Below are positions 1-64,000 of a stretch of 64,000 bases of DNA, piece after piece. The notes under the pieces are model-generated. The model saw nothing but the letters and a program-made list of their open reading frames with translations, was not told the DNA's origin and did not search any database. A program made the translations under genes and the position numbers. This DNA comes from Solirubrobacter soli DSM 22325 (lineage in GTDB: Bacteria > Actinomycetota > Thermoleophilia > Solirubrobacterales > Solirubrobacteraceae): NCBI RefSeq assembly GCF_000423665.1, contig NZ_KE384069.1, positions 609,588 through 673,587 of the forward strand, in the 5' to 3' direction. Position 1 is the stretch's first letter; each line of letters opens with the position of its first letter.

Positions 1-605
1 CGCTGCTCACCCCCGAGGGGAACGTTGCGGCGTTCGCGCCGTGGCTACCGCCGGCGCCGGCGCGGGTGCTCGACTGTGCGTGCGGGATCGGGCTGCTGGC
101 GGCCGGGCTCGCGCACGTGGGCTACGACGCGCACGCGTCCGACATCAGCCCCGACATGGTCGCCCGGACCCGCGCGCTCGGTGTCGCGGCGGAGGTCCGC
201 TCGTGGGATGAGCTGCCGCCGTCCGGCGACTTCGACGTCGTGCTGTGCGTCGGCAACTCGCTCGCCCACGCGCGAGATCGGCGGGTGGGGCTGCGCGCGA
301 TGGCGGGTGCGCTCAAACCCGGCGGAACGCTCCTCGTCACGTCCCGCAACTGGGAGCTCGAGCAGCCGGGCGGGACCGAGGTCGTCGAGCGCGACGGGCG
401 CCGCGCCACCATCACCCGCGTGTGGACGCCTGGGCGGCCCACCCGACTCGAGCTCACCGTCGACACCGTCACCGAGGTGCTCACGGTCTGGCCGTTCACC
501 CACGCCGAGCTGCTCGACGACCTTCGCGCCGCGGGCCTGGAGCCCACGGACAGCACCCACACCTCCGACTGCGAGCGCTATCTCCTGCGTGCGCACGTCC
601 GGTAG
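1..605 (+). CDS. SAM-dependent methyltransferase (5' end cut by window)
   Basis: The reading frame is open from base 3, so the N-terminus lies outside the window. What remains is a class I (Rossmann) methyltransferase. The SAM-binding glycine loop reads VLDCACGIG, followed by the acidic end of beta-2 (ASDIS), the DELPPSGDFDVVLC strand and the GG of LKPGGTLLVTSRN. These are the hallmarks of a small-molecule or cofactor methyltransferase; the substrate cannot be told. It ends 28 bases inside the 3' end of the convergent FG-GAP gene. The fold is clear, the specific role unknown. Confidence 0.85.
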   Translation, partial: LLTPEGNVAAFAPWLPPAPARVLDCACGIGLLAAGLAHVGYDAHASDISPDMVARTRALGVAAEVRSWDELPPSGDFDVVLCVGNSLAHARDRRVGLRAMAGALKPGGTLLVTSRNWELEQPGGTEVVERDGRRATITRVWTPGRPTRLELTVDTVTEVLTVWPFTHAELLDDLRAAGLEPTDSTHTSDCERYLLRAHVR

Positions 606-2323
606 GTGCGGATGTCGTTCCCGGGCTTGGCCGACAGCACCACGTGGTAGATGCCCTTGGCCTGGCCGGACAGGCTCACGCGGACGGATCTGCCGGCGCG
701 CCGCAGCTGCCTGACGAAGCGGCCGTTGATCGCGATCGTCACCGTCGCGCCGCGCAGGCGGCGCGGGATCGTGATCGTCATCGCCCGCCGGCTCGCGCAC
801 GTGGATGTGGTCGTCGGCGGGACCGGTGACGTGGGCGGGGGCGTGGGGGCGGCCGGCGGGCCTGCGTCTGGCGGGGCTTCGCTTCCAGGGGCGGGCGTCG
901 GAGTCGGGGTGGGGGTTGGCGTCGGCGTCGCGGTGGGTGCGCCGGTGCCGGACAGCGACACGGTGTAGGTCCCGCCGTTGGTCGGGACGGAGAGCGTGCC
1001 GGCATGCGCTCCCGCGAACACCGGGGCGAACGCGACGCTCACCGTGCAAGGGGCGAGGAGCAGCAGGTGGCTGCACGTCTCGTGGGCGATCGCGAAGCCC
1101 GCGCCGGACACGCTCACGCCGCCCACGTGCAGCGCCGCGGTGCCGGTCGAGGTCACCGTGAACGCCCGCTCGGTTCCGGGCGCGAGCTCTGCTGTGGCGG
1201 GCGGGTCGACGTAGGCGGACGGGACGGCGCGGTTGAGCAGCACCGTGACGTCGTCGGTCTCGTGCTGCGTCGTGACGAGGTCGGGGCGGCCGTCGTGGTC
1301 GAGGTCCGCCACGACCATGTGCCGCGGTCCGTACCCGACGTACTCGTCCATGGAGGTGAAGTGGCCCGCGCCGTCTCCCAGCAGGATCGTCGCGTAGAAC
1401 GAGGAGTGCCCCAGCGCGATGTCGGCGTCGCCGTCACCGTCGAAGTCCGCCGTCGCGGCCGAGACCGGGCCGTCCGGGACCGGCACCGTCGCCAGCGTCT
1501 GCGCGAAGGCGCCCGCCCCGTCGTTGCGCAGGATCGTCACCGCGGCTGGGGCGCCGGCGGTGGCCGTCGCGATGTCGGGGCTCGCGTCGCCGTCGAAGTC
1601 GGCCGCGACGATGTTGCCCGGGTGCGGACCCGTCGGATAGGACGCGGTGGTGAAGGCGCCGGTGCCGTCGCCGAGCATGACGCCGACCGAGTCGGTGGCG
1701 GGCTGGTTCGTGACCACGTCGAGGTTGCCGTCGCCGTTGACGTCGCGGGCGGTCACTTCGACGGCGGCCATCGCGGTCGCGACGGGGGTGGCGAAAGCGC
1801 CCGCGCCGTCCCCGCGCAGGAACGAGACGGTGCCGGCGCCGGGGTTGGAGACGACGAAGTCGGCCTTGCCGTCGCCGTCGAAGTCTCCGATCGCGGGAGC
1901 GTAGGGCTGCGGGCCGGCGGCGACCTCAGGCGCGGACGTGAAGCCGCTGCCGGTGTTGAGCCCGACGTCGACGCTCGTGCCTGTCGAGCGCGGTGCGACG
2001 ATGTCCGGCCGTCCGTCGTGGTTCAGATCGCCCGCGGCGATCCGCGCCGGGCCGCCACCTACGGCGAAGCTCGCGATGTCGCTGAACGCATCGTCGTTGG
2101 AGCCGCGCATGCGGACGGGGCGCATGACGGCGACCCGCCGTCCGACCCGGTCGGCGACCGCAAGGTCGTCGACGCCGTCGCCGTCGAAGTCCGCGACGGC
2201 GAGCGCGGACGCATCGGCGCTGATCGGCACGCCGTTGCTGGTGAACCACGAATCCGCCGAAGCGGGCGCCGCGGCGGCGAGAAAGAGCACAACGCCGGAC
2301 AGCGCGACGAGGAGGCGGGACAT
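578..2323 (-). CDS. Secreted FG-GAP/VCBS repeat protein
   Basis: A secreted protein of about 581 residues. I chose the internal ATG giving MSRLLVALSGVVLFL because it opens directly into a Sec signal peptide ending near ASA; an ATG 39 bases upstream adds an unlikely polar extension. The body is a run of at least seven FG-GAP repeats with Ca-binding DxDGDGxxD loops (for example DFDGDGVDDL and DLNHDGRPDI), expected to form a beta-propeller. An ASH/HYDIN-like Ig domain follows, with an ATCTVSVAFAP-type strand (here APCTVSVAFAP). Then come a Pro-Thr linker and a basic C-terminal module starting CASRR and ending RTYRTC, a small domain common on Solirubrobacterales surface proteins. Probably a surface adhesion or binding protein; no catalytic residues are recognised. 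Confidence 0.85.
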   Translation of the reverse strand: MSRLLVALSGVVLFLAAAAPASADSWFTSNGVPISADASALAVADFDGDGVDDLAVADRVGRRVAVMRPVRMRGSNDDAFSDIASFAVGGGPARIAAGDLNHDGRPDIVAPRSTGTSVDVGLNTGSGFTSAPEVAAGPQPYAPAIGDFDGDGKADFVVSNPGAGTVSFLRGDGAGAFATPVATAMAAVEVTARDVNGDGNLDVVTNQPATDSVGVMLGDGTGAFTTASYPTGPHPGNIVAADFDGDASPDIATATAGAPAAVTILRNDGAGAFAQTLATVPVPDGPVSAATADFDGDGDADIALGHSSFYATILLGDGAGHFTSMDEYVGYGPRHMVVADLDHDGRPDLVTTQHETDDVTVLLNRAVPSAYVDPPATAELAPGTERAFTVTSTGTAALHVGGVSVSGAGFAIAHETCSHLLLLAPCTVSVAFAPVFAGAHAGTLSVPTNGGTYTVSLSGTGAPTATPTPTPTPTPTPAPGSEAPPDAGPPAAPTPPPTSPVPPTTTSTCASRRAMTITIPRRLRGATVTIAINGRFVRQLRRAGRSVRVSLSGQAKGIYHVVLSAKPGNDIRTYRTCARRR

Positions 2324-2429
2324 CGCCCGGTGAATCGGCGGGTCCCGACGAGGCTTGAGCATCCGGGTCCCGCTGCCGATGAACTGCCCGATGACGCCAT
2401 CGCTTCGTCTCGCCGTTAGGTGGCCCGGG

Positions 2430-2447
2430 TAGCCTATGCGGCGAATG
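2430..2447 (+). promoter_or_regulatory. Candidate leaderless promoter -10 and start
   Basis: TAGCCT at 2430-2435 fits the TAnnnT -10 pattern. The ATG at 2445 lies nine bases after it, leaving no room for a ribosome binding site. This decided the start of the following membrane protein. No clear -35 is seen. Confidence 0.35.
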
Positions 2448-3389
2448 TCCGAGTTGGCATCCGCCCTCGAGCGTGCCTTCGACGGGCTGGTCGATGCCGT
2501 CGGCGGCGTGTCGCCGGGCTGGCTGGTCCTCGGCGTGGCGCTTCACCTGCTCAACCAGGTCGCCCGCGGGCGTGGGTGGCACGCGGTCGTGACGGCCGCC
2601 TGCGACGCTGACGTCAAACCGCGCCGGCGCGACACGGTGGCCGCGTGGGTGGCGGGCGCGGGCGCCGGCGGGGTCGTGTCCGCCCGCGGCGGCGACGCGG
2701 TCCGCGTGCTGCTGCTCGCCCGCACGAGCCCGGGTACCAGCCGCGCGCTGCTGACCGGCACGCTCGTCGCGGAGTGCGCGGGGGAGACCGCGCTGGGCGC
2801 GGCGCTGCTCGCGCTCGGGTTGGCGGTCGGCGTCGGCCCGGACCTCGGGCCGTCGGCCGCGACCGGCCTCTATGCGCTCGCGGCGCTGCTGGCGGCGTTC
2901 GGCGTCTACCTGCTCGCCCGCCGCTCCACCCGCGTCAAGGGCTTCATCACCAAGGCCGCGCACGGGTGCGCGTTGCTGCGCTGCCCGAAGGCCTACTCGC
3001 GGCGCGTGCTTCCCTGGCAGCTGGCCAGCCGGCTGTGCCGGCTCGCCGCGCTCGCCTGCTTCCTCGCCGCCTTCAGCCTTCCCGCCACGCCCGCCGCCGT
3101 CCTGCTGGTCGTGTTCGCCCAGTGCAGCGGCCGCCTGGTGCCGTTCTCGCCCGCCAGCGTGGGCGCCGGCGCCGCGATCCTCGCCGCGACCTTCGAGCCC
3201 GTCACGGGCCGCGCCGTCTCTACCGAGAGCGTCGTCGCGTTCTTCGTCGGCACCAGCACGGTGCTGACCGTGGTCGGCACCGTGCTCGCTCTGGCGATCT
3301 GCGTTCAGGCCTCGGCGAAGGCGGGCCCGAGCCCGGCGTTGCTCGGCCGCTTGATGCGGATCCGCGCCGCCACCGCGCCGAGGCCGTAG
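2445..3389 (+). CDS. UPF0104 / lysylphosphatidylglycerol synthase-type membrane protein
   Basis: About 314 residues with seven or eight hydrophobic segments separated by short Arg/Gly-rich loops. The layout resembles the UPF0104 (LPG_synthase_TM) flippase-like membrane domain. A conserved-looking early block reads AGAGAGGVVSARGGDAVR, similar to the GxxxPARxGE signature of that family, and a late segment has the SGRLVPFSPASVGAG pattern. There is no C-terminal aminoacyl-transferase domain, so it is the membrane half only. The last 85 bases overlap the 3' end of the convergent PAP2 gene. The pairing with a PAP2 phosphatase hints at lipid or undecaprenyl-phosphate handling, which is inference. 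An in-frame ATG at 2436 is the alternative start. Confidence 0.65.
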   Translation: MSELASALERAFDGLVDAVGGVSPGWLVLGVALHLLNQVARGRGWHAVVTAACDADVKPRRRDTVAAWVAGAGAGGVVSARGGDAVRVLLLARTSPGTSRALLTGTLVAECAGETALGAALLALGLAVGVGPDLGPSAATGLYALAALLAAFGVYLLARRSTRVKGFITKAAHGCALLRCPKAYSRRVLPWQLASRLCRLAALACFLAAFSLPATPAAVLLVVFAQCSGRLVPFSPASVGAGAAILAATFEPVTGRAVSTESVVAFFVGTSTVLTVVGTVLALAICVQASAKAGPSPALLGRLMRIRAATAPRP

Positions 3390-4084
3390 CCCGCGGCGCT
3401 GGCGACGACGCCGGCCGCCATGTCGAACACGAAGTGGTTGCCGGTGGCGACCACCGCGAGGCCGATGACCGGGCCCCACAGCAGCGCGAGGAACTTCAGC
3501 GCCGGGTTGCGCAGCGCGGCGAAGAGCGCGAAGCCGACGGCGACCGCGAAGCCGACGTGCAGGCTCGGGACCGCCGCGAGCTCGTTGTAGAACGAGGTCG
3601 AGAAGTTCGAGTCCATCGCGACCGTGCCGCTGGAGGTGATCGTGTCGACGATCCCGATGTCGGCCAGCCGCGGGGGAGCGACGGGGAACAGGCCGTAGAC
3701 CGGGACCGAGATCAGCCACGTGGCCAGGATCGTGTTGCGCAGCGTCGCGTAGATCGCCGCGTTCCGCTTGTAGAGGAAGATCAGCGCGGCGGGGATGACG
3801 CCGAGCTGGGCGATCAGGTACAGCCGGTTCAGGACCCACATGACCCAGGTGCCGTCGAACGCGTGCTGCACCGTCGCCTCGACGCCGGTGCCGGTCGACT
3901 GCTCGAGGTTGACGATCCAGCGCGCGTGCGACTGCGCGTCGGGGAGGTCACCGATCGTCACGAAGCGCGCGGCGCTGTAGACGAGGTAGGCGAAGAGAAA
4001 GAGCCCGATCTGCGCTCGGGCCCTGGGGGAGAAGGGGAGCCGGAGTGCGCTCGTCGGACGGGGGAGTGGCGTGGCGGCGAGCAT
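3305..4084 (-). CDS. PAP2-superfamily membrane phosphatase/transferase
   Basis: 259 residues with about six membrane segments. The PAP2 catalytic signatures appear late in the protein: PSLHVGFA (motif 2, phosphate-binding Ser and catalytic His) and GNHFVFDMAAG (motif 3, nucleophilic His and Asp). This spacing is typical of the Aur1/Ipt1-like subgroup that transfers or removes phosphate from membrane lipids. The active site is expected on the outer membrane face. TAATTT lies six bases before the ATG, so the transcript may be leaderless. The C-terminal coding region overlaps the neighbouring UPF0104-like gene, so the two mRNAs share antisense 3' ends. Substrate unknown. Confidence 0.85.
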   Translation of the reverse strand: MLAATPLPRPTSALRLPFSPRARAQIGLFLFAYLVYSAARFVTIGDLPDAQSHARWIVNLEQSTGTGVEATVQHAFDGTWVMWVLNRLYLIAQLGVIPAALIFLYKRNAAIYATLRNTILATWLISVPVYGLFPVAPPRLADIGIVDTITSSGTVAMDSNFSTSFYNELAAVPSLHVGFAVAVGFALFAALRNPALKFLALLWGPVIGLAVVATGNHFVFDMAAGVVASAAGYGLGAVAARIRIKRPSNAGLGPAFAEA

Positions 4085-4140
4085 GCACTCAAATTACGCA
4101 CGCCACCCGCCTGCAACCACGAGGCAGGCTCCCGAATCTC

Positions 4141-4316
4141 AGGTGGGGCTAAAGGCCCACCGGGGGTGTGGATAACCCCCGCCGCAAACCTAAACCCCAC
4201 CTAAGGTGTCTGACCCCTTATCGCGCCTTTAGGAACCGTCGTCGCCCCGCAGAGGGCGCTACATCCGCCGGGCGAGATTAAGCCCACCTAAAGTGCCAGG
4301 CACCATAGGTGGGCTT
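4141..4316. repeat. Stack of hairpins with AGGTGGG boxes between divergent genes
   Basis: This 176-bp non-coding stretch holds several inverted repeats. An outer pair is AGGTGGGG (4141-4148) with CCCCACCT (4195-4202), and inside it GGGGGT/ACCCCC (4162-4167, 4175-4180). A second hairpin has 11-bp arms, 4280-4290 and 4306-4316, and a loop that itself contains GTGCC-A-GGCAC. GTCTGACCCCTTA near 4207 resembles half of the GGGGTCAGGCCCC-type palindromes at 33175 and 53465. The 4280-4316 hairpin sits just past the stop codon of the first S15 gene and probably terminates it. Confidence 0.6.
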
Positions 4317-4319
4317 TAT

Positions 4320-6869
4320 CTACGGGGTGGTGGTGGAGAGGGTGAACGTCAGCGTGGTGCTGTACGTGCCCGTGCGCAGCGCGTCGGTCTGGCCGATGTG
4401 CTGGGTGAAGCCGATCGTCACCGGGTCGTTGGAGACCGGTGCGGTCCAGGCCGACTTCGAGAACGAGACGGCCAGGGCCGACGGCAGCGAGAACGCGCCG
4501 TTGGTGAGGTGGTCCGGGCCGGACACGCTCAGTGCGGCGTCGCCGGCGGACGAGATCACGTTGGCGGTGGTCGACGCCGTGTAGTCCTTCGCCACGCCCG
4601 GCGCGAACGCGCCGAAGGAGGCCGGGGCGCCGAGGGTCAGCGACAGCGTCGCGGGCACGGAGCCGTTGACGTCGCCGCCCGCCTGGTTGACGAACGAGAC
4701 GGTGACGTTGAACGACTTCGTCGTCGCGTTGCCGTTGGCGTCGGTCGCCGTGCAGGTCACGTTCGTGGTCCCGACCACGAACTTCGAGCCGCTCGCCTTG
4801 TCGCAGGTGACCGTCGGGGCGGCGTCCTGCGTGTCGGTGGCGGTCGCCGTGTAGCTCACGGTGGTGCCGGTGGCGTCCGTGGAGTTCGCGGCGACGTCGG
4901 CGACGGACAGGTCCGGAGCCGTGGTGTCGGCGACGAAGCCGCCGGATGCCGTCGCGGCGTCGGCGCCGCCCGTGATCGGCAGCGAGACCTTCGAGGCCTT
5001 GGTGTCGACGGTGACGACGGCCTTGGTGGTGCCGGCGACGCCCATCGAGTAGTTGGCCAGCAGGATCACGCCGATCTGGTGGCCCGCCGGGAACGTGTAG
5101 TCCGTCGGCAGGATGCGGAACTTGAACTCGTACTTCTGACCCGGGACCACCGGCGTGGCGTCGCCCGCCGTCAGCGAGTCACGGTTCGAGGAGTCCAGGA
5201 TGCCCTTGGAGACGCGCCACTGGGTGACGTTCTGGACGGGCTTGGTGACCTCGAGGTAGCACGCGCTGTCGACCGCGTTGCCGCCGGCGTCGGTGCTGCT
5301 GTCGCCCCAGCAGGTGCGGTTCGTCCCGGTGGTGACGCCGTCGGAGCCGCCGCGACCCACCCGCGAGGAGGGGCCGTAGTCGACGAGCAGCGCCGCCAGG
5401 TTGGACTGCGTGGTCGAGAGCGAGGCCTGCAGATCGATGATCGGCGTGCCGGAGATGTGCAGGTCGCTCTTGAGCTTGGGCGAGAGGAACGCGAGCCGGT
5501 TGGCCTGCGAGCCGTTGGGCGTGTTGATCGCGTTGGTCTCCGACAGCGAGTTGTCCGTGAACGCGAGGCTGTCGGTGCCGCCGCCGGAGCTCAGACCGAG
5601 CGAGCCGGACTGGCCCGCGGCGCGGCCGCTGAGGTAGACGTCGGTGTTGACCGTGCCCGGGATGGGCCAGTCGGCGTACGTCTTCCACACGTTGCCCTGC
5701 GGCTGCTCGATGTCCACGCGCGGCTCGTTCATGATGCCGTTCTGGACGCCCTGCAGCCAGTAGTCGAACCAACGCTGCAGCGTGTCGACGAACTCGGTGC
5801 GGCGATAGTCGAACGGATCGACGTGGCCTTCCTGCGACAGCCAGAGCTTGCGCGGGACGTTGTTGGCCGCGAGGCCCGCCCACCATTCCGCCATCTGGTC
5901 CGGACGCACGTTGTCGTCGTTGATGCCATGCGACTCGAAGACCGCGGCCTTGACCTTGTTGACGTTCAGGCGGTAGTTGCGGTCGGCCCAGAACGGGTTG
6001 ATGTCACCCGTGTCGTCGCCGTCGACGGTGTTCAGGTAGTTGAACACGTTCGTGCACGGCGTCCGGTGATCGGGCGGCAGCACGCCCAGCAGGGTCTGCG
6101 AGACCACGCCGGTGATGCTGTTGTCGAGGCTGCGCGGGTAGTGGGTGTTCTCCCGGATGCCACCCATGCGCGAGTAGTCGTACCAGGACGAGATCGCCGA
6201 GATCGGGACGATCGTCGTCAGGCCGTCCACGCCGGTCGACGCGACGCCGTTGGCGAACGTGCCGTCGTAGGACTTGCCGATCATGGCGTTCTTGCCGTTG
6301 TCCCAGTCGTTGTGCACGACCGTCTGGCCGTCGGCCGACGTGAAGCCGTCGATCCGGCCCATCAGCCAGTCGATGACGGCCGCGAAGCCGGCGACGTCGC
6401 CGGGGCCGCCGTGCAGCGGGCAGCCGGTCGAGAACGCCGTGCCGATCGAGTGCGCGAGGATGACCGCGTACCCGCGCGGGACGAAGTAGTTGTCGTAGAA
6501 GAGCGGGAACTTGTCCAGCACGCCCGCGGCGGTCGTGTGGATGTACTGCGTCTCGTTGCCACGCCCGAGCGACGTGTAGTACGGCGAGTCGTCGATGATC
6601 GCCGGAACCTTCAGGTTCGGCCCCGACTCCTTCGGGCGGATGATGTCGATCGCGACGCGATCGGTGACGCCGTTGGCGTCCTGGTCGACACCCGCGACCG
6701 GAATCCACACCCGCTCGCGCTTCGCGTCCTGATAGCTGAAGACCGGCGCGGTCTTCCCGTCCGCGCCAATCGTGATGGCGGGGTCGGCGGCCTGAGCGGC
6801 GCCGGCTCCGAGGGTCAAGGCCAGCAGCGTCAATGCGCCGGCAGCAAGCCCCCTTGCCCCATTCCTCAA
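4320..6869 (-). CDS. Secreted S15 (PepX/CocE-like) peptidase A with HYR domain and C-terminal module
   Basis: About 849 residues. I chose TTG at 6869 because GGAGG sits five bases before it and the product then starts like its two paralogues, with a Sec signal peptide ending AGAAQA. The alpha/beta-hydrolase core carries GKSYDGT (Ser200), HGINDDN (Asp318) and EGHVDPF (His349), the S15 triad layout of X-prolyl dipeptidyl aminopeptidases. The beta-rich S15 C-terminal domain follows. Next is a HYR-type Ig domain (TVTCDKASGSKF...TCTATDANGN), then a roughly 110-residue terminal module ending TFTLSTTTP that is shared with other secreted proteins here. It is probably an exported, surface-held peptidase or esterase. 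Proline-specific cleavage is a family guess; CocE-like ester hydrolysis is the alternative. Confidence 0.88.
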   Translation of the reverse strand: MRNGARGLAAGALTLLALTLGAGAAQAADPAITIGADGKTAPVFSYQDAKRERVWIPVAGVDQDANGVTDRVAIDIIRPKESGPNLKVPAIIDDSPYYTSLGRGNETQYIHTTAAGVLDKFPLFYDNYFVPRGYAVILAHSIGTAFSTGCPLHGGPGDVAGFAAVIDWLMGRIDGFTSADGQTVVHNDWDNGKNAMIGKSYDGTFANGVASTGVDGLTTIVPISAISSWYDYSRMGGIRENTHYPRSLDNSITGVVSQTLLGVLPPDHRTPCTNVFNYLNTVDGDDTGDINPFWADRNYRLNVNKVKAAVFESHGINDDNVRPDQMAEWWAGLAANNVPRKLWLSQEGHVDPFDYRRTEFVDTLQRWFDYWLQGVQNGIMNEPRVDIEQPQGNVWKTYADWPIPGTVNTDVYLSGRAAGQSGSLGLSSGGGTDSLAFTDNSLSETNAINTPNGSQANRLAFLSPKLKSDLHISGTPIIDLQASLSTTQSNLAALLVDYGPSSRVGRGGSDGVTTGTNRTCWGDSSTDAGGNAVDSACYLEVTKPVQNVTQWRVSKGILDSSNRDSLTAGDATPVVPGQKYEFKFRILPTDYTFPAGHQIGVILLANYSMGVAGTTKAVVTVDTKASKVSLPITGGADAATASGGFVADTTAPDLSVADVAANSTDATGTTVSYTATATDTQDAAPTVTCDKASGSKFVVGTTNVTCTATDANGNATTKSFNVTVSFVNQAGGDVNGSVPATLSLTLGAPASFGAFAPGVAKDYTASTTANVISSAGDAALSVSGPDHLTNGAFSLPSALAVSFSKSAWTAPVSNDPVTIGFTQHIGQTDALRTGTYSTTLTFTLSTTTP

Positions 6870-6984
6870 GTGAACCTCCATGTGTTGCAGCAGACCCAGC
6901 CACCGCAACCAGCGGCGGCCTTGCGCGCGCAACGATAGGACCGGTTCACCACCTTTTGACCACGTTTGGGCGTGGATGAGACTA

Positions 6985-7022
6985 AACGTGCGAACCGGCC
7001 ATGAGAGGCCGGTTCGCACGTT
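6985..7022 (-). terminator. Strong terminator hairpin downstream of S15 B
   Basis: Perfect 16-bp inverted repeat (6985-7000 with 7007-7022) and a six-base loop, ten bases past the stop codon of the second S15 gene. A short T-rich stretch (TTTAG) follows on the minus strand. Confidence 0.85.
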
Positions 7023-7031
7023 ATGAGAGCG

Positions 7032-9686
7032 CTACGGCGTGGTGGTGCTCAGCGTGAAGGTGAGCGTCTTGGAGTACGTGCCGGTGCGCAGCGGCTCGTT
7101 GGCCGCGATCGACTGCTTGAACGTGATCGGGACGACCTCGTTGGAGGTCGGCGCGGCCCACGTCTTGATGACGCCGAGGCCCTGCAGCGGCGAGGCCAGG
7201 GCGAACGCGCCGTTGACGAGCTTGCCCGTGTTGGTGGCGCTCGGGTCGGCGACGCTGAGCGTCGCGTCACCCGCGGTCGAGAGCACGGTCGCGGTCGTGC
7301 CGGCCGTGTAGTCCTTCGCCACGCCCGGGGTGAACGCGCCGAACTGGACCGGGGCGCCCAGCGTCAGCGCCAGCGTCGCCGGGACGGACCCGCCGACGGG
7401 AGCGTCGATGCCGACGATCACGTTGAACGACTTCGTCGACGTGTTGCCGTTGGCGTCCTTGGCCGTGCAGGTGACGACCGTGGAGCCGATCGTGAACTTG
7501 CTGCCGGACGCCGGCGTGCACGTCACGGTCGGGTGCGGGTCCTCGTTGTCGGTCGCGGTCGGCAGCGTGTAGTTGACGACCGTGCCGCTCGCGTCGGCGG
7601 TGTGCGCGGTGACGTCGGGCGCAGCGCCGAACGTCGGCGCGACCGTCTCGGCGTCGGTGCCGCCCGCGGCGGCCAGCGCGGCGTAGCCGCCCTGGACCGG
7701 CAGGAGGACCTTCGACAGCTTCGTGTCGATGGTGATGGCCTGCGCCGGCGAGGCCGACGTGGGCGTGCCGCCCGAAGCGCCGCCGCCGAACAGGTTGCCG
7801 ACGATCACGACGCCGATCTGGTGACCGGCCTTGAAGATGTGCTCGGTCGCGAAGGTCGGGAACTTCAGGTGGACCTTCTCGTTGGGCGTCAGCGGCGTGG
7901 CGTCGGTGTAGAACAGCGAGTTGCGGTTCGAGGAGTCCAGCGTGCCGCGCGTGACGCGCCACTGCGTGACGTTCTGCGTGGGCTTGGAGACCTCGAGGTA
8001 GCACGCGGTGTCCGTCTCACGCGGCGACGCGGTGCAGGTGTCGCCGATGTTGCAGGACGGGCCCGGCGTGCCGGTCAGGGCGTCGTTGCTCGTGTCGCCC
8101 CAGCAGGTGCGGGTCGTCGTGTTCGAGATGCCCTCGCCCGAGCGCGTCACCTGGGTGCCCGCGCCGTAGTCGACGAGCACGGCGCCGTAGTTCTCCTGCG
8201 TGCCCGGGACCGACGCGACGAGGTCGATAGACGTCTGGCCGGAGATCCGGACGTCCTTGGTCAGCGCCTTGGACAGGAACACGCGGCGGTTGGCGTTCAG
8301 GACCGTCGGCGTGCTGATGACCGTGGTCTCGCTCGGGTAGCCCGCCGTGCCGGTGAACGTCTGCGTGTCGGCGTCGCCGCCGGACGAGCCGCCGAGCGTG
8401 CCCGGCGCGCTGGCGTCAGCCGTGCCGCGGAGGAACACGTCGACGTTCTCCGTGCCCGGGATCGGCCAGGACGCGTAGTCCTTCCAGACGTCCTTCTCGT
8501 CCTCGATCGTCACGGCCGGCTCGTTCTCGATGCCGTTGTTGACGCCGTAGAGGTAGTGGTCGAACCAGCGGTTCAGGGTGTCGACCCAGACCGACCGGCG
8601 CGACTCGAACGGGTCGGTGTGACCGGCGCGCAGCAGCCAGAGCTTGGTCTTGACGCCGTTGGCCTTCAGGGCCTGCTGCCAGTTCCACTCGTGGTCCATG
8701 CGGACGTTGTCGTCCTGGAAGCCGTGCGTGGCGAAGACGGCGGCCTTGACCTTCGACGCGTCCTTGACGTAGTCGCGATCGTTCCAGAACTTGTTGATGT
8801 CGCCGTGCGCGTCACCGTCTCCGGTGTCCACGTTCGCGTCGTTGGAGATGTCGCTGTTGACCGTCGTGCAGACCGGGCGACGATCCGGCAGGTTCACGCC
8901 GGGCGGGTTGTTCGTGCCGCCCGCGGTCGTGATGTTGCCGTTCAGGCCCGCCGGGTAGTTCGTGTTGTTGCGGATGCCGCCGGTGCGCGAGTACAGGTAC
9001 CAGGACGAGATCGCCGAGACCGGCACGATCGTCTTCAGCCCGTCGACGCCTGTCGAGGCGACGCCGTTGGACAGCGTGCCGTCGTAGGACTTGCCGATCA
9101 TCGCGCTCGAGCCGTTGTGCCAGCTCGCGACGACCTCCTCGGCGGTCAGCGACGCGGACTTGTATGCCTTCACACGGCCGTTGAGCCAGTCGATGACGGA
9201 CTTCTCGCCGGCGATGTCGCCCGGGCCGCCGTGCAGCGGGCAGCCGTTGGTGGTGTAGCCCGTGCCGTTCATCTGCGCGAGGATGTACGCGTAGCCGCGC
9301 GGCACGAAGTAGTTGTCCAGGAACAGCGGCCAACGGTCGTTGACGCCGTCGTTGTTCCAGTCGGCCATGCACTGGGACTCGTTGCCGCGGCAGACCGTCG
9401 TGTAGTAGGGCGACGGGTCGATGATCGCCGGCATCTTGTTGGTCGAGCTGCCTTCGCTCGGCCGGATGATGTCCGCGGTGATCCAGTCGTCGGACCCGTT
9501 GCGGTCCTGGTCGATCCCCGGTTGCGGAATGTACACACGCTCGCGGATCGCGTTCTTGTAGTTGTAGACGGCCTTGGTCTTGCCGTTCTCCAACACGGGA
9601 CCGGACTGCGCCTGCGCGACGCCGCCGCCACCTAGAGCCAAAGCCGCCAGCGCCAAAGCGCCCGCGGCGACCCCTCTAACCCTCAT
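7032..9686 (-). CDS. Secreted S15 (PepX/CocE-like) peptidase B with HYR domain and C-terminal module
   Basis: About 884 residues. The ATG at 9686 follows GGAGGG and begins the signal peptide MRVRGVAAGALALAALALG, cut near AQA. The domain order is the same as in paralogue A: hydrolase core, S15 beta-domain, HYR domain, terminal module. The triad is Ser200 in GKSYDGT, Asp325 in GFQDDN and His356 in AGHTDPF. Extra insertions relative to A include a Cys-containing loop (PSCNIGDTCTAS) in the beta-domain, which may form disulfides outside the cell. Promoter and terminator are its own, so the three copies look like separate transcription units. Function as for A; specificity unknown. Confidence 0.88.
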   Translation of the reverse strand: MRVRGVAAGALALAALALGGGGVAQAQSGPVLENGKTKAVYNYKNAIRERVYIPQPGIDQDRNGSDDWITADIIRPSEGSSTNKMPAIIDPSPYYTTVCRGNESQCMADWNNDGVNDRWPLFLDNYFVPRGYAYILAQMNGTGYTTNGCPLHGGPGDIAGEKSVIDWLNGRVKAYKSASLTAEEVVASWHNGSSAMIGKSYDGTLSNGVASTGVDGLKTIVPVSAISSWYLYSRTGGIRNNTNYPAGLNGNITTAGGTNNPPGVNLPDRRPVCTTVNSDISNDANVDTGDGDAHGDINKFWNDRDYVKDASKVKAAVFATHGFQDDNVRMDHEWNWQQALKANGVKTKLWLLRAGHTDPFESRRSVWVDTLNRWFDHYLYGVNNGIENEPAVTIEDEKDVWKDYASWPIPGTENVDVFLRGTADASAPGTLGGSSGGDADTQTFTGTAGYPSETTVISTPTVLNANRRVFLSKALTKDVRISGQTSIDLVASVPGTQENYGAVLVDYGAGTQVTRSGEGISNTTTRTCWGDTSNDALTGTPGPSCNIGDTCTASPRETDTACYLEVSKPTQNVTQWRVTRGTLDSSNRNSLFYTDATPLTPNEKVHLKFPTFATEHIFKAGHQIGVVIVGNLFGGGASGGTPTSASPAQAITIDTKLSKVLLPVQGGYAALAAAGGTDAETVAPTFGAAPDVTAHTADASGTVVNYTLPTATDNEDPHPTVTCTPASGSKFTIGSTVVTCTAKDANGNTSTKSFNVIVGIDAPVGGSVPATLALTLGAPVQFGAFTPGVAKDYTAGTTATVLSTAGDATLSVADPSATNTGKLVNGAFALASPLQGLGVIKTWAAPTSNEVVPITFKQSIAANEPLRTGTYSKTLTFTLSTTTP

Positions 9687-9794
9687 AGACCCTCCATCCA
9701 GACCCCAGCCACCATCCACAGGTGGCCAATGGAGAAGACATTAAGCGCTCATCAGCGTGGCGGCGAGTCGAAAACCTGTGCAGATGGCTAAACG

Positions 9795-9830
9795 CGTGGG
9801 GGCACCGGACACACGTCCGGCGCCCCCACG
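9795..9830 (-). terminator. Terminator hairpin downstream of S15 C
   Basis: Inverted repeat with 9 + 6 paired bases (9795-9803/9822-9830 and 9805-9810/9815-9820), one A-C mismatch and loop ACAC. It starts six bases after the stop codon of the third S15 gene. Confidence 0.8.
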
Positions 9831-9836
9831 GCGTGC

Positions 9837-12251
9837 TTACGGGGTCGTGGTGCTCAGCGTGAAGGTGAGCGTCTTCGAGTAGGCGCCGGTGCGCAGCGCG
9901 TCGTTCGCGCCGATGGCCTGCTTGAAGGTGACCGGGACGACCTCGTTGGACGTCGGGGCGTTCCAGGTCTTGACGACGCCGAGGCCCTGCAGCGGCTGCG
10001 GCAGTGCGAAGGTGCCGTTGACGAGGCGGCCGGTGGCGACGCTGGACGGGTCGGCGACGGTGAGCGTCGCGTCAGCGGCGCTGGAGATCACGGTCGCCGT
10101 CGTGGACGCCGTGTACTCCTTGGCCAGACCCGGCGTGAACGCGCCGAACGAGGCCGAAGCGCCGAGCGTCAGCGACAGTGTCGCCGGGACGGTGCCGCCG
10201 ACCGGCGCCGTCGGGTCGGTGAACGCGCCCGCCGCGGCCAGCGCCTCGTAGCCGCCCACGACCGGCAGCGTGACCTTGGTCGTGCGGGTGTCGAGCGAGA
10301 CCGCCACGTTCTGGTTGCCGGTGGCCGAGGCCATGCTCGTGTTGGTGCCCGCGACGATGATCGCGATGCGGTGACCGGCCTTGAAGATGTGCTCGGTCGG
10401 CATCGTCGGGAACCGGTAGCGGTTGACCACGCCCGGAGTGACGGTCGTCGCGTCCTGGAACCACAGCGAGCTGCGGTTGGACGAGTCGCGGATGCCGCGC
10501 GTGACGCGCCACATCATCTGGTCGTTGTTGGTGCCGGTCTGGTCGGACGGGATCGTGATCTCCGGCTTGGTCACCTCGGCGTAGCAGGCGGTGTCGATCT
10601 CCTGCGCGGACGCCTCGCAGGCGGCGCCGATCGTGCACTCCGGGCCGCCGGCGCCCGTCGCGCCCCAGCAGGTGCGGTTGTTGCCCGTGACGATGCCGTC
10701 GCCCGAGCGCGTGACCTGGTTGAACGGCGTGTCGCTCTGGTCGGCGATGATCACGCTGAGGTTCGACTGGTCGGCGCCCAGCGCGGCCGCGAGGTCGGCC
10801 TGGGCGGTGCCGGAGAGCCGCACGTCCTTGGTCAGCGGCGCCGTCATGTAGACGCGCTTGTTGCCCTGGTTGGCGACCTGCGACGTCAGGTTGGTGAGCG
10901 TGTTCTCGCTCGCGCCGTTGGCGGTGAAGCCCTGCGTGTCGGCGACGCCGCCGCCGGCGAAGGCGCCGACCGTGCCGACGGTGTCGGTCGAGGCGCGCAG
11001 GTAGAGATCGACGTTCTGGGTGTTCGGGATCGGCCAGCTGGCGTACTCCTTCCAGACGTCCTTCTCGTCCTCGACCGTGACCTGCGGCTCGCTCATGATC
11101 CCGTTCGGGACGTTGTAGAGCCAGTAGTCGAACCAGCGATGCAGGGTGGTGACCCACTCGGCCCGGCGCTGCTCGAACGGGTCGGTGTGACCGGTGCGCA
11201 GCAGCCACAGCTTGCGCGGGACGTTGTTCGCCTTCAGGCCCTCCCACCACAGGCCCATGTGGTCCATGCGGACGTTGTCGTCCTGGAAGCCGTGGATCGC
11301 GAAGACCGCGGCCTTGACCTTGCTGACGTCCTTGTTGTAGTCGCGGTCGCGCCAGAAGGTGTTGATGTCGCCGTGCGTGTCACCGTCACCGGTGTCGGTG
11401 TTGGCGTCGTTGTTGATGTCGTTGTTGATCGGCGTGCAGATCGGCAGCCGGTTCGGCAGGTTGACGCCCGGGCGGTTCGGCGTGCGATTGGTGATGCCCG
11501 GGTTGAGGCTGCCGCCGGGGTAGTTCGTGTTGTGGCGAACCCCGCCGGTGCGCGAGTAGTTGTACCAAGCCGAGATCGCGGAGATGGGGACGATCGTCTT
11601 GAGCCCGTCGACGCCCGTGGAGGCGACGCCGTTGGCCAGCGTGCCGTCGTAGGACTTGCCGATCATCGCGCTCGAGCCGTTGTGCCAGTCGGCGACAACC
11701 TCGGTCGCGGTCAGCGACGCGGACTTGTAGCCCTTGACGCGGCCGTTGAGCCAGTCGACGACCGACTTCTCGCCCGCGATGTCGGTCGGCCCGCCGTGCA
11801 TCGGGCAGCCGTGCTGCGTGTACGCCGTGCCGTTCATCTGAGCGAGGATGTAGGCGTAGCCGCGCGGCAGGAAGTAGTTGTCGTAGAACAGCGGCCAGCG
11901 GTCGTTGACGCCGTCGTTGTCCCAATCGGCCATGCACTGGGTCTCGTTGCCGCGGCAGCTGGTCGTGTAGTACGGCGAGGGATCGATGATCGCCGGCATC
12001 TTGTTGGTCGAGCTGCCCTCGCTCGGCCGGATGATGTCGATCGTGATCCAGTCGTCGGCGCCGCTGCGGTCCGCGTCGATCCCCGGCTGCGGGATGAAGA
12101 CACGCTCGCGGATCGCTGCTCGATAGTCGTAGACGGCCTTCGTCTTGCCGTTCTCGAGCACAGGGCCGGTCTGCGCCTGCGCGACGCCGCCTCCGCCCAT
12201 GGCCAGCGCCGCGAGCGCGAGCGCACCGGCGGCCATCCCCCTAAACCTCAT
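9837..12251 (-). CDS. Secreted S15 (PepX/CocE-like) peptidase C without HYR domain
   Basis: 804 residues. ATG at 12251 follows GGAGGG and gives a signal peptide almost identical to that of paralogue B (MRFRGMAAGALALAALAMG). The catalytic serine is again residue 200 in GKSYDGT, with GFQDDN and TGHTDPF supplying Asp and His. The enzyme core is closest to B, including the Cys-rich loop ECTIGAACEAS. Unlike A and B it lacks the HYR Ig domain: the core runs through a short TDPTAPVGG linker straight into the terminal module ending LSTTTP. So the module travels independently of HYR. Likely product of tandem duplication followed by domain loss (or gain in A and B). Confidence 0.88.
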   Translation of the reverse strand: MRFRGMAAGALALAALAMGGGGVAQAQTGPVLENGKTKAVYDYRAAIRERVFIPQPGIDADRSGADDWITIDIIRPSEGSSTNKMPAIIDPSPYYTTSCRGNETQCMADWDNDGVNDRWPLFYDNYFLPRGYAYILAQMNGTAYTQHGCPMHGGPTDIAGEKSVVDWLNGRVKGYKSASLTATEVVADWHNGSSAMIGKSYDGTLANGVASTGVDGLKTIVPISAISAWYNYSRTGGVRHNTNYPGGSLNPGITNRTPNRPGVNLPNRLPICTPINNDINNDANTDTGDGDTHGDINTFWRDRDYNKDVSKVKAAVFAIHGFQDDNVRMDHMGLWWEGLKANNVPRKLWLLRTGHTDPFEQRRAEWVTTLHRWFDYWLYNVPNGIMSEPQVTVEDEKDVWKEYASWPIPNTQNVDLYLRASTDTVGTVGAFAGGGVADTQGFTANGASENTLTNLTSQVANQGNKRVYMTAPLTKDVRLSGTAQADLAAALGADQSNLSVIIADQSDTPFNQVTRSGDGIVTGNNRTCWGATGAGGPECTIGAACEASAQEIDTACYAEVTKPEITIPSDQTGTNNDQMMWRVTRGIRDSSNRSSLWFQDATTVTPGVVNRYRFPTMPTEHIFKAGHRIAIIVAGTNTSMASATGNQNVAVSLDTRTTKVTLPVVGGYEALAAAGAFTDPTAPVGGTVPATLSLTLGASASFGAFTPGLAKEYTASTTATVISSAADATLTVADPSSVATGRLVNGTFALPQPLQGLGVVKTWNAPTSNEVVPVTFKQAIGANDALRTGAYSKTLTFTLSTTTP

Positions 12252-12320
12252 GCAGAACCCTCCGTCTCTGGAACTCCTCTTCCAGGAGAGTGACGTGGGA
12301 TTTAGGTGAAGTACATATGA

Positions 12321-12338
12321 GAGGCGTGGAAACGCCTC
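12321..12338 (-). terminator. Short terminator hairpin
   Basis: GAGGCGT/ACGCCTC with loop GGAA, ten bases past the stop of the degenerate P-loop gene. No clear T-tract, so only moderately convincing. Confidence 0.55.
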
Positions 12339-12347
12339 AACGCAGCG

Positions 12348-13001
12348 TCAGTCGTCGGAGGGCGGGGGGGAGAAGACGATCTTCTTGAGCTCGTCGATCA
12401 CGCGCCCACCGAGCCGCAGCGAGGTCATGAAGCCCTCCTGGCCGAGCTCGCCGGCGTCGAGCGCGGTGCGCAGCTCGCCCAGCGCCTCGCGGGCCTCCTC
12501 AGGCACGCCGTCCTTGGCGATCTCGACCAGCACGAGGTGCCGCGGGCGCCGGTGGACGGCGGCGAGGCGGACGAACCGCTCACGCTCGGCGGCCTCCATC
12601 GTCTCCAGCGGGACCGTCACCGAGTCGCCGGCCGCCAGGCGCTTGGTGATCGCCGCGTCCAGCAGCTGCGCCGTCTTGGCCTCGAGGTCGGCCTCCGGGA
12701 CCTTCCCGCGCAGCAGCCCGCGGACCTTGTCGGCGGAGAGGATCGAGCTCTGCTCGTCGATCACCCGCTTGACGAACCGCGCGCGCAGCTGCGGGTCCGC
12801 GCACGCGATCAGGACGAGGCTGCCCGGGTTGTACCGCATGCGGTCCGAGGGGGCGAGCACGCGGCCGCGCACGCTCACGTCCAGCTTGCGCGGCGGGCGC
12901 TCGGCCTCGCCGGCGCGGCGCGGCCGGTCCGAGGACCATCCGCCTCGCTCGTTGTCGGAGATCTTGACGCTGCGCGGCTGCGAGGAGGACATGCCCATCA
13001 C
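12348..13001 (-). CDS. P-loop kinase-like protein with lost Walker A
   Basis: 217 residues, cytoplasmic. The start GTG overlaps the stop of the upstream LamG/sugar-dehydrogenase gene (GTGA), so translation is probably coupled. After a basic disordered N-terminus, a strand reads GSLVLIACADPQLRARF where polynucleotide-kinase-type P-loop proteins have GxxxxGK[ST]. The next segments match that family in order: SADKVRGLLRG (usually SSDxxRxLL), then KRLAAGDSVTVP with a following ERFVRLAAVHRR helix. All Walker A glycines and the Lys are missing, so ATP binding is unlikely. It may be a catalytically dead regulator or binding protein. Similarity is judged by eye and the role is unknown. Confidence 0.6.
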   Translation of the reverse strand: MMGMSSSQPRSVKISDNERGGWSSDRPRRAGEAERPPRKLDVSVRGRVLAPSDRMRYNPGSLVLIACADPQLRARFVKRVIDEQSSILSADKVRGLLRGKVPEADLEAKTAQLLDAAITKRLAAGDSVTVPLETMEAAERERFVRLAAVHRRPRHLVLVEIAKDGVPEEAREALGELRTALDAGELGQEGFMTSLRLGGRVIDELKKIVFSPPPSDD

Positions 13002-16000
13002 GATGGCAGAACCACGGGCGAGTTCATGTCCGTTTGGATATCCGTCGCGGTCAGCGCGCGGTTATAGATGCGGACATCGTCCATCAGGCCCGCGAACCAC
13101 TCGCTCCAGATGGCGTTCCCGCCGAGCTTCAGCGGCCCGGTCGAGACCGTCATCGACCCGCTGACCGCCAGCGACTTCACCTGCACGCCGTTGACGTAGA
13201 GCCGCAGCGTCGCGCCGTCGTAGGTGGTCGCGAGGTGCGTCCAGGCGTTCGCCGCGATCGCCGTGGTCGCGCGCACGTCCTTCTGAGCGCCCACGTACGC
13301 CTGCCCGGTGGGGAGGCCGCCGCTCGTGTTGGCGTACATCGCGTACGTCATGTGCGTCGGCTGCTCCTTGAACAGCACGGTGCGCCAGCTCGAGCCGAGC
13401 GCGCTCGGCTTGACCCACGCTTCGAGCGTCATCCCGGTCGTGAGGTCGAGGTCGGCCTGGTCGTCGATGCGCACGAAGTCGTTGACCCCGTCGAACTGCA
13501 GCGCGCCGCCGGTGCGGCCGGAGCCGGACCACACCGGGCCGTTCAACGCGCCGTTGTGCCCCTTGCCCGACGCGTCGCGCAGCGTGCTGCCGTTGCCTTC
13601 GTCGAACGCGTAGGCGGCGACGAGCCCGGCCGGCGCGGTGTTCGCGACCGAGAAGTTGCCCGTCAGCGTCAGGCCGCCCGCCGGGACGGTCACGGTGTGC
13701 GATTGCAGCCCGCCGTCCGACCAGCCGTCGAACCAGTAGCGGGTCGTCCCGACGTACTGCGGTGAGGTGGTGTCGACCGTCCGCTGGAAGCCGACCAGCT
13801 CGTCGTAGGCGAGCGTGGCCGTCTGACCGATGCCGTCCAGCGTCCAGGCGAGCCCGCTCGGCGCCGTCGACACGGTCACGCGCGCCTTCTGCGGCACGAG
13901 CGTGACCGAGGTGGAGGTCTGGATGCCGTCGGAGTCCGTCGCGGTCAGGACGAGCTCGAAGTTCGTGTCGCCTTGGAAGCTGTGGCCGCTGGTCGGGACC
14001 GTGAAGCTGCCCGAAGCGCCGGTGGCGTCCAGGAACGGGTGGATGTGCCCGTCGTGGTGGAAGACGATCTTCCAGCTCAGCGCGGAGCCGGTCAGCGGGC
14101 CGTCGTCGGGGTCGGTCGCGCTCCCGGAGAACGAGATCGTGTCGCCCGCCTTGAAGGTGCGGCCGTCCGACGGCGACGCGATCGTGGCCGTGGGCGGCGC
14201 GCCGACGGTGATCGTCAGCGGGTCAGAGCTCGCGCTCAGCGTGCCGTCCGAGACGGTCAGGCGCGCCGTGTAGCGCCCGGCCGCCGTGTACGTGTGGTCC
14301 GGGTCGGGCTCGGTGGACGTCGTCCCGTCGCCGAAGTCCCAGCTGTAGGTCAGCGGCTGGCCCTCGGGGTCGTAGGAGCCGTCGCTGGTGAACGCCACCG
14401 GGTACGGCGCCGCGCCGCGGGCGGCGGTGAGCGCGGCGCGCGCGACGGGCGGCTGGTTGGAGCTGACGTTGCGGATCCGCCGGATCGCGCCCTGGCCGGC
14501 GATCTCGAACGGGCCGGCGTCGACGTAGTAGAGCGCGCCTTCGGGGCCCTGGGTCAGCCCGACGATGTCGCCGTACGGGCCGTCGAGGCTGCCGTCCGGC
14601 GGCTCGAAGCTGCGCACCGAGGCCACGTTGCCGTTGGCGTCGAACGTCAGCCGCTTGATCCAGTTCTGCGCGTAGTCGGCGAAGAAGTAGTCGCCCTGAT
14701 ACTCGCTCCCGAACTGGCTGCCGCGGTACACGAAGCCGCCCGTGACCGACGCGTCGTGGCTGACGTGGCGGTACGTGTAGACCGGGTTGGTCATCCCCGA
14801 GGTCGAGCACGTGCCCTCGCAGGTCGGCCAGCCGTAGTTGGCCCCGCGCACGCCGACGTCGAGCTCCTCCCAGTCGTTCTGGCCGACGTCGGCGATGATC
14901 ATCCGGCCGGTGGGCGGATCGATCGTGAAGCGGAACGGGTTGCGCAGGCCGCGCACCCAGATCGCGTCGACATTCGGGCCCGAGCCGTCGTAGAACGGGT
15001 TGTCGGAGGGGGCGCTGCCGTCGCGGTTGATCCGCAGGATCTTGCCGTTCGCGCTCGTCAGCGACTGGGCGCTGGGGGCGTCGAGGTGGTCGCCGACGGA
15101 GAAGTACAGCGTGCCGTCGGTGCCGAAGTTGAGATCGCCGCCCTGGTGGTAGACGTCCGCCGCGACGGGGTTCTGCCAGAGCACGGTCTCCGAGGACGCG
15201 GGTGCGCTGTTCCCGGTCGCGGTGAAGCGCGACACGCGGTTGCGCATCTGCGTGCCGTGCGTGTAGTAGACGTAGAACTGCCCGTTGGTGGCGAAGCCGG
15301 GGTCGAGCACGAGCCCGAGCAGGCCGCGCTCGTAGTCGTGGGACACGCTCGGAAGCTGCAGGAACGGCTGGGGGTCGACGCGGGTGGCGCCCGGCTGGGC
15401 GACCCAGACGGTGCCGTCGCGCTCGGCGATCAGCATCCGCCCGTCGGGCGTGAACTTCATCGCGGTCGGCTCGTCGAGGCCGAGGATGAGCTTGTCGTTG
15501 ACGAACTTCGGGCCGGCGTTGGCCACGGACACGCTGACGGCCGCGCTCGTCGTGCGGTTGCCGGCGGCGTCGCGGGCGATCGCGGTGATCGTGTGTTGGC
15601 CCGCGGCAGCGGTCGCGCTGTCCCAGTCGGTGGCGTAGGGGGCGACCGTGTCCTCGGCGCCGGCGTCGACCCCGTCGACGCGGAACTGGACGCCGGCGAC
15701 GCCGCGGTCGTCGCTCGCGGTCGCGGCCAGCGTGACGGTGCCGGAGACCGGGCCGGCGGCGGGGGAGGTGATCGAGACCGTGGGCGCCGCGGTGTCCGGC
15801 GGCGGCGTCGTCGCGCCCACCGGCGTCGCCATGTCAGCGCCCACCTCGGCCGCGCTGAGCGCCCGGTTGTAGACGCGGACGTCGTCGACGACGCCGCGGA
15901 AATACTCGCCCCAGACGGCGTTGCCGCCGATCCGCAGCGCGCCGGTGGGCGCGGCGAGCGACCCCGTCTGCGCGCGGGTGGAGACCTCGACGCCATTGAC

Positions 16001-16519
16001 GTAGAGCTTCTGGTTCGCCCCGTCATACGTCGTCGCGAGGTGCGTCCATACGTTCAGCGGAAGTTGTGCGGCGCCGGCGGCGTTCTTCTCGCCGCCGATG
16101 TTGACCTGGCCGGTCGGGCGCGCCGAGCCGTTGTTGGCGTAGAGCGCGTAGCCCATCGCGCTGCCGCTGGTCTGCTTGAACAGCACGGTCCGCCACGAGC
16201 CGCCGTCGGTGCCGAGGGTGTTCGGGTTCACCCAGGCCTCGAGGGTCATGCCGGTCGTCAGCCGCAGCGAGGCGCTGTCCGCGATCGTCACGTAGCCGTT
16301 GCCGGCGAACGAGAGGCCTTGGCCGTTGCGGCCTGTGGTCCACGTCGTGCCCGAGGCGGTCCCGGCGTTGCCGGTGCCGGAAGCGTCGGCGACGGCGGTG
16401 CCGAACCCCTCGTTGAAGCCATATGCCGCGACCAGCCCGCCGTCAGCCGCCAGCGCGCGTGGGACCGCGACGCATAACAGCGTGAGCAGGCAGGCGCTGA
16501 CCAACGCCAACCGTCCCAT
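12998..16519 (-). CDS. Secreted LamG / Ig / PQQ-type sugar dehydrogenase / PKD / LamG protein
   Basis: 1,173 residues with a signal peptide ending ALA. Domains in order: LamG lectin-like fold (about 26-235), Ig-like domain (245-335), a six-bladed soluble glucose/sorbosone dehydrogenase propeller (about 338-680; signatures LDEPTAMKFTPDGRMLIAER, GLLGLVLDPGF, WVRGLRNPFRF and NYGWPTCEG), PKD domain (YSWDFGDG, about 695-770), two linker beta-domains, and a second LamG (about 960-1165). The LamG copies share HLATTYDGA and VYNRAL but differ elsewhere, indicating an old internal duplication. Proteins of this propeller family oxidise sugars with PQQ or bind them; the LamG domains would bind glycans. 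It is divergent from the HAD/GntR unit and may be controlled from that intergenic region. Confidence 0.88.
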   Translation of the reverse strand: MGRLALVSACLLTLLCVAVPRALAADGGLVAAYGFNEGFGTAVADASGTGNAGTASGTTWTTGRNGQGLSFAGNGYVTIADSASLRLTTGMTLEAWVNPNTLGTDGGSWRTVLFKQTSGSAMGYALYANNGSARPTGQVNIGGEKNAAGAAQLPLNVWTHLATTYDGANQKLYVNGVEVSTRAQTGSLAAPTGALRIGGNAVWGEYFRGVVDDVRVYNRALSAAEVGADMATPVGATTPPPDTAAPTVSITSPAAGPVSGTVTLAATASDDRGVAGVQFRVDGVDAGAEDTVAPYATDWDSATAAAGQHTITAIARDAAGNRTTSAAVSVSVANAGPKFVNDKLILGLDEPTAMKFTPDGRMLIAERDGTVWVAQPGATRVDPQPFLQLPSVSHDYERGLLGLVLDPGFATNGQFYVYYTHGTQMRNRVSRFTATGNSAPASSETVLWQNPVAADVYHQGGDLNFGTDGTLYFSVGDHLDAPSAQSLTSANGKILRINRDGSAPSDNPFYDGSGPNVDAIWVRGLRNPFRFTIDPPTGRMIIADVGQNDWEELDVGVRGANYGWPTCEGTCSTSGMTNPVYTYRHVSHDASVTGGFVYRGSQFGSEYQGDYFFADYAQNWIKRLTFDANGNVASVRSFEPPDGSLDGPYGDIVGLTQGPEGALYYVDAGPFEIAGQGAIRRIRNVSSNQPPVARAALTAARGAAPYPVAFTSDGSYDPEGQPLTYSWDFGDGTTSTEPDPDHTYTAAGRYTARLTVSDGTLSASSDPLTITVGAPPTATIASPSDGRTFKAGDTISFSGSATDPDDGPLTGSALSWKIVFHHDGHIHPFLDATGASGSFTVPTSGHSFQGDTNFELVLTATDSDGIQTSTSVTLVPQKARVTVSTAPSGLAWTLDGIGQTATLAYDELVGFQRTVDTTSPQYVGTTRYWFDGWSDGGLQSHTVTVPAGGLTLTGNFSVANTAPAGLVAAYAFDEGNGSTLRDASGKGHNGALNGPVWSGSGRTGGALQFDGVNDFVRIDDQADLDLTTGMTLEAWVKPSALGSSWRTVLFKEQPTHMTYAMYANTSGGLPTGQAYVGAQKDVRATTAIAANAWTHLATTYDGATLRLYVNGVQVKSLAVSGSMTVSTGPLKLGGNAIWSEWFAGLMDDVRIYNRALTATDIQTDMNSPVVLPS

Positions 16520-16598
16520 TTGCCCCCCTGTAGTTCCTCGACCGGCGCGGAACTATGCACGAAAGGCGCGCGAGCGGCTTGGCGGGCCTGCACTGTAA

Positions 16599-16635
16599 GA
16601 CTGTCTGACAACCCTTGTGTCCGACTGTCTGACAA
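16599..16635. promoter_or_regulatory. Two operator-like boxes (GACTGTCTGACAA)
   Basis: The same 13-mer occurs at 16599-16611 and 16623-16635, 24 bp apart (two helical turns, same face). Each contains the palindrome TGTC-T-GACA, the type of site bound by FadR/GntR-FCD regulators. One is encoded two genes downstream. The second box lies inside the -35/-10 spacer, which fits repression. Confidence 0.75.
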
Positions 16636-16643
16636 TGTAGGTT
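16615..16643 (+). promoter_or_regulatory. Leaderless promoter of HAD-like/GntR operon
   Basis: TTGTGT (16615-16620), 17-bp spacer, TAGGTT (16638-16643), then seven bases to the ATG at 16651. The spacing implies a transcript starting at or next to the start codon, and no ribosome binding site is present. Confidence 0.6.
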
Positions 16644-16650
16644 CTGTTGC

Positions 16651-17229
16651 ATGGAGGAGGAGATCGAGGTCGTCGCGTTCGCCTGCCGCGGCACCCTGCT
16701 CGATTGGACAGGCGCGATCGAAGCGGTGGCGTACGAGCTGGCTCGCTGCAACGGCGAGAGCCCGCTCGACAGAGGCGCCGCCCTACGCCGGCGTGTGGAG
16801 ACGCTGGCCGGTGGGCACGGGCTCGCGAGAGGATTCGAGCGGCTGGCCCGTGAACGTGGATATCGCGGAGAAGAGAGCGGCGAGGAGTCGCTCGCCCGCG
16901 TGGTCGCCCTGGCGCGTCCCCTCCGTGGCGCGCGCGAAGCCGTCGCGCTTGCGGTCCGGTCCGGGAAACGGGTGGTCGCCGTTTCCCGGGCCGAGCACCC
17001 CGGAGCCCTTTACCTGTTCGGCGGCGCGTTCGACGCCGTGGTCTCGGACCCGCGCGAGCTCGACGAGCCGCTGGACTCGATCCTGTATGTCAGCGCCGCC
17101 GAGTGGCGGCGCGCCGAGGCTCGGCGGCGCGGTATGCGTGCTGTCGCGCCAGAAGGTCTCGCCGCGGCCCTCGCTCTCCACCCATTGGTGGCGGCGCGGA
17201 CCGCAATGCCCACTATCTTGGCGGCCTGA
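16651..17229 (+). CDS. HAD-like protein without catalytic aspartates
   Basis: 192 residues. The N-terminus reads [20 protein letters not shown], which aligns with the motif I region of haloacid-dehalogenase-type HAD proteins (FDxxGTLxDW) but with Ala in place of the nucleophilic Asp. The later [20 protein letters not shown] matches motif IV and the following helix (VGD...D..GA...GM), again without the acidic metal ligands. It is therefore probably a pseudoenzyme with a HAD fold, perhaps a ligand sensor working with the regulator it is coupled to. The stop codon overlaps the ATG of the GntR gene by one base. The gene appears leaderless and under the tandem operator. Confidence 0.6.
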
Positions 17230-17870
17230 TGAGTGGGCTCGCCGTCCGACCGATCTCGACCACCGAGGCCGTCGTCGTCTCGCTGCGAGCGCGCATCCTC
17301 GACGGGAAGATCGAAGCGGGCGTGCGCCTTCCGGAACTCGAGCTGGCGGCGGAGTTCGGCGTCGCCCGCCCGACGGTCCGCGCGGCCATCCAACAGCTCT
17401 GCCACGAGGGTCTCCTCGTGCGCGAGCCCAACCGAAGCGCGAACATCCCGGTTCTGACTCGTGATGAAATCCTCGATCTGTTTTCAGTGCGCATCCCTCT
17501 GGAGTGCCTCGTGGTGCGCGCAGTGCTCGAGCGCGGCGCGCCTCTCGCGCCGGCACGCGAAGCAATTGCGGGCATGGAAGCCCTCCCCGACGACGCCGGC
17601 TGGAGCGAGGTGGTCCAGGCCGACGGCGCCTTCCATCAGGCGCTTGTCTCGGCCGTAGGCTCGCCCCGCCTGGAGCGGCTCTACGGCTCGCTCAGCGGCG
17701 AGATCCGCCTCTGTGTGGCCCAGCTGCGTCCGAGCTGGGCCTCACCCTCGGAGATCGGCGTCGAGCACCACGAGGTCCTCGCGGTGCTCGAGTCGGGCGA
17801 CGTCGCCGCCGCCGAGGCCCGTATGACGGCGCACTTGGAGCGCGCCGTCAACGACCTCACCAACGGCTAG
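17229..17870 (+). CDS. GntR-family regulator, FCD (FadR) subfamily
   Basis: 213 residues. N-terminal winged helix (about 10-75) has the GntR pattern [33 protein letters not shown]. The C-terminal all-helical FCD domain (about 85-205) contains the metal- and ligand-pocket residues [14 protein letters not shown] and [13 protein letters not shown]. Such regulators sense small organic acids or sugars acids and bind TnGTnnnACnA-type sites. The tandem TGTCTGACA boxes upstream of its operon are the obvious target, so autoregulation is likely, and control of the divergent LamG gene possible. It ends 4 bp inside the convergent alcohol dehydrogenase gene, so the oxidoreductase operon is another candidate target. 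Confidence 0.88.
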
Positions 17871-19069
17871 GCCGTTGCCATCCCCACGGCCCGGAGGCGC
17901 TCCGGGTCACCGTGCCACGCGGCCTCGAGGATCGCCTCGAGGTCGTCGACGTCCAGCGGGCGGGGGTTGTTGTCGATCAGGCGCTTGATGCCGACCGACG
18001 CCTCCGCCATGCCGCGCAGGTCCTCCTCGCCGACGCCGATCTCGGCCAGCGAGCCGGGGAGGCCGATCTGCAGGCCGAGCGCGTGGACGCACTCGACGGC
18101 GTCTCCGCCCATCAGCGCGGAGAGCTCGGCGATCTCGGCCGGGCGTGCGGGGCGGTTGAACTCCATCACGTAGGGGAGGAGCAGCCCGGTGCCGAGCCCG
18201 TGGGAGGTGTGGGTGAGCGCGCCGACGGCGAACTGCAGCGCGTGCGCGGCGCTCACGCCCGAGTTGCCGAACGCGATGCCCGCCAGCAGCGAGCCGTAGA
18301 GCATCCCGGTGCGGGCCTCGAGATCGGACCCGTCGGCGACCGCGCGGGCGAGGTTGCGGAAGATGTGACCCGCGGCCTCCAGGGCCAGGGTGTCGGAGAG
18401 CAGATTCTTTCCGATCTGCGGGCGGCCGAGCACCAGGTCCACGGACGGCTGCTCGCGCGCGGCCATGTAGGCCTCGATCGCGTGCGACAGGGCGTCGATG
18501 CCCGAGTGTGCGGTCACGACGGGCGGAGCGCCGACGCTCAGCAGCGGGTCGCAGATCGCGTGGCGCGGGATCAGGAACGGGCTCGCGACGCCGATCTTCA
18601 TCTCGGTCGCGGGGTCGGTGATGACGCTGACGGGCGTCGCCTCCGAGCCGGTGCCGGCGGTGGTCGGCAGCGCGATCAGCGGCACGACGGGCCCGGGCAC
18701 GGACTGGACGGCGTAGTAGTTCTCGAGCGGCCCGCCGTGGGCGAGCAGGAGCGCGGTGACCTTCGCGAGGTCGATCACCGAGCCGCCGCCGACGGCCACG
18801 ATCACGTCGGGCTCGATCGACTCCCCGAGCGCGACCGCGGCGTCGACCGCCGCGCGGGGGACATCGACGACCGCGTCGGAGAAGACCGTGGCGTCGAGGT
18901 CGGTCAGGGAGTCCAGCACCGTGGCGAAGCCCGGCGTCCGCGCGATCACCGGGTCGGTGATGACCAGGACCCGGCGGCCGTGGCCGGCAGCGACCCGGCC
19001 GGCGGCCTCGGCCATCCCGGCCCCGAACAGCACCTGCGAGGGCGCGCGTAGGACGGCGAAGTCGGTCAT
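17867..19069 (-). CDS. Iron-containing alcohol dehydrogenase
   Basis: 400 residues, the last gene of a four-gene minus-strand operon. The NAD-binding [10 protein letters not shown] and TAGTGSEAT motifs and the metal-binding region ([10 protein letters not shown], then [19 protein letters not shown]) mark a type III (Fe-dependent) alcohol dehydrogenase, of normal length. Family members act on propanediol, lactaldehyde, hydroxybutyrate or maleylacetate, among others. ATG at 19069 overlaps the stop of the alpha/beta-hydrolase gene (ATGA), so the two are translationally coupled. With the aldehyde dehydrogenase at the head of the operon it could reduce or oxidise an alcohol/aldehyde pair released by the hydrolase. 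The exact substrate is unknown. Confidence 0.92.
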
Positions 19070-19803
19070 CGGTCGGTCTCCAAGAAGGTGGTCAGCAAGC
19101 GGTTGAATGCGTCGGTGTGTTCCAATGGTGAAGCGTGGCCGCAACGGCCGAAGACGTGGCCGCGCGCGTCCGGCAGCGCCTCGATGAGCCCGAGGAAGCT
19201 GTCGCGCAGCGGCACGATGCGGTCCTGCGCGCCGTGGACGAGCAGCACCGGGGCGGTGATGGACTCGAGCTCCGGCCCGGACAGCGACAGGTCGTCGACC
19301 CAGCGCTGGCGCGGCGCGGGGAACAGCTCGCGGTACCAGGGCTGGGCGGCCATCGCGGCGGAGCGCGCGGCGACCACCGCATCGCTCGGCGCCAAATAGG
19401 TGATCAACTCCGCGACCGCAGCCGCGGACGGCGCCGCCCACAGCGTGTCGAGCCCGTCGGGCAGCGGCATGCCGAAGCCCATCGAGCCGACCGCCACCAC
19501 GCGCGTGACCGCGCGCGGGCGCACGTGCGCCAGTGACAACGCAATGGCCCCGCCCGCCGAGTTGCCCACGACCGCGAACGTCTCGTGGCCGAGTGAGTCC
19601 ATCAGCTCCAGCGCCTGCGCCGTCCACGCGGCGCGCAACGACCCGCTCGGCCGGGGCGACTCCCCGAACCCGAGCAGGTCTGGCGCGATCACGCGAAAGC
19701 GCGGTGCGAGCGCGGCGATCAGCGGTGTCCAGGCGGCGGCCGTCGTCCCCGGACCGGAGCCGTGCAGGAGCAGCACGGGCGGCCCGGAGCCTTCGGCGAG
19801 CAT
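19066..19803 (-). CDS. Alpha/beta hydrolase, meta-cleavage-hydrolase-like
   Basis: 245 residues, no signal peptide. Oxyanion strand LLLHGSGPGTTAAAW, nucleophile elbow GNSAGG, acid in HGAQDRIVP and final His in RCGHASPLEHTDAFNRLL. The HGSGPG start and the elbow GNSAGG are typical of C-C bond hydrolases of aromatic meta-cleavage pathways (BphD/HsaD group), although simple esterases and haloperoxidase-like enzymes share the fold. It starts ten bases after the DJ-1/PfpI gene and overlaps the alcohol dehydrogenase gene by 4 bp. No ring-cleavage dioxygenase is in the window, so an aromatic pathway is not proven. Confidence 0.85.
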   Translation of the reverse strand: MLAEGSGPPVLLLHGSGPGTTAAAWTPLIAALAPRFRVIAPDLLGFGESPRPSGSLRAAWTAQALELMDSLGHETFAVVGNSAGGAIALSLAHVRPRAVTRVVAVGSMGFGMPLPDGLDTLWAAPSAAAVAELITYLAPSDAVVAARSAAMAAQPWYRELFPAPRQRWVDDLSLSGPELESITAPVLLVHGAQDRIVPLRDSFLGLIEALPDARGHVFGRCGHASPLEHTDAFNRLLTTFLETDR

Positions 19804-19813
19804 CAGCGGAGGC

Positions 19814-20386
19814 TCAGGCCGGGACGGCGGCGCGCTCGAGCACGTTCATGAACGCGCGCGACCACTCGGGCATGTCCGGCCAGCCACGGCACGAGACCAT
19901 GTTGCCGTCGACCACGTCGGGCGCGTCCACGAGGATCGCGCCGGCGTTCTCCATGTCGCCCCACAGCGGCGGGAACGCGGCGGTCTTGCGCCCGCGCAGC
20001 AGGCCATAGACAGCCGGGACCTGCGGTCCGTGGCAGATCGTGCCGACCGGGAGGTCGTGCTCGAAGAAGTACTCCGTGATGCGGCGCACGTCGGCGTCGA
20101 GGCGGATGTACTCCGGCGCGCGCCCGCCCGGGATCACCAGGCCGACGTACTCGGACGGGTCGACCTCGGAGAACGCCAGGTCGACCGGCAGCTTGCGGCC
20201 GTTCTTCTCGGTGTAGGCGTCCGAATTGGGGTCGAAGTCATGGATCACGAGCTGGACCTCGCGGCGCGTGAGCGCAGCGACGTCGGCGATGTAGCCGGCC
20301 TCGCGGATCCGGTAGATCGGGTACATCGCGTCGAGCTCTTCGGCGGCATCGCCGACCAGCACGAGCACCTTCTGTTGGGTGGACAC
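19814..20386 (-). CDS. DJ-1/PfpI family protein
   Basis: 190 residues. GTG at 20386 was chosen because GGGGGAGG lies five bases before it; longer upstream readings are low-complexity. The fold signature is complete: early Glu in AAEEL, nucleophile elbow TICHGPQ with the reactive Cys, and the PfpI-type strand LVIPGGRAPEY. The CHGPQ form is that of PfpI/YhbO-like members, reported as proteases, deglycases or glyoxalase-like enzymes. Between an aldehyde dehydrogenase and a hydrolase it most plausibly detoxifies or repairs damage from reactive aldehydes, which is inference. Confidence 0.88.
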   Translation of the reverse strand: MSTQQKVLVLVGDAAEELDAMYPIYRIREAGYIADVAALTRREVQLVIHDFDPNSDAYTEKNGRKLPVDLAFSEVDPSEYVGLVIPGGRAPEYIRLDADVRRITEYFFEHDLPVGTICHGPQVPAVYGLLRGRKTAAFPPLWGDMENAGAILVDAPDVVDGNMVSCRGWPDMPEWSRAFMNVLERAAVPA

Positions 20387-20423
20387 TGAAACCTCCCCCT
20401 TGTCGAGATGAAAGAATCTGCAG

Positions 20424-21818
20424 CTAATCGAAGGCGAAGTACTTCGGCTCGAGGAACTCGAGCAGCCCGTGATGGCCGCCCTCGCGGCCGATCCCGGACT
20501 GCTTCGTGCCCCCGAACGGCGCCGCGGGGTCTGACACGACGCCACGATTCAGACCGACCATGCCGGTCTCGATCTCTTCGCCGACCGCCATCGCGCGGCG
20601 CAGGTCACGGCTGAAGACGAAGGCCACCAACCCGTACTCGGTGTCGTTGGCGAGCGCGATCGCCTCGTCCTCGTCGCTGAAGGTCATGACCGGGGCGACC
20701 GGGCCGAAGACCTCCTCGTCGAGGATCGCCGAGCCGGGCTGCACGCGGTCGAGGACCGTCGGCGGATAGAAGAAGCCGGGGCCGGCGAGCCGCTCGCCGC
20801 CGCAGCGCACGCGGGCGCCGCGGTCGAGCGCGTCGGCCACCAGGCGCTCGACCTTGTCGCGCGCCGCGGCGTTGATCAGCGGCCCGAGCTGGGCGCCGTC
20901 CTCGAAGCCGTTGCCGACGCGGACCTGAGCCATCGCCGCGGTCAGCCCGGCCGTGAACTCCTCTGCCACCGACTCGTGCACGAGGAAGCGGTTGGCCGCC
21001 GTGCAGGCCTCGCCGCCGTTGCGCATCTTGGCCGCCATCGCACCCGCGATCGCGATCTCGATGTCAGCGTCTCCCAGCACCAGGAACGGCGAGTTGCCGC
21101 CTAGCTCCAGCGAGGCGCTGATGACCTGCGGCGCACACAGTTCGAGCAAGCGCCGCCCGACCCCGGTCGAGCCGGTGAAGGACAGCTTTCGCACGCGCGG
21201 GTCACTGAGCACCGCCTCCGCGAAGGGCGCCGGGTCGTCCGTGCAGACGACGTTGACGACCCCCTTCGGGACCCCCGCCTCTTCGAGCAGCTCGCCGATC
21301 GCGATCGCCGTGAGGGGGGTTTCTTCGGCGGGTTTCAGAACCACCGTGCAGCCGGCGGCCAGCGCCGGCCCGATCTTGCGGGTCGCCATCGCGGCCGGGA
21401 AGTTCCACGGCGTGATCAACAGCGAGATGCCGATCGGCGCGTGCGAGACGAGCATGCGGTTCGTACCGCCGGGTGCGGTGGCGAAGTCCCCGTTGGCGCG
21501 CACGGCCTCCTCGGAGAACCAGCGCAGGAACTCGGCCGCGTAGGCCGCCTCACCGCGCGCCTCGGCGAGCGGCTTGCCCATCTCGCGCACGATGATGCGT
21601 GCGATCTCGTCGTTGCGCTCGACCATCAGGTCGAACGCGCGACGCAATGTCTCGGCGCGCTCGCGCGGCGCGCGCGCGGCCCAATCTTCGGCCGCCGCCG
21701 CAGCGGCGTCCACGGCGGCGATGCCGTCGTCCGGGGTCGCGGACTCGATCGCGTCGATGACGGATTCGTCGGACGGATCGAGTACGGGAAACCGGCGTCG
21801 CTCGGTGGCGATGACCAT
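20424..21818 (-). CDS. NAD(P)-dependent aldehyde dehydrogenase (succinate-semialdehyde type)
   Basis: 464 residues; ATG at 21818 is the first start that keeps the conserved N-terminus. It has the family's TPWNFPAAM, the FTGSTGVGRR cofactor loop, the general base Glu in LELGGNSPF and the catalytic Cys in GGEACTAANR, so it should be active. Overall it resembles the succinate-semialdehyde/glycolaldehyde dehydrogenase branch. First gene of the oxidoreductase operon, divergent from the ABC importer operon across a 155-bp control region with TTGC/GCAA boxes, so the two operons are probably induced together. Confidence 0.92.
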   Translation of the reverse strand: MVIATERRRFPVLDPSDESVIDAIESATPDDGIAAVDAAAAAAEDWAARAPRERAETLRRAFDLMVERNDEIARIIVREMGKPLAEARGEAAYAAEFLRWFSEEAVRANGDFATAPGGTNRMLVSHAPIGISLLITPWNFPAAMATRKIGPALAAGCTVVLKPAEETPLTAIAIGELLEEAGVPKGVVNVVCTDDPAPFAEAVLSDPRVRKLSFTGSTGVGRRLLELCAPQVISASLELGGNSPFLVLGDADIEIAIAGAMAAKMRNGGEACTAANRFLVHESVAEEFTAGLTAAMAQVRVGNGFEDGAQLGPLINAAARDKVERLVADALDRGARVRCGGERLAGPGFFYPPTVLDRVQPGSAILDEEVFGPVAPVMTFSDEDEAIALANDTEYGLVAFVFSRDLRRAMAVGEEIETGMVGLNRGVVSDPAAPFGGTKQSGIGREGGHHGLLEFLEPKYFAFD

Positions 21819-21850
21819 GGCCGGACAGTAGCGCGGGATTGATAGACAAT

Positions 21851-21919
21851 GCAAGAAATTGCCAAAGGTGTTGACAAGGAATGCAAAGAGGGCGTAGGTT
21901 TTTGCAAGCCTCGTGCAAG
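21851..21919 (+). promoter_or_regulatory. Promoter and TGCAA boxes upstream of ABC importer
   Basis: TTGACA (21871-21876), 18-bp spacer and TAGGTT (21895-21900) form a candidate promoter. Around it lie GCAA-GAAA-TTGC (21851-21862), ATGCAA (21881-21886) and two TGCAAG copies 11 bp apart (21903, 21914). These are plausible binding boxes for the DeoR regulator at the end of the operon. Confidence 0.6.
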
Positions 21920-21973
21920 GTTCGTAGTGCAGCCGGTCATCGGAGTAGGGCCAACCCTCTTGGAGGAGGAGTA

Positions 21974-23350
21974 ATGAAGGGGAGACTTCAAGTCTCGGCA
22001 GCGGTCGCCGTTGCCGCGGCAGCGTTCACGGTTGCCGCCTGCGGTGGTAGCGACAGTGGGGGAGGCGGCGCCACGAAGGCATCCGCCGACGCCACGACCA
22101 AGCTCAGCGACAAGCCCATGACGCTGACGTTCCTCTGGTTCGATTGGCCGCCGGCCAAGGCGCTGGAGGAGCTGGGCAAGGAGTACACGAAGACCCGCCC
22201 GAACGTGACGGTCAAGGTCAACGTCGTCCCGAACCCTCAGTGGCACGACGCGATCTTCACCCAGTTCGCCGCTCGTAAGACGAACTTCGACATGCCGATC
22301 CTCGACTCGCAGAACATCGGCGAGGCGGTCACCAACGGGTCGATCCTCGACCTGACGGACTTCGTCAAGAAGAACATCGACACGTCGCAGTACGATCCGT
22401 ACTTCCTGGCGGCCTACGGCCAGTACCCGCAGAACACGACGGGCGAGGCCAATCCGGACGCCAAGACCTACGGGCTCCCGCTGCTCGGTGACACCTGGTC
22501 GATGATCTGGCGCAAGGATCTGATGGGCGACACGCCTCCGGCGACGTGGGAGGACATGATCGCCGCGGCCAAGAAGTGCCAGGACGAGAATCCGGGCATG
22601 AGCGGCCTCGGCTTCCATCAGGCCGGCACCGGCGACGCCGCGGCCGTGACGTACAACGTCATGAACGCGCTCTACGGCGGCGAGCTGTGGGACCAGAAGG
22701 ACCGCAAGATCGCGGGCATCGTCAACAACGCGGCCGGCCACAAGGCGATGGACGTCCTCGTCAACCAGATGGTTCCGCTCACGCCCAAGGGCTCGAGCAA
22801 CTGGTTCATCGACGAGGTCAACGCCGGCATCTCGCAGGGCAAGATCTGCGTCGGCTTCCAGTGGATCGCCGCCATGGGCGGCCTCCTCGACCCGGCCTCG
22901 TCGAAGCTCGGCAAGACCAAGGACGAGATCCTCAAGAAGCTCGCCTTCGCCCCGCTGCCCAAGCAGGTCACCGACAAGGTGCCGCTCGGCGGCATGGGCC
23001 TGCACGTCTCGAAGTACATCCCGGCCGACCATCAGGCCGAGGCTCTGAACTTCATCAAGTGGTTCCAGTCCCCCGAGGCCCAGAAGAAGTGGGCGCAGCT
23101 CGGCGGCGTTCCGGCCCGCAACGACGTCCTCAACTCGCCCGAGTTCCTCGAGGCGCAGCCGTACAACAAGGTGTTCACGGAGTCGGTTCCGCGTCTGAAG
23201 GACTTCTGGAACCTGCCCGAGTACGCGAAGCTCCTGAACGTTCACTCGACCGAGGTCAACGCGGCCATCTCCGGCACGGAGAAGCCTGACGCTGCCCTCG
23301 ACAAGCTCGCCAACGACGAGCAGGCCATTCTCGACGAGAGCGGCCACTAA
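21974..23350 (+). CDS. ABC transporter substrate-binding lipoprotein (carbohydrate type)
   Basis: 458 residues. ATG at 21974 follows GGAGGAG. The N-terminus is a lipoprotein signal with lipobox VAAC followed by a Gly/Ser-rich tether (GGSDSGGGG), so the mature protein is membrane-anchored outside the cell. The body is a type I (CUT1, MalE/UgpB-like) solute-binding protein, with YGLPLLGDTWSMIWRKDL and the terminal EALNFIKWFQSPEAQKKW helix. It is the first gene of a six-gene operon. The sugar or polyol bound cannot be read from sequence; the glycerol, sorbitol and trehalose/maltose systems share this arrangement. Confidence 0.93.
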   Translation: MKGRLQVSAAVAVAAAAFTVAACGGSDSGGGGATKASADATTKLSDKPMTLTFLWFDWPPAKALEELGKEYTKTRPNVTVKVNVVPNPQWHDAIFTQFAARKTNFDMPILDSQNIGEAVTNGSILDLTDFVKKNIDTSQYDPYFLAAYGQYPQNTTGEANPDAKTYGLPLLGDTWSMIWRKDLMGDTPPATWEDMIAAAKKCQDENPGMSGLGFHQAGTGDAAAVTYNVMNALYGGELWDQKDRKIAGIVNNAAGHKAMDVLVNQMVPLTPKGSSNWFIDEVNAGISQGKICVGFQWIAAMGGLLDPASSKLGKTKDEILKKLAFAPLPKQVTDKVPLGGMGLHVSKYIPADHQAEALNFIKWFQSPEAQKKWAQLGGVPARNDVLNSPEFLEAQPYNKVFTESVPRLKDFWNLPEYAKLLNVHSTEVNAAISGTEKPDAALDKLANDEQAILDESGH

Positions 23351-23366
23351 GCAGCGATTCAAGGAC

Positions 23367-23395
23367 GGCCGGGCTCATCTCAGGTGAGCCCGGCC
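23367..23395 (+). terminator. Stem-loop between binding-protein and permease genes
   Basis: Perfect 11-bp arms (23367-23377, 23385-23395) and a seven-base loop, without a T-run. Such stem-loops often act as partial terminators or mRNA 3' stabilisers that keep the binding protein more abundant than the membrane components. Confidence 0.65.
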
Positions 23396-23426
23396 GCCTG
23401 ATCTCTCTCCCGCCACACAACCACTC

Positions 23427-24380
23427 ATGGCCGACACGCTCCAAACCCCACCCACGGCGCCCCCGCCGGTCGAGAAGCTCGAAGCCCCGCCCGCGGCGAA
23501 GCGCTTCGCCTTCCTGACCGACCGCTGGCTCGCCGGCCTCTTCATCACGCCGGCGCTCGCGCTGCTGGTGTTCCTCTCGATCTGGCCACTGATCCGGTTG
23601 GTGTGGCTGTCGTTCACCGACTATTCGGTGACCCGAGACGTTCCCGCGAGCTTCATCGGGTTCGACAACTACATCGACGTGCTGACGTCGCCCGTCACGC
23701 AGAAGCGTGCGGTCACGACGCTGATCTTCGTCGTCGGCGCCGTCCTGTTGCAGACGCTGCTCGGGTTCGCGATCGCGTTCCTGATCTCGCGGCGCACGAA
23801 GGGCCGCGGCGCGCTGACGACGATGTTCCTGATCCCGATGATGCTCTCGCCGATCGTCGTCGGCCTGTTCTGGAAGTTCATGCTCGACGTGCAGTTCGGC
23901 GTCGTGAACTCGTTCCTGAACTCGCTCGGCTTCGGCTCGGTCGAATGGCTGACGAGGCAGCGATTGGCGCTCTTCTCACTGGTCATCGTCGACACCTGGC
24001 AATGGACGCCGTTCATCATGCTGATCGCGCTCGCGGGGCTGACGGCGGTGCCCAAATACCTCTATGAGGCGGCGGAGATCGACCGCGCCTCGGAGTGGTT
24101 CAAGTTCCGCCGGATCACGTTCCCGCTCGTCTGGCCGCTGCTGCTGATCGCGATCATGTTCCGCGCGATCGAGGCCTTCCGGCTCTTCGACCTGGTCTAC
24201 ATCCTCACGGGCGGCGGCCCGGGCGGCACGACCGAGACGCTGTCCTACAACGTCTACAAGGTCGCCTTCTTCGGCTTCGACACCGGCCGCGCCTCCGCGT
24301 ACGGCATCTTGATGGTGATCGTGGTCACGATCGCGGCGCAGTTCTACCTGCGCTACCTCAACAAGCTTCAGGAGCGCTAG
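23427..24380 (+). CDS. Carbohydrate ABC transporter permease (MalF/UgpA type)
   Basis: 317 residues with six membrane segments after a Pro-rich cytoplasmic N-terminus. The EAA loop that docks on the ATPase reads YEAAEIDRASEWFKFRRITF (conserved EAA...G-like region near residue 212). Its partner is the next permease three bases downstream. With one MalF-type and one MalG-type subunit, a binding lipoprotein and two ATPases, the operon encodes a complete CUT1 importer. No unusual features. Confidence 0.92.
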   Translation: MADTLQTPPTAPPPVEKLEAPPAAKRFAFLTDRWLAGLFITPALALLVFLSIWPLIRLVWLSFTDYSVTRDVPASFIGFDNYIDVLTSPVTQKRAVTTLIFVVGAVLLQTLLGFAIAFLISRRTKGRGALTTMFLIPMMLSPIVVGLFWKFMLDVQFGVVNSFLNSLGFGSVEWLTRQRLALFSLVIVDTWQWTPFIMLIALAGLTAVPKYLYEAAEIDRASEWFKFRRITFPLVWPLLLIAIMFRAIEAFRLFDLVYILTGGGPGGTTETLSYNVYKVAFFGFDTGRASAYGILMVIVVTIAAQFYLRYLNKLQER

Positions 24381-24382
24381 AG

Positions 24383-25294
24383 ATGGCCGCGCACATCCAG
24401 CCCGCCGGCGTCGCCGACGCCGGGATCGCGGGCGAGACCGCGGCCCCGCCGCCCATCCGCCGCAAGCGCAAGCTGAGCAACGGCTTCGAGATCGTGGTGC
24501 TCGCGATCTTCGCGATCGTGATGCTGTTCCCGGTCGTCTGGATGCTCGAGACGGCGCTGAAGGAGACCAAGGACATCTACGCCGTCCCGGCCAAGCTGAT
24601 CACCGGCTGGACCCCGACGCTGGAGCACGTCAAGGACGTCTTCAGCTCGGACTCGCCGGTCTTCAAGGGCTTCAAGAACTCGATCATCGTCGCCGTCTCC
24701 TCGACGGTCATCGCGACGGTGCTCGGCGTCCCGGCCGCCTGGGCGTACTCGCGCTTCCAGATCAAGGCCAAGAAGGACCAGTTGTTCTTCATCCTCTCGA
24801 CGCGCTTCATGCCGCCGGTCGTCGTGGTCATCCCGGTCTTCCTGATGTTCCGCGACCTGTCCCTGCTGGACACGCGGCTCGGCCTGACGCTCGTCTACGC
24901 GGCGTTCAACCTGCCGTTCACGATCTGGATGATGAAGGGCTTCATCGACGAGGTCCCGGCCGAGTACGAGGAGGCCGCGATGCTCGACGGCTTCTCGCGC
25001 TTCGAGGCCTTCTGGCGGGTGACGATGCCGCTGCTGATCCCGGGCATCGCCGCCACCGCCGTGTTCGCGCTGATCTTCTCCTGGAACGAGTTCGTGTTCT
25101 CGATCTTCCTGATCACCGACCCGGACACGCGGACCGCCCCGGCGGCGATCGCGGGCCTGATCGGCGGCACGACGATCGACTGGGGCCTGGTGGCCGCGAG
25201 CGCGATGATCTTCGCGATCCCGGTGCTGCTCTTCGCGTTCCTCGTGCGCAAGCACCTCGTCGCGGGCGTGACCCTCGGGGCGGTGCGTCGCTGA
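24383..25294 (+). CDS. Carbohydrate ABC transporter permease (MalG/UgpE type)
   Basis: 303 residues and six membrane segments. The start is the ATG two bases after the preceding stop; a longer upstream reading frame merely shadows the first permease. The EAA loop is YEEAAMLDGFSRFEAFWRVT, followed by PLLIPGIAATAVFAL, typical of MalG-like subunits. Its stop overlaps the ATG of the first ATPase gene (TGATG), which indicates coupled translation. Confidence 0.92.
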   Translation: MAAHIQPAGVADAGIAGETAAPPPIRRKRKLSNGFEIVVLAIFAIVMLFPVVWMLETALKETKDIYAVPAKLITGWTPTLEHVKDVFSSDSPVFKGFKNSIIVAVSSTVIATVLGVPAAWAYSRFQIKAKKDQLFFILSTRFMPPVVVVIPVFLMFRDLSLLDTRLGLTLVYAAFNLPFTIWMMKGFIDEVPAEYEEAAMLDGFSRFEAFWRVTMPLLIPGIAATAVFALIFSWNEFVFSIFLITDPDTRTAPAAIAGLIGGTTIDWGLVAASAMIFAIPVLLFAFLVRKHLVAGVTLGAVRR

Positions 25295-26355
25295 TGGCCC
25301 AGGTTCTCGTCCAGCAGCTCAACAAGACGTTCCCCGACGGCACCGTCGCCGTCGAGCGCCTCGACCTCGAGATCCGCGACGGCGAGCTGTTCGTCATGCT
25401 CGGCCCGTCGGGCTGCGGCAAGACGACGACGCTGCGGATCATCGCCGGCCTCGAGGAGGAGACGGCGGGCACCGTCACGATCGGCGACGAGGTCGTCACC
25501 GGCCTGCGCCCGTCGCAGCGCGACATCGCGATGGTGTTCCAGTTCTACGCGCTGTATCCGCACCTCACCGTGCGCGACAACATGGCGTTCCCGCTGCGCG
25601 CCGCGAAGGCGCCCGAGTCGGAGATCAACGAGCGCGTCGCCGAGGCCGCCCGGATGCTCCAGCTCGAGCCGTACCTGCAGCGCAAGCCGAGCAAGCTCTC
25701 CGGCGGCGAGCAGCAGCGCGTCGCGCTGGGCCGCGCGATGGTGCGCCACCCGAAGGCGTTCCTGATGGACGAGCCGCTGACCAACCTCGACGCCGAGCTG
25801 CGCGCCGACATGCGCGCCGAGGTCAAGCACGTCCAGCAGCGCTTGAACACGACGATGATCTACGTCACGCACGATCAGACCGAGGCGATGGCGCTGGGTC
25901 ACCGGATCGCGATCCTCAACAAGGGCAAGCTCGAGCAGCTCGGCGCCCCGATGGAGGTCTACGAGCGCCCGGCGACGCTGTTCGCGGCGCGTTTCATCGG
26001 CTCGCCGCCGATGAACCTGGTCGAGGCCGAGGTGACCAACGGGCACCTGACCGCGGCCGGCGGGCTGAAGATCGGCGCGCCCGAGGGGCTGCAGCGCGGC
26101 CAGAAGGTCATCGCCGGCGTGCGGCCCGAGCGCTTCAGCGTCGCCGCCGACGGCGACGGCGCGCGTGGCCGCGTCGTCTCCAAGGAGGCGCTGGGCGACG
26201 AGACGATCTACGTCGTCGAGACCGAGGCCGGTCTTCTGAACGTGCGCATGCCGCCGACCGCCCGCTTCGACGAGGAGCAGGCCGTGACGGTCACCCACGT
26301 CGGCGCTCCCCCGCCCGCCTATGACCCGCAGTCCGAGCAGGTGATCAGCAAATGA
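25294..26355 (+). CDS. ABC transporter ATP-binding protein 1 (MalK/UgpC type)
   Basis: 353 residues. Complete ATPase set: Walker A GPSGCGKTT (about 38-46), Q-loop MVFQFYALYPHLTV, signature LSGGEQQRVALGRA, Walker B AFLMDEPLTNLD and switch His in YVTHDQTEAM. A C-terminal TOBE/OB domain (about 240-350) is present, as in MalK/UgpC, and may carry regulatory contacts. It overlaps the second ATPase gene by 4 bp (ATGA), so the importer probably uses an ATPase heterodimer, as in the GlpS/GlpT glycerol system. Confidence 0.93.
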   Translation: MAQVLVQQLNKTFPDGTVAVERLDLEIRDGELFVMLGPSGCGKTTTLRIIAGLEEETAGTVTIGDEVVTGLRPSQRDIAMVFQFYALYPHLTVRDNMAFPLRAAKAPESEINERVAEAARMLQLEPYLQRKPSKLSGGEQQRVALGRAMVRHPKAFLMDEPLTNLDAELRADMRAEVKHVQQRLNTTMIYVTHDQTEAMALGHRIAILNKGKLEQLGAPMEVYERPATLFAARFIGSPPMNLVEAEVTNGHLTAAGGLKIGAPEGLQRGQKVIAGVRPERFSVAADGDGARGRVVSKEALGDETIYVVETEAGLLNVRMPPTARFDEEQAVTVTHVGAPPPAYDPQSEQVISK

Positions 26356-27422
26356 CCCCCTCAGCGATCGTCGCGAGCGGCGTCTCGAAGTCCTTCGGCG
26401 ACGTCGAGGCCCTCAAGCACCTCGAGCTCGACATCGCGGAGGGCGCGTTCTTCGTGCTCCTCGGCCCGTCGGGCGCGGGCAAGACCACGACGCTGCGGGT
26501 GATCGCCGGCCTCGAGTCGCCGGACACCGGCTCGGTGCACCTGCACGGGATCGACGCGACGCGGGCGACGCCCGCCGAGCGCGACCTGGCGATGGTGTTC
26601 CAGTCCTACGCGCTGTACCCGAAGCAGACGGCGGGCGAGAACATCGCCTCGCCGCTGCGTGCCCGCAAGCTCTCCAAGGCCGACATCGACGCGCAGGTCA
26701 AGCGCGTGGCCGAGCTGCTGCACATCGAGGAGCTGCTCAACCGCCATCCGGCGCAGATGTCGGGCGGCCAGATGCAGCGCGTGGCGCTCGGGCGCGCGCT
26801 CGTGCGCGACCCGCGCGCGTTCCTGATGGACGAGCCGCTGACGAACCTCGACCTGAAGCTGCGGGTCGAGATGCGCACCGAGCTCACCCGCATCCACCGT
26901 TCGCTGGGCCGGACGTTCCTGTACGTCACCAACGACCAGGTCGAGGCCATGTCGATGGCCGACCAGGTCGCGGTGCTGCGGGAGGGGACGATCCAGCAGG
27001 TCGGCTCGCCGACCGAGATCTACGACCACCCGGCGAACCGCTGGGTGGCCACATTCGTCGGCTCGCCTCGCATGAACCTCCTCAAGTGCAAGGCGAACGG
27101 GCGACTCGAGGGTCAAGGGTGGTCGCTCCCGAATCCCGGTTTCGGGATTCAGGGCGACCGCCCGGCGCTCTTCGGTGTGCGCTCGGAGGACCTCTCGCTC
27201 GACGTGCGCGAGGAGTCGTCCGCGCTGGCCGGCACGGTCTACGCCGTCGAGCCGCTCGGCGACCGCACGCTCGTCGACGTCGAGATCGGCGACCAGCGAA
27301 TCGTCATCAAGGCCCCACCCACGGCCACTTTCAAGATCGGTGAGGAGGTGCGGGCGGCGGTCGACATGGACCGCGTGCACCTGTTCGACGCCGATTCGGA
27401 GTCGGCGATCGCGAGGTCGTGA
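26352..27422 (+). CDS. ABC transporter ATP-binding protein 2, switch His replaced by Asn
   Basis: 356 residues, paralogue of the preceding ATPase. Walker A GPSGAGKTTT, signature MSGGQMQRVALGRA and Walker B FLMDEPLTNLD are intact, but the H-loop reads YVTNDQVEAM with Asn where MalK has the switch histidine. The site completed by this subunit may hydrolyse ATP poorly, as in other asymmetric ABC pairs. A TOBE domain follows. The stop overlaps the GTG start of the DeoR gene (GTGA). Confidence 0.92.
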   Translation: MTPSAIVASGVSKSFGDVEALKHLELDIAEGAFFVLLGPSGAGKTTTLRVIAGLESPDTGSVHLHGIDATRATPAERDLAMVFQSYALYPKQTAGENIASPLRARKLSKADIDAQVKRVAELLHIEELLNRHPAQMSGGQMQRVALGRALVRDPRAFLMDEPLTNLDLKLRVEMRTELTRIHRSLGRTFLYVTNDQVEAMSMADQVAVLREGTIQQVGSPTEIYDHPANRWVATFVGSPRMNLLKCKANGRLEGQGWSLPNPGFGIQGDRPALFGVRSEDLSLDVREESSALAGTVYAVEPLGDRTLVDVEIGDQRIVIKAPPTATFKIGEEVRAAVDMDRVHLFDADSESAIARS

Positions 27423-28243
27423 TCGACGCCCCGCTCCCCCCAGTTCTGCGGCGGGCGCGGATCCTCGAGCGTGTCCAGCGAGACGGCGGCGCGTCGCTCG
27501 CGGAGCTCGCGTCCGAGCACGCCGTCTCGCCGGTCACGGTGCACCGCGACCTGGAGCTCCTCTCTGGCGAGGGGCTCCTGGAGCGGGTGCGCGGTGGGGC
27601 GCGATCGCTGCCCGACACGCGGCCGAAGATCGAGACGGCGTGGAACGCCCGCGTGCGCGAGGCGGCGAACGAGAAGGACTCGATCGCCGTCCGGGCGCGC
27701 GAGCTGGTCGAAGACGGCTCGACGATCTTCGTCGACGCGTCCTCGACGGGCCTGGCGCTGGCGCGGGCGCTCGAGCTGCGCCCGCCGACCGAGCTGACGC
27801 TGGTGACGAACTCGCCGGCGATCGCGCTCGGGCTGACGGCGGACACGATCCACGTGATCGTGCCGCCGGGCGAGCTCAACCAGCACATGCGGGTGCTCAC
27901 CGGGCGCTGGACGGTCGACTTCCTGGTCGAGCTGAACATCTCGGTGGCGTTCATCTCCGCCGCCGGGATCACGCTCGAGCACGGGTTGACGACCTCGCGC
28001 TCGGCGCTGGCGGACACGCTGAACGCGGCCGCGGGGGCGGCGAAGACGAAGGTCGGCCTGCTCGACTCGAGCAAGTTCAAGCGCTCGTCGCTGCTGACGG
28101 TGCGCTCGGCGCAGTCGCTGGACCTGATCATCACCGACGACGGGCTGGACTCGACGACCGTCGCCGAGTTCCGTGCGGCGGGCGTGAACCTCGTCGTCGC
28201 CGATCGCGTCGCCGCGTTCGACGAGGACTACGACGCCGACTAA
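27419..28243 (+). CDS. DeoR-family transcriptional regulator
   Basis: 274 residues. N-terminal HTH (RRARILERVQRDGGASLAEL, then VSPVTVHRDLELLSGEGLLERVRGGA) and a C-terminal sugar-phosphate sensor domain of the DeoRC type, with DASSTGLALARAL and the LTLVTNSPAIA strand. DeoR regulators usually repress sugar or polyol operons and respond to a phosphorylated catabolite. As last gene of the importer operon it is probably the local regulator, and the TGCAA boxes at 21851-21919 are candidate targets. It overlaps the convergent STAS gene by 4 bp. Confidence 0.9.
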   Translation: MIDAPLPPVLRRARILERVQRDGGASLAELASEHAVSPVTVHRDLELLSGEGLLERVRGGARSLPDTRPKIETAWNARVREAANEKDSIAVRARELVEDGSTIFVDASSTGLALARALELRPPTELTLVTNSPAIALGLTADTIHVIVPPGELNQHMRVLTGRWTVDFLVELNISVAFISAAGITLEHGLTTSRSALADTLNAAAGAAKTKVGLLDSSKFKRSSLLTVRSAQSLDLIITDDGLDSTTVAEFRAAGVNLVVADRVAAFDEDYDAD

Positions 28244-28575
28244 GCGGCGTCTTCGAACGGCAGGATGCTCAACGTCTGGGTCAGCTCGAGCAGGCGCTGA
28301 ACCGGCGGCTGCAGCGGCCCGCGGAGCTTGACGTTCGGGTACTCGCGAGCGGCGCCCAGCAAGGTCCGCAGCCCGGTCGAGTCCATGAACGCGAGCTCGG
28401 AGAGATCCAGCACCGCCGCGCGGCCTTCCAGCCGCCCCAGCGCCTGGTTGAGCTGCGGCTCGGAGACGAGATCGAGCTCACCGGAGACGCTGAGCACGAC
28501 GCCGTCAGCGCCGTCCTCGACGGTGACGTCGAAGCGAGGTGGCCGGAAGGCCCCCGGATCGGGCTCCGCGCTCAT
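28240..28575 (-). CDS. STAS-domain anti-anti-sigma factor
   Basis: 111 residues. A single STAS domain with the phosphorylation motif MDSTGLRTLL, matching the D-S-[ST]-G site of SpoIIAA/RsbV-like antagonists. Such proteins bind an anti-sigma kinase when dephosphorylated and so release a sigma factor. No partner kinase or sigma factor is adjacent; the ECF factor at 57.5 kb is of a different class. ATG at 28575 is only 21 bp from the start of the divergent MFS gene, so the promoters overlap. Confidence 0.9.
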   Translation of the reverse strand: MSAEPDPGAFRPPRFDVTVEDGADGVVLSVSGELDLVSEPQLNQALGRLEGRAAVLDLSELAFMDSTGLRTLLGAAREYPNVKLRGPLQPPVQRLLELTQTLSILPFEDAA

Positions 28576-28596
28576 GGTCCTGCATGATGCCAGGCA

Positions 28597-29820
28597 GTGA
28601 CCCTCGTCGCTGCTGAGATTCCCGTCCGCCGGAACACGCTGCTGCTCGCGATCGCGATGGCGGTGTACTCGAGCGTGCTCCAGCTCGTGGCCGCGGTCTC
28701 GTCGCTCACGTTCGTGCTGGTGACCGGGGTGGAGGGACTGCTCGGGCTCGGCCCGGCGATCTTCCTCGTCGCGTCCGGGCTCGCGGCCGTGCCCGCCGGG
28801 CGGCTGATGGACCGGATCGGGCGCCGGCCGGTCGTTTCCGCCGGGTACCTGAGCGCGGCGGTCGGCTGCTCGCTGACCGCGCTGGCGACGAACCTCGGGT
28901 CGGCGCCGCTGCTGATCGTCGGCTTCGCCCTGACGGGCGCCGCCAACGGCACGGCGCTGCTGATCCGCACCGCGGCGGGGGACATGTACCCCGCCGAGCG
29001 GCGGGCGCGCGGGATCTCGTACGTGTTGTTCGGCAGCGTGTTCGGGGCGATCCTCGGGCCCGCGGTGTTCGGGCCGCTGTTCTCCGGCCGCGAGGTCGAC
29101 GCGGGGACGCTGACCGTCCCGTGGCTGGTCGCGGCGGGGATCAGCGTCGTCCCGGCCGTGCTGGTCTGGTTCGTGCGCCCGGACCCGAAGCAGATCGCCG
29201 AGCTGCTCGCGGAGGACAGCGGGCCGGCATTGCCCGCCGCGCCGTTGAAGGTGATCCTCCGCCGCCCCGGCGTCCGGCCCGCGATGCTCGCGGCGCTGGC
29301 GAGCTTCGGCGTGATGGTGTCGGTGATGAACCTGTCCGGCTATGTGGTGGTCGAGCACCACCATCACGCGCAGGCGGACATCTTCCCCGTGATCGGCGCC
29401 CACGTGCTCGGGATGTACGCGCTGGTGCTGTTCGTGGGCGCGCTGATCGACCGGATCGGCCGCGGGCCTGCGCTCGGCGGAGGGCTCTGCGTGATGGCCG
29501 TCTCGACGTTCGGGTTGATGTTCTTCGACAGCGTCTTCGCCACCGCGGTGCTGCTGTTCGGGCTCGGCGTGGGGTGGAACCTGAGCTTCGTGGCGGCGAC
29601 CGCGCAGATGGTCGATCTCACCAGTCCGTCCGAGCGTGGGCGGTTGGTCGGCTTCAACGACCTGCTGTCCGCGCTGTTCGGTGCGTCGCTCGCGCTGCTC
29701 GGCGGGTTCGCGCTCGACGTGCTCGGTGTGGCGGCGCTGGCGATCGGCGCGACGGCGATCGTCGCGGCGCCCGTGGTCTGGCTGCTCGGGCACCGGACGC
29801 CGCAATCAGTGCCTTCATGA
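28597..29820 (+). CDS. Major facilitator superfamily transporter
   Basis: 407 residues with about twelve membrane segments. The MFS loop signature appears between segments 2 and 3 as GRLMDRIGRRPVVS, and again in the second half as GALIDRIGRGPALGG. Substrate unknown; the overall pattern suits a drug or metabolite exporter. The start is a GTG with no convincing ribosome binding site. A His-rich loop (VVEHHHHAQAD) near the middle is unusual and could bind metal. Followed after 46 bases by an MMPL transporter on the same strand. Confidence 0.88.
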   Translation: MTLVAAEIPVRRNTLLLAIAMAVYSSVLQLVAAVSSLTFVLVTGVEGLLGLGPAIFLVASGLAAVPAGRLMDRIGRRPVVSAGYLSAAVGCSLTALATNLGSAPLLIVGFALTGAANGTALLIRTAAGDMYPAERRARGISYVLFGSVFGAILGPAVFGPLFSGREVDAGTLTVPWLVAAGISVVPAVLVWFVRPDPKQIAELLAEDSGPALPAAPLKVILRRPGVRPAMLAALASFGVMVSVMNLSGYVVVEHHHHAQADIFPVIGAHVLGMYALVLFVGALIDRIGRGPALGGGLCVMAVSTFGLMFFDSVFATAVLLFGLGVGWNLSFVAATAQMVDLTSPSERGRLVGFNDLLSALFGASLALLGGFALDVLGVAALAIGATAIVAAPVVWLLGHRTPQSVPS

Positions 29821-29866
29821 GTACTCTGTGGCGCCTCCCCACTCTCCGAGCTCCCCAGGAGAACAG

Positions 29867-32041
29867 ATGTCTGAGCTTCTCGCGCGCCTCGCGCGCACCT
29901 TGACCCACCGCTGGAAGATCAGCGCGGTGGGTGCGTTCCTGGTCATCGTCCTGATCGGCATCGCCGCCGGTGCGGGCGGCAAGGCCGCCGACGACTTCTC
30001 GGCGCCCGGCACCGAGACCCAGAAGGCGATCGATCTCTTCAAGGCCCACAGCCCGGCGTTCGCCGGTGCCGACTCCACGCTCGTCTTCAACGTCGACCAG
30101 GGCAAGATCACCGATCCCGGCCCGAAGGAAGCGGTCCAGACCGCGTTGGCGAAGGTCAAGACGCTCAAGGGCGTCGTCGACGTCGGCGACCCGTTCGCCG
30201 AGGGCGGGACGATCTCGCCCGACGGCCGCCTCGCGTCGGTCGACGTCCGCTACAGCACCGATCCGAGCGCGATCAAGAAGCCCGATGGCGAGGCGCTGAT
30301 CGCCGCCGGCGAGCTCGCGGAGAACAACGGCGTGCACTTCTCCGCCCGCGGCATGCTGATCGACGTCGGCTCCGAGCAGGACGCCCCGGTCGGCGAGCTG
30401 ATCGGCGTCTTCATCGCGATCTTCCTGCTGACGTTCCTGTTCCGCTCGTGGGTGGCGATGGTGGCCACGCTCGTCGGCGCGCTGATCGGCGTGGCCATCG
30501 GGCAGACCCTGCTGATCGCGCTCGCGGCACCGCTGGACCTGCCGGCGTTCGCATCGGTGATCGCGTCGATGCTCGGGCTCGGCGCGGGCATCGACTACGC
30601 GCTGCTGATCATCGGGCGCTACCGCGAGCAGGTCGCGGCGGGGGACAGCCGGCGCGACGCGTCGGCGAAGTCGGCCGCGACGTCCGGCGCGTCCGTGGTC
30701 GCCGCCGGCCTCGTGGTGATGCTCGCGATCGCCGGCCTGCTCGTGATCGGCATCCCGTTCATCGGCAAGCTCGGCCTCGCCGCGGCGATCGCGGTCGGCG
30801 CGGTCGTCGTGTCGGCGATCACGATCCTGCCGATCATGATCGGCGCGCTCGGCCGCTGGCTGACGCCCAAGAAGCCCGAGCACGTGCTGCCGTCGCCGGC
30901 GTTCGCCCGCTGGGGCGAGATCGTCACCGCGCGCCCGTGGCTGTCGATCGCGGGCGGCGTGCTCATCCTCCTGGTCTTCGCGGCGCCGGTCACCCAGCTG
31001 CGGCTCGGTCAGCCCGACGACGGCAACCAGCCGGCGAGCAAGCTCCAGCGGGTCGCCTACGACCGGCTCTCGGATGCGTTCGGCCCGGGTTCGAACGGCC
31101 CGTTCCTGCTCGCGGTCGACATCCCGAAGGGCGGGGCGGACAACCAAGCGCAGCTCGACACGCTGCAGAAGGCCGTCGCCGGCGCCTCCGGCATGGCCCA
31201 GGTCGCGCCCGCCGCGATCAGCCAGGACGGCGAGATGGCGACGATCTTCGCCATCCCGAAGACCGCCCCGCAGGATCAGGCGACGAGCGACCTGCTCGCG
31301 GACCTGCGCCAGAACGTCATCCCCAAGGCCGTGTCCGGCACGCCGCTGAAGGTCTACGTCGGCGGCAACACGGCCGGTTTCGAGGACTTCTCGGACAAGG
31401 TCGCCTCGCGCCTGCCGGTGTTCATCGCGGTCGTGATCGGCCTGTCGGTGCTGCTGTTGATCATGGCGTTCCGCTCGCTCTGGATCCCGCTCGTGTCGGC
31501 CGTGTTCAACCTCTTGAGCGTGGGTGCCGCCTACGGCGTGGTGACGGCGGTCTTCCAGGAGGGCGTGGGCGCGAGCCTGCTCGGCGTCGAGTCCGGAATC
31601 CCGATCGTCTCGTTCATCCCGGTGATGATGTTCGCGATCCTGTTCGGCTTGAGCATGGATTACAACGTCTTCCTGCTCTCACGCATCCACGAGGCCTACA
31701 ACGAGGGCGACCGCCCGCGCGAGAGCGTCATCCACGGCCTGTCGCGGATCGGCAAGGTGATCCTGTTCGCCGGCCTGATCATGGCCTCGGTCTTCCTGGC
31801 GTTCGTGACGCAGCCCGACGTGATCGCGAAGATGTTCGGCCTCGGCCTGGGCCTCGCGGTCCTGATCGACGTGCTGATCGTCCGCATGGTCATCGCCCCG
31901 GCGGTGGTCACCCTGCTGGGTGACCGCGCGTGGTGGCTGCCGAACTGGCTTGACCGGATCCTCCCGAACGTGTCGTTGGAGGGCCACTTGGTGGAGGGAC
32001 TGGACGCCAAGGAGGATCGCGAGCTCGCCGGCGTCGCTTAG
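29867..32041 (+). CDS. MMPL (RND-superfamily) membrane transporter
   Basis: 724 residues. ATG at 29867 follows CAGGAGAAC. Two MMPL halves, each with one membrane helix, an extracytoplasmic loop of about 130 residues and a five-helix block. Family motifs include GAGIDYALLIIGRYRE in the first half and GLSMDYNVFLLSRIHE in the second, whose Asp-Tyr pair is the proton-relay site. MmpL-like proteins of actinobacteria export lipids, siderophores or drugs using the proton gradient. It is shorter than mycobacterial MmpL3, lacking its C-terminal tail. Overlaps the convergent response regulator by 4 bp. Confidence 0.92.
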   Translation: MSELLARLARTLTHRWKISAVGAFLVIVLIGIAAGAGGKAADDFSAPGTETQKAIDLFKAHSPAFAGADSTLVFNVDQGKITDPGPKEAVQTALAKVKTLKGVVDVGDPFAEGGTISPDGRLASVDVRYSTDPSAIKKPDGEALIAAGELAENNGVHFSARGMLIDVGSEQDAPVGELIGVFIAIFLLTFLFRSWVAMVATLVGALIGVAIGQTLLIALAAPLDLPAFASVIASMLGLGAGIDYALLIIGRYREQVAAGDSRRDASAKSAATSGASVVAAGLVVMLAIAGLLVIGIPFIGKLGLAAAIAVGAVVVSAITILPIMIGALGRWLTPKKPEHVLPSPAFARWGEIVTARPWLSIAGGVLILLVFAAPVTQLRLGQPDDGNQPASKLQRVAYDRLSDAFGPGSNGPFLLAVDIPKGGADNQAQLDTLQKAVAGASGMAQVAPAAISQDGEMATIFAIPKTAPQDQATSDLLADLRQNVIPKAVSGTPLKVYVGGNTAGFEDFSDKVASRLPVFIAVVIGLSVLLLIMAFRSLWIPLVSAVFNLLSVGAAYGVVTAVFQEGVGASLLGVESGIPIVSFIPVMMFAILFGLSMDYNVFLLSRIHEAYNEGDRPRESVIHGLSRIGKVILFAGLIMASVFLAFVTQPDVIAKMFGLGLGLAVLIDVLIVRMVIAPAVVTLLGDRAWWLPNWLDRILPNVSLEGHLVEGLDAKEDRELAGVA

Positions 32042-32718
32042 AGGTCCATGTCGCCGGTGTGGCCGGGCCGGACGAAGCCGCTCTCGTAGGCGAGCACGAC
32101 GGCCTGGACGCGGCTCCTGACGCCCAGCTTGGTCAGGAGCCGCGTGACGTGGGTCTTCACGGTGGCCTCGCTCAGGCCGAGCTCGTCGGCGAGCGCGGCG
32201 TTGGACATGCCGTGGGCGAGGCGGCGGACGATCTCCTGCTCGCGCGCGGTCAGCGTGAAGAAGCGCGGGCGGAGGTTGGTGCGGACGCCGCCGAGCTGCG
32301 ACTCGACGAGGCGCTTGGCGATCGGCGGCGCGAGCAGCGTGTCGCCGTTCGCGACGGCGCGGACGGCTTCCGCCAGGCGGTCGGCGGCGGCGTCTTTGAG
32401 GAAGAAACCGGTCGCGCCCGCGCGAAGCGCGCGCAGCACGAGGCTGTCGTCGTCGTGGGACGTGACGACCAGGATGCGCGCTCGGCTCCCGGCCGCGACG
32501 ATCCGTTTCGTCGCTTCGATCCCATCCAGGACCGGCATCGCGAGGTCCATCAGGACGACGTCCGGGTGGCTGTTGAGGGCGAGCTCGACGCCCGCGGCGC
32601 CATCGCTCGCCTCACCTGTGACCTCGAGGTCGGGCTGGGCGTCGAGCAGCGCCCGCATGCCGCTGCGGACGAGGACGTGATCGTCGACGAGGACGATGCG
32701 GGTGGGGCGGCGCGTCAC
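32038..32718 (-). CDS. NarL/FixJ-family response regulator
   Basis: About 226 residues. Receiver domain (1-120) with VDDH acidic pair, phospho-acceptor Asp in VVLMDLAMP, Thr/Ser strand VVTSHDD and Lys in GFFLKDA. The LuxR HTH is at the C-terminus (LTAREQEIVRRLAHGMSNAALADELGLSEATVKTHV). The sensor kinase is not in the window, so it is an orphan here. GTG at 32718 overlaps the stop of the cupin gene (GTGA); a second GTG lies one codon upstream. Coupling to a cupin is unusual and suggests the cupin modulates the same response. Confidence 0.92.
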   Translation of the reverse strand: MTRRPTRIVLVDDHVLVRSGMRALLDAQPDLEVTGEASDGAAGVELALNSHPDVVLMDLAMPVLDGIEATKRIVAAGSRARILVVTSHDDDSLVLRALRAGATGFFLKDAAADRLAEAVRAVANGDTLLAPPIAKRLVESQLGGVRTNLRPRFFTLTAREQEIVRRLAHGMSNAALADELGLSEATVKTHVTRLLTKLGVRSRVQAVVLAYESGFVRPGHTGDMDL

Positions 32719-33110
32719 CACGTGGCCGGCACCGCCTGCACGCCGCCGACGGCCAGCAGCGCCGCCCGGTCATCCGGGTCCGTGGCCGGGTCGGCGGCGA
32801 TCGTGAGCAGTTCCTCCAACCCGGCGGGTGCGAGCAGGACGAGCAACCGCGAGCGCGCGTGGGCCCGCATGCGACGCGGCACGCCGCGGTCGAGCGCGCG
32901 CGCATCGCCGCTCTTGAGCGTCACCCGCTCGCGGTCGGCGACCACCTCCACCTCGCCCTCGAGCACATAGAGCACCACGTCCTCCCGGTGCCCCACATGG
33001 GCGGGGATCTCCATCCCTTCCTCCACGCACGCCTCCACGAGCGCGTACTGCCCCTGCGTCGCCCACCCGGCCACGGGCACGACGAGCCTGATCGCGTTCT
33101 CCTGAGTCAT
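32715..33110 (-). CDS. Small cupin-domain protein
   Basis: 131 residues forming one cupin_2 barrel. Motif 1 is degenerate (PAHVGHREDVVLYVLEGEVEV: two His and Glu ligands partly kept) and motif 2 reads GDARALDRGVPRRMRAHARS, lacking the usual His-rich end, so metal binding is doubtful. A short helical tail follows. No signal peptide. Probably a ligand-binding or protective protein rather than an enzyme. Co-transcribed with, and overlapping, the response regulator. Confidence 0.75.
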   Translation of the reverse strand: MTQENAIRLVVPVAGWATQGQYALVEACVEEGMEIPAHVGHREDVVLYVLEGEVEVVADRERVTLKSGDARALDRGVPRRMRAHARSRLLVLLAPAGLEELLTIAADPATDPDDRAALLAVGGVQAVPATW

Positions 33111-33174
33111 CGCCGCCGACTCTCTCGCCGCCGACCCGCGACCGCATCAGGCATTCACCCGAACATCGACCCCA

Positions 33175-33201
33175 ACATAAAGGGGCCTGACCCCTTTATG
33201 T
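33175..33201. repeat. Palindrome ACATAAAGGGG-CCTGA-CCCCTTTATGT
   Basis: Perfect 11-bp arms and a five-base loop. It contains the stop codon of the LuxR (LAL) gene and would serve as its terminator. The core GGGGNCNNACCCC matches the hairpin at 53465-53485. Confidence 0.8.
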
Positions 33202-36066
33202 TTCCAGCGCTTCGGGGAGTTGGGAGCGGCCTTTGATGCCGAGCTTGGTGTAGGTGCGGCCGAGGTGGACCTCGACGGTCTTGAGGGAGACGAAGAGGGC
33301 TTCGGCGATCTCGCGGTTGCGGAGGCCGCGGACGGCGAGTTCGGCGACGCGGCGCTCGGAGGCGGTGAGGGCGTCGACGCCGCTGAACGCGAGCCGCTGC
33401 GGGCGGGCGCCGGCGACGACGAGCTCGTCGTGCACGCGGGCCTCGAGCGCGGTGGCGCCGCAGCGGTGGGCGCGGTCGCGGGCCTCGCGCAGCGGCTCGC
33501 GGGCGTCGGTGCGGCGGCCGGCGCGGCGCAGGGCGGCGCCGTAGTCGGCGAGCGCGGTGGCGAGGACGAGCGGGAGCGCGGCGTCGCGGGCGGCGGCGAC
33601 GGCGGCCTCGAGGTGCGGGAGCGGGTCGGCCGTCGGCGCGGTGCGGCCGGAGCGGGGGACCGGGTCGGCCGTCGGCGCGGCGCGGCCGGAGTGGGGGAGC
33701 GGGTCGGCCGTCGGCGCGGTGCGGCCGGAGCGGGGGACCGGGTCGAGTTCCAGCGCCGCGCGGGCGAGGTGGGCGATCGCCTCGGCGCCGCGGGCGCCGC
33801 GGGCGCGGGCGGCGGCGATCTCGCGGTCGGCGGCCTCGCGCGCCTCGACGCTACGGCCTAACGCCGCAAGTACTTGCACCCGCAGCAGATGGTCGTCCTC
33901 GCGGATGCCGATCGTCCAGTTGCGCGCGGTGTCGACCGCGAGCTGCAGGTCGAGCTGCTCGAGCGCCTCGAGCGGGCGCTTCTCGGCCAGCAGGACGCGG
34001 GCGGTGATCGCGTACAGGCCGATGATCGCCCCCGCCGCCGCCTGGTCGGGCAGCCCGTCGACGATCTCGCGCGCGCCCGCGACGTCGCCGCGGTCGAGCA
34101 GGGTCGCGGCCAAGGTGCCGGAGGCGGCGGTGATCGCGATCGGCTGGTCGCCGCCGAGCTCGAGCGAGAGCCGTGCGAGGTCCTCCGACCGGCGCAGGCT
34201 GCCGAACCGCCGCTCCCAGCGCGCCTCCAGCCACGCCGCCGCGCCGGCGCTGGTCCGCGACCCGGACCGGTTCGTCAGCTCGCTCATCGCCCGGATCGCC
34301 GCCAGCGCCTCGGGCGCCGCCTCGACCGCCAGCAGCGACTCGATCCCCCACAGCGTGGCGAACCGCTCGACCCCGAGCCGCGCGATCACCCCGGCGTTCT
34401 CGAGCGCCCGCCGCGTGAGCGGCACGACATCCTCCTTGCGCGCGCCCGCGAGAGCGCGCGCGTGCGCGAGATGCAGCTGCAGCGTGGGCCGCACGGCGGA
34501 CGCGTCGGCGGCGCTGCCGGCCGTCGCCTCGATGCGGGCGAGCAGGGCGACGGACTCCTCCGCGTCCTCGTCGGAGTAGAGGAACGCCTCGACGAGCTGC
34601 TCCTCGAGCTCACCCGCGAGCTCGGGCGGTGCGCTCTCCAAGGTCGCGCGCAGGCGAGCCACGGCGGCGCGCGGCTCGCCGCGCAGCAGCAGCGCGGTCG
34701 CCGCCAGGCGGGTGGCCTCGGCCGCGATCTCCGGCGAACCGGTGGCGGCGGCCTCGTCGAGCGCGGGGAGGGGGTCGACGCCGGTGCGGAACTGCGCGAG
34801 CCCGAGCGAGAGGAGGATGCCGGGGTCGGTGGGCGAGGCCCGCTGCAACAGCCGCAGGGCGACGTCCGGCGCGCCCTCGGCCAGCGCGCGGCGACCGGCG
34901 GCGGCGAGCACGCCCGCCGCCCACGGGTCCGGCTCGGGCTCGGCGGCGAGCAGGTGGGCGGCCACGACGCCGTCGTGGGCGCCGTCCTCGGCCAGCAGGC
35001 GGGCGGCGCGGCGGTGCAGCCCCGGTCGCTCCGCCCCGAGGTCGGCGTCGACGATCTCGAGCACCATCGGGTGGATGAAGCGCCCCTCGGCGGCGTCGAT
35101 CAGGTCGGCGCGGGCGAGGACCTCGAGCTCGGCTGCGGCTGCGGCCGTGCCCAGCCCGGAGAGCGCGCCCACACGGCGCACGCTCGTCGCGTCGCCGAGC
35201 ACGGCGGTGGCCCGCGCGACCGACAGCGCTCCCGGGGAGAGCCGCCGGATCCGGGCCGACACGGTCCGCGCGAGCGTTCCCGGCACCGTGGTACGCACGT
35301 CGTCGGCCTCCTCCGCGCTGCCCGCGAACGGCGCGGCGCGCAGCAGCTCGGTCAGCAGGAGCGGATTCCCGCGCGTCGTCTCGAAGCACGCCTCGACGAA
35401 CTCGGGCGAGGCGTCGATCCGCGAGCGCACGAGCTCACCGACCCCGTCCGCCGACAGCGCCGCCGGCCGCAGCAGCCGTGTCGCCGGCGCCACGGCGAGC
35501 CCGTCGAGCAGCTCCTGCTCGGCCCCCGGCTCGGCCGGTCGCGCCCCCAGCGCCAGCAGCACCGGCAGATCCTCCACCCGCCGCGCGAGCGCGTCGAGGA
35601 AGCGCAGGCTCGGCGCGTCGGCCCAGTGCGCGTCGTCGACCACGGCCAGCAGCGGCTGCTCGGCCGCGAGGTTCGCGCACAGCCAGTAGAGCCCGTACAA
35701 CGTCGAGTGGCTCGCGTCCTCGCCGGAGCTCACGGCAGCGCCGAAGACCGGCTCGGCCAGCGCCGCCGCGCCCGCCAGCAGCGCGGCTCGTCGCGAAGCG
35801 TCCGCCCGGTGCAGCTCAGCGTCGAACAACTGGCGGACGACGCCGAAGGCGAAGTCGCGCTCCAACGGCGCACCGGTGGCGCCCAGCACGCGCATCCCGC
35901 TCGCCGCCGCCTGCGCCCGCAACACCCGCAGCAGCGCGGTCTTGCCCTGCCCGGCGGGCGCCTCGAGCAGCGCGACCGACCCGTTCGCCGCCCGGGCCGC
36001 GGCCAGCAGCCCCGTCAGCTCGTCGAGCTCGGCCCCGCGCTCGAGAAGGGAGTCGGGAACCGTCAT
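33196..36066 (-). CDS. LuxR-family ATP-binding regulator (LAL/MalT-like)
   Basis: 956 residues. N-terminal AAA/STAND ATPase with Walker A APAGQGKT (36-43) and the Walker B-like strand PLLAVVDDAHWADAPSLRFLD. A long helical TPR-like middle region (about 350-830) follows, then a C-terminal LuxR HTH (LTASERRVAELAVRGLRNREIAEALFVSLKTVEVHL). Such large regulators sense an inducer through the TPR part and activate catabolic or secondary-metabolite genes. A 13-residue repeat (three copies, RSGRTAPTADPLP type) inserted before the last TPR segment is encoded by a 39-bp minisatellite and is probably a flexible loop. Targets unknown; the neighbouring copper operon is a candidate. Confidence 0.92.
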   Translation of the reverse strand: MTVPDSLLERGAELDELTGLLAAARAANGSVALLEAPAGQGKTALLRVLRAQAAASGMRVLGATGAPLERDFAFGVVRQLFDAELHRADASRRAALLAGAAALAEPVFGAAVSSGEDASHSTLYGLYWLCANLAAEQPLLAVVDDAHWADAPSLRFLDALARRVEDLPVLLALGARPAEPGAEQELLDGLAVAPATRLLRPAALSADGVGELVRSRIDASPEFVEACFETTRGNPLLLTELLRAAPFAGSAEEADDVRTTVPGTLARTVSARIRRLSPGALSVARATAVLGDATSVRRVGALSGLGTAAAAAELEVLARADLIDAAEGRFIHPMVLEIVDADLGAERPGLHRRAARLLAEDGAHDGVVAAHLLAAEPEPDPWAAGVLAAAGRRALAEGAPDVALRLLQRASPTDPGILLSLGLAQFRTGVDPLPALDEAAATGSPEIAAEATRLAATALLLRGEPRAAVARLRATLESAPPELAGELEEQLVEAFLYSDEDAEESVALLARIEATAGSAADASAVRPTLQLHLAHARALAGARKEDVVPLTRRALENAGVIARLGVERFATLWGIESLLAVEAAPEALAAIRAMSELTNRSGSRTSAGAAAWLEARWERRFGSLRRSEDLARLSLELGGDQPIAITAASGTLAATLLDRGDVAGAREIVDGLPDQAAAGAIIGLYAITARVLLAEKRPLEALEQLDLQLAVDTARNWTIGIREDDHLLRVQVLAALGRSVEAREAADREIAAARARGARGAEAIAHLARAALELDPVPRSGRTAPTADPLPHSGRAAPTADPVPRSGRTAPTADPLPHLEAAVAAARDAALPLVLATALADYGAALRRAGRRTDAREPLREARDRAHRCGATALEARVHDELVVAGARPQRLAFSGVDALTASERRVAELAVRGLRNREIAEALFVSLKTVEVHLGRTYTKLGIKGRSQLPEALET
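33623..33746. repeat. 39-bp minisatellite inside LAL regulator
   Basis: Three near-identical 39-bp units start at 33623, 33662 and 33701, with a partial fourth at 33740. Being a multiple of three it keeps the frame and adds 13 residues per copy, so copy number could vary without destroying the protein. Confidence 0.9.
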
Positions 36067-36139
36067 CCGCGCAACGATGGTACGGGGAGCGACGGCGGCC
36101 GCGACGCGCGGCGGCCGCCGTGCTTGTCACCCCCCGGGT

Positions 36140-36862
36140 TCAGCGAACGGTGACGCGGAGCGTGCGGGGCTTGGACTCGTTGCCCGCCACGTCGACCGCG
36201 ACGAGCGTGATCGTGTACTTGCCCGCCTTCAGGCCGCGCGCCGTGAGGGAGAGCGTGCCCTTCCCCGTCACCGCGTAGGTCTTGAAGATCTTCTTCCCGC
36301 GCGAGAACACGACGCCGGTGACGGCGTCCTCGGAGACCTTGAAGCGCACCTTCGCGCCGCGGGTCGCGCGCTTGGCCGACAGCGCCGACAGGGTGGGCTT
36401 GGTCGTGTCCGTCGCCACCGCCGTCTCGACCGGGACATCCGCGGCGACATCGTTGGTGAACGCCTGCTGGCTGAGCGGGACCGGCGTCGGCGTCGGGGTC
36501 GCCACGGGCGTCTTTGACACCGTGACCGACCCGAGCATCGTGTCCTTGTGGACCGAGCAGTAGAAGTTGTACGTCCCCTCGTTCTCGAAGACGTACGACG
36601 CGTCGGGCGCCGGCACGCCGAGCGGGGAGAAGAAGCCCGTCCAGTTGGCATCGGCCGGCGTCGACCCGTTCGCCGCGACGTGGTGCGCCTGCACCGTGCC
36701 CGCGAACGTCCACGTCACCTTCTGGCCCGGCTCGATCGACACGTTCGGCTTGTCCCACACCAGCGCGTCGGTGCCGTGGATGACCTGGTCCTCGGCCAGG
36801 GCGGGGGAGGCGAAGGCGCCGCACGCCGCCAGCGCCGCGATGCCACAGATCGAGAGCCTCAC
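36140..36862 (-). CDS. Secreted cupredoxin with C-terminal Ig-like module
   Basis: 240 residues. GTG at 36862 overlaps the stop of the multicopper oxidase gene (GTGA). A signal peptide ends at ALA. The plastocyanin-like domain (about 25-125) keeps type 1 copper ligands: His in QAHHVAANG, Cys and His in FYCSVHKDTM, plus the Met. A Pro-Thr linker follows, then an Ig-like module with the pattern GAKVRFKVSEDA...DVAGNESKPRTLRVTV. It is expected to carry one electron outside the cell to or from the multicopper oxidase encoded just upstream. Last gene of a three-gene coupled operon. Confidence 0.9.
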   Translation of the reverse strand: MRLSICGIAALAACGAFASPALAEDQVIHGTDALVWDKPNVSIEPGQKVTWTFAGTVQAHHVAANGSTPADANWTGFFSPLGVPAPDASYVFENEGTYNFYCSVHKDTMLGSVTVSKTPVATPTPTPVPLSQQAFTNDVAADVPVETAVATDTTKPTLSALSAKRATRGAKVRFKVSEDAVTGVVFSRGKKIFKTYAVTGKGTLSLTARGLKAGKYTITLVAVDVAGNESKPRTLRVTVR

Positions 36863-38346
36863 TTGGACACCTCCAGCTGCAGCATCATCGCCTTGTCGCC
36901 GTGCTCGAGCGAGTGGCAGTGGAACACGTAGCGGCCCTCGTACGGGATGAACCACGGCTTGACCGTGACGGTCTCGCCCGGCAACACGCCCACGGTGTCC
37001 TTCCAGCCCCGCTCGCCGGGGTGGATGACGCCCGAGGAGCGCTCGACGACGCGGTAGAGCATCCCGTGCAGGTGCATCGGGTGCACGCGGTTGGACGGGT
37101 TGTGCCACTGCCACAGCTCGGTCGTCCCGAGCCGCGGCGCCACGTCGATCCGGTTGGGATCGAAGCCGCGGTTGGCGATCTGCCACTGCACGCCGCCCTG
37201 GGTGAGCAGCGAGAGATCCCACTTCCGCGTCGCGTTGGGCTCGGGCAGCTTCTCGAGCGTGCGCATGCGCCCGCGCGGGAGCCGGAACTCCTCGACGCCG
37301 CCGCCGTCGACGACGTCGAAGCGCATCACCGCGCGCGTGCCCGGCGACTCGCCGGCGGTGTTGGTGAGCACGATCTCCGAGCCCGGCTTGAAGCTGCGGA
37401 AGTCGAGCAGGACCTCGATGCGCTCGGCCGGGTGCAGCGGGAAGTCCGTGCGCGCGACCGGCGACTCGAGCAGGCCGCCGTCGGAGGCGACCTGCAACAT
37501 CTGGCGGCCGTTGCCCAGCTTGAGGTTGTACGAGCGAGCGTTGGACGCGTTGAGGAAGCGCAGCCGGTAGATCCGCCGCTGGACGGCCAGGCGCGGCGAG
37601 ATCGCCCCGTTGACCAGGATCGTGTCGCCGCGGAAGCCGAGGTCGACGTTCTCCGCGTAGCGGAACGAGCCGTCCTTGTTGAACGCGTGGTCGGCGATCA
37701 CCAGCGGGATGTCGTACTCGCCCGAAGGCAGCCCGAGCTCCGCCTCGCGGTCATCCGCGAGCAGGTACGTGCCGACCAGGCCGTAGTAGAGCGTCCGCGC
37801 GGTGCGGCCGTGCGCGTGGTCGTGGTACCAGAGGAACGCCGCGTCCTGCTTGTTCGGGTACGTGTAGTTGAAGCTCTGGCCCGGGTTGATGACGTCCATG
37901 GGGTGGCCGTCGTGGGCCGCCGGCACATAACCGCCGTGGAGGTGCACGTTGCTGTCGAACGACAGGTTGTTGTGCTGGCGGACGATCGACGGCCGGTCCT
38001 TGGACGCGTAGATCGTCGGCCCGGGGTAGATCCCCTCGTAGCCGTAGATCGGGGTCTCGAACCCGGTCAGGATCTCCGCCAGGCCCTCCTTGATGTCGAC
38101 GTCATAGACATCGACACCGTTCTTGGTCGAGACCGGAGCGAGCGCCGGAGCGATCGGCAGGTCGCGCTGGAACGGGGTGAACAGCGACTGCGTCTGCGCG
38201 CGCCGGGCCGCCGAGGTGACGACCTTCGGACCCTTGAGCGACGACGTCGTGCCGAACGTGCAGACGAGCGCGATCGAGTACGAGCCGTTGCGCAGGAAGT
38301 CCCGCCGCGACCAGGCGTCGTGCGGAGGACGGAAAGCACCCTTCAT
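36859..38346 (-). CDS. Multicopper oxidase, Tat-exported (CotA/bilirubin-oxidase-like)
   Basis: 495 residues. SRRDFLRNGS near the N-terminus is a twin-arginine signal, so the enzyme is probably folded and copper-loaded before export. All four copper-binding clusters are present in order: HLHGG, WYHDHAHG, HPMHLHG and HCHSLEHGDKAMM, the last giving the type 1 Cys, His and axial Met. The three-cupredoxin-domain layout is that of CotA/CueO-type laccases, which oxidise phenols, metals or electron-carrier proteins and reduce oxygen to water. It overlaps cupredoxin genes by 4 bp on both sides, which points to dedicated electron donors. Confidence 0.93.
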   Translation of the reverse strand: MKGAFRPPHDAWSRRDFLRNGSYSIALVCTFGTTSSLKGPKVVTSAARRAQTQSLFTPFQRDLPIAPALAPVSTKNGVDVYDVDIKEGLAEILTGFETPIYGYEGIYPGPTIYASKDRPSIVRQHNNLSFDSNVHLHGGYVPAAHDGHPMDVINPGQSFNYTYPNKQDAAFLWYHDHAHGRTARTLYYGLVGTYLLADDREAELGLPSGEYDIPLVIADHAFNKDGSFRYAENVDLGFRGDTILVNGAISPRLAVQRRIYRLRFLNASNARSYNLKLGNGRQMLQVASDGGLLESPVARTDFPLHPAERIEVLLDFRSFKPGSEIVLTNTAGESPGTRAVMRFDVVDGGGVEEFRLPRGRMRTLEKLPEPNATRKWDLSLLTQGGVQWQIANRGFDPNRIDVAPRLGTTELWQWHNPSNRVHPMHLHGMLYRVVERSSGVIHPGERGWKDTVGVLPGETVTVKPWFIPYEGRYVFHCHSLEHGDKAMMLQLEVSK

Positions 38347-39176
38347 CGCGTCACCCGCACTTTCGCGCTCTGGACAGTGGCCTTGTTGCCGCGCGCGTCA
38401 CGCGCTTCGACCTGGACCGTGTAGCGCGCCCGGACGAGCTTGGAGCTGCGCACGGTGAAGGCGCGAGAGCCGGCGCGCGCGGAGAGCGTGAGCGTCCGGA
38501 TGGCCTTGGACCCGCGCTTGAAGCGGATCGTGACCGTCGAGTTCTCCGACAGCGCGAACGAGACCCGCGCGCCATGCGCGACGGCCTTGAGCTTGAGCTT
38601 GGAGATCACCGGCGGAGTGACATCGGCGCGCGAGGTGCCGAGCGGGGCCGGCGTGGTGCGGTCGGCGCCGACCGGGGTGGGGGTGGCCGTCACGGTGGGC
38701 GTGGCGGTCGCCGTCGCGGTCGCGGTCGCGGTGGCCGTCGCGGTGGCCGTGGCCGTCGCGGTGGCGGTCGCCGTCGCGGTGGGCGTCGGCGTCACCGGGT
38801 TACCGGTGACGGTAACCGTACCGGTCATCGCCGCGTGCACCTGGCAGATGAAGTTGTACGACCCCGGCTGCGTGAACGTGTAGGAGCCGGTACCCGAGGA
38901 AGCGATCGGGATGATCACTTTCTCGTTCCATTCAGGGTCAGGGCCTTCCTTGCCGACGGCGTTGTGGAACTGACCGTCGCCGCCGTTGACGTCCCAGGTC
39001 ACGGTGTCGCCCGTATTGACCGACACCGCGGGCTTGTCCCAGGCGGTGCCGCTGGCCTTGATCGTGACGTCAGCACGCGGTTCCGCCGCCGCGGCGACGC
39101 TCACGCCACCGACCACGGCGCCCACGGCCAGCAGACCCATTACGGCACGCAACGCGCCGCCCCTTCGCTGAACCAT
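38343..39176 (-). CDS. Secreted cupredoxin with Ala-Thr repeat linker
   Basis: 277 residues. ATG at 39176 follows AGGAGGAGAAC. A signal peptide ends AAA. The plastocyanin-like domain (about 35-130) has ligands in GQFHNAVG and FICQVHAAMTG. Then comes a linker made almost entirely of Ala-Thr pairs (about 35 residues), and a C-terminal Ig-like module like that of the third gene (GARVSFALSENS...EARDARGNKATV). The linker probably projects the copper domain away from the wall. First gene of the operon, divergent from the DUF1080 protein across 150 bp. Confidence 0.9.
   Translation of the reverse strand: MVQRRGGALRAVMGLLAVGAVVGGVSVAAAAEPRADVTIKASGTAWDKPAVSVNTGDTVTWDVNGGDGQFHNAVGKEGPDPEWNEKVIIPIASSGTGSYTFTQPGSYNFICQVHAAMTGTVTVTGNPVTPTPTATATATATATATATATATATATATATPTVTATPTPVGADRTTPAPLGTSRADVTPPVISKLKLKAVAHGARVSFALSENSTVTIRFKRGSKAIRTLTLSARAGSRAFTVRSSKLVRARYTVQVEARDARGNKATVQSAKVRVTR
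38682..38790. repeat. Hexanucleotide repeat encoding (Ala-Thr)n
   Basis: About 18 tandem GGYSGY hexamers encode the Ala-Thr linker of the cupredoxin. Synonymous variation between units (GTC, GTG, GCC) suggests selection for the dipeptide rather than recent slippage alone. Confidence 0.85.
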
Positions 39177-39326
39177 GTTCTCCTCCTGCACGATCTCCCC
39201 CTGCTGCTCCCGATCCATCAGGTACTTCGGACAACTAGCAAACCAAAGACTCGACCTTTTTTCCAGATGAGTGGTAGCTTACGCCAAGTCGTTGAAGAAT
39301 GCCGCAGGGGGAGAAATGGAGGGCGG

Positions 39327-42300
39327 ATGCGGTCCTTGAGGACGTCGCTGGTGGTTGGGGTGCTGTTGCTGTGCTCGATGGCGGTGGGCACGGCACAGGG
39401 TGCGCCCATGCGCGAGAGCGCGTTGGACGTGGGGTCGTGCGGCGTCGACGAGTTCACCGGCACGACGCTCGACACGGCGCGCTGGAAGACGATCGTCCGG
39501 CCGAACGCGGCCGGCTACGGCGTCGCGGACGGGGTGCTGAAGCTGCGCGCGCTGACCGGCGACATGTACGGCGATCGAGCCACTGCGCAGAATCTGATTC
39601 TCCAGGACACACCCAATGGTGCGTGGACTGCGACTACTAAGCTCGACTCGAAGGCCTTCACCCGCGAGGGTCAGCAGGCGGGTCTGATCGTCTACAAGGA
39701 CGACTCGACCTTCAGCAAGTTCACGGTCATCAACAAGGGTGCCCAGGGACGCTGGTTCGAACACATCTTCACCGCCGACAAGGTCGCGCGGCTGGAGATC
39801 GGGACCGACACGACGCCGCCGCTGAACGACTCGTTCCCGGCGCTCGTGTACATCCGTGTCATCTCCGACGGACAGACGATCCGCGGCGAGTACTCCGGCG
39901 ATGGCATCACGTGGTCGCCGATCGGCCGCCCGGCGAAGATCGGCTCGGGCGTCAAGCTCGGCCTCTACGCGGCGGACAACGCGCAGGACGGACCTGAGGT
40001 CCCGTTCGAGTTCGTCTCGCTCAACGCCCAGAGCGACGAGTTCGCGGGCACCGAGATCGAGAAGTGCCGCTGGTCGCAGATCGTGCGCGAGGCCGCGACC
40101 GGCTACCGCGTGCAGAACGGCGCGCTCGAGATCGACACCGGCGCCGACGAGATCGACGGCACCGCCCCGAACCTGATCGGCCAGCCCGTCCCGGCCGGCA
40201 ACTGGCAGGTCGAGAGCAAGATCGACCTGACCACCAACGCCGAGGGCCAGCAGGCCGGCCTGCTCCTCTACAAGGATTCGAACAACTGGATCAAGACGGT
40301 CCTGGTCGACAAGAACGCGACGAGCCAGATCGAGTTCGTCCGCGTCAAGGACGGCGGCTACCAGCTCGACGCGCCGTTCAAGGTCGACGTGCCCAAGAAC
40401 CTGACGAGCTTCTACCTGCGGATGCGCGCGAGCGGCGGCACCGCCAACGCGCAGTACTCGACCAACGGCACGACCTGGACCGACGTCGGCAAGTCGCGTG
40501 ACATCTCCGACCTGGGCGCCGGCTACCTCGGCCCGGTCGCGCTGCGCGGCGACGCGGTCAACCCGGTCACGGCGAAGTTCGACTACGTCCGCGTCGCCCC
40601 GTCGCCGGTCGAGCCCTGCACCGCGCCCGGCGCGCCGGAGTCCGGCTACGAGCGCCTGTGGAACGGCGTCGACATGGCCGCGACGACGCAGGCCGGCCCC
40701 GGCGGCTTCGACATCGTCAACGACGGTGGCACCGAAGGCTGCCGCCTGGTCAGCCGCGGCGGCCTGGGCCTGCTGTGGTTCAACGCCAAGACCTACGACA
40801 ACTTCGTCCTGCGCACGCAGTGGAAGTCGTCCAAGGACACCGACAACTCCGGCATCTTCGTCCGCTTCCCGAACCCGGGCACCGACCCCAACGTCGCGAT
40901 CAACCAGGGTCACGAGATCCAGATCCGCGAGGGCGTCGCCGGTGACGGCGAGGACCAGAAGACCGGCTCGATCTACAACTTCAAGCGCGAGACGGCGCGT
41001 GCCGCCAAGCCCGCGGGTCAGTGGAACGACTACGAGATCCGCTACGAGTCAGGCGTCTACACGATCACGCTCAACGGCACGGTCGTGAACACGTTCACGA
41101 ACACGACGACGCAGGCGCGCTCGGCCGGCTACATCGGCCTCCAGAACCACGGCGCCAGCGACGAGGTGTCGTTCCGCAACGTGCGGATCCAGCCGCTGGT
41201 AACCGCCGCGACGAACATCTTCACGACGATCGGCATCACGACCAACTCGACGCGGGCGAACGGGCAGATCTACCCGCCCACGAACCCGTACTCGCTGCCG
41301 GCCGAGCAGATGCCGCCGTCGAACACGGTCGGCGTGGCGCCGAGCGACTCCGCCGACGACGTCCCGCTGCGGATGCCCGACACGACCGGCACGAAGCCGA
41401 ACTTCGCGGCGATGCGCGGACAGGTGTTCACGCTGCGCGCGGGCGACCAGAAGGCCTACTCGAAGCTGCACTTCTTCGGGACGACCTCCGACGGCGGCCC
41501 CGCGGGCGGCAACTTCACGCTGCGCTACTCGGACAACACCACCGCCACCGTGAACATCCAGTTCCCGGACTGGTGCGGCAACGGCACGGCGACGGCGCAT
41601 TACGCGATCGGCAAGCTCAACGGCCGCTACCGCGCCAACAGCACGGGTGACACCGCGGGCTGTGGCATCTACCACTACCCGATCGACAACCCGCAGCCGA
41701 CCAAGACGCTCGTCGGGGTGACGCTGCCCAACGCCACGACCGGCACGACCGGCGCCAACACGCAGGCCTACCTGATGGCGCTCACGCTCGAGACCACCGG
41801 GCCGGTCTACACGACGCCCGACCTCTCGGGCCAGGTCGCCTTCCCGGACGACAACAAGGCGCCGACGACGACCGCCACGCTCGACCCCGCCGCGCCGAAC
41901 GGCAACGACGGCTGGTACAAGGGCGCGGTCCGCGTGACGCTGAACGGCGTCGACGAGCAGGGCGGCTCCGGCGTCGAGCAGATCATGTACCGGATCGACG
42001 GCGGCGCGCCGCAGAGCTACACGGGCGCGTTCAACTACACGACCGAGGGCTCGCACACGCTCGAGTACCGCTCGATCGACGGCGCCGGGAACGCGGAGAC
42101 GTACAAGCCGCTGACGCTGAAGGTCGACACGCAGGCGCCGACGACGAGCACGCAGGTCGTTCCCGGCCTGCCGCTCGGCGGCGACGGCTGGTACGACAGC
42201 GCCGTCACGGTGCGCCTGAGCGCCGTCGACGGTGCCGGCTCGGGGATCGCCGCGGAGGGCACCGAGTACAGCCTCGACGGCGGCGACTGGACGGCGTATG

Positions 42301-43115
42301 ACGAGCCGGTCGAGATCGCCGACGCGGGCGTGCACACGCTGCAGTACCGCTCGGGTGACGTCGCCGGCAACGCCGAGGTCGCCAAGTCGTTGACGCTGAA
42401 GGTCGACGCGACGGCGCCGTCGACGGCGATCCGCATCAACGGCGAGGAGCCGGTCGAGGAGTACACGTCGGCGGTGCGGGTGGCGTTCACCCGCTCTGAC
42501 GCGGACGGCTCCGGCGCGGTCAGGACCGAGTACCGGGTCGACGGCGGCGACTGGGAGGACTACGACGAGACGGGCGCCTTCGACGTCGAGGGCAACCGCG
42601 GCCACAAGGTCGAGTTCCGCTCGATCGACGTCGCCGGCAACGTCGAGAACTTCAAGTCGCTGATCTTCGTCATCCGGCCGCCGGTCATCCCGGCCGCCAC
42701 GCCGACGCCCACGCCCGCACCGATCGTGGTCCCGCAGGCGGTGCCGGCGCCGGCGCCCAAGCCGTATGCCTCGCTCGAGGACGTCAGCTCCAAGCTCTCG
42801 ACGGTCGCCGCATTGCGCGGCGGCAAGTTCGCGGTGCACGTGAGCTGCCAGGCCGTGCGCAGCGGGACGCTGAGCCTGACCGTCTCCAAGTCGGTCGCGC
42901 GCAAGCTCAAGCTCAAGAGCACCACGCTCGCCAAGGGGTCGCTGCGCTGCGGCGATGAGGGCCGGGCGACGCTGACGCTCAAGCCGAGCTCGACGGTCAA
43001 GGCCGCGCTGGCCAAGGCCAAGGGCTCGATCACCGCGACGCTCACGCTGCGCCTGAACGGTGCGGATGGGGTCGTGCGAGACACGCAGTCCGTGACGTTG
43101 AAGGGGAAGTCGTGA
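39327..43115 (+). CDS. Giant secreted protein: DUF1349-like x2, DUF1080, CBM-like, Ig-like repeats
   Basis: 1,262 residues. ATG at 39327 follows GGAGGG and starts a signal peptide ending at AQG. Two DUF1349-like concanavalin-fold domains (about 30-225 and 232-430; DEFTGTTLD and DEFAGTEIE starts). Then a DUF1080/3-keto-disaccharide hydrolase domain (about 438-625; LWNGVDMA, SGIFVRFPNPG, GHEIQI, GSIYNF, YIGLQNHG). Next a beta-sandwich with four Cys that resembles a carbohydrate-binding module (630-828), three OmpL47/Ig-like repeats (842-1118), a Pro linker and a C-terminal module (VAKLKL...SLRCG type). DUF1080 proteins act on 3-keto-glycosides, so this is probably an extracellular glycan-processing or binding enzyme. 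Ends four bases into the next gene's upstream GTG. Confidence 0.88.
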   Translation: MRSLRTSLVVGVLLLCSMAVGTAQGAPMRESALDVGSCGVDEFTGTTLDTARWKTIVRPNAAGYGVADGVLKLRALTGDMYGDRATAQNLILQDTPNGAWTATTKLDSKAFTREGQQAGLIVYKDDSTFSKFTVINKGAQGRWFEHIFTADKVARLEIGTDTTPPLNDSFPALVYIRVISDGQTIRGEYSGDGITWSPIGRPAKIGSGVKLGLYAADNAQDGPEVPFEFVSLNAQSDEFAGTEIEKCRWSQIVREAATGYRVQNGALEIDTGADEIDGTAPNLIGQPVPAGNWQVESKIDLTTNAEGQQAGLLLYKDSNNWIKTVLVDKNATSQIEFVRVKDGGYQLDAPFKVDVPKNLTSFYLRMRASGGTANAQYSTNGTTWTDVGKSRDISDLGAGYLGPVALRGDAVNPVTAKFDYVRVAPSPVEPCTAPGAPESGYERLWNGVDMAATTQAGPGGFDIVNDGGTEGCRLVSRGGLGLLWFNAKTYDNFVLRTQWKSSKDTDNSGIFVRFPNPGTDPNVAINQGHEIQIREGVAGDGEDQKTGSIYNFKRETARAAKPAGQWNDYEIRYESGVYTITLNGTVVNTFTNTTTQARSAGYIGLQNHGASDEVSFRNVRIQPLVTAATNIFTTIGITTNSTRANGQIYPPTNPYSLPAEQMPPSNTVGVAPSDSADDVPLRMPDTTGTKPNFAAMRGQVFTLRAGDQKAYSKLHFFGTTSDGGPAGGNFTLRYSDNTTATVNIQFPDWCGNGTATAHYAIGKLNGRYRANSTGDTAGCGIYHYPIDNPQPTKTLVGVTLPNATTGTTGANTQAYLMALTLETTGPVYTTPDLSGQVAFPDDNKAPTTTATLDPAAPNGNDGWYKGAVRVTLNGVDEQGGSGVEQIMYRIDGGAPQSYTGAFNYTTEGSHTLEYRSIDGAGNAETYKPLTLKVDTQAPTTSTQVVPGLPLGGDGWYDSAVTVRLSAVDGAGSGIAAEGTEYSLDGGDWTAYDEPVEIADAGVHTLQYRSGDVAGNAEVAKSLTLKVDATAPSTAIRINGEEPVEEYTSAVRVAFTRSDADGSGAVRTEYRVDGGDWEDYDETGAFDVEGNRGHKVEFRSIDVAGNVENFKSLIFVIRPPVIPAATPTPTPAPIVVPQAVPAPAPKPYASLEDVSSKLSTVAALRGGKFAVHVSCQAVRSGTLSLTVSKSVARKLKLKSTTLAKGSLRCGDEGRATLTLKPSSTVKAALAKAKGSITATLTLRLNGADGVVRDTQSVTLKGKS

Positions 43116-43132
43116 AGTCCAGGGGGAGGAAC

Positions 43133-46100
43133 ATGAAGAACACGCTGCGAGCGCTGCTCGCGAGCGCGGTACTGCTGTGCGCCTTCGCGGCCACCGCGCA
43201 GGCTCAGAGCGTCAAGGTGCTCGTCTTCCACGGGCCGCCCGATGCCACCACCACCGCCGGCGTGAACGCGATCAAGGACCTCGGGACAGCCGGCGGCTTC
43301 GGCGTCGACGAGGCCGCGGCGGCGACGGACCTGAACCCGGCCAACCTCGACAAGTACCGCGCCCTGGTGTTCCTCAACACCGCGGGCGACCTGCTCAACG
43401 CCGAGCAGGAGAGCGCCGTCCAGCGCTTCGTCGAGCAGGGCAACGGGTTCCTCGGCATCGGCTCGGCCGCCCAGGGCGAGTCCGGCTCCTTCTTCGACGG
43501 CCTGATCGGCGCCCGCCCGACCGCGGGCAGCCCGACGGCCACGACTGCCAAGACGGTCGCCGTCGGTGACCGCGTCCATCCGGCCACGCGCGACCTCCCC
43601 GCCCTGTGGGATCGCTCCGACGTCTGGTACCAGTGGACCGCCCGCGTCACCGGCACCGTGCACGTCGTCGCGCGCTATCGCACGGTCGGCGCGCCTTCCG
43701 GCGATGCCACCAAGGACGGGACGACCGACAACGACACCCCGATCTCGTGGTGCCGCGACTACCGCGGCGGCCGCTCCTTCTACACCGGCATGGGCCGCAC
43801 GGCCGCGGCCTACGGCGAGGCCGACTTCAAGAAGCACCTCGCCGGCGCGCTGGCGTGGACCTCGGGCCTGACCCGCGGCAACTGCAAGGCCACGATCAAC
43901 AGCAACTACAAGGCCAAGCAGATCATGAGCGCCGGCGCCGAGTCGACCGGTCTCACGACCGCCGGCGAGTCGCACGGCCTGACGGTCGCCAACAACGGCT
44001 GGGTCATGTACATCGGCCGCGGCGACTGCCGCACCGACGCCGAGCGCGGCGCGCTCGTCAACCTGCCGTCGCTGGGCCGCATCCTGACCCACGACAACCC
44101 GAACGTCGGCATCGGCTGCGGCACGGTGCACATCTACGACCCGAAGGCCGACACCGGCGCGATCAACAGCGGCGTGACGCTGGCCGGCAAGCTCGCCGTC
44201 TACGGCGACGGCGGCCAGGGCGGGGAGAAGACCTCCGACGCCGACCACAAGATGGAGTACGGCCTGCTCGGCATCGCCGCCGCGCCGGACTTCGCCACCA
44301 CGGGTCACATCTACCTGCAGTACTTCCCGACGTTCAACCCGAACACGAAGCCGGCGGGCCTCCCGGTCGAGCGCCGGATCTCGAAGATGTCGCGCCCGCG
44401 CATCTCGCGCTTCACGATCAACCGCACCACCAAGAAGCTCGACCTCGACTCCGAGGTCAAGATCTTCGAGTACGACGCCCAGATCTACTCCTGCTGCCAC
44501 GTCGGCGGCGGCATGGGCTTCGACTCCAAGGGCAACCTGTACGTGACGACGGGTGACACCAACTCGTCGCAGGGCTCCAACGGCTACTCGGGCAACAACC
44601 CGTCCGCCAAGTGCCCGATCGGCGACAACAGCGTGCCGGTCAGCGCCAACTGCGGTACCGCGAACTACTCCTACCAGGACGCGCGAAGGACCGCGGGCAA
44701 CACCAACGACTACAACGGCAAGATGCTGCGCTTCCATCCGGATCCGACGATCCCGGACGGCGCGAAGCCCACGGTCGGCGAGGGCACCACGTACACGATC
44801 CCGGACGCCGCGGCCCCGAACGGCCCGAACCTGTTCGACGGCACCGAGGGCGGCGGCGGCAAGACCAAGCGCGAGATCTACGCGATGGGTCTGCGTAACC
44901 CGAGCCGCCTGTCGATCGACCCCAAGACCGACGTCCCGTACACGGCGTGGGTCGGTCCGGACGCCGGCGCCCCGAGCGTCACGCAGGGTCCGTCGACGTA
45001 CGAGAACGCCGCGCAGATCACGCGCGCCGGCAACTATGGCTGGCCGTACTGCATGGGCAACAAGCAGGCTTACCGCGACCGTCCGGTCGACGCGAACCTG
45101 CGCACCGACAGCCCCTCCGGCTACGTGCCGGGCGGCCCGGCGACGGGTGGCACCGAGGGCTGGTACGACTGCGACAACCTGCGCAACGACTCGCCGAACA
45201 ACACCGGCCTGGTCGTGTTCCCGCACCAGACCGGCACCGGCGCCGACGCCGGCAAGGTCCGCGGCAACAACGTCTGGTACTCGCGCGGCAACCCGGGCTC
45301 CAACAACGGCTGCCCGAGCTTCCCGCGCCCGCGTGGCGCCAACGCGGCGCCCGACTACAGCGCCACGCCGACCCAACTGTGCCCGTACGCGCAGGACAAC
45401 GGCATGACGATCATGGACGGCCCGGTCTACCGCTACGACGCGGATGCGGCCGACCAGTCCAAGCGCTGGCCCGCCTATTGGGACGGTCGCTGGTTCCTGC
45501 ACAACAACGGCGGTGCCTCGATCAAGCACGGCCTGCTGCTCGACCAGAGCACGGCGGCCACCGGCGGCCAGCCGATCTACGCCGACTCGCTGCGCGACAC
45601 GCTGGCGTGGAACGGGTCCTACATGGACTCCAAGTTCGGCACCGACGGCGCGCTCTACGTCCAGACCTACGACGGCTTCTTCCGCGCGGGTCCGAACGTG
45701 GGCATCTACCGCTACGACTACGTCGGCGGCTCGTCGACCCCGAACGCGGCGCCGCGCGCCGTGCCGATCGGCGACTTCAGCGTCCGCTTCTCGGTCGGCA
45801 GCTCCGGCGGCGTGTCCTACAAGTGGGACTTCGGTGACGGGCAGAGCTCGACCGATGCCAACCCGACGCACAAGTACGCCGAGGCCAAGCGCTACACGGC
45901 CAAGCTGACCGTCACCTACGGCGACGGCGGCACCGACGCCAACACGATCGACGTCGACGTCCTCGCGACGGCCGACGAGATCGCGCCGACCACGACCGCG
46001 ACGTTCAACCCGGCGACCCCGGGCAACGGCGGCACGTACACGCGGCCGGTCACGATCACGCTCACCGCGGCCGACAATGCCGGCGGCTCGGGCGTGGACA

Positions 46101-48547
46101 TCACCGAGTACCGCGTCAACGGCGGCGAGTACCAGATCTACGCCGGTCCGGTCACCCGCAGCCAGCCGGGCGACTACACGGTCGACTACCGCTCGGTCGA
46201 CAAGACCGGCAACGTCGAGACGGCCAAGACCGTCACGTTCAAGATCGCGATCCCGGAGAACTGCCCGACGAACCTCAATGACGAGTTCGCCGGACCGACC
46301 CTGGATCCGAAGTGGCAGATCCTGCGCGGCGATGCCAACTACCGCGTCTTCGACAGCGGCCGCCTGAGGATCACCGTCCGCAACGGCGACATGATCGGCG
46401 CCACCGCGACGGCGCAGAACGTGCTCCTGCAGCCGGCCCCGGCCGGCAGCTGGCAGGCGACGACGAAGCTGGACGTCTCGACGCTCACCACGTCGGGCGA
46501 CCAGGCCGGGTTCATCCTCTGGCAGCGCGAGAACCCGAACACGTTCGCGAAGATCACCTACATCTCCAAGGGCACCACCCAGCAGTACGAGTGGGTGGCG
46601 ACGCGCAACGGCGCCTCGCAGATCTCGACCGGGCCGTCGATCTCGGCGCGTCCGACCGACGTCTACCTGCGCCTGAGCTCCAACGGCTCCGGCACCTACA
46701 TCGCCGAGGGCTCCGTCGACGGCGAGAACTGGCAGCAGATCTCGTCGCCGATCACCGACCTCGGCGACCCGTCGACCCTGAAGGTCGGCCTGAAGGTCTC
46801 CAACACGCAGAACTCCACCACCCGCAACGCCGGCTTCGACTACTTCCGTGTCGACTGCTCGGACAAGATCGCTCCGGTGACCACGGCCAAGCTGGACAAG
46901 GCCACGCCGGACGGCAAGCTGGGCTGGTACTCGACCGCTCCCAAGGTCGAGCTGACGGCCAACGACGGCGTCGGCGAGGGCGTGGACAAGATCACCTACA
47001 AGGTCGACGGCGGCGCCGCTCAGACCTACGAGGGCCCGTTCACCGTCGACGGTGAGGGCGAGCACGTCATCGAGTACTTCGCCTCCGACAAGGCGGAGAA
47101 CGTCGAGACGGCGAAGACGGTCGCGTTCCGCGTCGATGCCAATGCCCCGGAGACCACGGGCACGGGCGAGATCGACGAGGACAAGGGCGAGGCGACGGTC
47201 ACCCTCGACGTCGACGACGGTGAGAAGGGCTCCGGCTCGGTGCTCACCGAGTACCGCGTCGACGGCGGACCGTGGAAGGTCTACGAGTCCAAGGCCGAGC
47301 AGATCTTCGACGGCTCCGCCGCGTCGATGGCGCAGTGGAAGCAGGCCGGCGCGGGCAACTTCAACCTCGCGACGGACGCGTCGGGCAGCTACCTCGACCC
47401 GGTCGGCGGTCTGGGCATGCTCTGGTACCCGAAGCCCTACGGCGACTACAAGCTGTCGCTCCAGTGGCGTGAGGGCCAGGGCACGAACGGGTTCTCCAAC
47501 GGCGGCGTGTTCGTCCGCTTCCCGAACCCGGAGCAGAACCCGCGGACCGACGAGTGCGCCAAGGTCGGCTCGGCCGCGACCGACAACGCCTGGGTGGCCA
47601 TCTACTGCGGCCACGAGCTGCAGATCTACGACGGCAACACGGGCGAGACGCGCAAGACCGGCTCGATCTACACGTTCGACAACAACGACATCACCCAGAT
47701 CGGCCCGGCCAAGCCGCGCGGCGAGTGGGAGGACTACGTCATCACCGCCAAGGGCCAGCACATCACGATCGCCCGCAACGGCACCGTGATCAAGGAGTTC
47801 GACAACACGCCCGGCAAGCAGTCCGACCGCTCGGGCGACCCGTCGACGACGCTGCGCCAGTTCGCGCAGGGCTACATCGGCCTGCAGAACCACGGCGGCG
47901 CCGACCGCATCCAGTACCGCAACATCCGGATCGAGGACCTCTCGGCCGGTGCCCGCGGTGTGGTGGAGGCCAAGCCGTTCACGATCACGGGCCGGGGCCC
48001 GCACACGATCGAGGCCCGCTCGACCGACGCGGCCGGCCATCAGGAGGCCAAGAAGACGTTCTCGTTCGAGATCGGGTCCGTGACGCCTCCCGGCGACACC
48101 GGCAACGGTGACAACGGCAACAACAACCAGCCGCCGATCGTGCTGGTCCCGCAGGTCGTCAGCCCGATCATCCCGGCGATGGCCCAGTCGACCGCGACGG
48201 CGACGTTCGGGACGATCACCTCGAAGATCACCCGCGCGACGTTCGCCAAGAAGGGTCTCGCTGTGCCGGTCACCTGCACCGGCGCGATGGACGGCACGGC
48301 CAAGCTGACGGTCACCTCGGCGGTGGCCAAGCGGCTGAAGCTGAGCCGGACGACGCTGGCCTCGGCGGATGCCACGTGCTACGGCCCGCACTCGATCAAG
48401 GTGGCGCTCAAGCCGTCCTCCTCGCTGGCGAAGGCGCTGGCCCGCAAGGGCGGTCCGAAGAGCGTGAAGCTCACGCTCAGCGTCGAGATGCACGTCTTCG
48501 GCAAGGCGCCGCAGACGCTCAAGAAGTCGATCACGCTCAAGCGATAG
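43133..48547 (+). CDS. Giant secreted ThuA / sugar-dehydrogenase propeller / PKD / DUF1349 / DUF1080 protein
   Basis: 1,804 residues. The ATG at 43133 follows GGGGGAGGAAC; a GTG at 43112 overlapping the previous stop is the alternative. After a signal peptide (AQAQ) come: ThuA-like domain (about 26-255; VLVFHGPP, HPATRDLP, FYTGMGRT), glucose/sorbosone-dehydrogenase propeller (273-861; HVGGGMGFDSKGNLYV, MGLRNPSRLSIDP, NYGWPYCMG), PKD (YKWDFGDGQ, 873-942), OmpL47/Ig repeats, a DUF1349-like domain (1043-1242), a DUF1080 domain (about 1385-1610) inserted inside the last Ig repeat, and a C-terminal module. Oxidation at the propeller and cleavage or binding at DUF1080/ThuA in one chain suggests oxidative glycan breakdown at the cell surface. 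Confidence 0.9.
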   Translation: MKNTLRALLASAVLLCAFAATAQAQSVKVLVFHGPPDATTTAGVNAIKDLGTAGGFGVDEAAAATDLNPANLDKYRALVFLNTAGDLLNAEQESAVQRFVEQGNGFLGIGSAAQGESGSFFDGLIGARPTAGSPTATTAKTVAVGDRVHPATRDLPALWDRSDVWYQWTARVTGTVHVVARYRTVGAPSGDATKDGTTDNDTPISWCRDYRGGRSFYTGMGRTAAAYGEADFKKHLAGALAWTSGLTRGNCKATINSNYKAKQIMSAGAESTGLTTAGESHGLTVANNGWVMYIGRGDCRTDAERGALVNLPSLGRILTHDNPNVGIGCGTVHIYDPKADTGAINSGVTLAGKLAVYGDGGQGGEKTSDADHKMEYGLLGIAAAPDFATTGHIYLQYFPTFNPNTKPAGLPVERRISKMSRPRISRFTINRTTKKLDLDSEVKIFEYDAQIYSCCHVGGGMGFDSKGNLYVTTGDTNSSQGSNGYSGNNPSAKCPIGDNSVPVSANCGTANYSYQDARRTAGNTNDYNGKMLRFHPDPTIPDGAKPTVGEGTTYTIPDAAAPNGPNLFDGTEGGGGKTKREIYAMGLRNPSRLSIDPKTDVPYTAWVGPDAGAPSVTQGPSTYENAAQITRAGNYGWPYCMGNKQAYRDRPVDANLRTDSPSGYVPGGPATGGTEGWYDCDNLRNDSPNNTGLVVFPHQTGTGADAGKVRGNNVWYSRGNPGSNNGCPSFPRPRGANAAPDYSATPTQLCPYAQDNGMTIMDGPVYRYDADAADQSKRWPAYWDGRWFLHNNGGASIKHGLLLDQSTAATGGQPIYADSLRDTLAWNGSYMDSKFGTDGALYVQTYDGFFRAGPNVGIYRYDYVGGSSTPNAAPRAVPIGDFSVRFSVGSSGGVSYKWDFGDGQSSTDANPTHKYAEAKRYTAKLTVTYGDGGTDANTIDVDVLATADEIAPTTTATFNPATPGNGGTYTRPVTITLTAADNAGGSGVDITEYRVNGGEYQIYAGPVTRSQPGDYTVDYRSVDKTGNVETAKTVTFKIAIPENCPTNLNDEFAGPTLDPKWQILRGDANYRVFDSGRLRITVRNGDMIGATATAQNVLLQPAPAGSWQATTKLDVSTLTTSGDQAGFILWQRENPNTFAKITYISKGTTQQYEWVATRNGASQISTGPSISARPTDVYLRLSSNGSGTYIAEGSVDGENWQQISSPITDLGDPSTLKVGLKVSNTQNSTTRNAGFDYFRVDCSDKIAPVTTAKLDKATPDGKLGWYSTAPKVELTANDGVGEGVDKITYKVDGGAAQTYEGPFTVDGEGEHVIEYFASDKAENVETAKTVAFRVDANAPETTGTGEIDEDKGEATVTLDVDDGEKGSGSVLTEYRVDGGPWKVYESKAEQIFDGSAASMAQWKQAGAGNFNLATDASGSYLDPVGGLGMLWYPKPYGDYKLSLQWREGQGTNGFSNGGVFVRFPNPEQNPRTDECAKVGSAATDNAWVAIYCGHELQIYDGNTGETRKTGSIYTFDNNDITQIGPAKPRGEWEDYVITAKGQHITIARNGTVIKEFDNTPGKQSDRSGDPSTTLRQFAQGYIGLQNHGGADRIQYRNIRIEDLSAGARGVVEAKPFTITGRGPHTIEARSTDAAGHQEAKKTFSFEIGSVTPPGDTGNGDNGNNNQPPIVLVPQVVSPIIPAMAQSTATATFGTITSKITRATFAKKGLAVPVTCTGAMDGTAKLTVTSAVAKRLKLSRTTLASADATCYGPHSIKVALKPSSSLAKALARKGGPKSVKLTLSVEMHVFGKAPQTLKKSITLKR

Positions 48548-48558
48548 AACAGGGGGCG

Positions 48559-49272
48559 ATGACTCGCCCCCTGACCATCGTCACCGGCGGCAGCCGCGGC
48601 ATTGGAGCCGCGGTCTGCCGCCGGCTTGCGTCTGAAGGCCACGACGTCGTGTTCTCCTATGTGGCGGCCCAGGCGCGGGCGGCCGAGGTCGTGCGCGACG
48701 TGCGCGCGGCGGGCGTGCGCTGCGAGGCGGTGCGCGCCGACGTCGCCGACGCCGCCGATGTGGACGCGCTGTTCGATGCCGCCGGGGCCGTCACCGGCCT
48801 CGTCAACAACGCGGGGATCACCGGTCCCGTGGGTAGGCTCGTGGATGTCGACCCGGCCGAGTTCGCGCGTCTGTGGGCCGTGAACCTGACGGGTGTCCTG
48901 CTGTGCTGCCGGCGCGCGGCGCAGGTCATGGCCCCGGGTGGGTCGATCGTGAACATCTCGTCCGGCGCGGCCACGCTGGGCGGGCCCGGGGAGTACGTGC
49001 ACTACGCGGCGTCCAAGGGCGCTGTGGACACGATCACGATCGGGCTCTCGAAGGAGCTCGGCCCGGACGGCATCCGCGTCAACGCCGTCGCCCCCGGCGC
49101 CGTGTGGACCGAGATCCACCTCGATCCGGAACGACCGGCGCGGGTGGGTGCGCAGACGCCGCTGGGCCGCGCGGGTGAGCCGGACGAGATCGCCGGCGCG
49201 GTCGCGTGGTTGCTCAGCGCCGACGCCTCCTACACGACCGGCGCGATCCTGCGGGTGGCGGGCGGACGTTAG
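48559..49272 (+). CDS. Short-chain dehydrogenase/reductase
   Basis: 237 residues. ATG at 48559, 12 bases after the giant ThuA gene, behind AGGGGGC. Classical SDR: cofactor loop TGGSRGIG, NNAG strand, catalytic Ser in NISSGAA and YAASKGA (Tyr/Lys pair), ending in the usual TGAILRVAGGR. FabG/KR-like oxidoreductase with NADP preference suggested by the Arg of GSRGIG. No signal peptide, so cytoplasmic. Its position suggests it reduces or oxidises a keto-sugar imported after extracellular breakdown; that is inference. Overlaps the convergent PIN gene by 4 bp. Confidence 0.92.
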   Translation: MTRPLTIVTGGSRGIGAAVCRRLASEGHDVVFSYVAAQARAAEVVRDVRAAGVRCEAVRADVADAADVDALFDAAGAVTGLVNNAGITGPVGRLVDVDPAEFARLWAVNLTGVLLCCRRAAQVMAPGGSIVNISSGAATLGGPGEYVHYAASKGAVDTITIGLSKELGPDGIRVNAVAPGAVWTEIHLDPERPARVGAQTPLGRAGEPDEIAGAVAWLLSADASYTTGAILRVAGGR

Positions 49273-49697
49273 AGGGTTCCGCGGGGCGCGAGCCAGACGC
49301 TCTCGAACGTGAGGTCCGTGCGCTCGGCGATCAGGTCGTAGTCGTGGTCGTAGTGCAGGACGCCGAGCCCGTGGCGGTCGGCGAGCGCCGCGACCAGCAG
49401 GTCGACCGGCGGGAGGCGATGGTGGCCGACGCGGGCGAGCTGGCGCTGCGCGTCGAGCGCCCGCTGCTCGACGGCGTCGTCGATCGCGAAGCGGGGGAGG
49501 GCGAGCAGCTCGTCCAAGAGCGCGTCGTGGTCGCGCGCGTCGCGGGCGGAGTAGCCGGCCTCGAGCAGGAACGGCAGGCAGGTCGCGATCTGGCCGGCCT
49601 CGAGGGCGTCGGCGAGCTCGCTCGAGCGCGAGTGGGGGAGGCCCGGCGCGGCGAGGCGCACCCAGGCCGAGTTGTCGAGCAGGAGGGGACCGGTCAT
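49269..49697 (-). CDS. vapC: PIN-domain toxin (VapC-like)
   Basis: 142 residues. PIN-domain ribonuclease with the expected acidic residues: Asp in LLLDNSAWVRL, Glu in FLLEAGYSA, Asp in LPPVDLLVAALA and Asp in HYDHDYDLIAERT. VapC toxins cleave tRNA or rRNA until bound by VapB. The likely antitoxin gene lies 85 bp upstream on the same strand. Length and layout are normal, so it should be active. Confidence 0.9.
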   Translation of the reverse strand: MTGPLLLDNSAWVRLAAPGLPHSRSSELADALEAGQIATCLPFLLEAGYSARDARDHDALLDELLALPRFAIDDAVEQRALDAQRQLARVGHHRLPPVDLLVAALADRHGLGVLHYDHDYDLIAERTDLTFESVWLAPRGTL

Positions 49698-49782
49698 CGC
49701 GGCGCGGCGTGGGCGCGGCGGGCCGCGGCTGCGGCGGGCGGCGCCGTGTCGGCGGCCGATCCAGGCGGGGCGGCGGGCAGCG

Positions 49783-50118
49783 TCACGCGGGACGGGCCCA
49801 GCCCTGGCGGCGCACCTCTTCGGCGGCGGCCGGGTCGAGCGGGAGGTCGCGGCGGCGGATGCGGTCGGCGAGGCGGGCGCGGCGGGAGGCGATCCCCTCG
49901 CGTTCGGCGCGCACGCGGGCGAGCTTCTCCTGGGCGCCGAGGATCAGCAGCTCGGAGAACTCGATCCGTTCGCCTCCCAGCTCGTCGCGCAGCTCATCCA
50001 AGGCCGCGCGGACGGGCGGGGTCTCGGTGATCGCGTGGCGGGGATGCTTCGTCGGGATACGGGTCAGTGTAACACCGGTGTGGCACCGACCGGGAGCGGA
50101 GTCCCGGCCGGTGCGCAC
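49783..50118 (-). CDS. Probable VapB-type antitoxin
   Basis: Up to 111 residues if the GTG at 50118 is used. The likely folded part begins RHAITETPPVRAALDEL and is helical and highly charged, ending in a basic tail (RRRDLPLDPAAAEEVRRQG) that could thread over the PIN domain. The first 20 residues overlap a hairpin that looks like the terminator of the TIM-barrel gene, so the true start may be further in, though no good ATG/GTG is seen. ACACCGGTGT (50072-50081) and TACACT are possible operator and -10. Assigned mainly from position upstream of the PIN gene. Confidence 0.5.
   Translation of the reverse strand: MRTGRDSAPGRCHTGVTLTRIPTKHPRHAITETPPVRAALDELRDELGGERIEFSELLILGAQEKLARVRAEREGIASRRARLADRIRRRDLPLDPAAAEEVRRQGWARPA
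50090..50107 (-). terminator. Hairpin after TIM-barrel gene
   Basis: CCGGGA/TCCCGG with a six-base loop, 18 bases past the stop codon. Weak but in the right place; it lies within the 5' end of the antitoxin reading frame. Confidence 0.4.
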
Positions 50119-50124
50119 GTACCC

Positions 50125-51987
50125 CTACGGAGCGGTGGTGGAGAGGGTGAACGTCAGCGCCTTGCCGTATGTGCCGGAGCGCAGGACGTCGGTGGCGCCG
50201 ATCGCCTGGCGGAAGCCGATCGTCACCGGGTCCTGGTTGACCGGGCCGGTGTACGTCAGCAGGTTCGTCGCGGTGCCGGTCGTCTCGGCCAGCGCAGCGA
50301 ACGCCTGCGTGGGGTTGGTCGCGTTGACCGCGCGGACGTTCAGCGGCGCGGGCAGCGAGAACGTGCCGTTGACCAGGTGGCCGGGGGCGGTCGCGCTCGT
50401 GTCGGTCGCCGAGAGGACGGCGTTGCCGGCGGTCGAGGTCACCGTCGCGGCGACCGCGGTCTCATAGCTCTTCGCCACCGTCGGCTGGAACGTGCCGAAG
50501 CTCCCCGGCTGCGACGGGAGGCTGAGCGCGAGCAGGCTCGGGACGTTCCCGCCCACCGTCGAGATCGCCTCGCCGGTGCTCGTGCCGGCCAGCAGCACGC
50601 GGTCCATCGCGTCGTCCGAGCTCGACGTGAACTGCAGCCGCGCGACCGACGTGTAGTTGGTGCGGGTCGGCTTGAAGCCGACGTTGACCGTGCACGTGCC
50701 GGCCGGCTTGGCCTCGTTCTCCGTGGTCGCCGGGTCGTCGGCGACGCCGGCCGCGAGCGCGCCGCTCGTGCAGTTGTGGCTGACGATCGCGAAGTCGTCG
50801 CGGGTGGTGTTCCCGCCGTCGTCGGCGTTGGCCGCGAGCGCGACCGCGGTGATCGTCAGCGGCGCGTCACCGTCGTTGGTCACGAGGACCGGGACCTGGT
50901 TGGCCGCCGCCGCGGTCCCCGCCGCCACCGACGGGAACTGGACCGGCGCCGCCTGCAGCACGCCCACGGGCGCGCCCTTCATCGCCAGCGCGCTGTTGGC
51001 GGTGTTCGTGAACGGGTTGAAGTTCGTCGGCCCGCCCAGCGCGACCGGGTCCCGCTCGGCGAAGTAGTACTTCACGCGGTTCTTGGCGGCGGCGAACATC
51101 GGGGCGAAGTTGATCTCGCCCTGGCCGAGCTCACGCTGGTCGTTGTTGCCGCACGACGTGCGCGCGTTCACAAGATCCTTTACGTGAAAGGACACGACGC
51201 GGCCGGGGAACTTGTTCATCAGCCGCAGCACCTCGGCCTCGCCCTGCGCCCGGTTGCCGGGCTCGCCGGCGGCGCCGCAGACCGCCCAGCCGATGTCGAT
51301 CTGGGCGACGACCCAGCGCGGGTCGGTGCGCTCCATCACGATCTCCCACGCGGACTTCAGCACGCCGTTGTCGACGTGGCGCGGCACCCACTCCGGCTGG
51401 TGGTTGTGGAAGTAGGCCGGCCCGAGCCCCGCCTCGACCGAGCGCTTTCCGAGCCGGTTCAGGACCTGCGCGGTGTTGAGCGTCGCCGCGTACGTGCTGA
51501 AGGCGGCGTTGCCGCCGGGTAGGCCGGACTCGCCCACGTGATCCTGACCGAGGATCTTCGACGCCAGGATCTGGTTCTCCCAGTTGGCCTCGGTCAGGTT
51601 GCCGTGGCGGCCCGGGAAGCGGATGCCGTACTTGTCTCCGAGCGCCCGCAGCGCCTGCAGGCCGGCGACGTTGAGCGCCGTCGCGGGGTTCGTGCCCGGG
51701 AACAGCGCCGAGTTGTAGTTGTAGAGCTCGACGTCCTTGATCCCCCGCGACTGCAGGAACTGGAAGACGCGCTCGACGCGGCCGTCCTGCGTGGTCGGGG
51801 CGGGTGGGTTCGGGTCCCCGCCGCCGTTGGAGATGTAGCCGCTGAAGTTGTAGAGCTGGATGCCGCTCTGCCCGACCGGCGCGCCCTCGCCGAGGGACGC
51901 GGGACGCTGCGCCTGGGCGGCGCCGGAGCATGTCAACAACGCACCGGCAGCCGCGAACGCGACGCCGGCTTTGGCCAGACCCTTCAA
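50125..51987 (-). CDS. Secreted sugar-isomerase/epimerase-type TIM barrel with ASH domain and C-terminal module
   Basis: About 620 residues. TTG at 51987 was chosen: GGAGGAGAGGGG precedes it and the product begins with a signal peptide ending AQA; a GTG 18 bases upstream would lie in the ribosome binding site. The xylose-isomerase-like/AP-endonuclease-2 barrel (about 40-330) shows YFHNHQPEW, QIDIGWA, FHVKD and GQGEINF, the metal-site pattern of sugar epimerases and 3-keto-sugar hydratases/dehydratases. An ASH/choice-of-anchor-D-like Ig domain follows (about 345-470). The last 140 residues are the same terminal module as on the S15 peptidases, with an extra loop, ending LSTTAP. A secreted member of this usually cytoplasmic family; likely acts on keto-sugars outside the cell. 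Confidence 0.88.
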   Translation of the reverse strand: MKGLAKAGVAFAAAGALLTCSGAAQAQRPASLGEGAPVGQSGIQLYNFSGYISNGGGDPNPPAPTTQDGRVERVFQFLQSRGIKDVELYNYNSALFPGTNPATALNVAGLQALRALGDKYGIRFPGRHGNLTEANWENQILASKILGQDHVGESGLPGGNAAFSTYAATLNTAQVLNRLGKRSVEAGLGPAYFHNHQPEWVPRHVDNGVLKSAWEIVMERTDPRWVVAQIDIGWAVCGAAGEPGNRAQGEAEVLRLMNKFPGRVVSFHVKDLVNARTSCGNNDQRELGQGEINFAPMFAAAKNRVKYYFAERDPVALGGPTNFNPFTNTANSALAMKGAPVGVLQAAPVQFPSVAAGTAAAANQVPVLVTNDGDAPLTITAVALAANADDGGNTTRDDFAIVSHNCTSGALAAGVADDPATTENEAKPAGTCTVNVGFKPTRTNYTSVARLQFTSSSDDAMDRVLLAGTSTGEAISTVGGNVPSLLALSLPSQPGSFGTFQPTVAKSYETAVAATVTSTAGNAVLSATDTSATAPGHLVNGTFSLPAPLNVRAVNATNPTQAFAALAETTGTATNLLTYTGPVNQDPVTIGFRQAIGATDVLRSGTYGKALTFTLSTTAP

Positions 51988-52107
51988 AGTTCCCCTCTCC
52001 TCCACTGGCTGGCTTGGAATACCGGCGCAGACCCGAGCAGAAGGTATCGCACTCTCATCAAGAAGTCATGGAGTTCTCACGTATCGTCGACAGAACTCGG
52101 CGTCCGG

Positions 52108-52122
52108 TAGCGTCGCCTCATG
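52108..52122 (+). promoter_or_regulatory. Candidate leaderless -10 and start of M4 protease gene
   Basis: TAGCGT at 52108-52113 is followed by six bases and the ATG at 52120, with no ribosome binding site. TCGACA at 52087-52092 is a weak -35. Confidence 0.4.
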
Positions 52123-53187
52123 TCCTGCTTCATCGCGCCGCCGGATCTCCTCGCGTACGTCATCGAGCAAGGCGAGCCCGCGGAGCGTGACGCCGCGCTT
52201 CGGACGATCGCCGCCTCGGCCGCGCTGCGCACCAAGCGCCAGCTCGTCGGCTCCTTCATGCGCACGCTCGACGTGGACGTCGCGCGCTTCGATCTCCTGC
52301 CGACCGCGACCACGAGCCAGCGAACGGTCTACGACGCACAGCACGGCGGGCGGCTCCAGCTGCCCGGCAAGCTGGTCCGCGCGGAGGGCGATCCGCCGTC
52401 GGACGACGTCGCGGTCAACGAGGCCTACGACGGCGCGGGGACGACGTACGACTTCTACCGCGACGTCTACGAGCGCAACAGCATCGACGGCCGCGGCCTC
52501 GAGCTCGTCTCCTCGGTCCACTACGGGTCCCGCTACGAGAACGCGTTCTGGGACGGCGCGCAGATGGTCTACGGCGACGGCGGCGGCCAGTTGTTCAACC
52601 CCGGCGCCTTCACGCACGCGCTCGACGTGATCGGCCACGAGCTCACCCACGGGGTCACGCAGTACACGGCCGGCCTCGAGTACAGCAAGCAGTCGGGCGC
52701 GCTCAACGAGAGCTTCTCCGACGTCTTCGGCGTGCTCGTCAAGCAGTACGCGGCGCACCAGGTGGCCGACTCCGACGAGGCGAAGTGGCTGATCGGCGCC
52801 GGCTCGCTGGTGACCAAGTGGGGGCGGGCGCTGCGGTCGATGAAGTCGCCGGGCACGGCGTGGGAGGGCGATCAGCAGCCCGACCACATGGATCAGTACA
52901 TCGATCTCCCCGACGACAACGACCCCAACAACGACAACGGCGGCGTCCACATCAACTCCGGCATCCCGAACCGCGCGTTCTACCTCGCGGCCACCAAGCT
53001 CGGCGGCTACGCGTGGGAGAAGGCGGGGCGGGTCTGGTACGTCACGCTGACCGACAAGCTGCAGCCGAAGTCGGTGTTCGACGAGGCCGCGCAGGCGACG
53101 GTCGAGGTGGCACGCGAGCTCTTCGGCGGCGAGGTCGAGCAGGCGGTGACCGAGGCGTGGACCGAGGTGGGGGTCCTGTCGTCGTGA
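52120..53187 (+). CDS. M4 (protealysin/thermolysin-like) zinc metallopeptidase
   Basis: 355 residues. Zinc site HELTHG with the third ligand Glu in GALNESFSD, and transition-state His in GGVHINSGIPN, so catalytically complete. There is no signal peptide; a propeptide of about 80 residues begins with MSCFIAPPDLL, the short protealysin-type prosequence seen in M4 enzymes made as intracellular precursors. The GTG of the emfourin gene overlaps its stop (GTGA), which is the arrangement of the Serratia protealysin operon. Likely role: a protease kept silent by its inhibitor until release or contact with targets. Confidence 0.93.
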   Translation: MSCFIAPPDLLAYVIEQGEPAERDAALRTIAASAALRTKRQLVGSFMRTLDVDVARFDLLPTATTSQRTVYDAQHGGRLQLPGKLVRAEGDPPSDDVAVNEAYDGAGTTYDFYRDVYERNSIDGRGLELVSSVHYGSRYENAFWDGAQMVYGDGGGQLFNPGAFTHALDVIGHELTHGVTQYTAGLEYSKQSGALNESFSDVFGVLVKQYAAHQVADSDEAKWLIGAGSLVTKWGRALRSMKSPGTAWEGDQQPDHMDQYIDLPDDNDPNNDNGGVHINSGIPNRAFYLAATKLGGYAWEKAGRVWYVTLTDKLQPKSVFDEAAQATVEVARELFGGEVEQAVTEAWTEVGVLSS

Positions 53188-53486
53188 GGGTGTCGATCGT
53201 CCGCGGCGGCGGGGTGGCGGGGGTCGCGACGCGCACGCAGCTCGCGGCCGACGCGCTGCCGCCCGAGGCGGGCGAGCGGTTGCGCAAGCTGGCGTCGGAG
53301 GTCGCCCCCGCCGACGACGCCGGGGGCCGCCGCCCCGACGAGCTGCTCTACAAGGTCGAGGTCGACGGCGTCACCGCGACCCACACGGAGACGACGCTGC
53401 CCGAGTCGGTGCGGGCGCTGATCGAGTTCGTCGACGAGCGCCCGGAACGCGATGACGCGATTCTTAAAGGGGTCAGGCCCCTTTAG
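53184..53486 (+). CDS. Emfourin-like inhibitor of M4 protease
   Basis: 100 residues, no signal peptide. Fold pattern of emfourin: N-terminal strand VSIVRGGGVAGVATRT, helix with LRKLASEVA, strand LLYKVEVDG and the ETTLPESVRALIEFV end. Emfourin binds and blocks protealysin-type M4 proteases. Start GTG overlaps the protease stop, so one inhibitor is translated with each protease. The gene ends inside a palindrome that holds its stop codon as well as that of the convergent rhodanese gene. Confidence 0.85.
   Translation: MRVSIVRGGGVAGVATRTQLAADALPPEAGERLRKLASEVAPADDAGGRRPDELLYKVEVDGVTATHTETTLPESVRALIEFVDERPERDDAILKGVRPL
53465..53485. repeat. Palindrome TAAAGGGG-TCAGG-CCCCTTTA, bidirectional terminator
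   Basis: 8-bp perfect arms and loop TCAGG. It contains the stop codons of both flanking convergent genes (emfourin TAG, rhodanese TAA) and so could terminate both. Same core as the element at 33175-33201. Confidence 0.8.
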
Positions 53487-54280
53487 GTTTCGAGCGGGCG
53501 GGCGGGGTCGCGGCTCCAGAGCGACCACGAGCCGGGGAACAGGCGGCCGCCGCCGAGGCCCGCGTGCTCGAGCGCGATGAGGTTGTGGCAGGCGGTGACG
53601 CCGGAGCCGCAGTAGGAGATGACGGGCTCGCTGCCCGTGATGCCGACCTCGGCGAACTTCTCGCGCAGCGTCGCTTTCGGCAGGAACCGCCCGGCTTCGT
53701 CGAGGTTCTCGCGGCACGGGAGGCTCTGGGCGCCGGGGATGTGGCCGAAGCGCGGGTCGAGGTCGTCGGCGGCGCCGTGGAAGCGGTCGCGCTGGCGGGC
53801 GTCGATGACGACGTGGGTGCCGGTGTCCGCGGCCTCGTCGATCGAGGCCAGCGCGGCCTCGGGCCACGGCCTCGCGCTGAACCGCGCGCGCGTGCGCTGC
53901 GGCGTGTCGGTCTCCAACGGGCCGTCCCAGGCCTGGATCCCGCCGTCGAGCAGTGCGCCCTGACGACCGGTGGCGCGGAGCATCCAGACGAGCCGCGCGG
54001 CCATCACGCCGCCGGCGTCGTCATAGGCGATGACGGTGTCCTCGTCGCCGATGCCGACCTCGGCCATCGCCGCCGCGAAGTGCTCGGGCGTGGGAAGGGG
54101 GTGGCGGCCGCCGAGGGCCGGGTCGAGGTGGGCGGCGAGCGCCTCTCCGAGGTCGACGAACACCGCGCCGGGGATGTGGCCGGCGTCGTAGGCGTCGCGC
54201 CCGACACGGCCGTCCAGGTAGGAGCGCACGTCGGCCACGACGGCGCCTTCGGGGATCTCTGACACGACGGGATCGATCAC
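53483..54280 (-). CDS. Two-domain rhodanese (thiosulfate/mercaptopyruvate sulfurtransferase)
   Basis: 265 residues, cytoplasmic. N-terminal inactive rhodanese domain (YDAGHIPGAVFVDL) and C-terminal active domain with the persulfide Cys in YCGSGVTACH. The CGSGVT loop is typical of SseA-like mercaptopyruvate/thiosulfate sulfurtransferases, which move sulfane sulfur to cyanide, thiols or proteins. Length is normal. No sulfur-metabolism neighbours. Confidence 0.93.
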   Translation of the reverse strand: MIDPVVSEIPEGAVVADVRSYLDGRVGRDAYDAGHIPGAVFVDLGEALAAHLDPALGGRHPLPTPEHFAAAMAEVGIGDEDTVIAYDDAGGVMAARLVWMLRATGRQGALLDGGIQAWDGPLETDTPQRTRARFSARPWPEAALASIDEAADTGTHVVIDARQRDRFHGAADDLDPRFGHIPGAQSLPCRENLDEAGRFLPKATLREKFAEVGITGSEPVISYCGSGVTACHNLIALEHAGLGGGRLFPGSWSLWSRDPARPLET

Positions 54281-54355
54281 GCTCCAGGACGCTAACAGGG
54301 GTGTGGCAGGGGGTTCCTCCCGCGGCCGCGACCCGCGCGGGCGTCCTTTTCGGGC

Positions 54356-54793
54356 ATGAAAGCCCTCCTCATCACCGCCCTGGCGACCGCGCTGCTCGTC
54401 TTCGCCAGCACCGCGAACGCCGCCACCACGAACGTCCGGATCGCCAACCCCGTCGCGTCCGGCAAGCTGCTCACCGCCCTCCCTTCCGGCGCGGTCGAGA
54501 TGCGCTTCGCCGGCGGGCAGGGCCAGGTGTGGGCGAAGACCGGCGTCGCCCCGGGCTTCGTCAGCTTCGCGTCGCTCGGGCGCTGCCTGACCGGCCGCTC
54601 GCCGTCGCTCGTGACCGTCGATCCGTGCACGGGTTCGCGCAACCAGCAGTGGCGCACCGACAGCGACGGGTTCGTCTTCAACCGCGGCCTCGGGCTCGCG
54701 CTGGAGGTCGGCACCTCGCCGATCGCGCCCGGCGTGCGGCTCGCGCCGTTCACGGGTCTGGCGAATCAGCGCTGGCTGCAGAAGCCGGCCTGA
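54356..54793 (+). CDS. Small secreted ricin-type (beta-trefoil) lectin-like protein
   Basis: 145 residues. Signal peptide MKALLITALATALLVFASTA, cut near ANA. The mature 120 residues show ricin-type repeats with QxW signatures (NQQWR, NQRWL) and two Cys spaced as in a disulfide (RCLTG, DPCTG). Length suits one beta-trefoil with weakened first repeat. Likely binds a carbohydrate at the cell surface; no catalytic domain. Confidence 0.8.
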   Translation: MKALLITALATALLVFASTANAATTNVRIANPVASGKLLTALPSGAVEMRFAGGQGQVWAKTGVAPGFVSFASLGRCLTGRSPSLVTVDPCTGSRNQQWRTDSDGFVFNRGLGLALEVGTSPIAPGVRLAPFTGLANQRWLQKPA

Positions 54794-54953
54794 TCACGTA
54801 GCGAAACGCCGGGTCGACGTCGAGCTCGTCGTCGTACTCGATGTCGGCCGTGGCGTGCGGCCGTGGGCGCCGTGGCGCGTCGTCCGGCTCGAACAGTTCG
54901 TTCATATTGCGCTGGAGGGAGCCGCCGGGCGCGGTGATACCGTCGCGCGCCTC

Positions 54954-55913
54954 ATGCCGCTGGTGGCGCGCTTCGACACGCCGGGCTCACTGCGCGACGC
55001 GCCGCCCGGCTCCGCGTTCTACGACAACTGGCACCGGCGGGTCGCGCGGCTGCTCAAGGACCGCACGCCCGCCAACGGCGGCGAGTTCGTCGATCCCAGC
55101 GTGGTCGCTCTGAAGCCGGTGGGGGAGCCGACCTACGCGTGGACCGGCTTCCCGCGGCCGCACCTGGTCGTCAACCACCGCGACGACCGCGAGGCCGCAT
55201 TCAAGGCGGGCGAGGACCGGCTCGCCCAGCACGAGTACCTCGAGTGGCACGTCACGCGCGACGCGCGCGGGCGGATCACGAAGGTCACGTTCACCACCGA
55301 GACGCCCGAGTACTGGGAGGCGCTGGCCGAGAACGAGCCGGCCGTCCTGCTCGCGCGCTACCGCGAGCTCGTCTCGCCGCAGGTGCAGATGGCGGACCTC
55401 TTCAGCGGCGGGCGCTACGTGCGCGACAACGTCTGGAACCACGGCCGCGGCATCGTCCACTACGTGATGAAGATCAACGGGATCGCGCCGCTGATCAACG
55501 CCGAGCAGGACTCGCCGATCCGCGGGCGCGTCACCGACAACTACGACGCGCTGCCGCTGAGGTTCGCCAACGGGACGCCGCTCTATACGGCCGCCGACGC
55601 GCGTTTCTCGCTCGACATCGGCGTGCTCCAGCGGCAGGGCTTGTCCTTGACGGTGCGCGAGCCGCTCGGGCTCTACATGATCGAGTGGGACGACACCGGG
55701 TTCACGCGGCCCGACGGACGGCCAGTGGGCGACTACTGGCGGGTGGTGCGGGGGCGTCCCGGCGCCGCGTTGCGGCTCGAGTACGCGGTGCCGGCGTCGG
55801 AGGGCTTCGTGGTGTCCGACGTGCGGATCGGCGGGCGGCCGATCCGCTACGGCGGGCAGCTCGCCGAGCAGATCACCGTGATGGCGGGCGGCGTGGCGGG
55901 GCGGCGGGCTTGA
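54954..55913 (+). CDS. Conserved-looking hypothetical protein coupled to Dyp peroxidase
   Basis: About 319 residues, not recognised. I prefer the ATG giving MPLVARFDTPGSL; an ATG at 54855 would add 33 residues without a better ribosome binding site. The protein is soluble, rich in aromatic and charged residues, with no signal peptide. Notable segments are AFYDNWHRRVARLL, HEYLEWHVTRDARGRITKVT, YVRDNVWNHGRGIVHYVMKI and DNYDALPLRFANGTPLYTAAD. Conserved-type His and Asn suggest an enzyme or cofactor-binding fold. Its TGA overlaps the TTG start of the peroxidase gene, so the two are made together and probably act together. Confidence 0.6.
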   Translation: MPLVARFDTPGSLRDAPPGSAFYDNWHRRVARLLKDRTPANGGEFVDPSVVALKPVGEPTYAWTGFPRPHLVVNHRDDREAAFKAGEDRLAQHEYLEWHVTRDARGRITKVTFTTETPEYWEALAENEPAVLLARYRELVSPQVQMADLFSGGRYVRDNVWNHGRGIVHYVMKINGIAPLINAEQDSPIRGRVTDNYDALPLRFANGTPLYTAADARFSLDIGVLQRQGLSLTVREPLGLYMIEWDDTGFTRPDGRPVGDYWRVVRGRPGAALRLEYAVPASEGFVVSDVRIGGRPIRYGGQLAEQITVMAGGVAGRRA

Positions 55914-57427
55914 GGCCGGAGGTCGAGGCGGTCCTCTCCCGTCTGGCGGCGATGTCGCCGGTGCTGCCGGCCGGGATCGCGCCGAACGCGGTCGGTGCCG
56001 TGGGCGAGCCGGGCGAGCCGGTGTACGACGCGGCGTTCCTGGGCGACGTCCAGGGCAACGTCATTCCGGGCTTCAACAAGGACCACCAGCACTTCCTGTT
56101 CCTGAAGCTGCGCGACGCCGCGCGGGCACGGCGCTGGTTGGCGCAGCTGGCGCCGAAGCTGACGACCATGGGCGAGGCGCTGGAGTTCAAGCGGGCACAT
56201 CGGAGCGCGCGCCAGCAGACGGGGAGGCGCGAACCGCCGCTGAACTCGGTGTGGGTGAACGTCGCGTTCTCGTATGAGGGGATCGCGGCGCTGGCGGGGC
56301 GGGCGGAGGCGGCGAAGTTCGGCGAGCGCAGCTTCAAGGACGGGCTCGCGGCGCGGTCGGCGTATCTCGGCGATCCGCCCGGCGTGGCGCGCGGGTGGCC
56401 GGTCGCGGACGTGCTCGTGATCGTGGGTGCGGACGAGGTCGCCGATCTCGACGACGCGGTGGCGTCGCTGCGGCCGGAGGGCGTTCGCGTGGTGTTCGAG
56501 CAGCGCGGGGACACGCTGCCGGGCGGGCTGCGCGGCCACGAGCACTTCGGCTTCAAGGACGGGATCTCGCAGCCGGGAATACGAGGTCGCGCCCAGGACG
56601 AGTTCATCACCCCGCGCTTCCTCGCCGCGGGCGACCCGCATGCCCGGCTGTTCGCCAAGCCCGGCCAGCCGCTGCTCTGGCCGGGGCAGTTCCTCCTCGG
56701 CGAGCCGCGCCAGGACACCCAGGACGTCTACGCGCCGGCGGCGGGCGCTACGAACTTCCCAGCGTGGGCGCGCCGCGGGTCCTACCTGGTTGTGCGGCGC
56801 CTGCGGCAGGACGTCGAGGCGTTCTGGAGCTTCGTGGTCGATCAGGCGGGCGGCGGCGACCCGATCGCGTATGCGGCGACGCTGGTCGGGCGCTGGCCGA
56901 GCGGGGCGCCGCTCGCGCGCGGCGCCGACGACGCCGCGTTGGCCGGCGACGAGCTCGCCAACAACCACTTCCTGTTCGAGGACGACACCCGCCCGTCGGT
57001 CCTGCGCCCGGTCCCGGGCTACGCCGGCGACTCCTATCCGGCGGCGCGCGGCGACGTCCTCGGCGCAACGTGCCCGCACTTCGCCCACATCCGCAAGGTC
57101 AACCCACGCGACGCCGGCACCGACATGGGCACCCCCGCCGACACCCTGCTCCGCCTGATCCTGCGCCGCGGCATCCCGTTCGGCCCGCCCCTGATCGGCG
57201 GCGGCGACCCCGCCGCCGAGCGCGGCCTGATGTTCCTCGGCTACGGCGCCACGATCGAGGACCAGTTCGAGTTCATCACCCGCCGCTGGACCAACTCCGC
57301 CCTGCACCCCCGCTTCGGCGGCCGCGACCCCCTCATCGGCTCTGACCGCCCCTGGGTCACCCCATCCGGCGGCGGCTACTTCTTCGCCCCACCGATCAGC
57401 GCCGTCGCCGACGTCCTCGCCACCTAA
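55910..57427 (+). CDS. Dyp-type heme peroxidase
   Basis: 505 residues from TTG at 55910 (TTGA overlap with the previous stop); an ATG at 55952 is the alternative. Dyp signatures: GFKDGISQPG with the distal Asp, and proximal heme His in FAHIRKVNPRD. The protein is larger than B-type Dyps because of extra loops, as in the larger C/D-like classes. No Tat or Sec signal. Dyp peroxidases use hydrogen peroxide to oxidise dyes, phenols and lignin-like compounds. Coupled to the unknown gene upstream, which could be a substrate, cargo or accessory protein. Confidence 0.92.
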   Translation: MRPEVEAVLSRLAAMSPVLPAGIAPNAVGAVGEPGEPVYDAAFLGDVQGNVIPGFNKDHQHFLFLKLRDAARARRWLAQLAPKLTTMGEALEFKRAHRSARQQTGRREPPLNSVWVNVAFSYEGIAALAGRAEAAKFGERSFKDGLAARSAYLGDPPGVARGWPVADVLVIVGADEVADLDDAVASLRPEGVRVVFEQRGDTLPGGLRGHEHFGFKDGISQPGIRGRAQDEFITPRFLAAGDPHARLFAKPGQPLLWPGQFLLGEPRQDTQDVYAPAAGATNFPAWARRGSYLVVRRLRQDVEAFWSFVVDQAGGGDPIAYAATLVGRWPSGAPLARGADDAALAGDELANNHFLFEDDTRPSVLRPVPGYAGDSYPAARGDVLGATCPHFAHIRKVNPRDAGTDMGTPADTLLRLILRRGIPFGPPLIGGGDPAAERGLMFLGYGATIEDQFEFITRRWTNSALHPRFGGRDPLIGSDRPWVTPSGGGYFFAPPISAVADVLAT

Positions 57428-57514
57428 AAGGGAGCAGGCCGTCTTCAAGGTTCAGGGTGCGGGATCAGGGGGCTCACCGAGGTCGGGGAGGGGGCGATCG
57501 CGGATCGTGGGGGC

Positions 57515-58117
57515 ATGCCTCCCCAGCATCTCGTCCAGCTCGCCCAGGACCGCCGTCGCTACGAGCAGCTCGTGGCGTCGCGGTTCAGCACCTTGTCGAT
57601 CCAGGACGCCGAGGATGTCGTGTCCGAAGCGCTGATCGCGGTCGCCGACCGCATTCCCGAGAACGCCGGCCGAGCGTGGTTCGCGCGGGTCGTCATCAAC
57701 CGCGCGGAGGACTTCCGCCGCGCCCGCGACGGGCGCCCGCGCAAGGGTCCCGGGCGCCGCCAGGTCCCGCTCGAGGCGGCGTTCGACCGGCCTGCGCCGG
57801 CGCCTGAGGACCCGCACGACCGCGAGCTCGCCCACGCCACCGTCCACCGCGCGCTGCGGCGCCTGCCCGCCGAGCAGCGCGCGCTGCTCGCCCGCCGCCA
57901 CCTGGGTGGCGCGACCCGCGGTGAGATCGCCGGCACCTTGGGCCTCACCCTCTCGCAGTACGAGAGCCGGCACACCGTGGCGTGGTCCGCGCTGCGCCAC
58001 GTCGTCGCGGCCGAGGAGCCGACCCCGCGCTGCCGCCCGGTCCGCCGTGGGCGCGTGTCACCCGCCCACGCCGAGGCGCACCTCGTCGAGTGCCTCAACT
58101 GCCGGCTTGCCGCGTGA
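57515..58117 (+). CDS. ECF-type sigma factor with C-terminal H-x3-C-x2-C tail
   Basis: 200 residues. Region 2 (about 25-75; DAEDVVSEALIAVADRIPE, AWFARVVINRAEDFRR) and region 4 (about 105-160; ALRRLPAEQRALLARRHLGGATRGEIAGTLG, SQYESRHTVAWSALR) of a short ECF sigma factor. After region 4 a 35-residue tail holds Cys and His as C-x11-H-x3-H-x3-C-x2-C, resembling the zinc motif of anti-sigma (ZAS) domains. No separate anti-sigma gene is adjacent, so the tail may give built-in redox or metal control. The last 23 bases overlap the convergent emfourin gene. Confidence 0.8.
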   Translation: MPPQHLVQLAQDRRRYEQLVASRFSTLSIQDAEDVVSEALIAVADRIPENAGRAWFARVVINRAEDFRRARDGRPRKGPGRRQVPLEAAFDRPAPAPEDPHDRELAHATVHRALRRLPAEQRALLARRHLGGATRGEIAGTLGLTLSQYESRHTVAWSALRHVVAAEEPTPRCRPVRRGRVSPAHAEAHLVECLNCRLAA

Positions 58118-58364
58118 CCTCGTCCGCCAGCGCCCGCAACGGCGCGACCGCCTCCGAGCCGTCGTCATGCCAGGCGACGGTGTGGCGCTCGTCGCCGTCC
58201 TCGACCGTCAGCTCGTAGCGAGGCAGGTCGGCGCCCGCCACCTCGGGCGGCGGGGTGGCGAGGAGCTCGCGCACGGTCGGGTCGAGCCGGTCCACCTCCA
58301 AGCGGACCGGCTCGTGCTCGATGCCGGCGAAGCCGCCGCTCTGCCTGAGGGTGAGCCTAGGCAA
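58095..58364 (-). CDS. Emfourin-like inhibitor, second copy
   Basis: 89 residues from TTG at 58364, overlapping the end of the metalloprotease gene by 8 bp. Same fold pattern as the first copy: LTLRQSGGFAGIEHEPV strand pair, a DRLDPTVRELLATPP helix, RYELTVEDGDERHTVAW strands and an APLRALADEV end. No signal peptide. The SGGFAGI start is closer to the canonical emfourin form than that of the copy at 53184. Probably inhibits the adjacent metallopeptidase in the cytoplasm. Confidence 0.8.
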   Translation of the reverse strand: MPRLTLRQSGGFAGIEHEPVRLEVDRLDPTVRELLATPPPEVAGADLPRYELTVEDGDERHTVAWHDDGSEAVAPLRALADEVTRQAGS

Positions 58365-59727
58365 ACGGCCCCTTGGCGAGCGCGTCGATCTCGGCCATCA
58401 ACTCGTCATTGTCGCCGACGAACTCGGGCAGCTGCATCGTCCCGCAGCAGGTCGAGCGGTCCTGCGTGGCGCCCGGCTCGTCCGCGAAGGCGGCCTCCAG
58501 CTCGGCGGACTCGTCGCCGCCGTTCATCGAAAGCGCGGTCGGCGCGACCACCTCACGGAACGAGAACGCGTTGACGAGCGCCTGCCGGTAGCCCGCGGGC
58601 TTGCCGTCGGCGACGACGATCCCGAGCATCTTGTTGACCACGTGCGCGTACGTCGCGGCGGTGTTGGGCGCGGCGCGCAGCCCGCGGATCAACACCGAGG
58701 CGAGGTAGGCGGCGACGTCGTGCAGCACCACCGCGTCGTCGCGGACGTCCGGCTTGCGCTCCATCGCGAACAGGTCGGCGAGCACGTCGAACATCCCGCC
58801 GGTGAACACCTGCGAGATCGCATGGACCTCCGTCCCCACCTCGGAGAGCTTGAGGTTGTTGTCGGCGTTGCGCAGCCCGTTCGGCCGGCCGAGCGCGAGG
58901 CCGAACTGCTCCGCGAGATCGGAGAGGAAGTTCTTCGCGTGCAGGTCGGCCTTGGTCTGGGCGATCAGCGCCTCGCACTGGTCGAGCTGGTTGAGCGCGA
59001 GGAAGATCGCGGTCAGGTCGCCGAAGGACTCGTGCAGGCCGCCGGTCTGCGGCGGATTGTTGGCGAGCAGCCAGCCGGGCTTGAGCGCGTCGAGGATCGC
59101 GTGGCCGGTCTCGTGGGCGACGATGTCCAGCGACCGGCACGTGAACACCTGCGCCGGAGGCGTGCCCGCGTTGAAGAAGAAGAACTTCAGCGCCTTGTCG
59201 GAGCGCGAGTAGAACGCGTTCTGCGTCACACCCGCCCGTGGGAAGACGGTGAGCGGGTCCGCGTTGCCGCCGCTGTTCCACTGCCACGGCAGCGTCGTGC
59301 CGCCCATCCCGCGCTCGTACATCGTCAGCGTCATGCGCACGATCGCGAACGTGTGCACGGCGTCGAACGCCTCGGCCGAGGTCGTCGGGTCGACGAGCAG
59401 GTCGCCGAACACGTTCGGGGTCACGACCGGCAGGCCGGCGATCGCGATCCGGGCGTCGCGCGGACCCGCGAACACCCGCTTGGGCAGGAACGCCTTGCGC
59501 ACCGCGATCTCCGCCACGGACGGGTCCTGCTTGTAGACGAACACGCGCGCGCCCGGCGTGGGGACGGGCACCGCGGGTGCGGCGGCGCGGATCGGGCCGG
59601 CGAGCGCGGGTCCTTCCTCGACCATCGGCGGCGCGACGTAGTGCTCGACGACCATCGAACGGAGCCGCTCGCGCGCGTGGCGTTCGGCGAAGTCCTTGGT
59701 GGGGAGCGGAACCTCGGGCAACTGCAT
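58357..59727 (-). CDS. M4-like (gluzincin) zinc metallopeptidase paired with emfourin
   Basis: 456 residues, no signal peptide; ATG at 59727 follows AAGGAGGACC. Zinc site VAHETGHAILD with the third ligand in GGLHESFGDLTAIF, the HExxH...E layout of M4/M36-type enzymes. It is clearly diverged from the protease at 52120: the propeptide, the LPWQWNSGGNADPLTVF region and the C-terminal tail (CCGTMQLPEF) are different. The emfourin partner supports assignment to the M4 side. Likely an intracellular protease kept inactive by its inhibitor. Confidence 0.85.
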   Translation of the reverse strand: MQLPEVPLPTKDFAERHARERLRSMVVEHYVAPPMVEEGPALAGPIRAAAPAVPVPTPGARVFVYKQDPSVAEIAVRKAFLPKRVFAGPRDARIAIAGLPVVTPNVFGDLLVDPTTSAEAFDAVHTFAIVRMTLTMYERGMGGTTLPWQWNSGGNADPLTVFPRAGVTQNAFYSRSDKALKFFFFNAGTPPAQVFTCRSLDIVAHETGHAILDALKPGWLLANNPPQTGGLHESFGDLTAIFLALNQLDQCEALIAQTKADLHAKNFLSDLAEQFGLALGRPNGLRNADNNLKLSEVGTEVHAISQVFTGGMFDVLADLFAMERKPDVRDDAVVLHDVAAYLASVLIRGLRAAPNTAATYAHVVNKMLGIVVADGKPAGYRQALVNAFSFREVVAPTALSMNGGDESAELEAAFADEPGATQDRSTCCGTMQLPEFVGDNDELMAEIDALAKGPFA

Positions 59728-59881
59728 GGGGGTCCTCCTTGAGCCTGGGTGCGGCGCTCAGTGATGGTCGCGCGGTGAACAATCGGGGTTCAGACGTCCT
59801 TCACGACGCCGCATGAGAGCCCGACGCACCGAAATCGACCGTGTCCGCACGCTGACATCGCCGCCCGATAGAACCCTGGCC

Positions 59882-60523
59882 GTGATCGATCCGTCCGTTC
59901 AACAGCGCTTCCCCGACTACACGGCCGCGGTCGTCGTGGCTTCAAATGTGCAGAACGGGCCGCCGGACGGCCATGGCGACGAGCTGCTGCGCGCCGCCGA
60001 GGCCTCGCTGCGCGCCCGAGCACTCGCCAAAGCTGCCGACGATCCCCACATCGCCGCGTGGCGAGCCGCGTTCAGCGCCTTCGGGGCGAAGCCGTCGCGC
60101 TTCCCGTGCTCGGCCGAGGCGCTGGCCTCGCGGGTGCTCAAGGGCGGCGAGCTCCCGCGCGTGAACCGGCTCGTCGACATCTACAACGCGATCAGCGTCA
60201 CGCATCTCGTGCCGGTCGGCGGCGAGGACGCCGACCGCATCGCGGGGACGCCTCGCCTCGTGCTCGCCGACGGCAGCGAGCTCTTCGACGGCCCGGACGG
60301 GCCCCCGAAGCCCGGCGAGGTCGTCTGGCGCGACGACGAAGCCGTCACGTGCCGGCGCTGGAACTGGCGTCAGGGCCGCCGGACCGCGCTCACGGACGAG
60401 ACGTCGCGCGCGCTGTTCATCCTCGACGCGCTCGCGCCCGCCTCACCCGAGCCCGCGCTGGCCGACCTCATCGCCGAGCTCGAGGCCGGCTGGCCCGGGT
60501 GCGCGATCGAGAGACTCGTGTAG
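59882..60523 (+). CDS. B3/B4 tRNA-binding-domain protein
   Basis: 213 residues from GTG at 59882. TAGAAC ends seven bases before it, so the mRNA is probably leaderless. The sequence matches the B3/B4 domain of phenylalanyl-tRNA synthetase beta found as a free-standing protein: AWRAAFSAFGAKPSRFPCSAEAL, RVNRLVDIYNAISVTHLVPVGGEDAD and DEAVTCRRWNWRQGRRTALTD. Such free domains are suspected trans-editing proteins that remove wrong amino acids from tRNA, which is a family-level expectation. Adjacent to, but functionally unrelated in sequence to, the transglycosylase. Confidence 0.85.
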   Translation: MIDPSVQQRFPDYTAAVVVASNVQNGPPDGHGDELLRAAEASLRARALAKAADDPHIAAWRAAFSAFGAKPSRFPCSAEALASRVLKGGELPRVNRLVDIYNAISVTHLVPVGGEDADRIAGTPRLVLADGSELFDGPDGPPKPGEVVWRDDEAVTCRRWNWRQGRRTALTDETSRALFILDALAPASPEPALADLIAELEAGWPGCAIERLV

Positions 60524-61453
60524 GTGATCGGCCTGCTCGCCCTGCTGCTGGCGCTGATCGCGCCGGCGGGCCCCGGAGAGGCGCCGCGGGGCGCCGTGGC
60601 GGCGCGCGCCGCCGCGGCGCTGCCGGGTCTCGGCGCGGCGCCGCGGGGCGCCGCGGCGGCGCGCTCCGCCGCGACGCTGCCGGGCCTCGGCGCGGCGCCG
60701 CGGGGCGCCGCCGAGCCGCCCGCGCCCGACGCGCGCCTGCCACGCGCGCCCGGCGACCTCGCTGACGCGTTCACCGCCACGACGCGTGCGTTGCGGGCCG
60801 CGGCATGGGACGGCAGCGGCGCGGTCCCGCCCGATGTCACGCTGCTCGCGCTCCACCACCAGCGCGTCCTGCGACTGATGGCCGAGAGGCGCACACTCGG
60901 CGACGCGACGCTGAAAGCGCTCCCGCGCGACGTGCTCGGCGAGGCGCGCGACACGGTCCTCGCCCGCCGCGCGCTCGATGCGATCCCGCGCGGCAAGCCG
61001 CCAAGGGTCCGGGTCGCGCAAGCCGCGCCCGCGAGCACGCTCCGCGCCGCCTACGAGGAGGGACAGCGCCGCTTCGGCGTCGACTGGTCGGTGCTCGCCG
61101 CGGTCAATTTCGTCGAGTCAGCGTTCGGGCGCGTGCGCAGCGCCAGCGAGGCGGGTGCGCGCGGCCCGATGCAGTTCCTCCCCGCGACCTGGCGCGAGTA
61201 CGGGATGGGCGGCGACATCGACGACCCGCACGACGCGATCCTCGCCGCCGCCAACTACTTGCACCGCTCCGGCGCATCGGAGAGTCTCGACCGTGCGTTG
61301 TTCGCCTACAACCACTCCAGCGACTACGTCCGCGCGGTCAAGCGCTTCGCGGCGCGTATGCGCGCGGACGAGCGTGCCTTCCGCACCTACTACGCGTGGC
61401 AGGTGTACGTGCGCACGCCCGGCGGCGGGTCGCGCCGCATCACCGGCCCGTGA
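60524..61453 (+). CDS. SLT-type lytic transglycosylase with repeat-rich N-terminus
   Basis: 309 residues, GTG directly after the previous stop. Signal/anchor segment MIGLLALLLALIAPAGPG, then an Ala/Gly/Pro low-complexity stretch encoded by a 57-bp repeat, a helical region, and the lysozyme-like SLT domain (about 165-290). Catalytic Glu lies in AAVNFVESAFG, followed by ARGPMQFLPATWREYG and YNHSSDYVRAVKRFA. It should cut peptidoglycan glycan strands with formation of anhydromuramic ends, outside the membrane, in growth or secretion. Confidence 0.9.
   Translation: MIGLLALLLALIAPAGPGEAPRGAVAARAAAALPGLGAAPRGAAAARSAATLPGLGAAPRGAAEPPAPDARLPRAPGDLADAFTATTRALRAAAWDGSGAVPPDVTLLALHHQRVLRLMAERRTLGDATLKALPRDVLGEARDTVLARRALDAIPRGKPPRVRVAQAAPASTLRAAYEEGQRRFGVDWSVLAAVNFVESAFGRVRSASEAGARGPMQFLPATWREYGMGGDIDDPHDAILAAANYLHRSGASESLDRALFAYNHSSDYVRAVKRFAARMRADERAFRTYYAWQVYVRTPGGGSRRITGP
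60581..60712. repeat. 57-bp repeat inside transglycosylase gene
   Basis: Two full 57-bp units (60581-60637, 60638-60694) and an 18-bp remnant encode a 19-residue APRGAxAARxAAxLPGLGA repeat. In frame, so copy number changes would only alter the spacer behind the membrane anchor. Confidence 0.9.
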
Positions 61454-61455
61454 CG

Positions 61456-62814
61456 ATGCGGCTGGCGCCATGGGCGATCGGGCTCGGGCTGCCGCTCGCG
61501 CTCGTCATCCTGCTGCGCTCGGCGCCGACGCTCGACGCCCGCTGGGAGGTCGATCCCGTCCACTTCTGGATCGTGCTCGCCGCCGGGGTCGTCAACGCGG
61601 GGCTGGCGATCGCGATCAGCGAGGCGGGGCGGAGGCGGCGTGACGCGCGGCTGCTGCTGATCGGGCTCGCGTTCCTCGTCAGCGCCGGCTTCCTCGGACT
61701 GCACGCGCTGGCGACCCCGAACGTCGTCGTCGACGGCGGCAGCGCGGCGTTCGTCCTCGCGACGCCGGTCGGGCTCGTGCTGGCGGGCGCGTTCGCGGCC
61801 GCGTCGGCGGTCGAGTACGGCCTGGCCGCGTCGCTGCGGATCGTCGAGCTCGGCCGCTGGCTGCTCGGCGGCGTGCTCGCGCTGCTCGCCCTGTGGGGGA
61901 TCGTCTCGGTCGCCGGGCTCCCACCGCTGCACGACCCGGTCACGCCCGACCAGGTCGAGGCGCCGCTGAGCGCGCTGGCCGCGGTCGGCGTCGTGTTGTA
62001 CGGCTTCGCCAGCTGGTCCTACTTCCGCGTGTGGGCGCGCCGCCGCACCGGGCTGGCGTTCGCCGTCGCGTTCGCGTTCGGCCTGCTCGCCGAGGCGCTG
62101 ATCGTCTCGGTGCTGTCGCTTCCCACGAGCTGGCGGCTGAGCTGGTGGGAATGGCACGTGCTGATGACGATCAGCTTCTTCACGATCGCCGCCGCCGCGA
62201 ACTCCGAGTGGTACGAGGAGCGCTTCAGCGGCCTGTACCTCGACGAGACGCTCGCCGGCCGCCGCGAGGTGAGCGTCCTGTTCGCCGACCTGAGCGGCTT
62301 CACCCCGTTCAGCGAGGCGCGCGGGCCCGAGCAGGTGCACGCGATGCTCGTCACCTACTTCGGTGAGCTCGCCCCGATGATCGACCGTGAGTTCAACGGC
62401 GAGGTCCAGGACTTCGTCGGCGACCAGATCTTCGCGATCTTCAACAAGCGCGGCGACCAGCCCGACCACGCCCTCCGCGCCGCCCGCGCGGCGCTGGAGC
62501 TGCAGCGTCGCGCGGAGGCGCTCCGCGCCGACCACCCCGAGTGGCCGCGCTTCCGCGCCGCGGTCAACACCGGCCCGGTGCTGGCCGGCGTGGTCGGCGA
62601 CCGCGGCCACCGCATCCACGGCGTCTTCGGCGACACCGTCAACCTCGGCGCGCGCCTCGAGGGCAAGGCGCCTCCGGGCGGCGTCGTGATCGGCAGCGCC
62701 ACCTACGCGGCGCTGGACGGACCGGACGTGACCGCGCTCGAGCTGATGCAGGTCAAGGGCAAGTCCCAGCCCATCCAGGCCTACGTCCTCAACGGAGTCA
62801 AGACTTCCGCATAG
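61456..62814 (+). CDS. Membrane-bound class III adenylate/guanylate cyclase
   Basis: About 452 residues; ATG at 61456 follows a GTG at 61450 that overlaps the previous stop, either may be used. Seven hydrophobic segments (about 5-245) resemble a 7TM sensor region, then a class III cyclase domain (about 270-440): metal Asp in VLFADLSGFTPFSE, second Asp in VQDFVGDQIFAIF, and GDTVNLGARLEG. The key metal residues are present. The substrate-selecting residues cannot be assigned safely, so cAMP is assumed from the family. The 7TM-plus-cyclase order suggests a membrane or light/lipid signal input. Confidence 0.9.
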   Translation: MRLAPWAIGLGLPLALVILLRSAPTLDARWEVDPVHFWIVLAAGVVNAGLAIAISEAGRRRRDARLLLIGLAFLVSAGFLGLHALATPNVVVDGGSAAFVLATPVGLVLAGAFAAASAVEYGLAASLRIVELGRWLLGGVLALLALWGIVSVAGLPPLHDPVTPDQVEAPLSALAAVGVVLYGFASWSYFRVWARRRTGLAFAVAFAFGLLAEALIVSVLSLPTSWRLSWWEWHVLMTISFFTIAAAANSEWYEERFSGLYLDETLAGRREVSVLFADLSGFTPFSEARGPEQVHAMLVTYFGELAPMIDREFNGEVQDFVGDQIFAIFNKRGDQPDHALRAARAALELQRRAEALRADHPEWPRFRAAVNTGPVLAGVVGDRGHRIHGVFGDTVNLGARLEGKAPPGGVVIGSATYAALDGPDVTALELMQVKGKSQPIQAYVLNGVKTSA

Positions 62815-62870
62815 GTTCGCGCACGCGGAACAAAGTTAGGTTCGTGTTCGTCCAGCGAAGGAGGAACACC

Positions 62871-62894
62871 ATGCGGAGTCGCCTGTTGGTGTGA
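62871..62894 (+). other. Seven-codon ORF with strong SD, overlapping next start
   Basis: AAGGAGG precedes ATG at 62871, which opens MRSRLLV and stops at TGA (62892-62894). The GTG of the following small secreted protein lies at 62891 (GTGA overlap). MRSRLLV looks like the start of a signal peptide, so either one base is missing here or the mini-ORF loads ribosomes for reinitiation. Confidence 0.6.
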
Positions 62895-63112
62895 CGATGG
62901 CGTTCGTGGTCGCGTGCGGCGGCGGCGCTGCCGTGGCCGGCGCGTCCGTCAATCCGATCGCTCACGCCGCGTGCAAGCAAGCCAGGATCGGCGGTCAGTC
63001 GAAGTGCATCGCCCGTGGCCAGTACTGCGCCCGGCGCTACCAGCGCGACTACCGCCGGTACGGCTTCTCTTGCTCAAAGGTCGACCGCAACGGCCGCTAC
63101 CACCTGACGTGA
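62891..63112 (+). CDS. Small secreted Cys-rich basic protein
   Basis: 73 residues from GTG at 62891. Hydrophobic N-terminus (MAFVVACGGGAAVAGA) then a mature region of about 45 residues with four Cys. The second half contains CIARGQYCARRYQRDYRRYG and then FSCSKVDRN, a basic, Tyr/Arg-rich motif found as a terminal domain in many actinobacterial secreted proteins. Two disulfides are likely. The natural start may be the ATG at 62871 with one missing base (see that entry). Function unknown; cell-wall binding is a guess. Confidence 0.6.
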   Translation: MTMAFVVACGGGAAVAGASVNPIAHAACKQARIGGQSKCIARGQYCARRYQRDYRRYGFSCSKVDRNGRYHLT

Positions 63113-63115
63113 GTC

Positions 63116-63166
63116 GGGGGTGGTCAGGATTTGCGTCCTCAGAGGACGCTTTTCCTGACCACCCCC
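63116..63166. terminator. Nested bidirectional hairpin
   Basis: Perfect 14-bp arms (63116-63129, 63153-63166) enclose a second hairpin GCGTCCT-CAG-AGGACGC (63133-63149). It lies between two convergent small genes, four bases after one stop and 19 before the other, and probably terminates both. Confidence 0.85.
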
Positions 63167-63184
63167 GTCCCGAACGCGCTCGGG

Positions 63185-63424
63185 TCAGTTCTCGAGCGGG
63201 TCGTTCGGGATCGTCGCGACGCCGGTCGAGCAGTCGATCGAACCGCTGCCGTCGCCGAAGATGATCGTGCCGACGAAGTTCCCGCAGGCGGACTTCGTCT
63301 GCTTGGGCGTCAGCTGGACCTTGACGGTCGGCCCGCTGGCGCTCGCGGCGCCGGCGGTGGCGCCGACGGAGCCGGCGGCGAGCAGGAGGACGAGGGCGGC
63401 GCGGCGGATGTTGGTCTTGAGCAT
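63185..63424 (-). CDS. Small secreted protein of unknown function
   Basis: 79 residues; ATG at 63424. A clear signal peptide (MLKTNIRRAALVLLLAAGSV, cut near ASA) leaves about 50 residues, containing VKVQLTPKQTKSACGNFVG, then FGDGSGSIDCSTGVATIPND. Two Cys could form one disulfide. Acidic, no recognised domain. Not linked to neighbours by spacing. Confidence 0.7.
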   Translation of the reverse strand: MLKTNIRRAALVLLLAAGSVGATAGAASASGPTVKVQLTPKQTKSACGNFVGTIIFGDGSGSIDCSTGVATIPNDPLEN

Positions 63425-63663
63425 GAACGCCCTATCCGCAGCATCCCGCGTCCCGGATCACCGTTTCTACACATGACGGACTCGGGGTGGAGAAGTTCCA
63501 CCCCGAGGTGGATGTCAGAAGCGGTCCGGGTGCGGGAAAGTCATCTCACGATGACCCGCCAGTTCACATTCCCGACGGTGACCGAGGTCCCCCGTGGACC
63601 GGCACCGAAGCGTCCTCCGCGCCAGCGCTGAAGCGACGTTCCCGGGGCCGGCCGCCGCCGGGT
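63425..63663. other. Intergenic stretch without recognised gene; one hairpin
   Basis: No convincing coding region. CTCGGGGTGG/CCACCCCGAG (63481-63507, seven-base loop) is a perfect 10-bp hairpin and may terminate minus-strand transcription from the tiny peptide gene at 63862. The rest shows nothing clear. Confidence 0.6.
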
Positions 63664-63799
63664 TCAGAACCACGGAAGGCGCCCGCTGTTCGCGGGCGCC
63701 TTGGGCGCTGCCGGCGGCTGGGGCTCGGCGGGTTCGTCGGTCAGACCTTGAAGCCCAGGCGCCAAGTGCTCGGGCTCGACTTCCAGCTGCTCGTCATCA
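63664..63799 (-). other. Possible frameshifted C-terminal continuation of tiny peptide gene
   Basis: Directly after the 21-codon ORF, another minus-strand frame is open and coding-like (GC-rich third positions): GDDEQLEVEPEHLAPGLQ..., then a Pro-rich part and SGRLPWF before the stop at 63664. One frameshift near 63797 would fuse both into a protein of about 65 residues. A hairpin (63676-63702) near its end could be a terminator instead. Confidence 0.35.
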
Positions 63800-63862
63800 C
63801 CACTTGTACCCCCACTTGTAGCCGTACTTGAACCCATCCACCGTTCCAAACTTGAAGCCCAT
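63797..63862 (-). CDS. Tiny Lys/aromatic peptide, 21 residues
   Basis: ATG at 63862 preceded by AAGGGA six bases upstream; TGA at 63797. The peptide begins MGFKFGTVDG and its second half is FKYGYKWGYKW, a strikingly regular pattern of Gly, Lys and aromatic residues. No leader-core cleavage site or maturation enzyme is visible. It may be a real small peptide or the 5' part of a frameshifted gene (see 63664-63799). Minus strand, 38 bases before the hairpin that follows the terminal S15-type module gene region. Confidence 0.45.
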   Translation of the reverse strand: MGFKFGTVDGFKYGYKWGYKW

Positions 63863-63925
63863 CGTTGATTCCCTTCGTCGACCGTGTCGTTCCTGACGCT
63901 GGGAAGCATCGCCGGGCCCGGCTAC

Positions 63926-63963
63926 GGGGCGGTAACGCCGCGGTAAGGCCGCGTCACCGCCCC
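63926..63963 (-). terminator. Terminator of gene running out of window
   Basis: GGGGCGGT (63926-63933) pairs with ACCGCCCC (63956-63963), with further GC pairing possible inside (GCCGCGG). It lies just past the stop codon at 63972 of the partial minus-strand gene. Confidence 0.65.
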
Positions 63964-63971
63964 GTGGGGGC

Positions 63972-64000
63972 TCAGGGTGTGGTGGTGGAGAGCGTGAACG
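63972..64000 (-). CDS. C-terminus of another protein with the shared terminal module (partial)
   Basis: Only the last eight codons and the stop are inside the window. They read FTLSTTTP, identical to the end of the three S15 peptidases. The gene therefore very probably encodes a further secreted protein carrying the same C-terminal module; its main domain is unknown. Confidence 0.7.

What the first reader, a model, noticed from the sequence alone, without database searches (positions are those of the whole stretch)
36140..51987. Candidate extracellular oxidative (3-keto-glycoside) glycan breakdown locus
Within 16 kb sit a coupled cupredoxin-multicopper oxidase-cupredoxin operon, a DUF1080 protein, a ThuA plus sugar-dehydrogenase propeller plus DUF1080 megaprotein, an SDR and a secreted sugar-epimerase-type TIM barrel. 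Known: ThuA and DUF1080 domains occur in 3-keto-disaccharide metabolism, and AP-endonuclease-2-like TIM barrels take part in keto-sugar processing; these are usually separate periplasmic or cytoplasmic enzymes. Here dehydrogenase-type and keto-glycoside-type domains are joined in one secreted chain, with copper proteins next door as a possible electron sink to oxygen. The whole scheme, including C3 oxidation and the electron route, is inference.
Basis: partly seen in the sequence, partly recalled or inferred. Interest (0 to 1): 0.8.

Follow-up and report, generated by a model that had tools for sequence, protein, structure and literature searches.

The report
Copper-linked extracellular keto-sugar enzyme cluster
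A soil bacterium carries giant secreted proteins that join several sugar-processing enzyme types in one chain, and copper enzymes that could pass electrons to oxygen keep turning up beside or inside these proteins in related bacteria, which hints at an oxygen-driven way of taking sugars apart outside the cell that still has to be proven.

Summary
In detail: all named domains are present. The core (cupredoxin–multicopper oxidase–cupredoxin, divergent from two giant secreted proteins) keeps its arrangement in 5 of 6 other Solirubrobacter genomes. SDR and TIM barrel are not next door there; but in all 7 genomes another giant protein joins ThuA–propeller–DUF1080–cupredoxin in one chain (8 of 8 copies), with the TIM barrel fused in front in 5 of 8. 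All 20 close copies of the oxidase in the genus lie within 6.4 kb of a ThuA–propeller gene; more distant oxidases do not. The TIM barrel keeps every metal ligand and the catalytic His of a characterised 3-keto-glycoside eliminase (AtOGE). Against the scheme: the propeller has the PQQ-dehydrogenase fold, His and Arg-Asn, but lost the Arg-x-Arg site, and PqqC is missing in 6 of 7 genus genomes and in 33 of 43 tested carriers elsewhere. ThuA–propeller proteins without copper genes are common in Actinobacteria. So a keto-glycoside-type module tied to copper proteins is well supported; which enzyme oxidises the sugar, and whether electrons reach O2 through copper, is open. New variant of known parts.

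The parts
36140..36862 (-). Secreted cupredoxin A (240 aa) with C-terminal Ig-like domain; overlaps the oxidase gene by 4 bases
   Evidence: PF00127 1.9e-6 and Big_13 8.5e-7; start by reading; ligands C-x2-H-x3-M visible
36859..38346 (-). Tat-type multicopper oxidase, bilirubin-oxidase/CotA-like, copper motifs intact
   Evidence: nearest solved 8z59 bilirubin oxidase 9.2e-83, CotA 2wsd 2.8e-77; motifs HLHG, WYHDH, HPMHLHG, HCHSLEHGDKAM
38343..39176 (-). Secreted cupredoxin B with Thr/Pro-rich linker and Ig-like C-terminus
   Evidence: PF00127 1.1e-8; ligands C-x2-H-x2-M visible; start by reading
39327..43115 (+). Giant secreted protein 1 (1262 aa): two ConA-like (GH43_C2) domains, DUF1080, conserved unnamed domain (about 41214-41858), OmpL47-type repeats, C-terminal domain
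   Evidence: only the unnamed domain, repeats and C-terminus are kept in all 5 orthologues
40647..41192 (+). DUF1080 (3keto-disac_hyd) domain of giant protein 1
   Evidence: PF06439 6.1e-35, 121.4 bits against a cut-off of 26.8
43112..48547 (+). Giant secreted protein 2 (1804 or 1811 aa): ThuA - GSDH propeller - PKD - OmpL47 - ConA-like - OmpL47 - DUF1080 - C-terminal domain
   Evidence: full-length orthologues 53-66% identical in 5 of 6 genus relatives
43214..43861 (+). ThuA domain
   Evidence: PF06283 8.2e-46; fold Z 23.3 to 4jqs
43898..45727 (+). GSDH-type six-bladed propeller with Cys-Cys-His, GxRN and lost Arg-x-Arg
   Evidence: fold Z 31.2 to 3a9g, 30.6 to 2ism, 28.8 to PQQ-bound 3das; residues
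47294..47935 (+). DUF1080 domain of giant protein 2
   Evidence: PF06439 2.2e-31, 109.8 bits
48559..49272 (+). SDR oxidoreductase, no visible signal peptide; not conserved in the block
   Evidence: no SDR hit in the 5 orthologous loci
50125..52005 (-). Secreted xylose-isomerase-like TIM barrel (626 aa) with AtOGE-type metal site (H200, H202, D237, H274, E317) plus a genus-wide C-terminal domain

Best explanation
The cluster encodes an extracellular system for oxidised (3-keto) glycosides coupled to a copper relay. Proposed order of events: the GSDH propeller (or another oxidant) makes a keto-glycoside; the TIM barrel removes the aglycone or next sugar by Mn-dependent beta-elimination as AtOGE does; DUF1080 and ThuA domains hydrolyse or hydrate the keto-sugar product; ConA-like, PKD and OmpL47 domains hold substrate or cell surface; electrons from the oxidation pass to the cupredoxins, then to the multicopper oxidase and O2. 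SHOWN here: domain content, gene linkage, in-chain fusion of TIM, ThuA, propeller, DUF1080 and cupredoxin in paralogues, intact copper motifs, intact eliminase metal site, PQQ-dehydrogenase fold of the propeller. INFERRED: substrate, C3 position, identity of the oxidant and its cofactor (scavenged PQQ at best), direction of electron flow, and the chemistry of ThuA and DUF1080 in these proteins.
For: (1) Fusion: another giant protein has ThuA, propeller, DUF1080 and cupredoxin in one chain in 8 of 8 copies over all 7 genus genomes (G001 and G006 near-identical), with the TIM barrel in front in 5 of 8 (Pfam check of two copies). (2) Linkage: 20 oxidases at least 52% identical in 7 genomes; 20 of 20 within 6.4 kb of a ThuA-propeller ORF and with cupredoxin genes beside them; the more distant near-full-length oxidases (43%, 32%, 29%) have no ThuA in the 3 loci fetched (L150, L156, L157; a fourth, the G006 twin of L157, was not fetched). 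(3) In the window's genome 3 of 4 oxidases lie within 10 kb of a ThuA domain against 0.22 expected (p=0.0003), cupredoxin loci 6 of 20 against 1.11 (p=0.0008), by 4,000 random placements (a fifth, partial 31% match was left out). (4) Class-wide draw of 399 genomes: 7 have the ThuA-propeller (E<=1e-30) and 7 the oxidase (E<=1e-80), 6 in common, five of them Solirubrobacter, the sixth G310 of another family, where the two are adjacent. (5) TIM site: window H200, H202, D237, H274, E317 align with AtOGE H132, H134, D163, H189, E233 (roles from PMC10628242 section 8); the first four identical in 30 of 30 genus and wider relatives, E317 in 29 of 30. (6) Outside the genus a TIM barrel sits within 600 bp on the same strand in 19 of 75 loci; DUF1080 is in 10 of 75 loci, 4 of them in one chain with ThuA-propeller. 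(7) Copper motifs present in all 20 linked oxidases; 62 of 67 genus cupredoxin domains keep H...C-x2-H...M.
Against: No PqqC in 6 of 7 genus genomes including the window's own; PqqE above cut-off only in the same one genome, G003; PqqC over the cut-off in 10 of 46 carriers of ThuA-propeller genes, i.e. missing in 33 of the 43 that are not Solirubrobacter or RSA11. 2ism R316 and R318 (recalled to be the PQQ-contacting Arg-x-Arg of this fold) align with Ser and Met in the window protein; over 88 sequences the first is Arg in 34, the second in none. The same fold includes HHIP (Z 29.6; recalled as non-enzymatic). DUF1080 of giant protein 1 is missing in 4 of 6 loci. In 75 ThuA-propeller loci outside the genus there is no cupredoxin hit and one weak oxidase hit, so copper is not essential to the wider family. 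At 5 kb only 1 of 4 own-genome oxidases is near ThuA (p=0.11), and DUF1080 loci are not significantly near ThuA at 10 kb (2 of 7, p=0.06). One of two G310 oxidases has no ThuA-propeller on its 8.6-kb contig. In the class draw G047 has ThuA-propeller without the oxidase and G015 the reverse. No alternative C3 oxidase is apparent either: PF13618 is above cut-off in 1 of 7 genomes, not in the window's.
Confidence: 0.4

Rival explanations
1. Keto-glycoside cleavage without own oxidation: the TIM barrel, DUF1080 and ThuA domains cleave glycosides already oxidised by other organisms or by unlinked enzymes; the propeller is a binding or non-redox (lactonase/lyase-like) domain, and the copper cassette serves another extracellular oxidation in the same niche.
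For: TIM active site intact while the PQQ site is degraded and PQQ synthesis is absent in most carriers tested; outside the genus the same modules occur without copper proteins; other propellers that are not dehydrogenases match at Z about 20 (xylonolactonase, Drp35).
Against: Cupredoxin is fused in the same chain in 8 of 8 copies and the oxidase is strictly linked; the sGDH-type His, Arg and Asn are kept in 88, 88 and 87 of 88 sequences.
Confidence: 0.27
2. Laccase-type surface chemistry: the oxidase and cupredoxins oxidise phenols or cross-link surface polymers, and the giant ThuA/propeller/DUF1080 chains are carbohydrate-binding scaffolds that bring the oxidase to plant or fungal cell-wall material.
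For: Nearest solved relatives of the oxidase are bilirubin oxidase and CotA, enzymes of bulky aromatics (recalled); ConA-like, PKD and OmpL47 domains abound; related Solirubrobacteraceae MAGs carry other, two-domain laccases in a lignin-labelling study (passages of PMC9296663).
Against: Does not explain the conserved eliminase site of the TIM barrel nor its fusion with the same chains.
Confidence: 0.2
3. Copper-homeostasis operon next to unrelated sugar genes: cupredoxin-oxidase-cupredoxin protects against copper, as CueO does, and the neighbourhood is accidental.
For: CueO-like score of the oxidase (NCBIfam NF008205 270 bits, below its cut-off of 525).
Against: 20 of 20 close oxidases beside ThuA-propeller genes, cassette adjacent to its partner in another family, correlation of oxidase and partner distance matrices r=0.67, 0 of 10,000 permutations as high over 18 loci (relatedness of the loci inflates this).
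Confidence: 0.05

Closest known systems
AtOGE and C-glycoside eliminases (Mn-dependent 3-keto-glycoside beta-eliminases; PDB 8bvk)
   Same: TIM-barrel fold and all five metal/catalytic residues (H132, H134, D163, H189, E233 = window H200, H202, D237, H274, E317)
   Different: Window protein has a signal-like N-terminus and an extra C-terminal region; paralogues are fused to ThuA, propeller, DUF1080 and cupredoxin; activity untested
Solved sugar isomerase/epimerase-like TIM barrels 8tcs, 8tcd, 8tct, 3obe
   Same: Best sequence matches (2.7e-16 for 8tcs with a profile)
   Different: Short single-domain chains; their activity was not read here (recalled as from work on an alternative 3-keto glycan pathway)
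PQQ aldose sugar dehydrogenases (3a9g, 2ism, 3das, sGDH 1qbi)
   Same: Fold (Z 27.8-31.2); catalytic-type His, Arg-Asn, GNYGWP
   Different: Cys-Cys before the His (77 of 88), Arg-x-Arg lost, no PqqC in most carriers tested
DUF1080 3-keto-disaccharide hydrolases (BT2157, CCNA_01705; passages of PMC9007349)
   Same: Pfam family above cut-off
   Different: Here part of a chain of about 1,800 residues; sequence link to solved members is weak (3imm 1.2e-7); another family member is reported as an endo-xanthanase/lichenase (same passages), so the family does not fix the reaction
Actinobacterial ThuA-GSDH secreted proteins (Micromonospora, Nonomuraea, Streptomyces, Nocardioides)
   Same: Same ThuA-propeller core, with an adjacent TIM barrel in 19 of 75 loci or DUF1080 in 10 of 75
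   Different: No cupredoxin and no clear oxidase at those 75 loci
Bilirubin oxidase / CotA / CueO multicopper oxidases
   Same: Family and all copper motifs
   Different: In this genus the close copies sit beside cupredoxin genes and ThuA-propeller genes in 20 of 20 cases

Membership tests
AtOGE-type 3-keto-glycoside beta-eliminase | Metal ligands His, Asp, His, Glu and catalytic His in a TIM barrel | tested here: met
   Alignment to 8bvk against residues named in PMC10628242 section 8; conserved in 29-30 of 30 relatives
AtOGE-type 3-keto-glycoside beta-eliminase | Mn-dependent cleavage of 3-keto-glycosides | not testable with these tools
   needs an enzyme assay
PQQ-dependent sugar dehydrogenase (sGDH/ASD) | Propeller of this fold with the His and Arg-Asn of the family | tested here: met
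   Z 31.2 to 3a9g; H 88/88, R 88/88, N 87/88; roles recalled
PQQ-dependent sugar dehydrogenase (sGDH/ASD) | Arg-x-Arg PQQ contacts (role recalled, not from a call) | tested here: not met
   2ism R316/R318 align to Ser and Met in the window; first Arg kept in 34 of 88, second in 0 of 88
PQQ-dependent sugar dehydrogenase (sGDH/ASD) | PQQ available from own synthesis (helpful, not strictly defining) | tested here: not met
   PqqC in 1 of 7 genus genomes, not in the window's; PqqE above cut-off in 1 of 7
DUF1080 / 3-keto-disaccharide hydrolase | Score above Pfam cut-off | tested here: met
   121.4 and 109.8 bits against 26.8
DUF1080 / 3-keto-disaccharide hydrolase | Catalytic residues | not tested
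   Residues not named in the passages read (PMC9765024); alignment A4 only shows conserved columns
ThuA | Score above cut-off and ThuA fold | tested here: met
   157.3 bits against 33.4; Z 23.3 to 4jqs, 21.2 to 1t0b
Multicopper oxidase | T1, T2 and T3 copper motifs | tested here: met
   HLHG, WYHDH, HPMHLHG, HCHSLEHGDKAM
Cupredoxin | Type-1 ligand set His, Cys, His, Met | tested here: met
   Visible in both window cupredoxins; 62 of 67 genus domains

The most novel reading that the evidence does not exclude
Solirubrobacter secretes a single polypeptide (TIM-ThuA-propeller-DUF1080-cupredoxin, about 2,700-3,000 residues) that oxidises, eliminates and hydrolyses glycosides outside the cell and is wired by its own cupredoxin to a dedicated multicopper oxidase and O2, with a propeller redox site that departs from classical PQQ binding (Cys-Cys next to the His, no Arg-x-Arg): a self-contained aerobic alternative to glycoside hydrolases.
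Probability: 0.22. Interest if true: 0.87.

Novelty: new variant of a known kind. Interest (0 to 1): 0.6.

Why it matters
The 3-keto-glycoside enzymes in the passages read are separate proteins of Gram-negative bacteria, placed in the periplasm in the Caulobacter case (PMC9007349). Here a soil actinobacterial genus has the pathway-type domains fused in secreted chains, with strict linkage to cupredoxins and a multicopper oxidase. If the copper relay is real, it would be an extracellular, aerobic, non-hydrolytic route of glycan breakdown, and it would give a function to the ThuA–propeller proteins that are widespread in Actinobacteria. I found no study of them: no held paper has both ThuA and DUF1080, none has PQQ-dependent, sugar dehydrogenase, cupredoxin and multicopper oxidase together; only open-licence PMC papers are held.

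Tried and rejected
Rejected: the SDR as part of the block (no hit in the 5 orthologous loci). Rejected: the idea that the ThuA–propeller–DUF1080 chain as such is new; ThuA–propeller proteins are common in Actinobacteria and four of 75 non-genus loci also carry DUF1080 in the same chain. Rejected: copper homeostasis as the main reading (linkage). Looked for an FAD-type glucoside-3-dehydrogenase subunit (PF13618): above cut-off in 1 of 7 genus genomes.

Led nowhere: the conserved unnamed domain of giant protein 1 (41214-41858) gave a poor model (mean pLDDT 53.3), so no fold search was run with it. The ThuA–propeller model has mean pLDDT 72.6 with weak loops; residue conclusions rest on sequence alignments, not on model geometry. 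Searches on 3-keto chemistry found the eliminase paper; the title search for the recalled work on an alternative glycan pathway returned only papers that cite such words, so I know that work only by recall. A search for Solirubrobacter with pyrroloquinoline quinone gave three soil-community listings; one for ThuA gave mostly unrelated words.

Full report
WHAT IS THERE. The window lies in a 9.31-Mb assembly (G000:C2:609588-673587). Its genus is Solirubrobacter by inference: same-genus handle G006 has a contig of the same length (1,550,918) as Solirubrobacter sp. CPCC 204708, and two G005 contigs have the lengths of S. taibaiensis records. The copper genes run leftwards as cupredoxin B, oxidase, cupredoxin A with 4-base overlaps; the two giant secreted genes run rightwards from the same intergenic region and also overlap if the GTG at 43112 is used. 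The SDR starts 11 bases after giant protein 2 ends. A PIN-domain gene (49269-49697) and a small ORF separate it from the TIM-barrel gene on the other strand. Secretion was judged by reading only.

CONSERVATION OF THE BLOCK. Full-length orthologues of giant protein 2 (53-66% identity) occur in 5 of 6 other genus genomes. At all five loci cupredoxin B–oxidase–cupredoxin A are divergent from giant protein 1 and giant protein 2 (the second cupredoxin of G005, of G004 complete). In G005 an MMPL-family gene stands between the two giant genes. G001 and G006 are near-identical, so this is four independent loci plus the window. Giant protein 1 keeps its unnamed middle domain, repeats and C-terminus in all, but its DUF1080 and ConA-like domains only in the window and G004. 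Giant protein 2 keeps ThuA, propeller and DUF1080 in all. No SDR and no TIM barrel proper was found next door in the five fetched 20-kb stretches; only the C-terminal region of the TIM protein gave hits there.

FUSIONS. Another giant protein exists in all seven genus genomes (8 copies): ThuA, propeller, DUF1080 and a cupredoxin domain in one chain in 8 of 8; in 5 of 8 the TIM barrel is fused in front. Pfam confirms the own-genome copy (L048: cupredoxin 2.4e-6, DUF1080 2e-25, ThuA 2.2e-50) and an S. taibaiensis copy (L063). The TIM part of L048 is 54% identical to the window TIM protein. This ties the TIM barrel and a copper domain to the same chains by fusion, which is stronger than neighbourhood.

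THE OXIDASE IS TIED TO THUA–PROPELLER GENES. One search lists 27 matches of the window oxidase in 7 genomes; 20 are at least 52% identical. All 20 have a ThuA–propeller ORF within 6.4 kb and cupredoxin genes beside them (the last two G006 copies). Of the other seven matches, four are near full length at 43%, 32% and 29% (twice, the G001/G006 twins) and three are partial; the three near-full-length ones fetched (L150, L156, L157) have no ThuA, an internal control. In the window's genome, with 27 ThuA domains, 30 cupredoxin domains and 4 oxidases (the 43% one included, a partial fifth match left out), 3 of 4 oxidases lie within 10 kb of ThuA (0.22 expected, p=0.0003) and 6 of 20 cupredoxin loci (1.11 expected, p=0.0008) by 4,000 random placements; at 5 kb the oxidase count is 1 of 4 (p=0.11), and DUF1080 loci are 2 of 7 at 10 kb (p=0.06). 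In a draw of 399 genomes of the class, 7 have the ThuA–propeller and 7 the oxidase, 6 in common; five of these are Solirubrobacter. The sixth, G310 (contig lengths of MAG RSA11, another family), has one oxidase adjacent to a ThuA–propeller–DUF1080 gene and one without such a gene on its 8.6-kb contig. G047 has the first without the second, G015 the reverse.

WIDER FAMILY. In the other 75 (nearly all Actinobacteria, two Cohnella), a TIM barrel lies within 600 bp on the same strand in 19 (anywhere in the locus in 23), DUF1080 in 10 (4 in one chain with ThuA–propeller, 6 in a separate ThuA–DUF1080 chain), an oxidase hit once and weakly, a cupredoxin never. So ThuA, propeller, TIM and DUF1080 form a broad actinobacterial association, and the copper part was seen only in Solirubrobacter and RSA11. 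Flanks were at most 9 kb, several contigs are shorter, and the cupredoxin and oxidase profiles were built from the genus, which may miss distant ones.

ACTIVE SITES. TIM barrel: profile alignment to 8bvk (AtOGE) puts window H200, H202, D237, H274, E317 on H132, H134, D163, H189, E233, which the AtOGE paper names as metal ligands and catalytic His (PMC10628242 section 8). The first four are identical in 30 of 30 genus and wider relatives, E317 in 29 of 30. Propeller: the model of ThuA–propeller–PKD (mean pLDDT 72.6, pTM 0.81) matches PQQ aldose sugar dehydrogenases (3a9g Z 31.2, 2ism 30.6, PQQ-bound 3das 28.8) and also HHIP (29.6; recalled as non-enzymatic). The His and the Arg-Asn pair are kept in 88, 88 and 87 of 88 aligned sequences; a Cys-Cys pair precedes the His in 77 of 88. 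The Arg-x-Arg that contacts PQQ in this fold (role recalled) is Ser and Met in the window; over the 88 the first is Arg in 34 and the second in none. PqqC is in 1 of 7 genus genomes and over the cut-off in 10 of 46 carriers. Hence a quinoprotein would need scavenged PQQ and an altered site. Oxidase: nearest solved relatives bilirubin oxidase and CotA, copper motifs found in all 20 linked copies. Cupredoxins: 62 of 67 distinct genus domains keep the ligand set. DUF1080 and ThuA: family membership is clear, catalytic residues were not tested.

READING. The parts, their fusion and their linkage are shown. The best overall reading is an extracellular keto-glycoside system with a copper relay (confidence 0.4). 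The eliminase step is the best supported; the oxidation step is the weakest. The main rival keeps the cleavage and drops the oxidation and the relay.

NOVELTY. Each part belongs to a known family. New, as far as the held papers searched show, are the in-chain union of TIM, ThuA, propeller, DUF1080 and cupredoxin and the strict oxidase linkage. I therefore call it a new variant of a known kind.

Noticed in passing
window 50125-50570 (C-terminus of the TIM protein), also C-termini of 4320-7019, 7032-9719 and 9837-12251, all minus strand: A C-terminal region of about 145 residues is shared by many unrelated secreted proteins; the A2 model gave 58 to 145 matches per genus genome (at most 150 candidates were scored and the list was cut), most of the listed ones being this region. 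No Pfam family was reported for it in the carriers scanned (window 9837-12251 and 50125-52005, L054, L056, L058). It may be a genus-wide surface-attachment domain.
   Followed up: partly
G000, whole genome: 27 ThuA domains and 30 cupredoxin domains in one genome, a large expansion.
   Followed up: partly
window 12998-16519 (-): LamG-Big-GSDH-PKD-LamG protein with a strong GSDH score (2.4e-59) but no ThuA; it also lacks the Arg-x-Arg.
   Followed up: partly
L043, L045, L049, L054 (and by weaker similarity L047): MMPL-family transporter genes sit beside ThuA-propeller or DUF1080 genes at several loci; the window has one at 29636-32041, further away.
   Followed up: no
window 41214-41858: Unnamed domain of giant protein 1 conserved in all five orthologues (50-54% identity) even where DUF1080 is lost; no Pfam match, poor model.
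   Followed up: partly
window 17867-28243: Iron alcohol dehydrogenase, DJ-1/PfpI, aldehyde dehydrogenase, sugar-type ABC transporter and DeoR regulator; relatives of the genes at 17103-21854 also lie near a ThuA-propeller cluster in G003 (L047).
   Followed up: partly
window 49269-49697 (-): PIN-domain gene, possibly a toxin of a toxin-antitoxin pair (PF01850 5e-11).
   Followed up: no
G003: The only one of 7 genus genomes with PqqC and with PqqE over the cut-off, and the only one without a full-length orthologue of giant protein 2.
   Followed up: no
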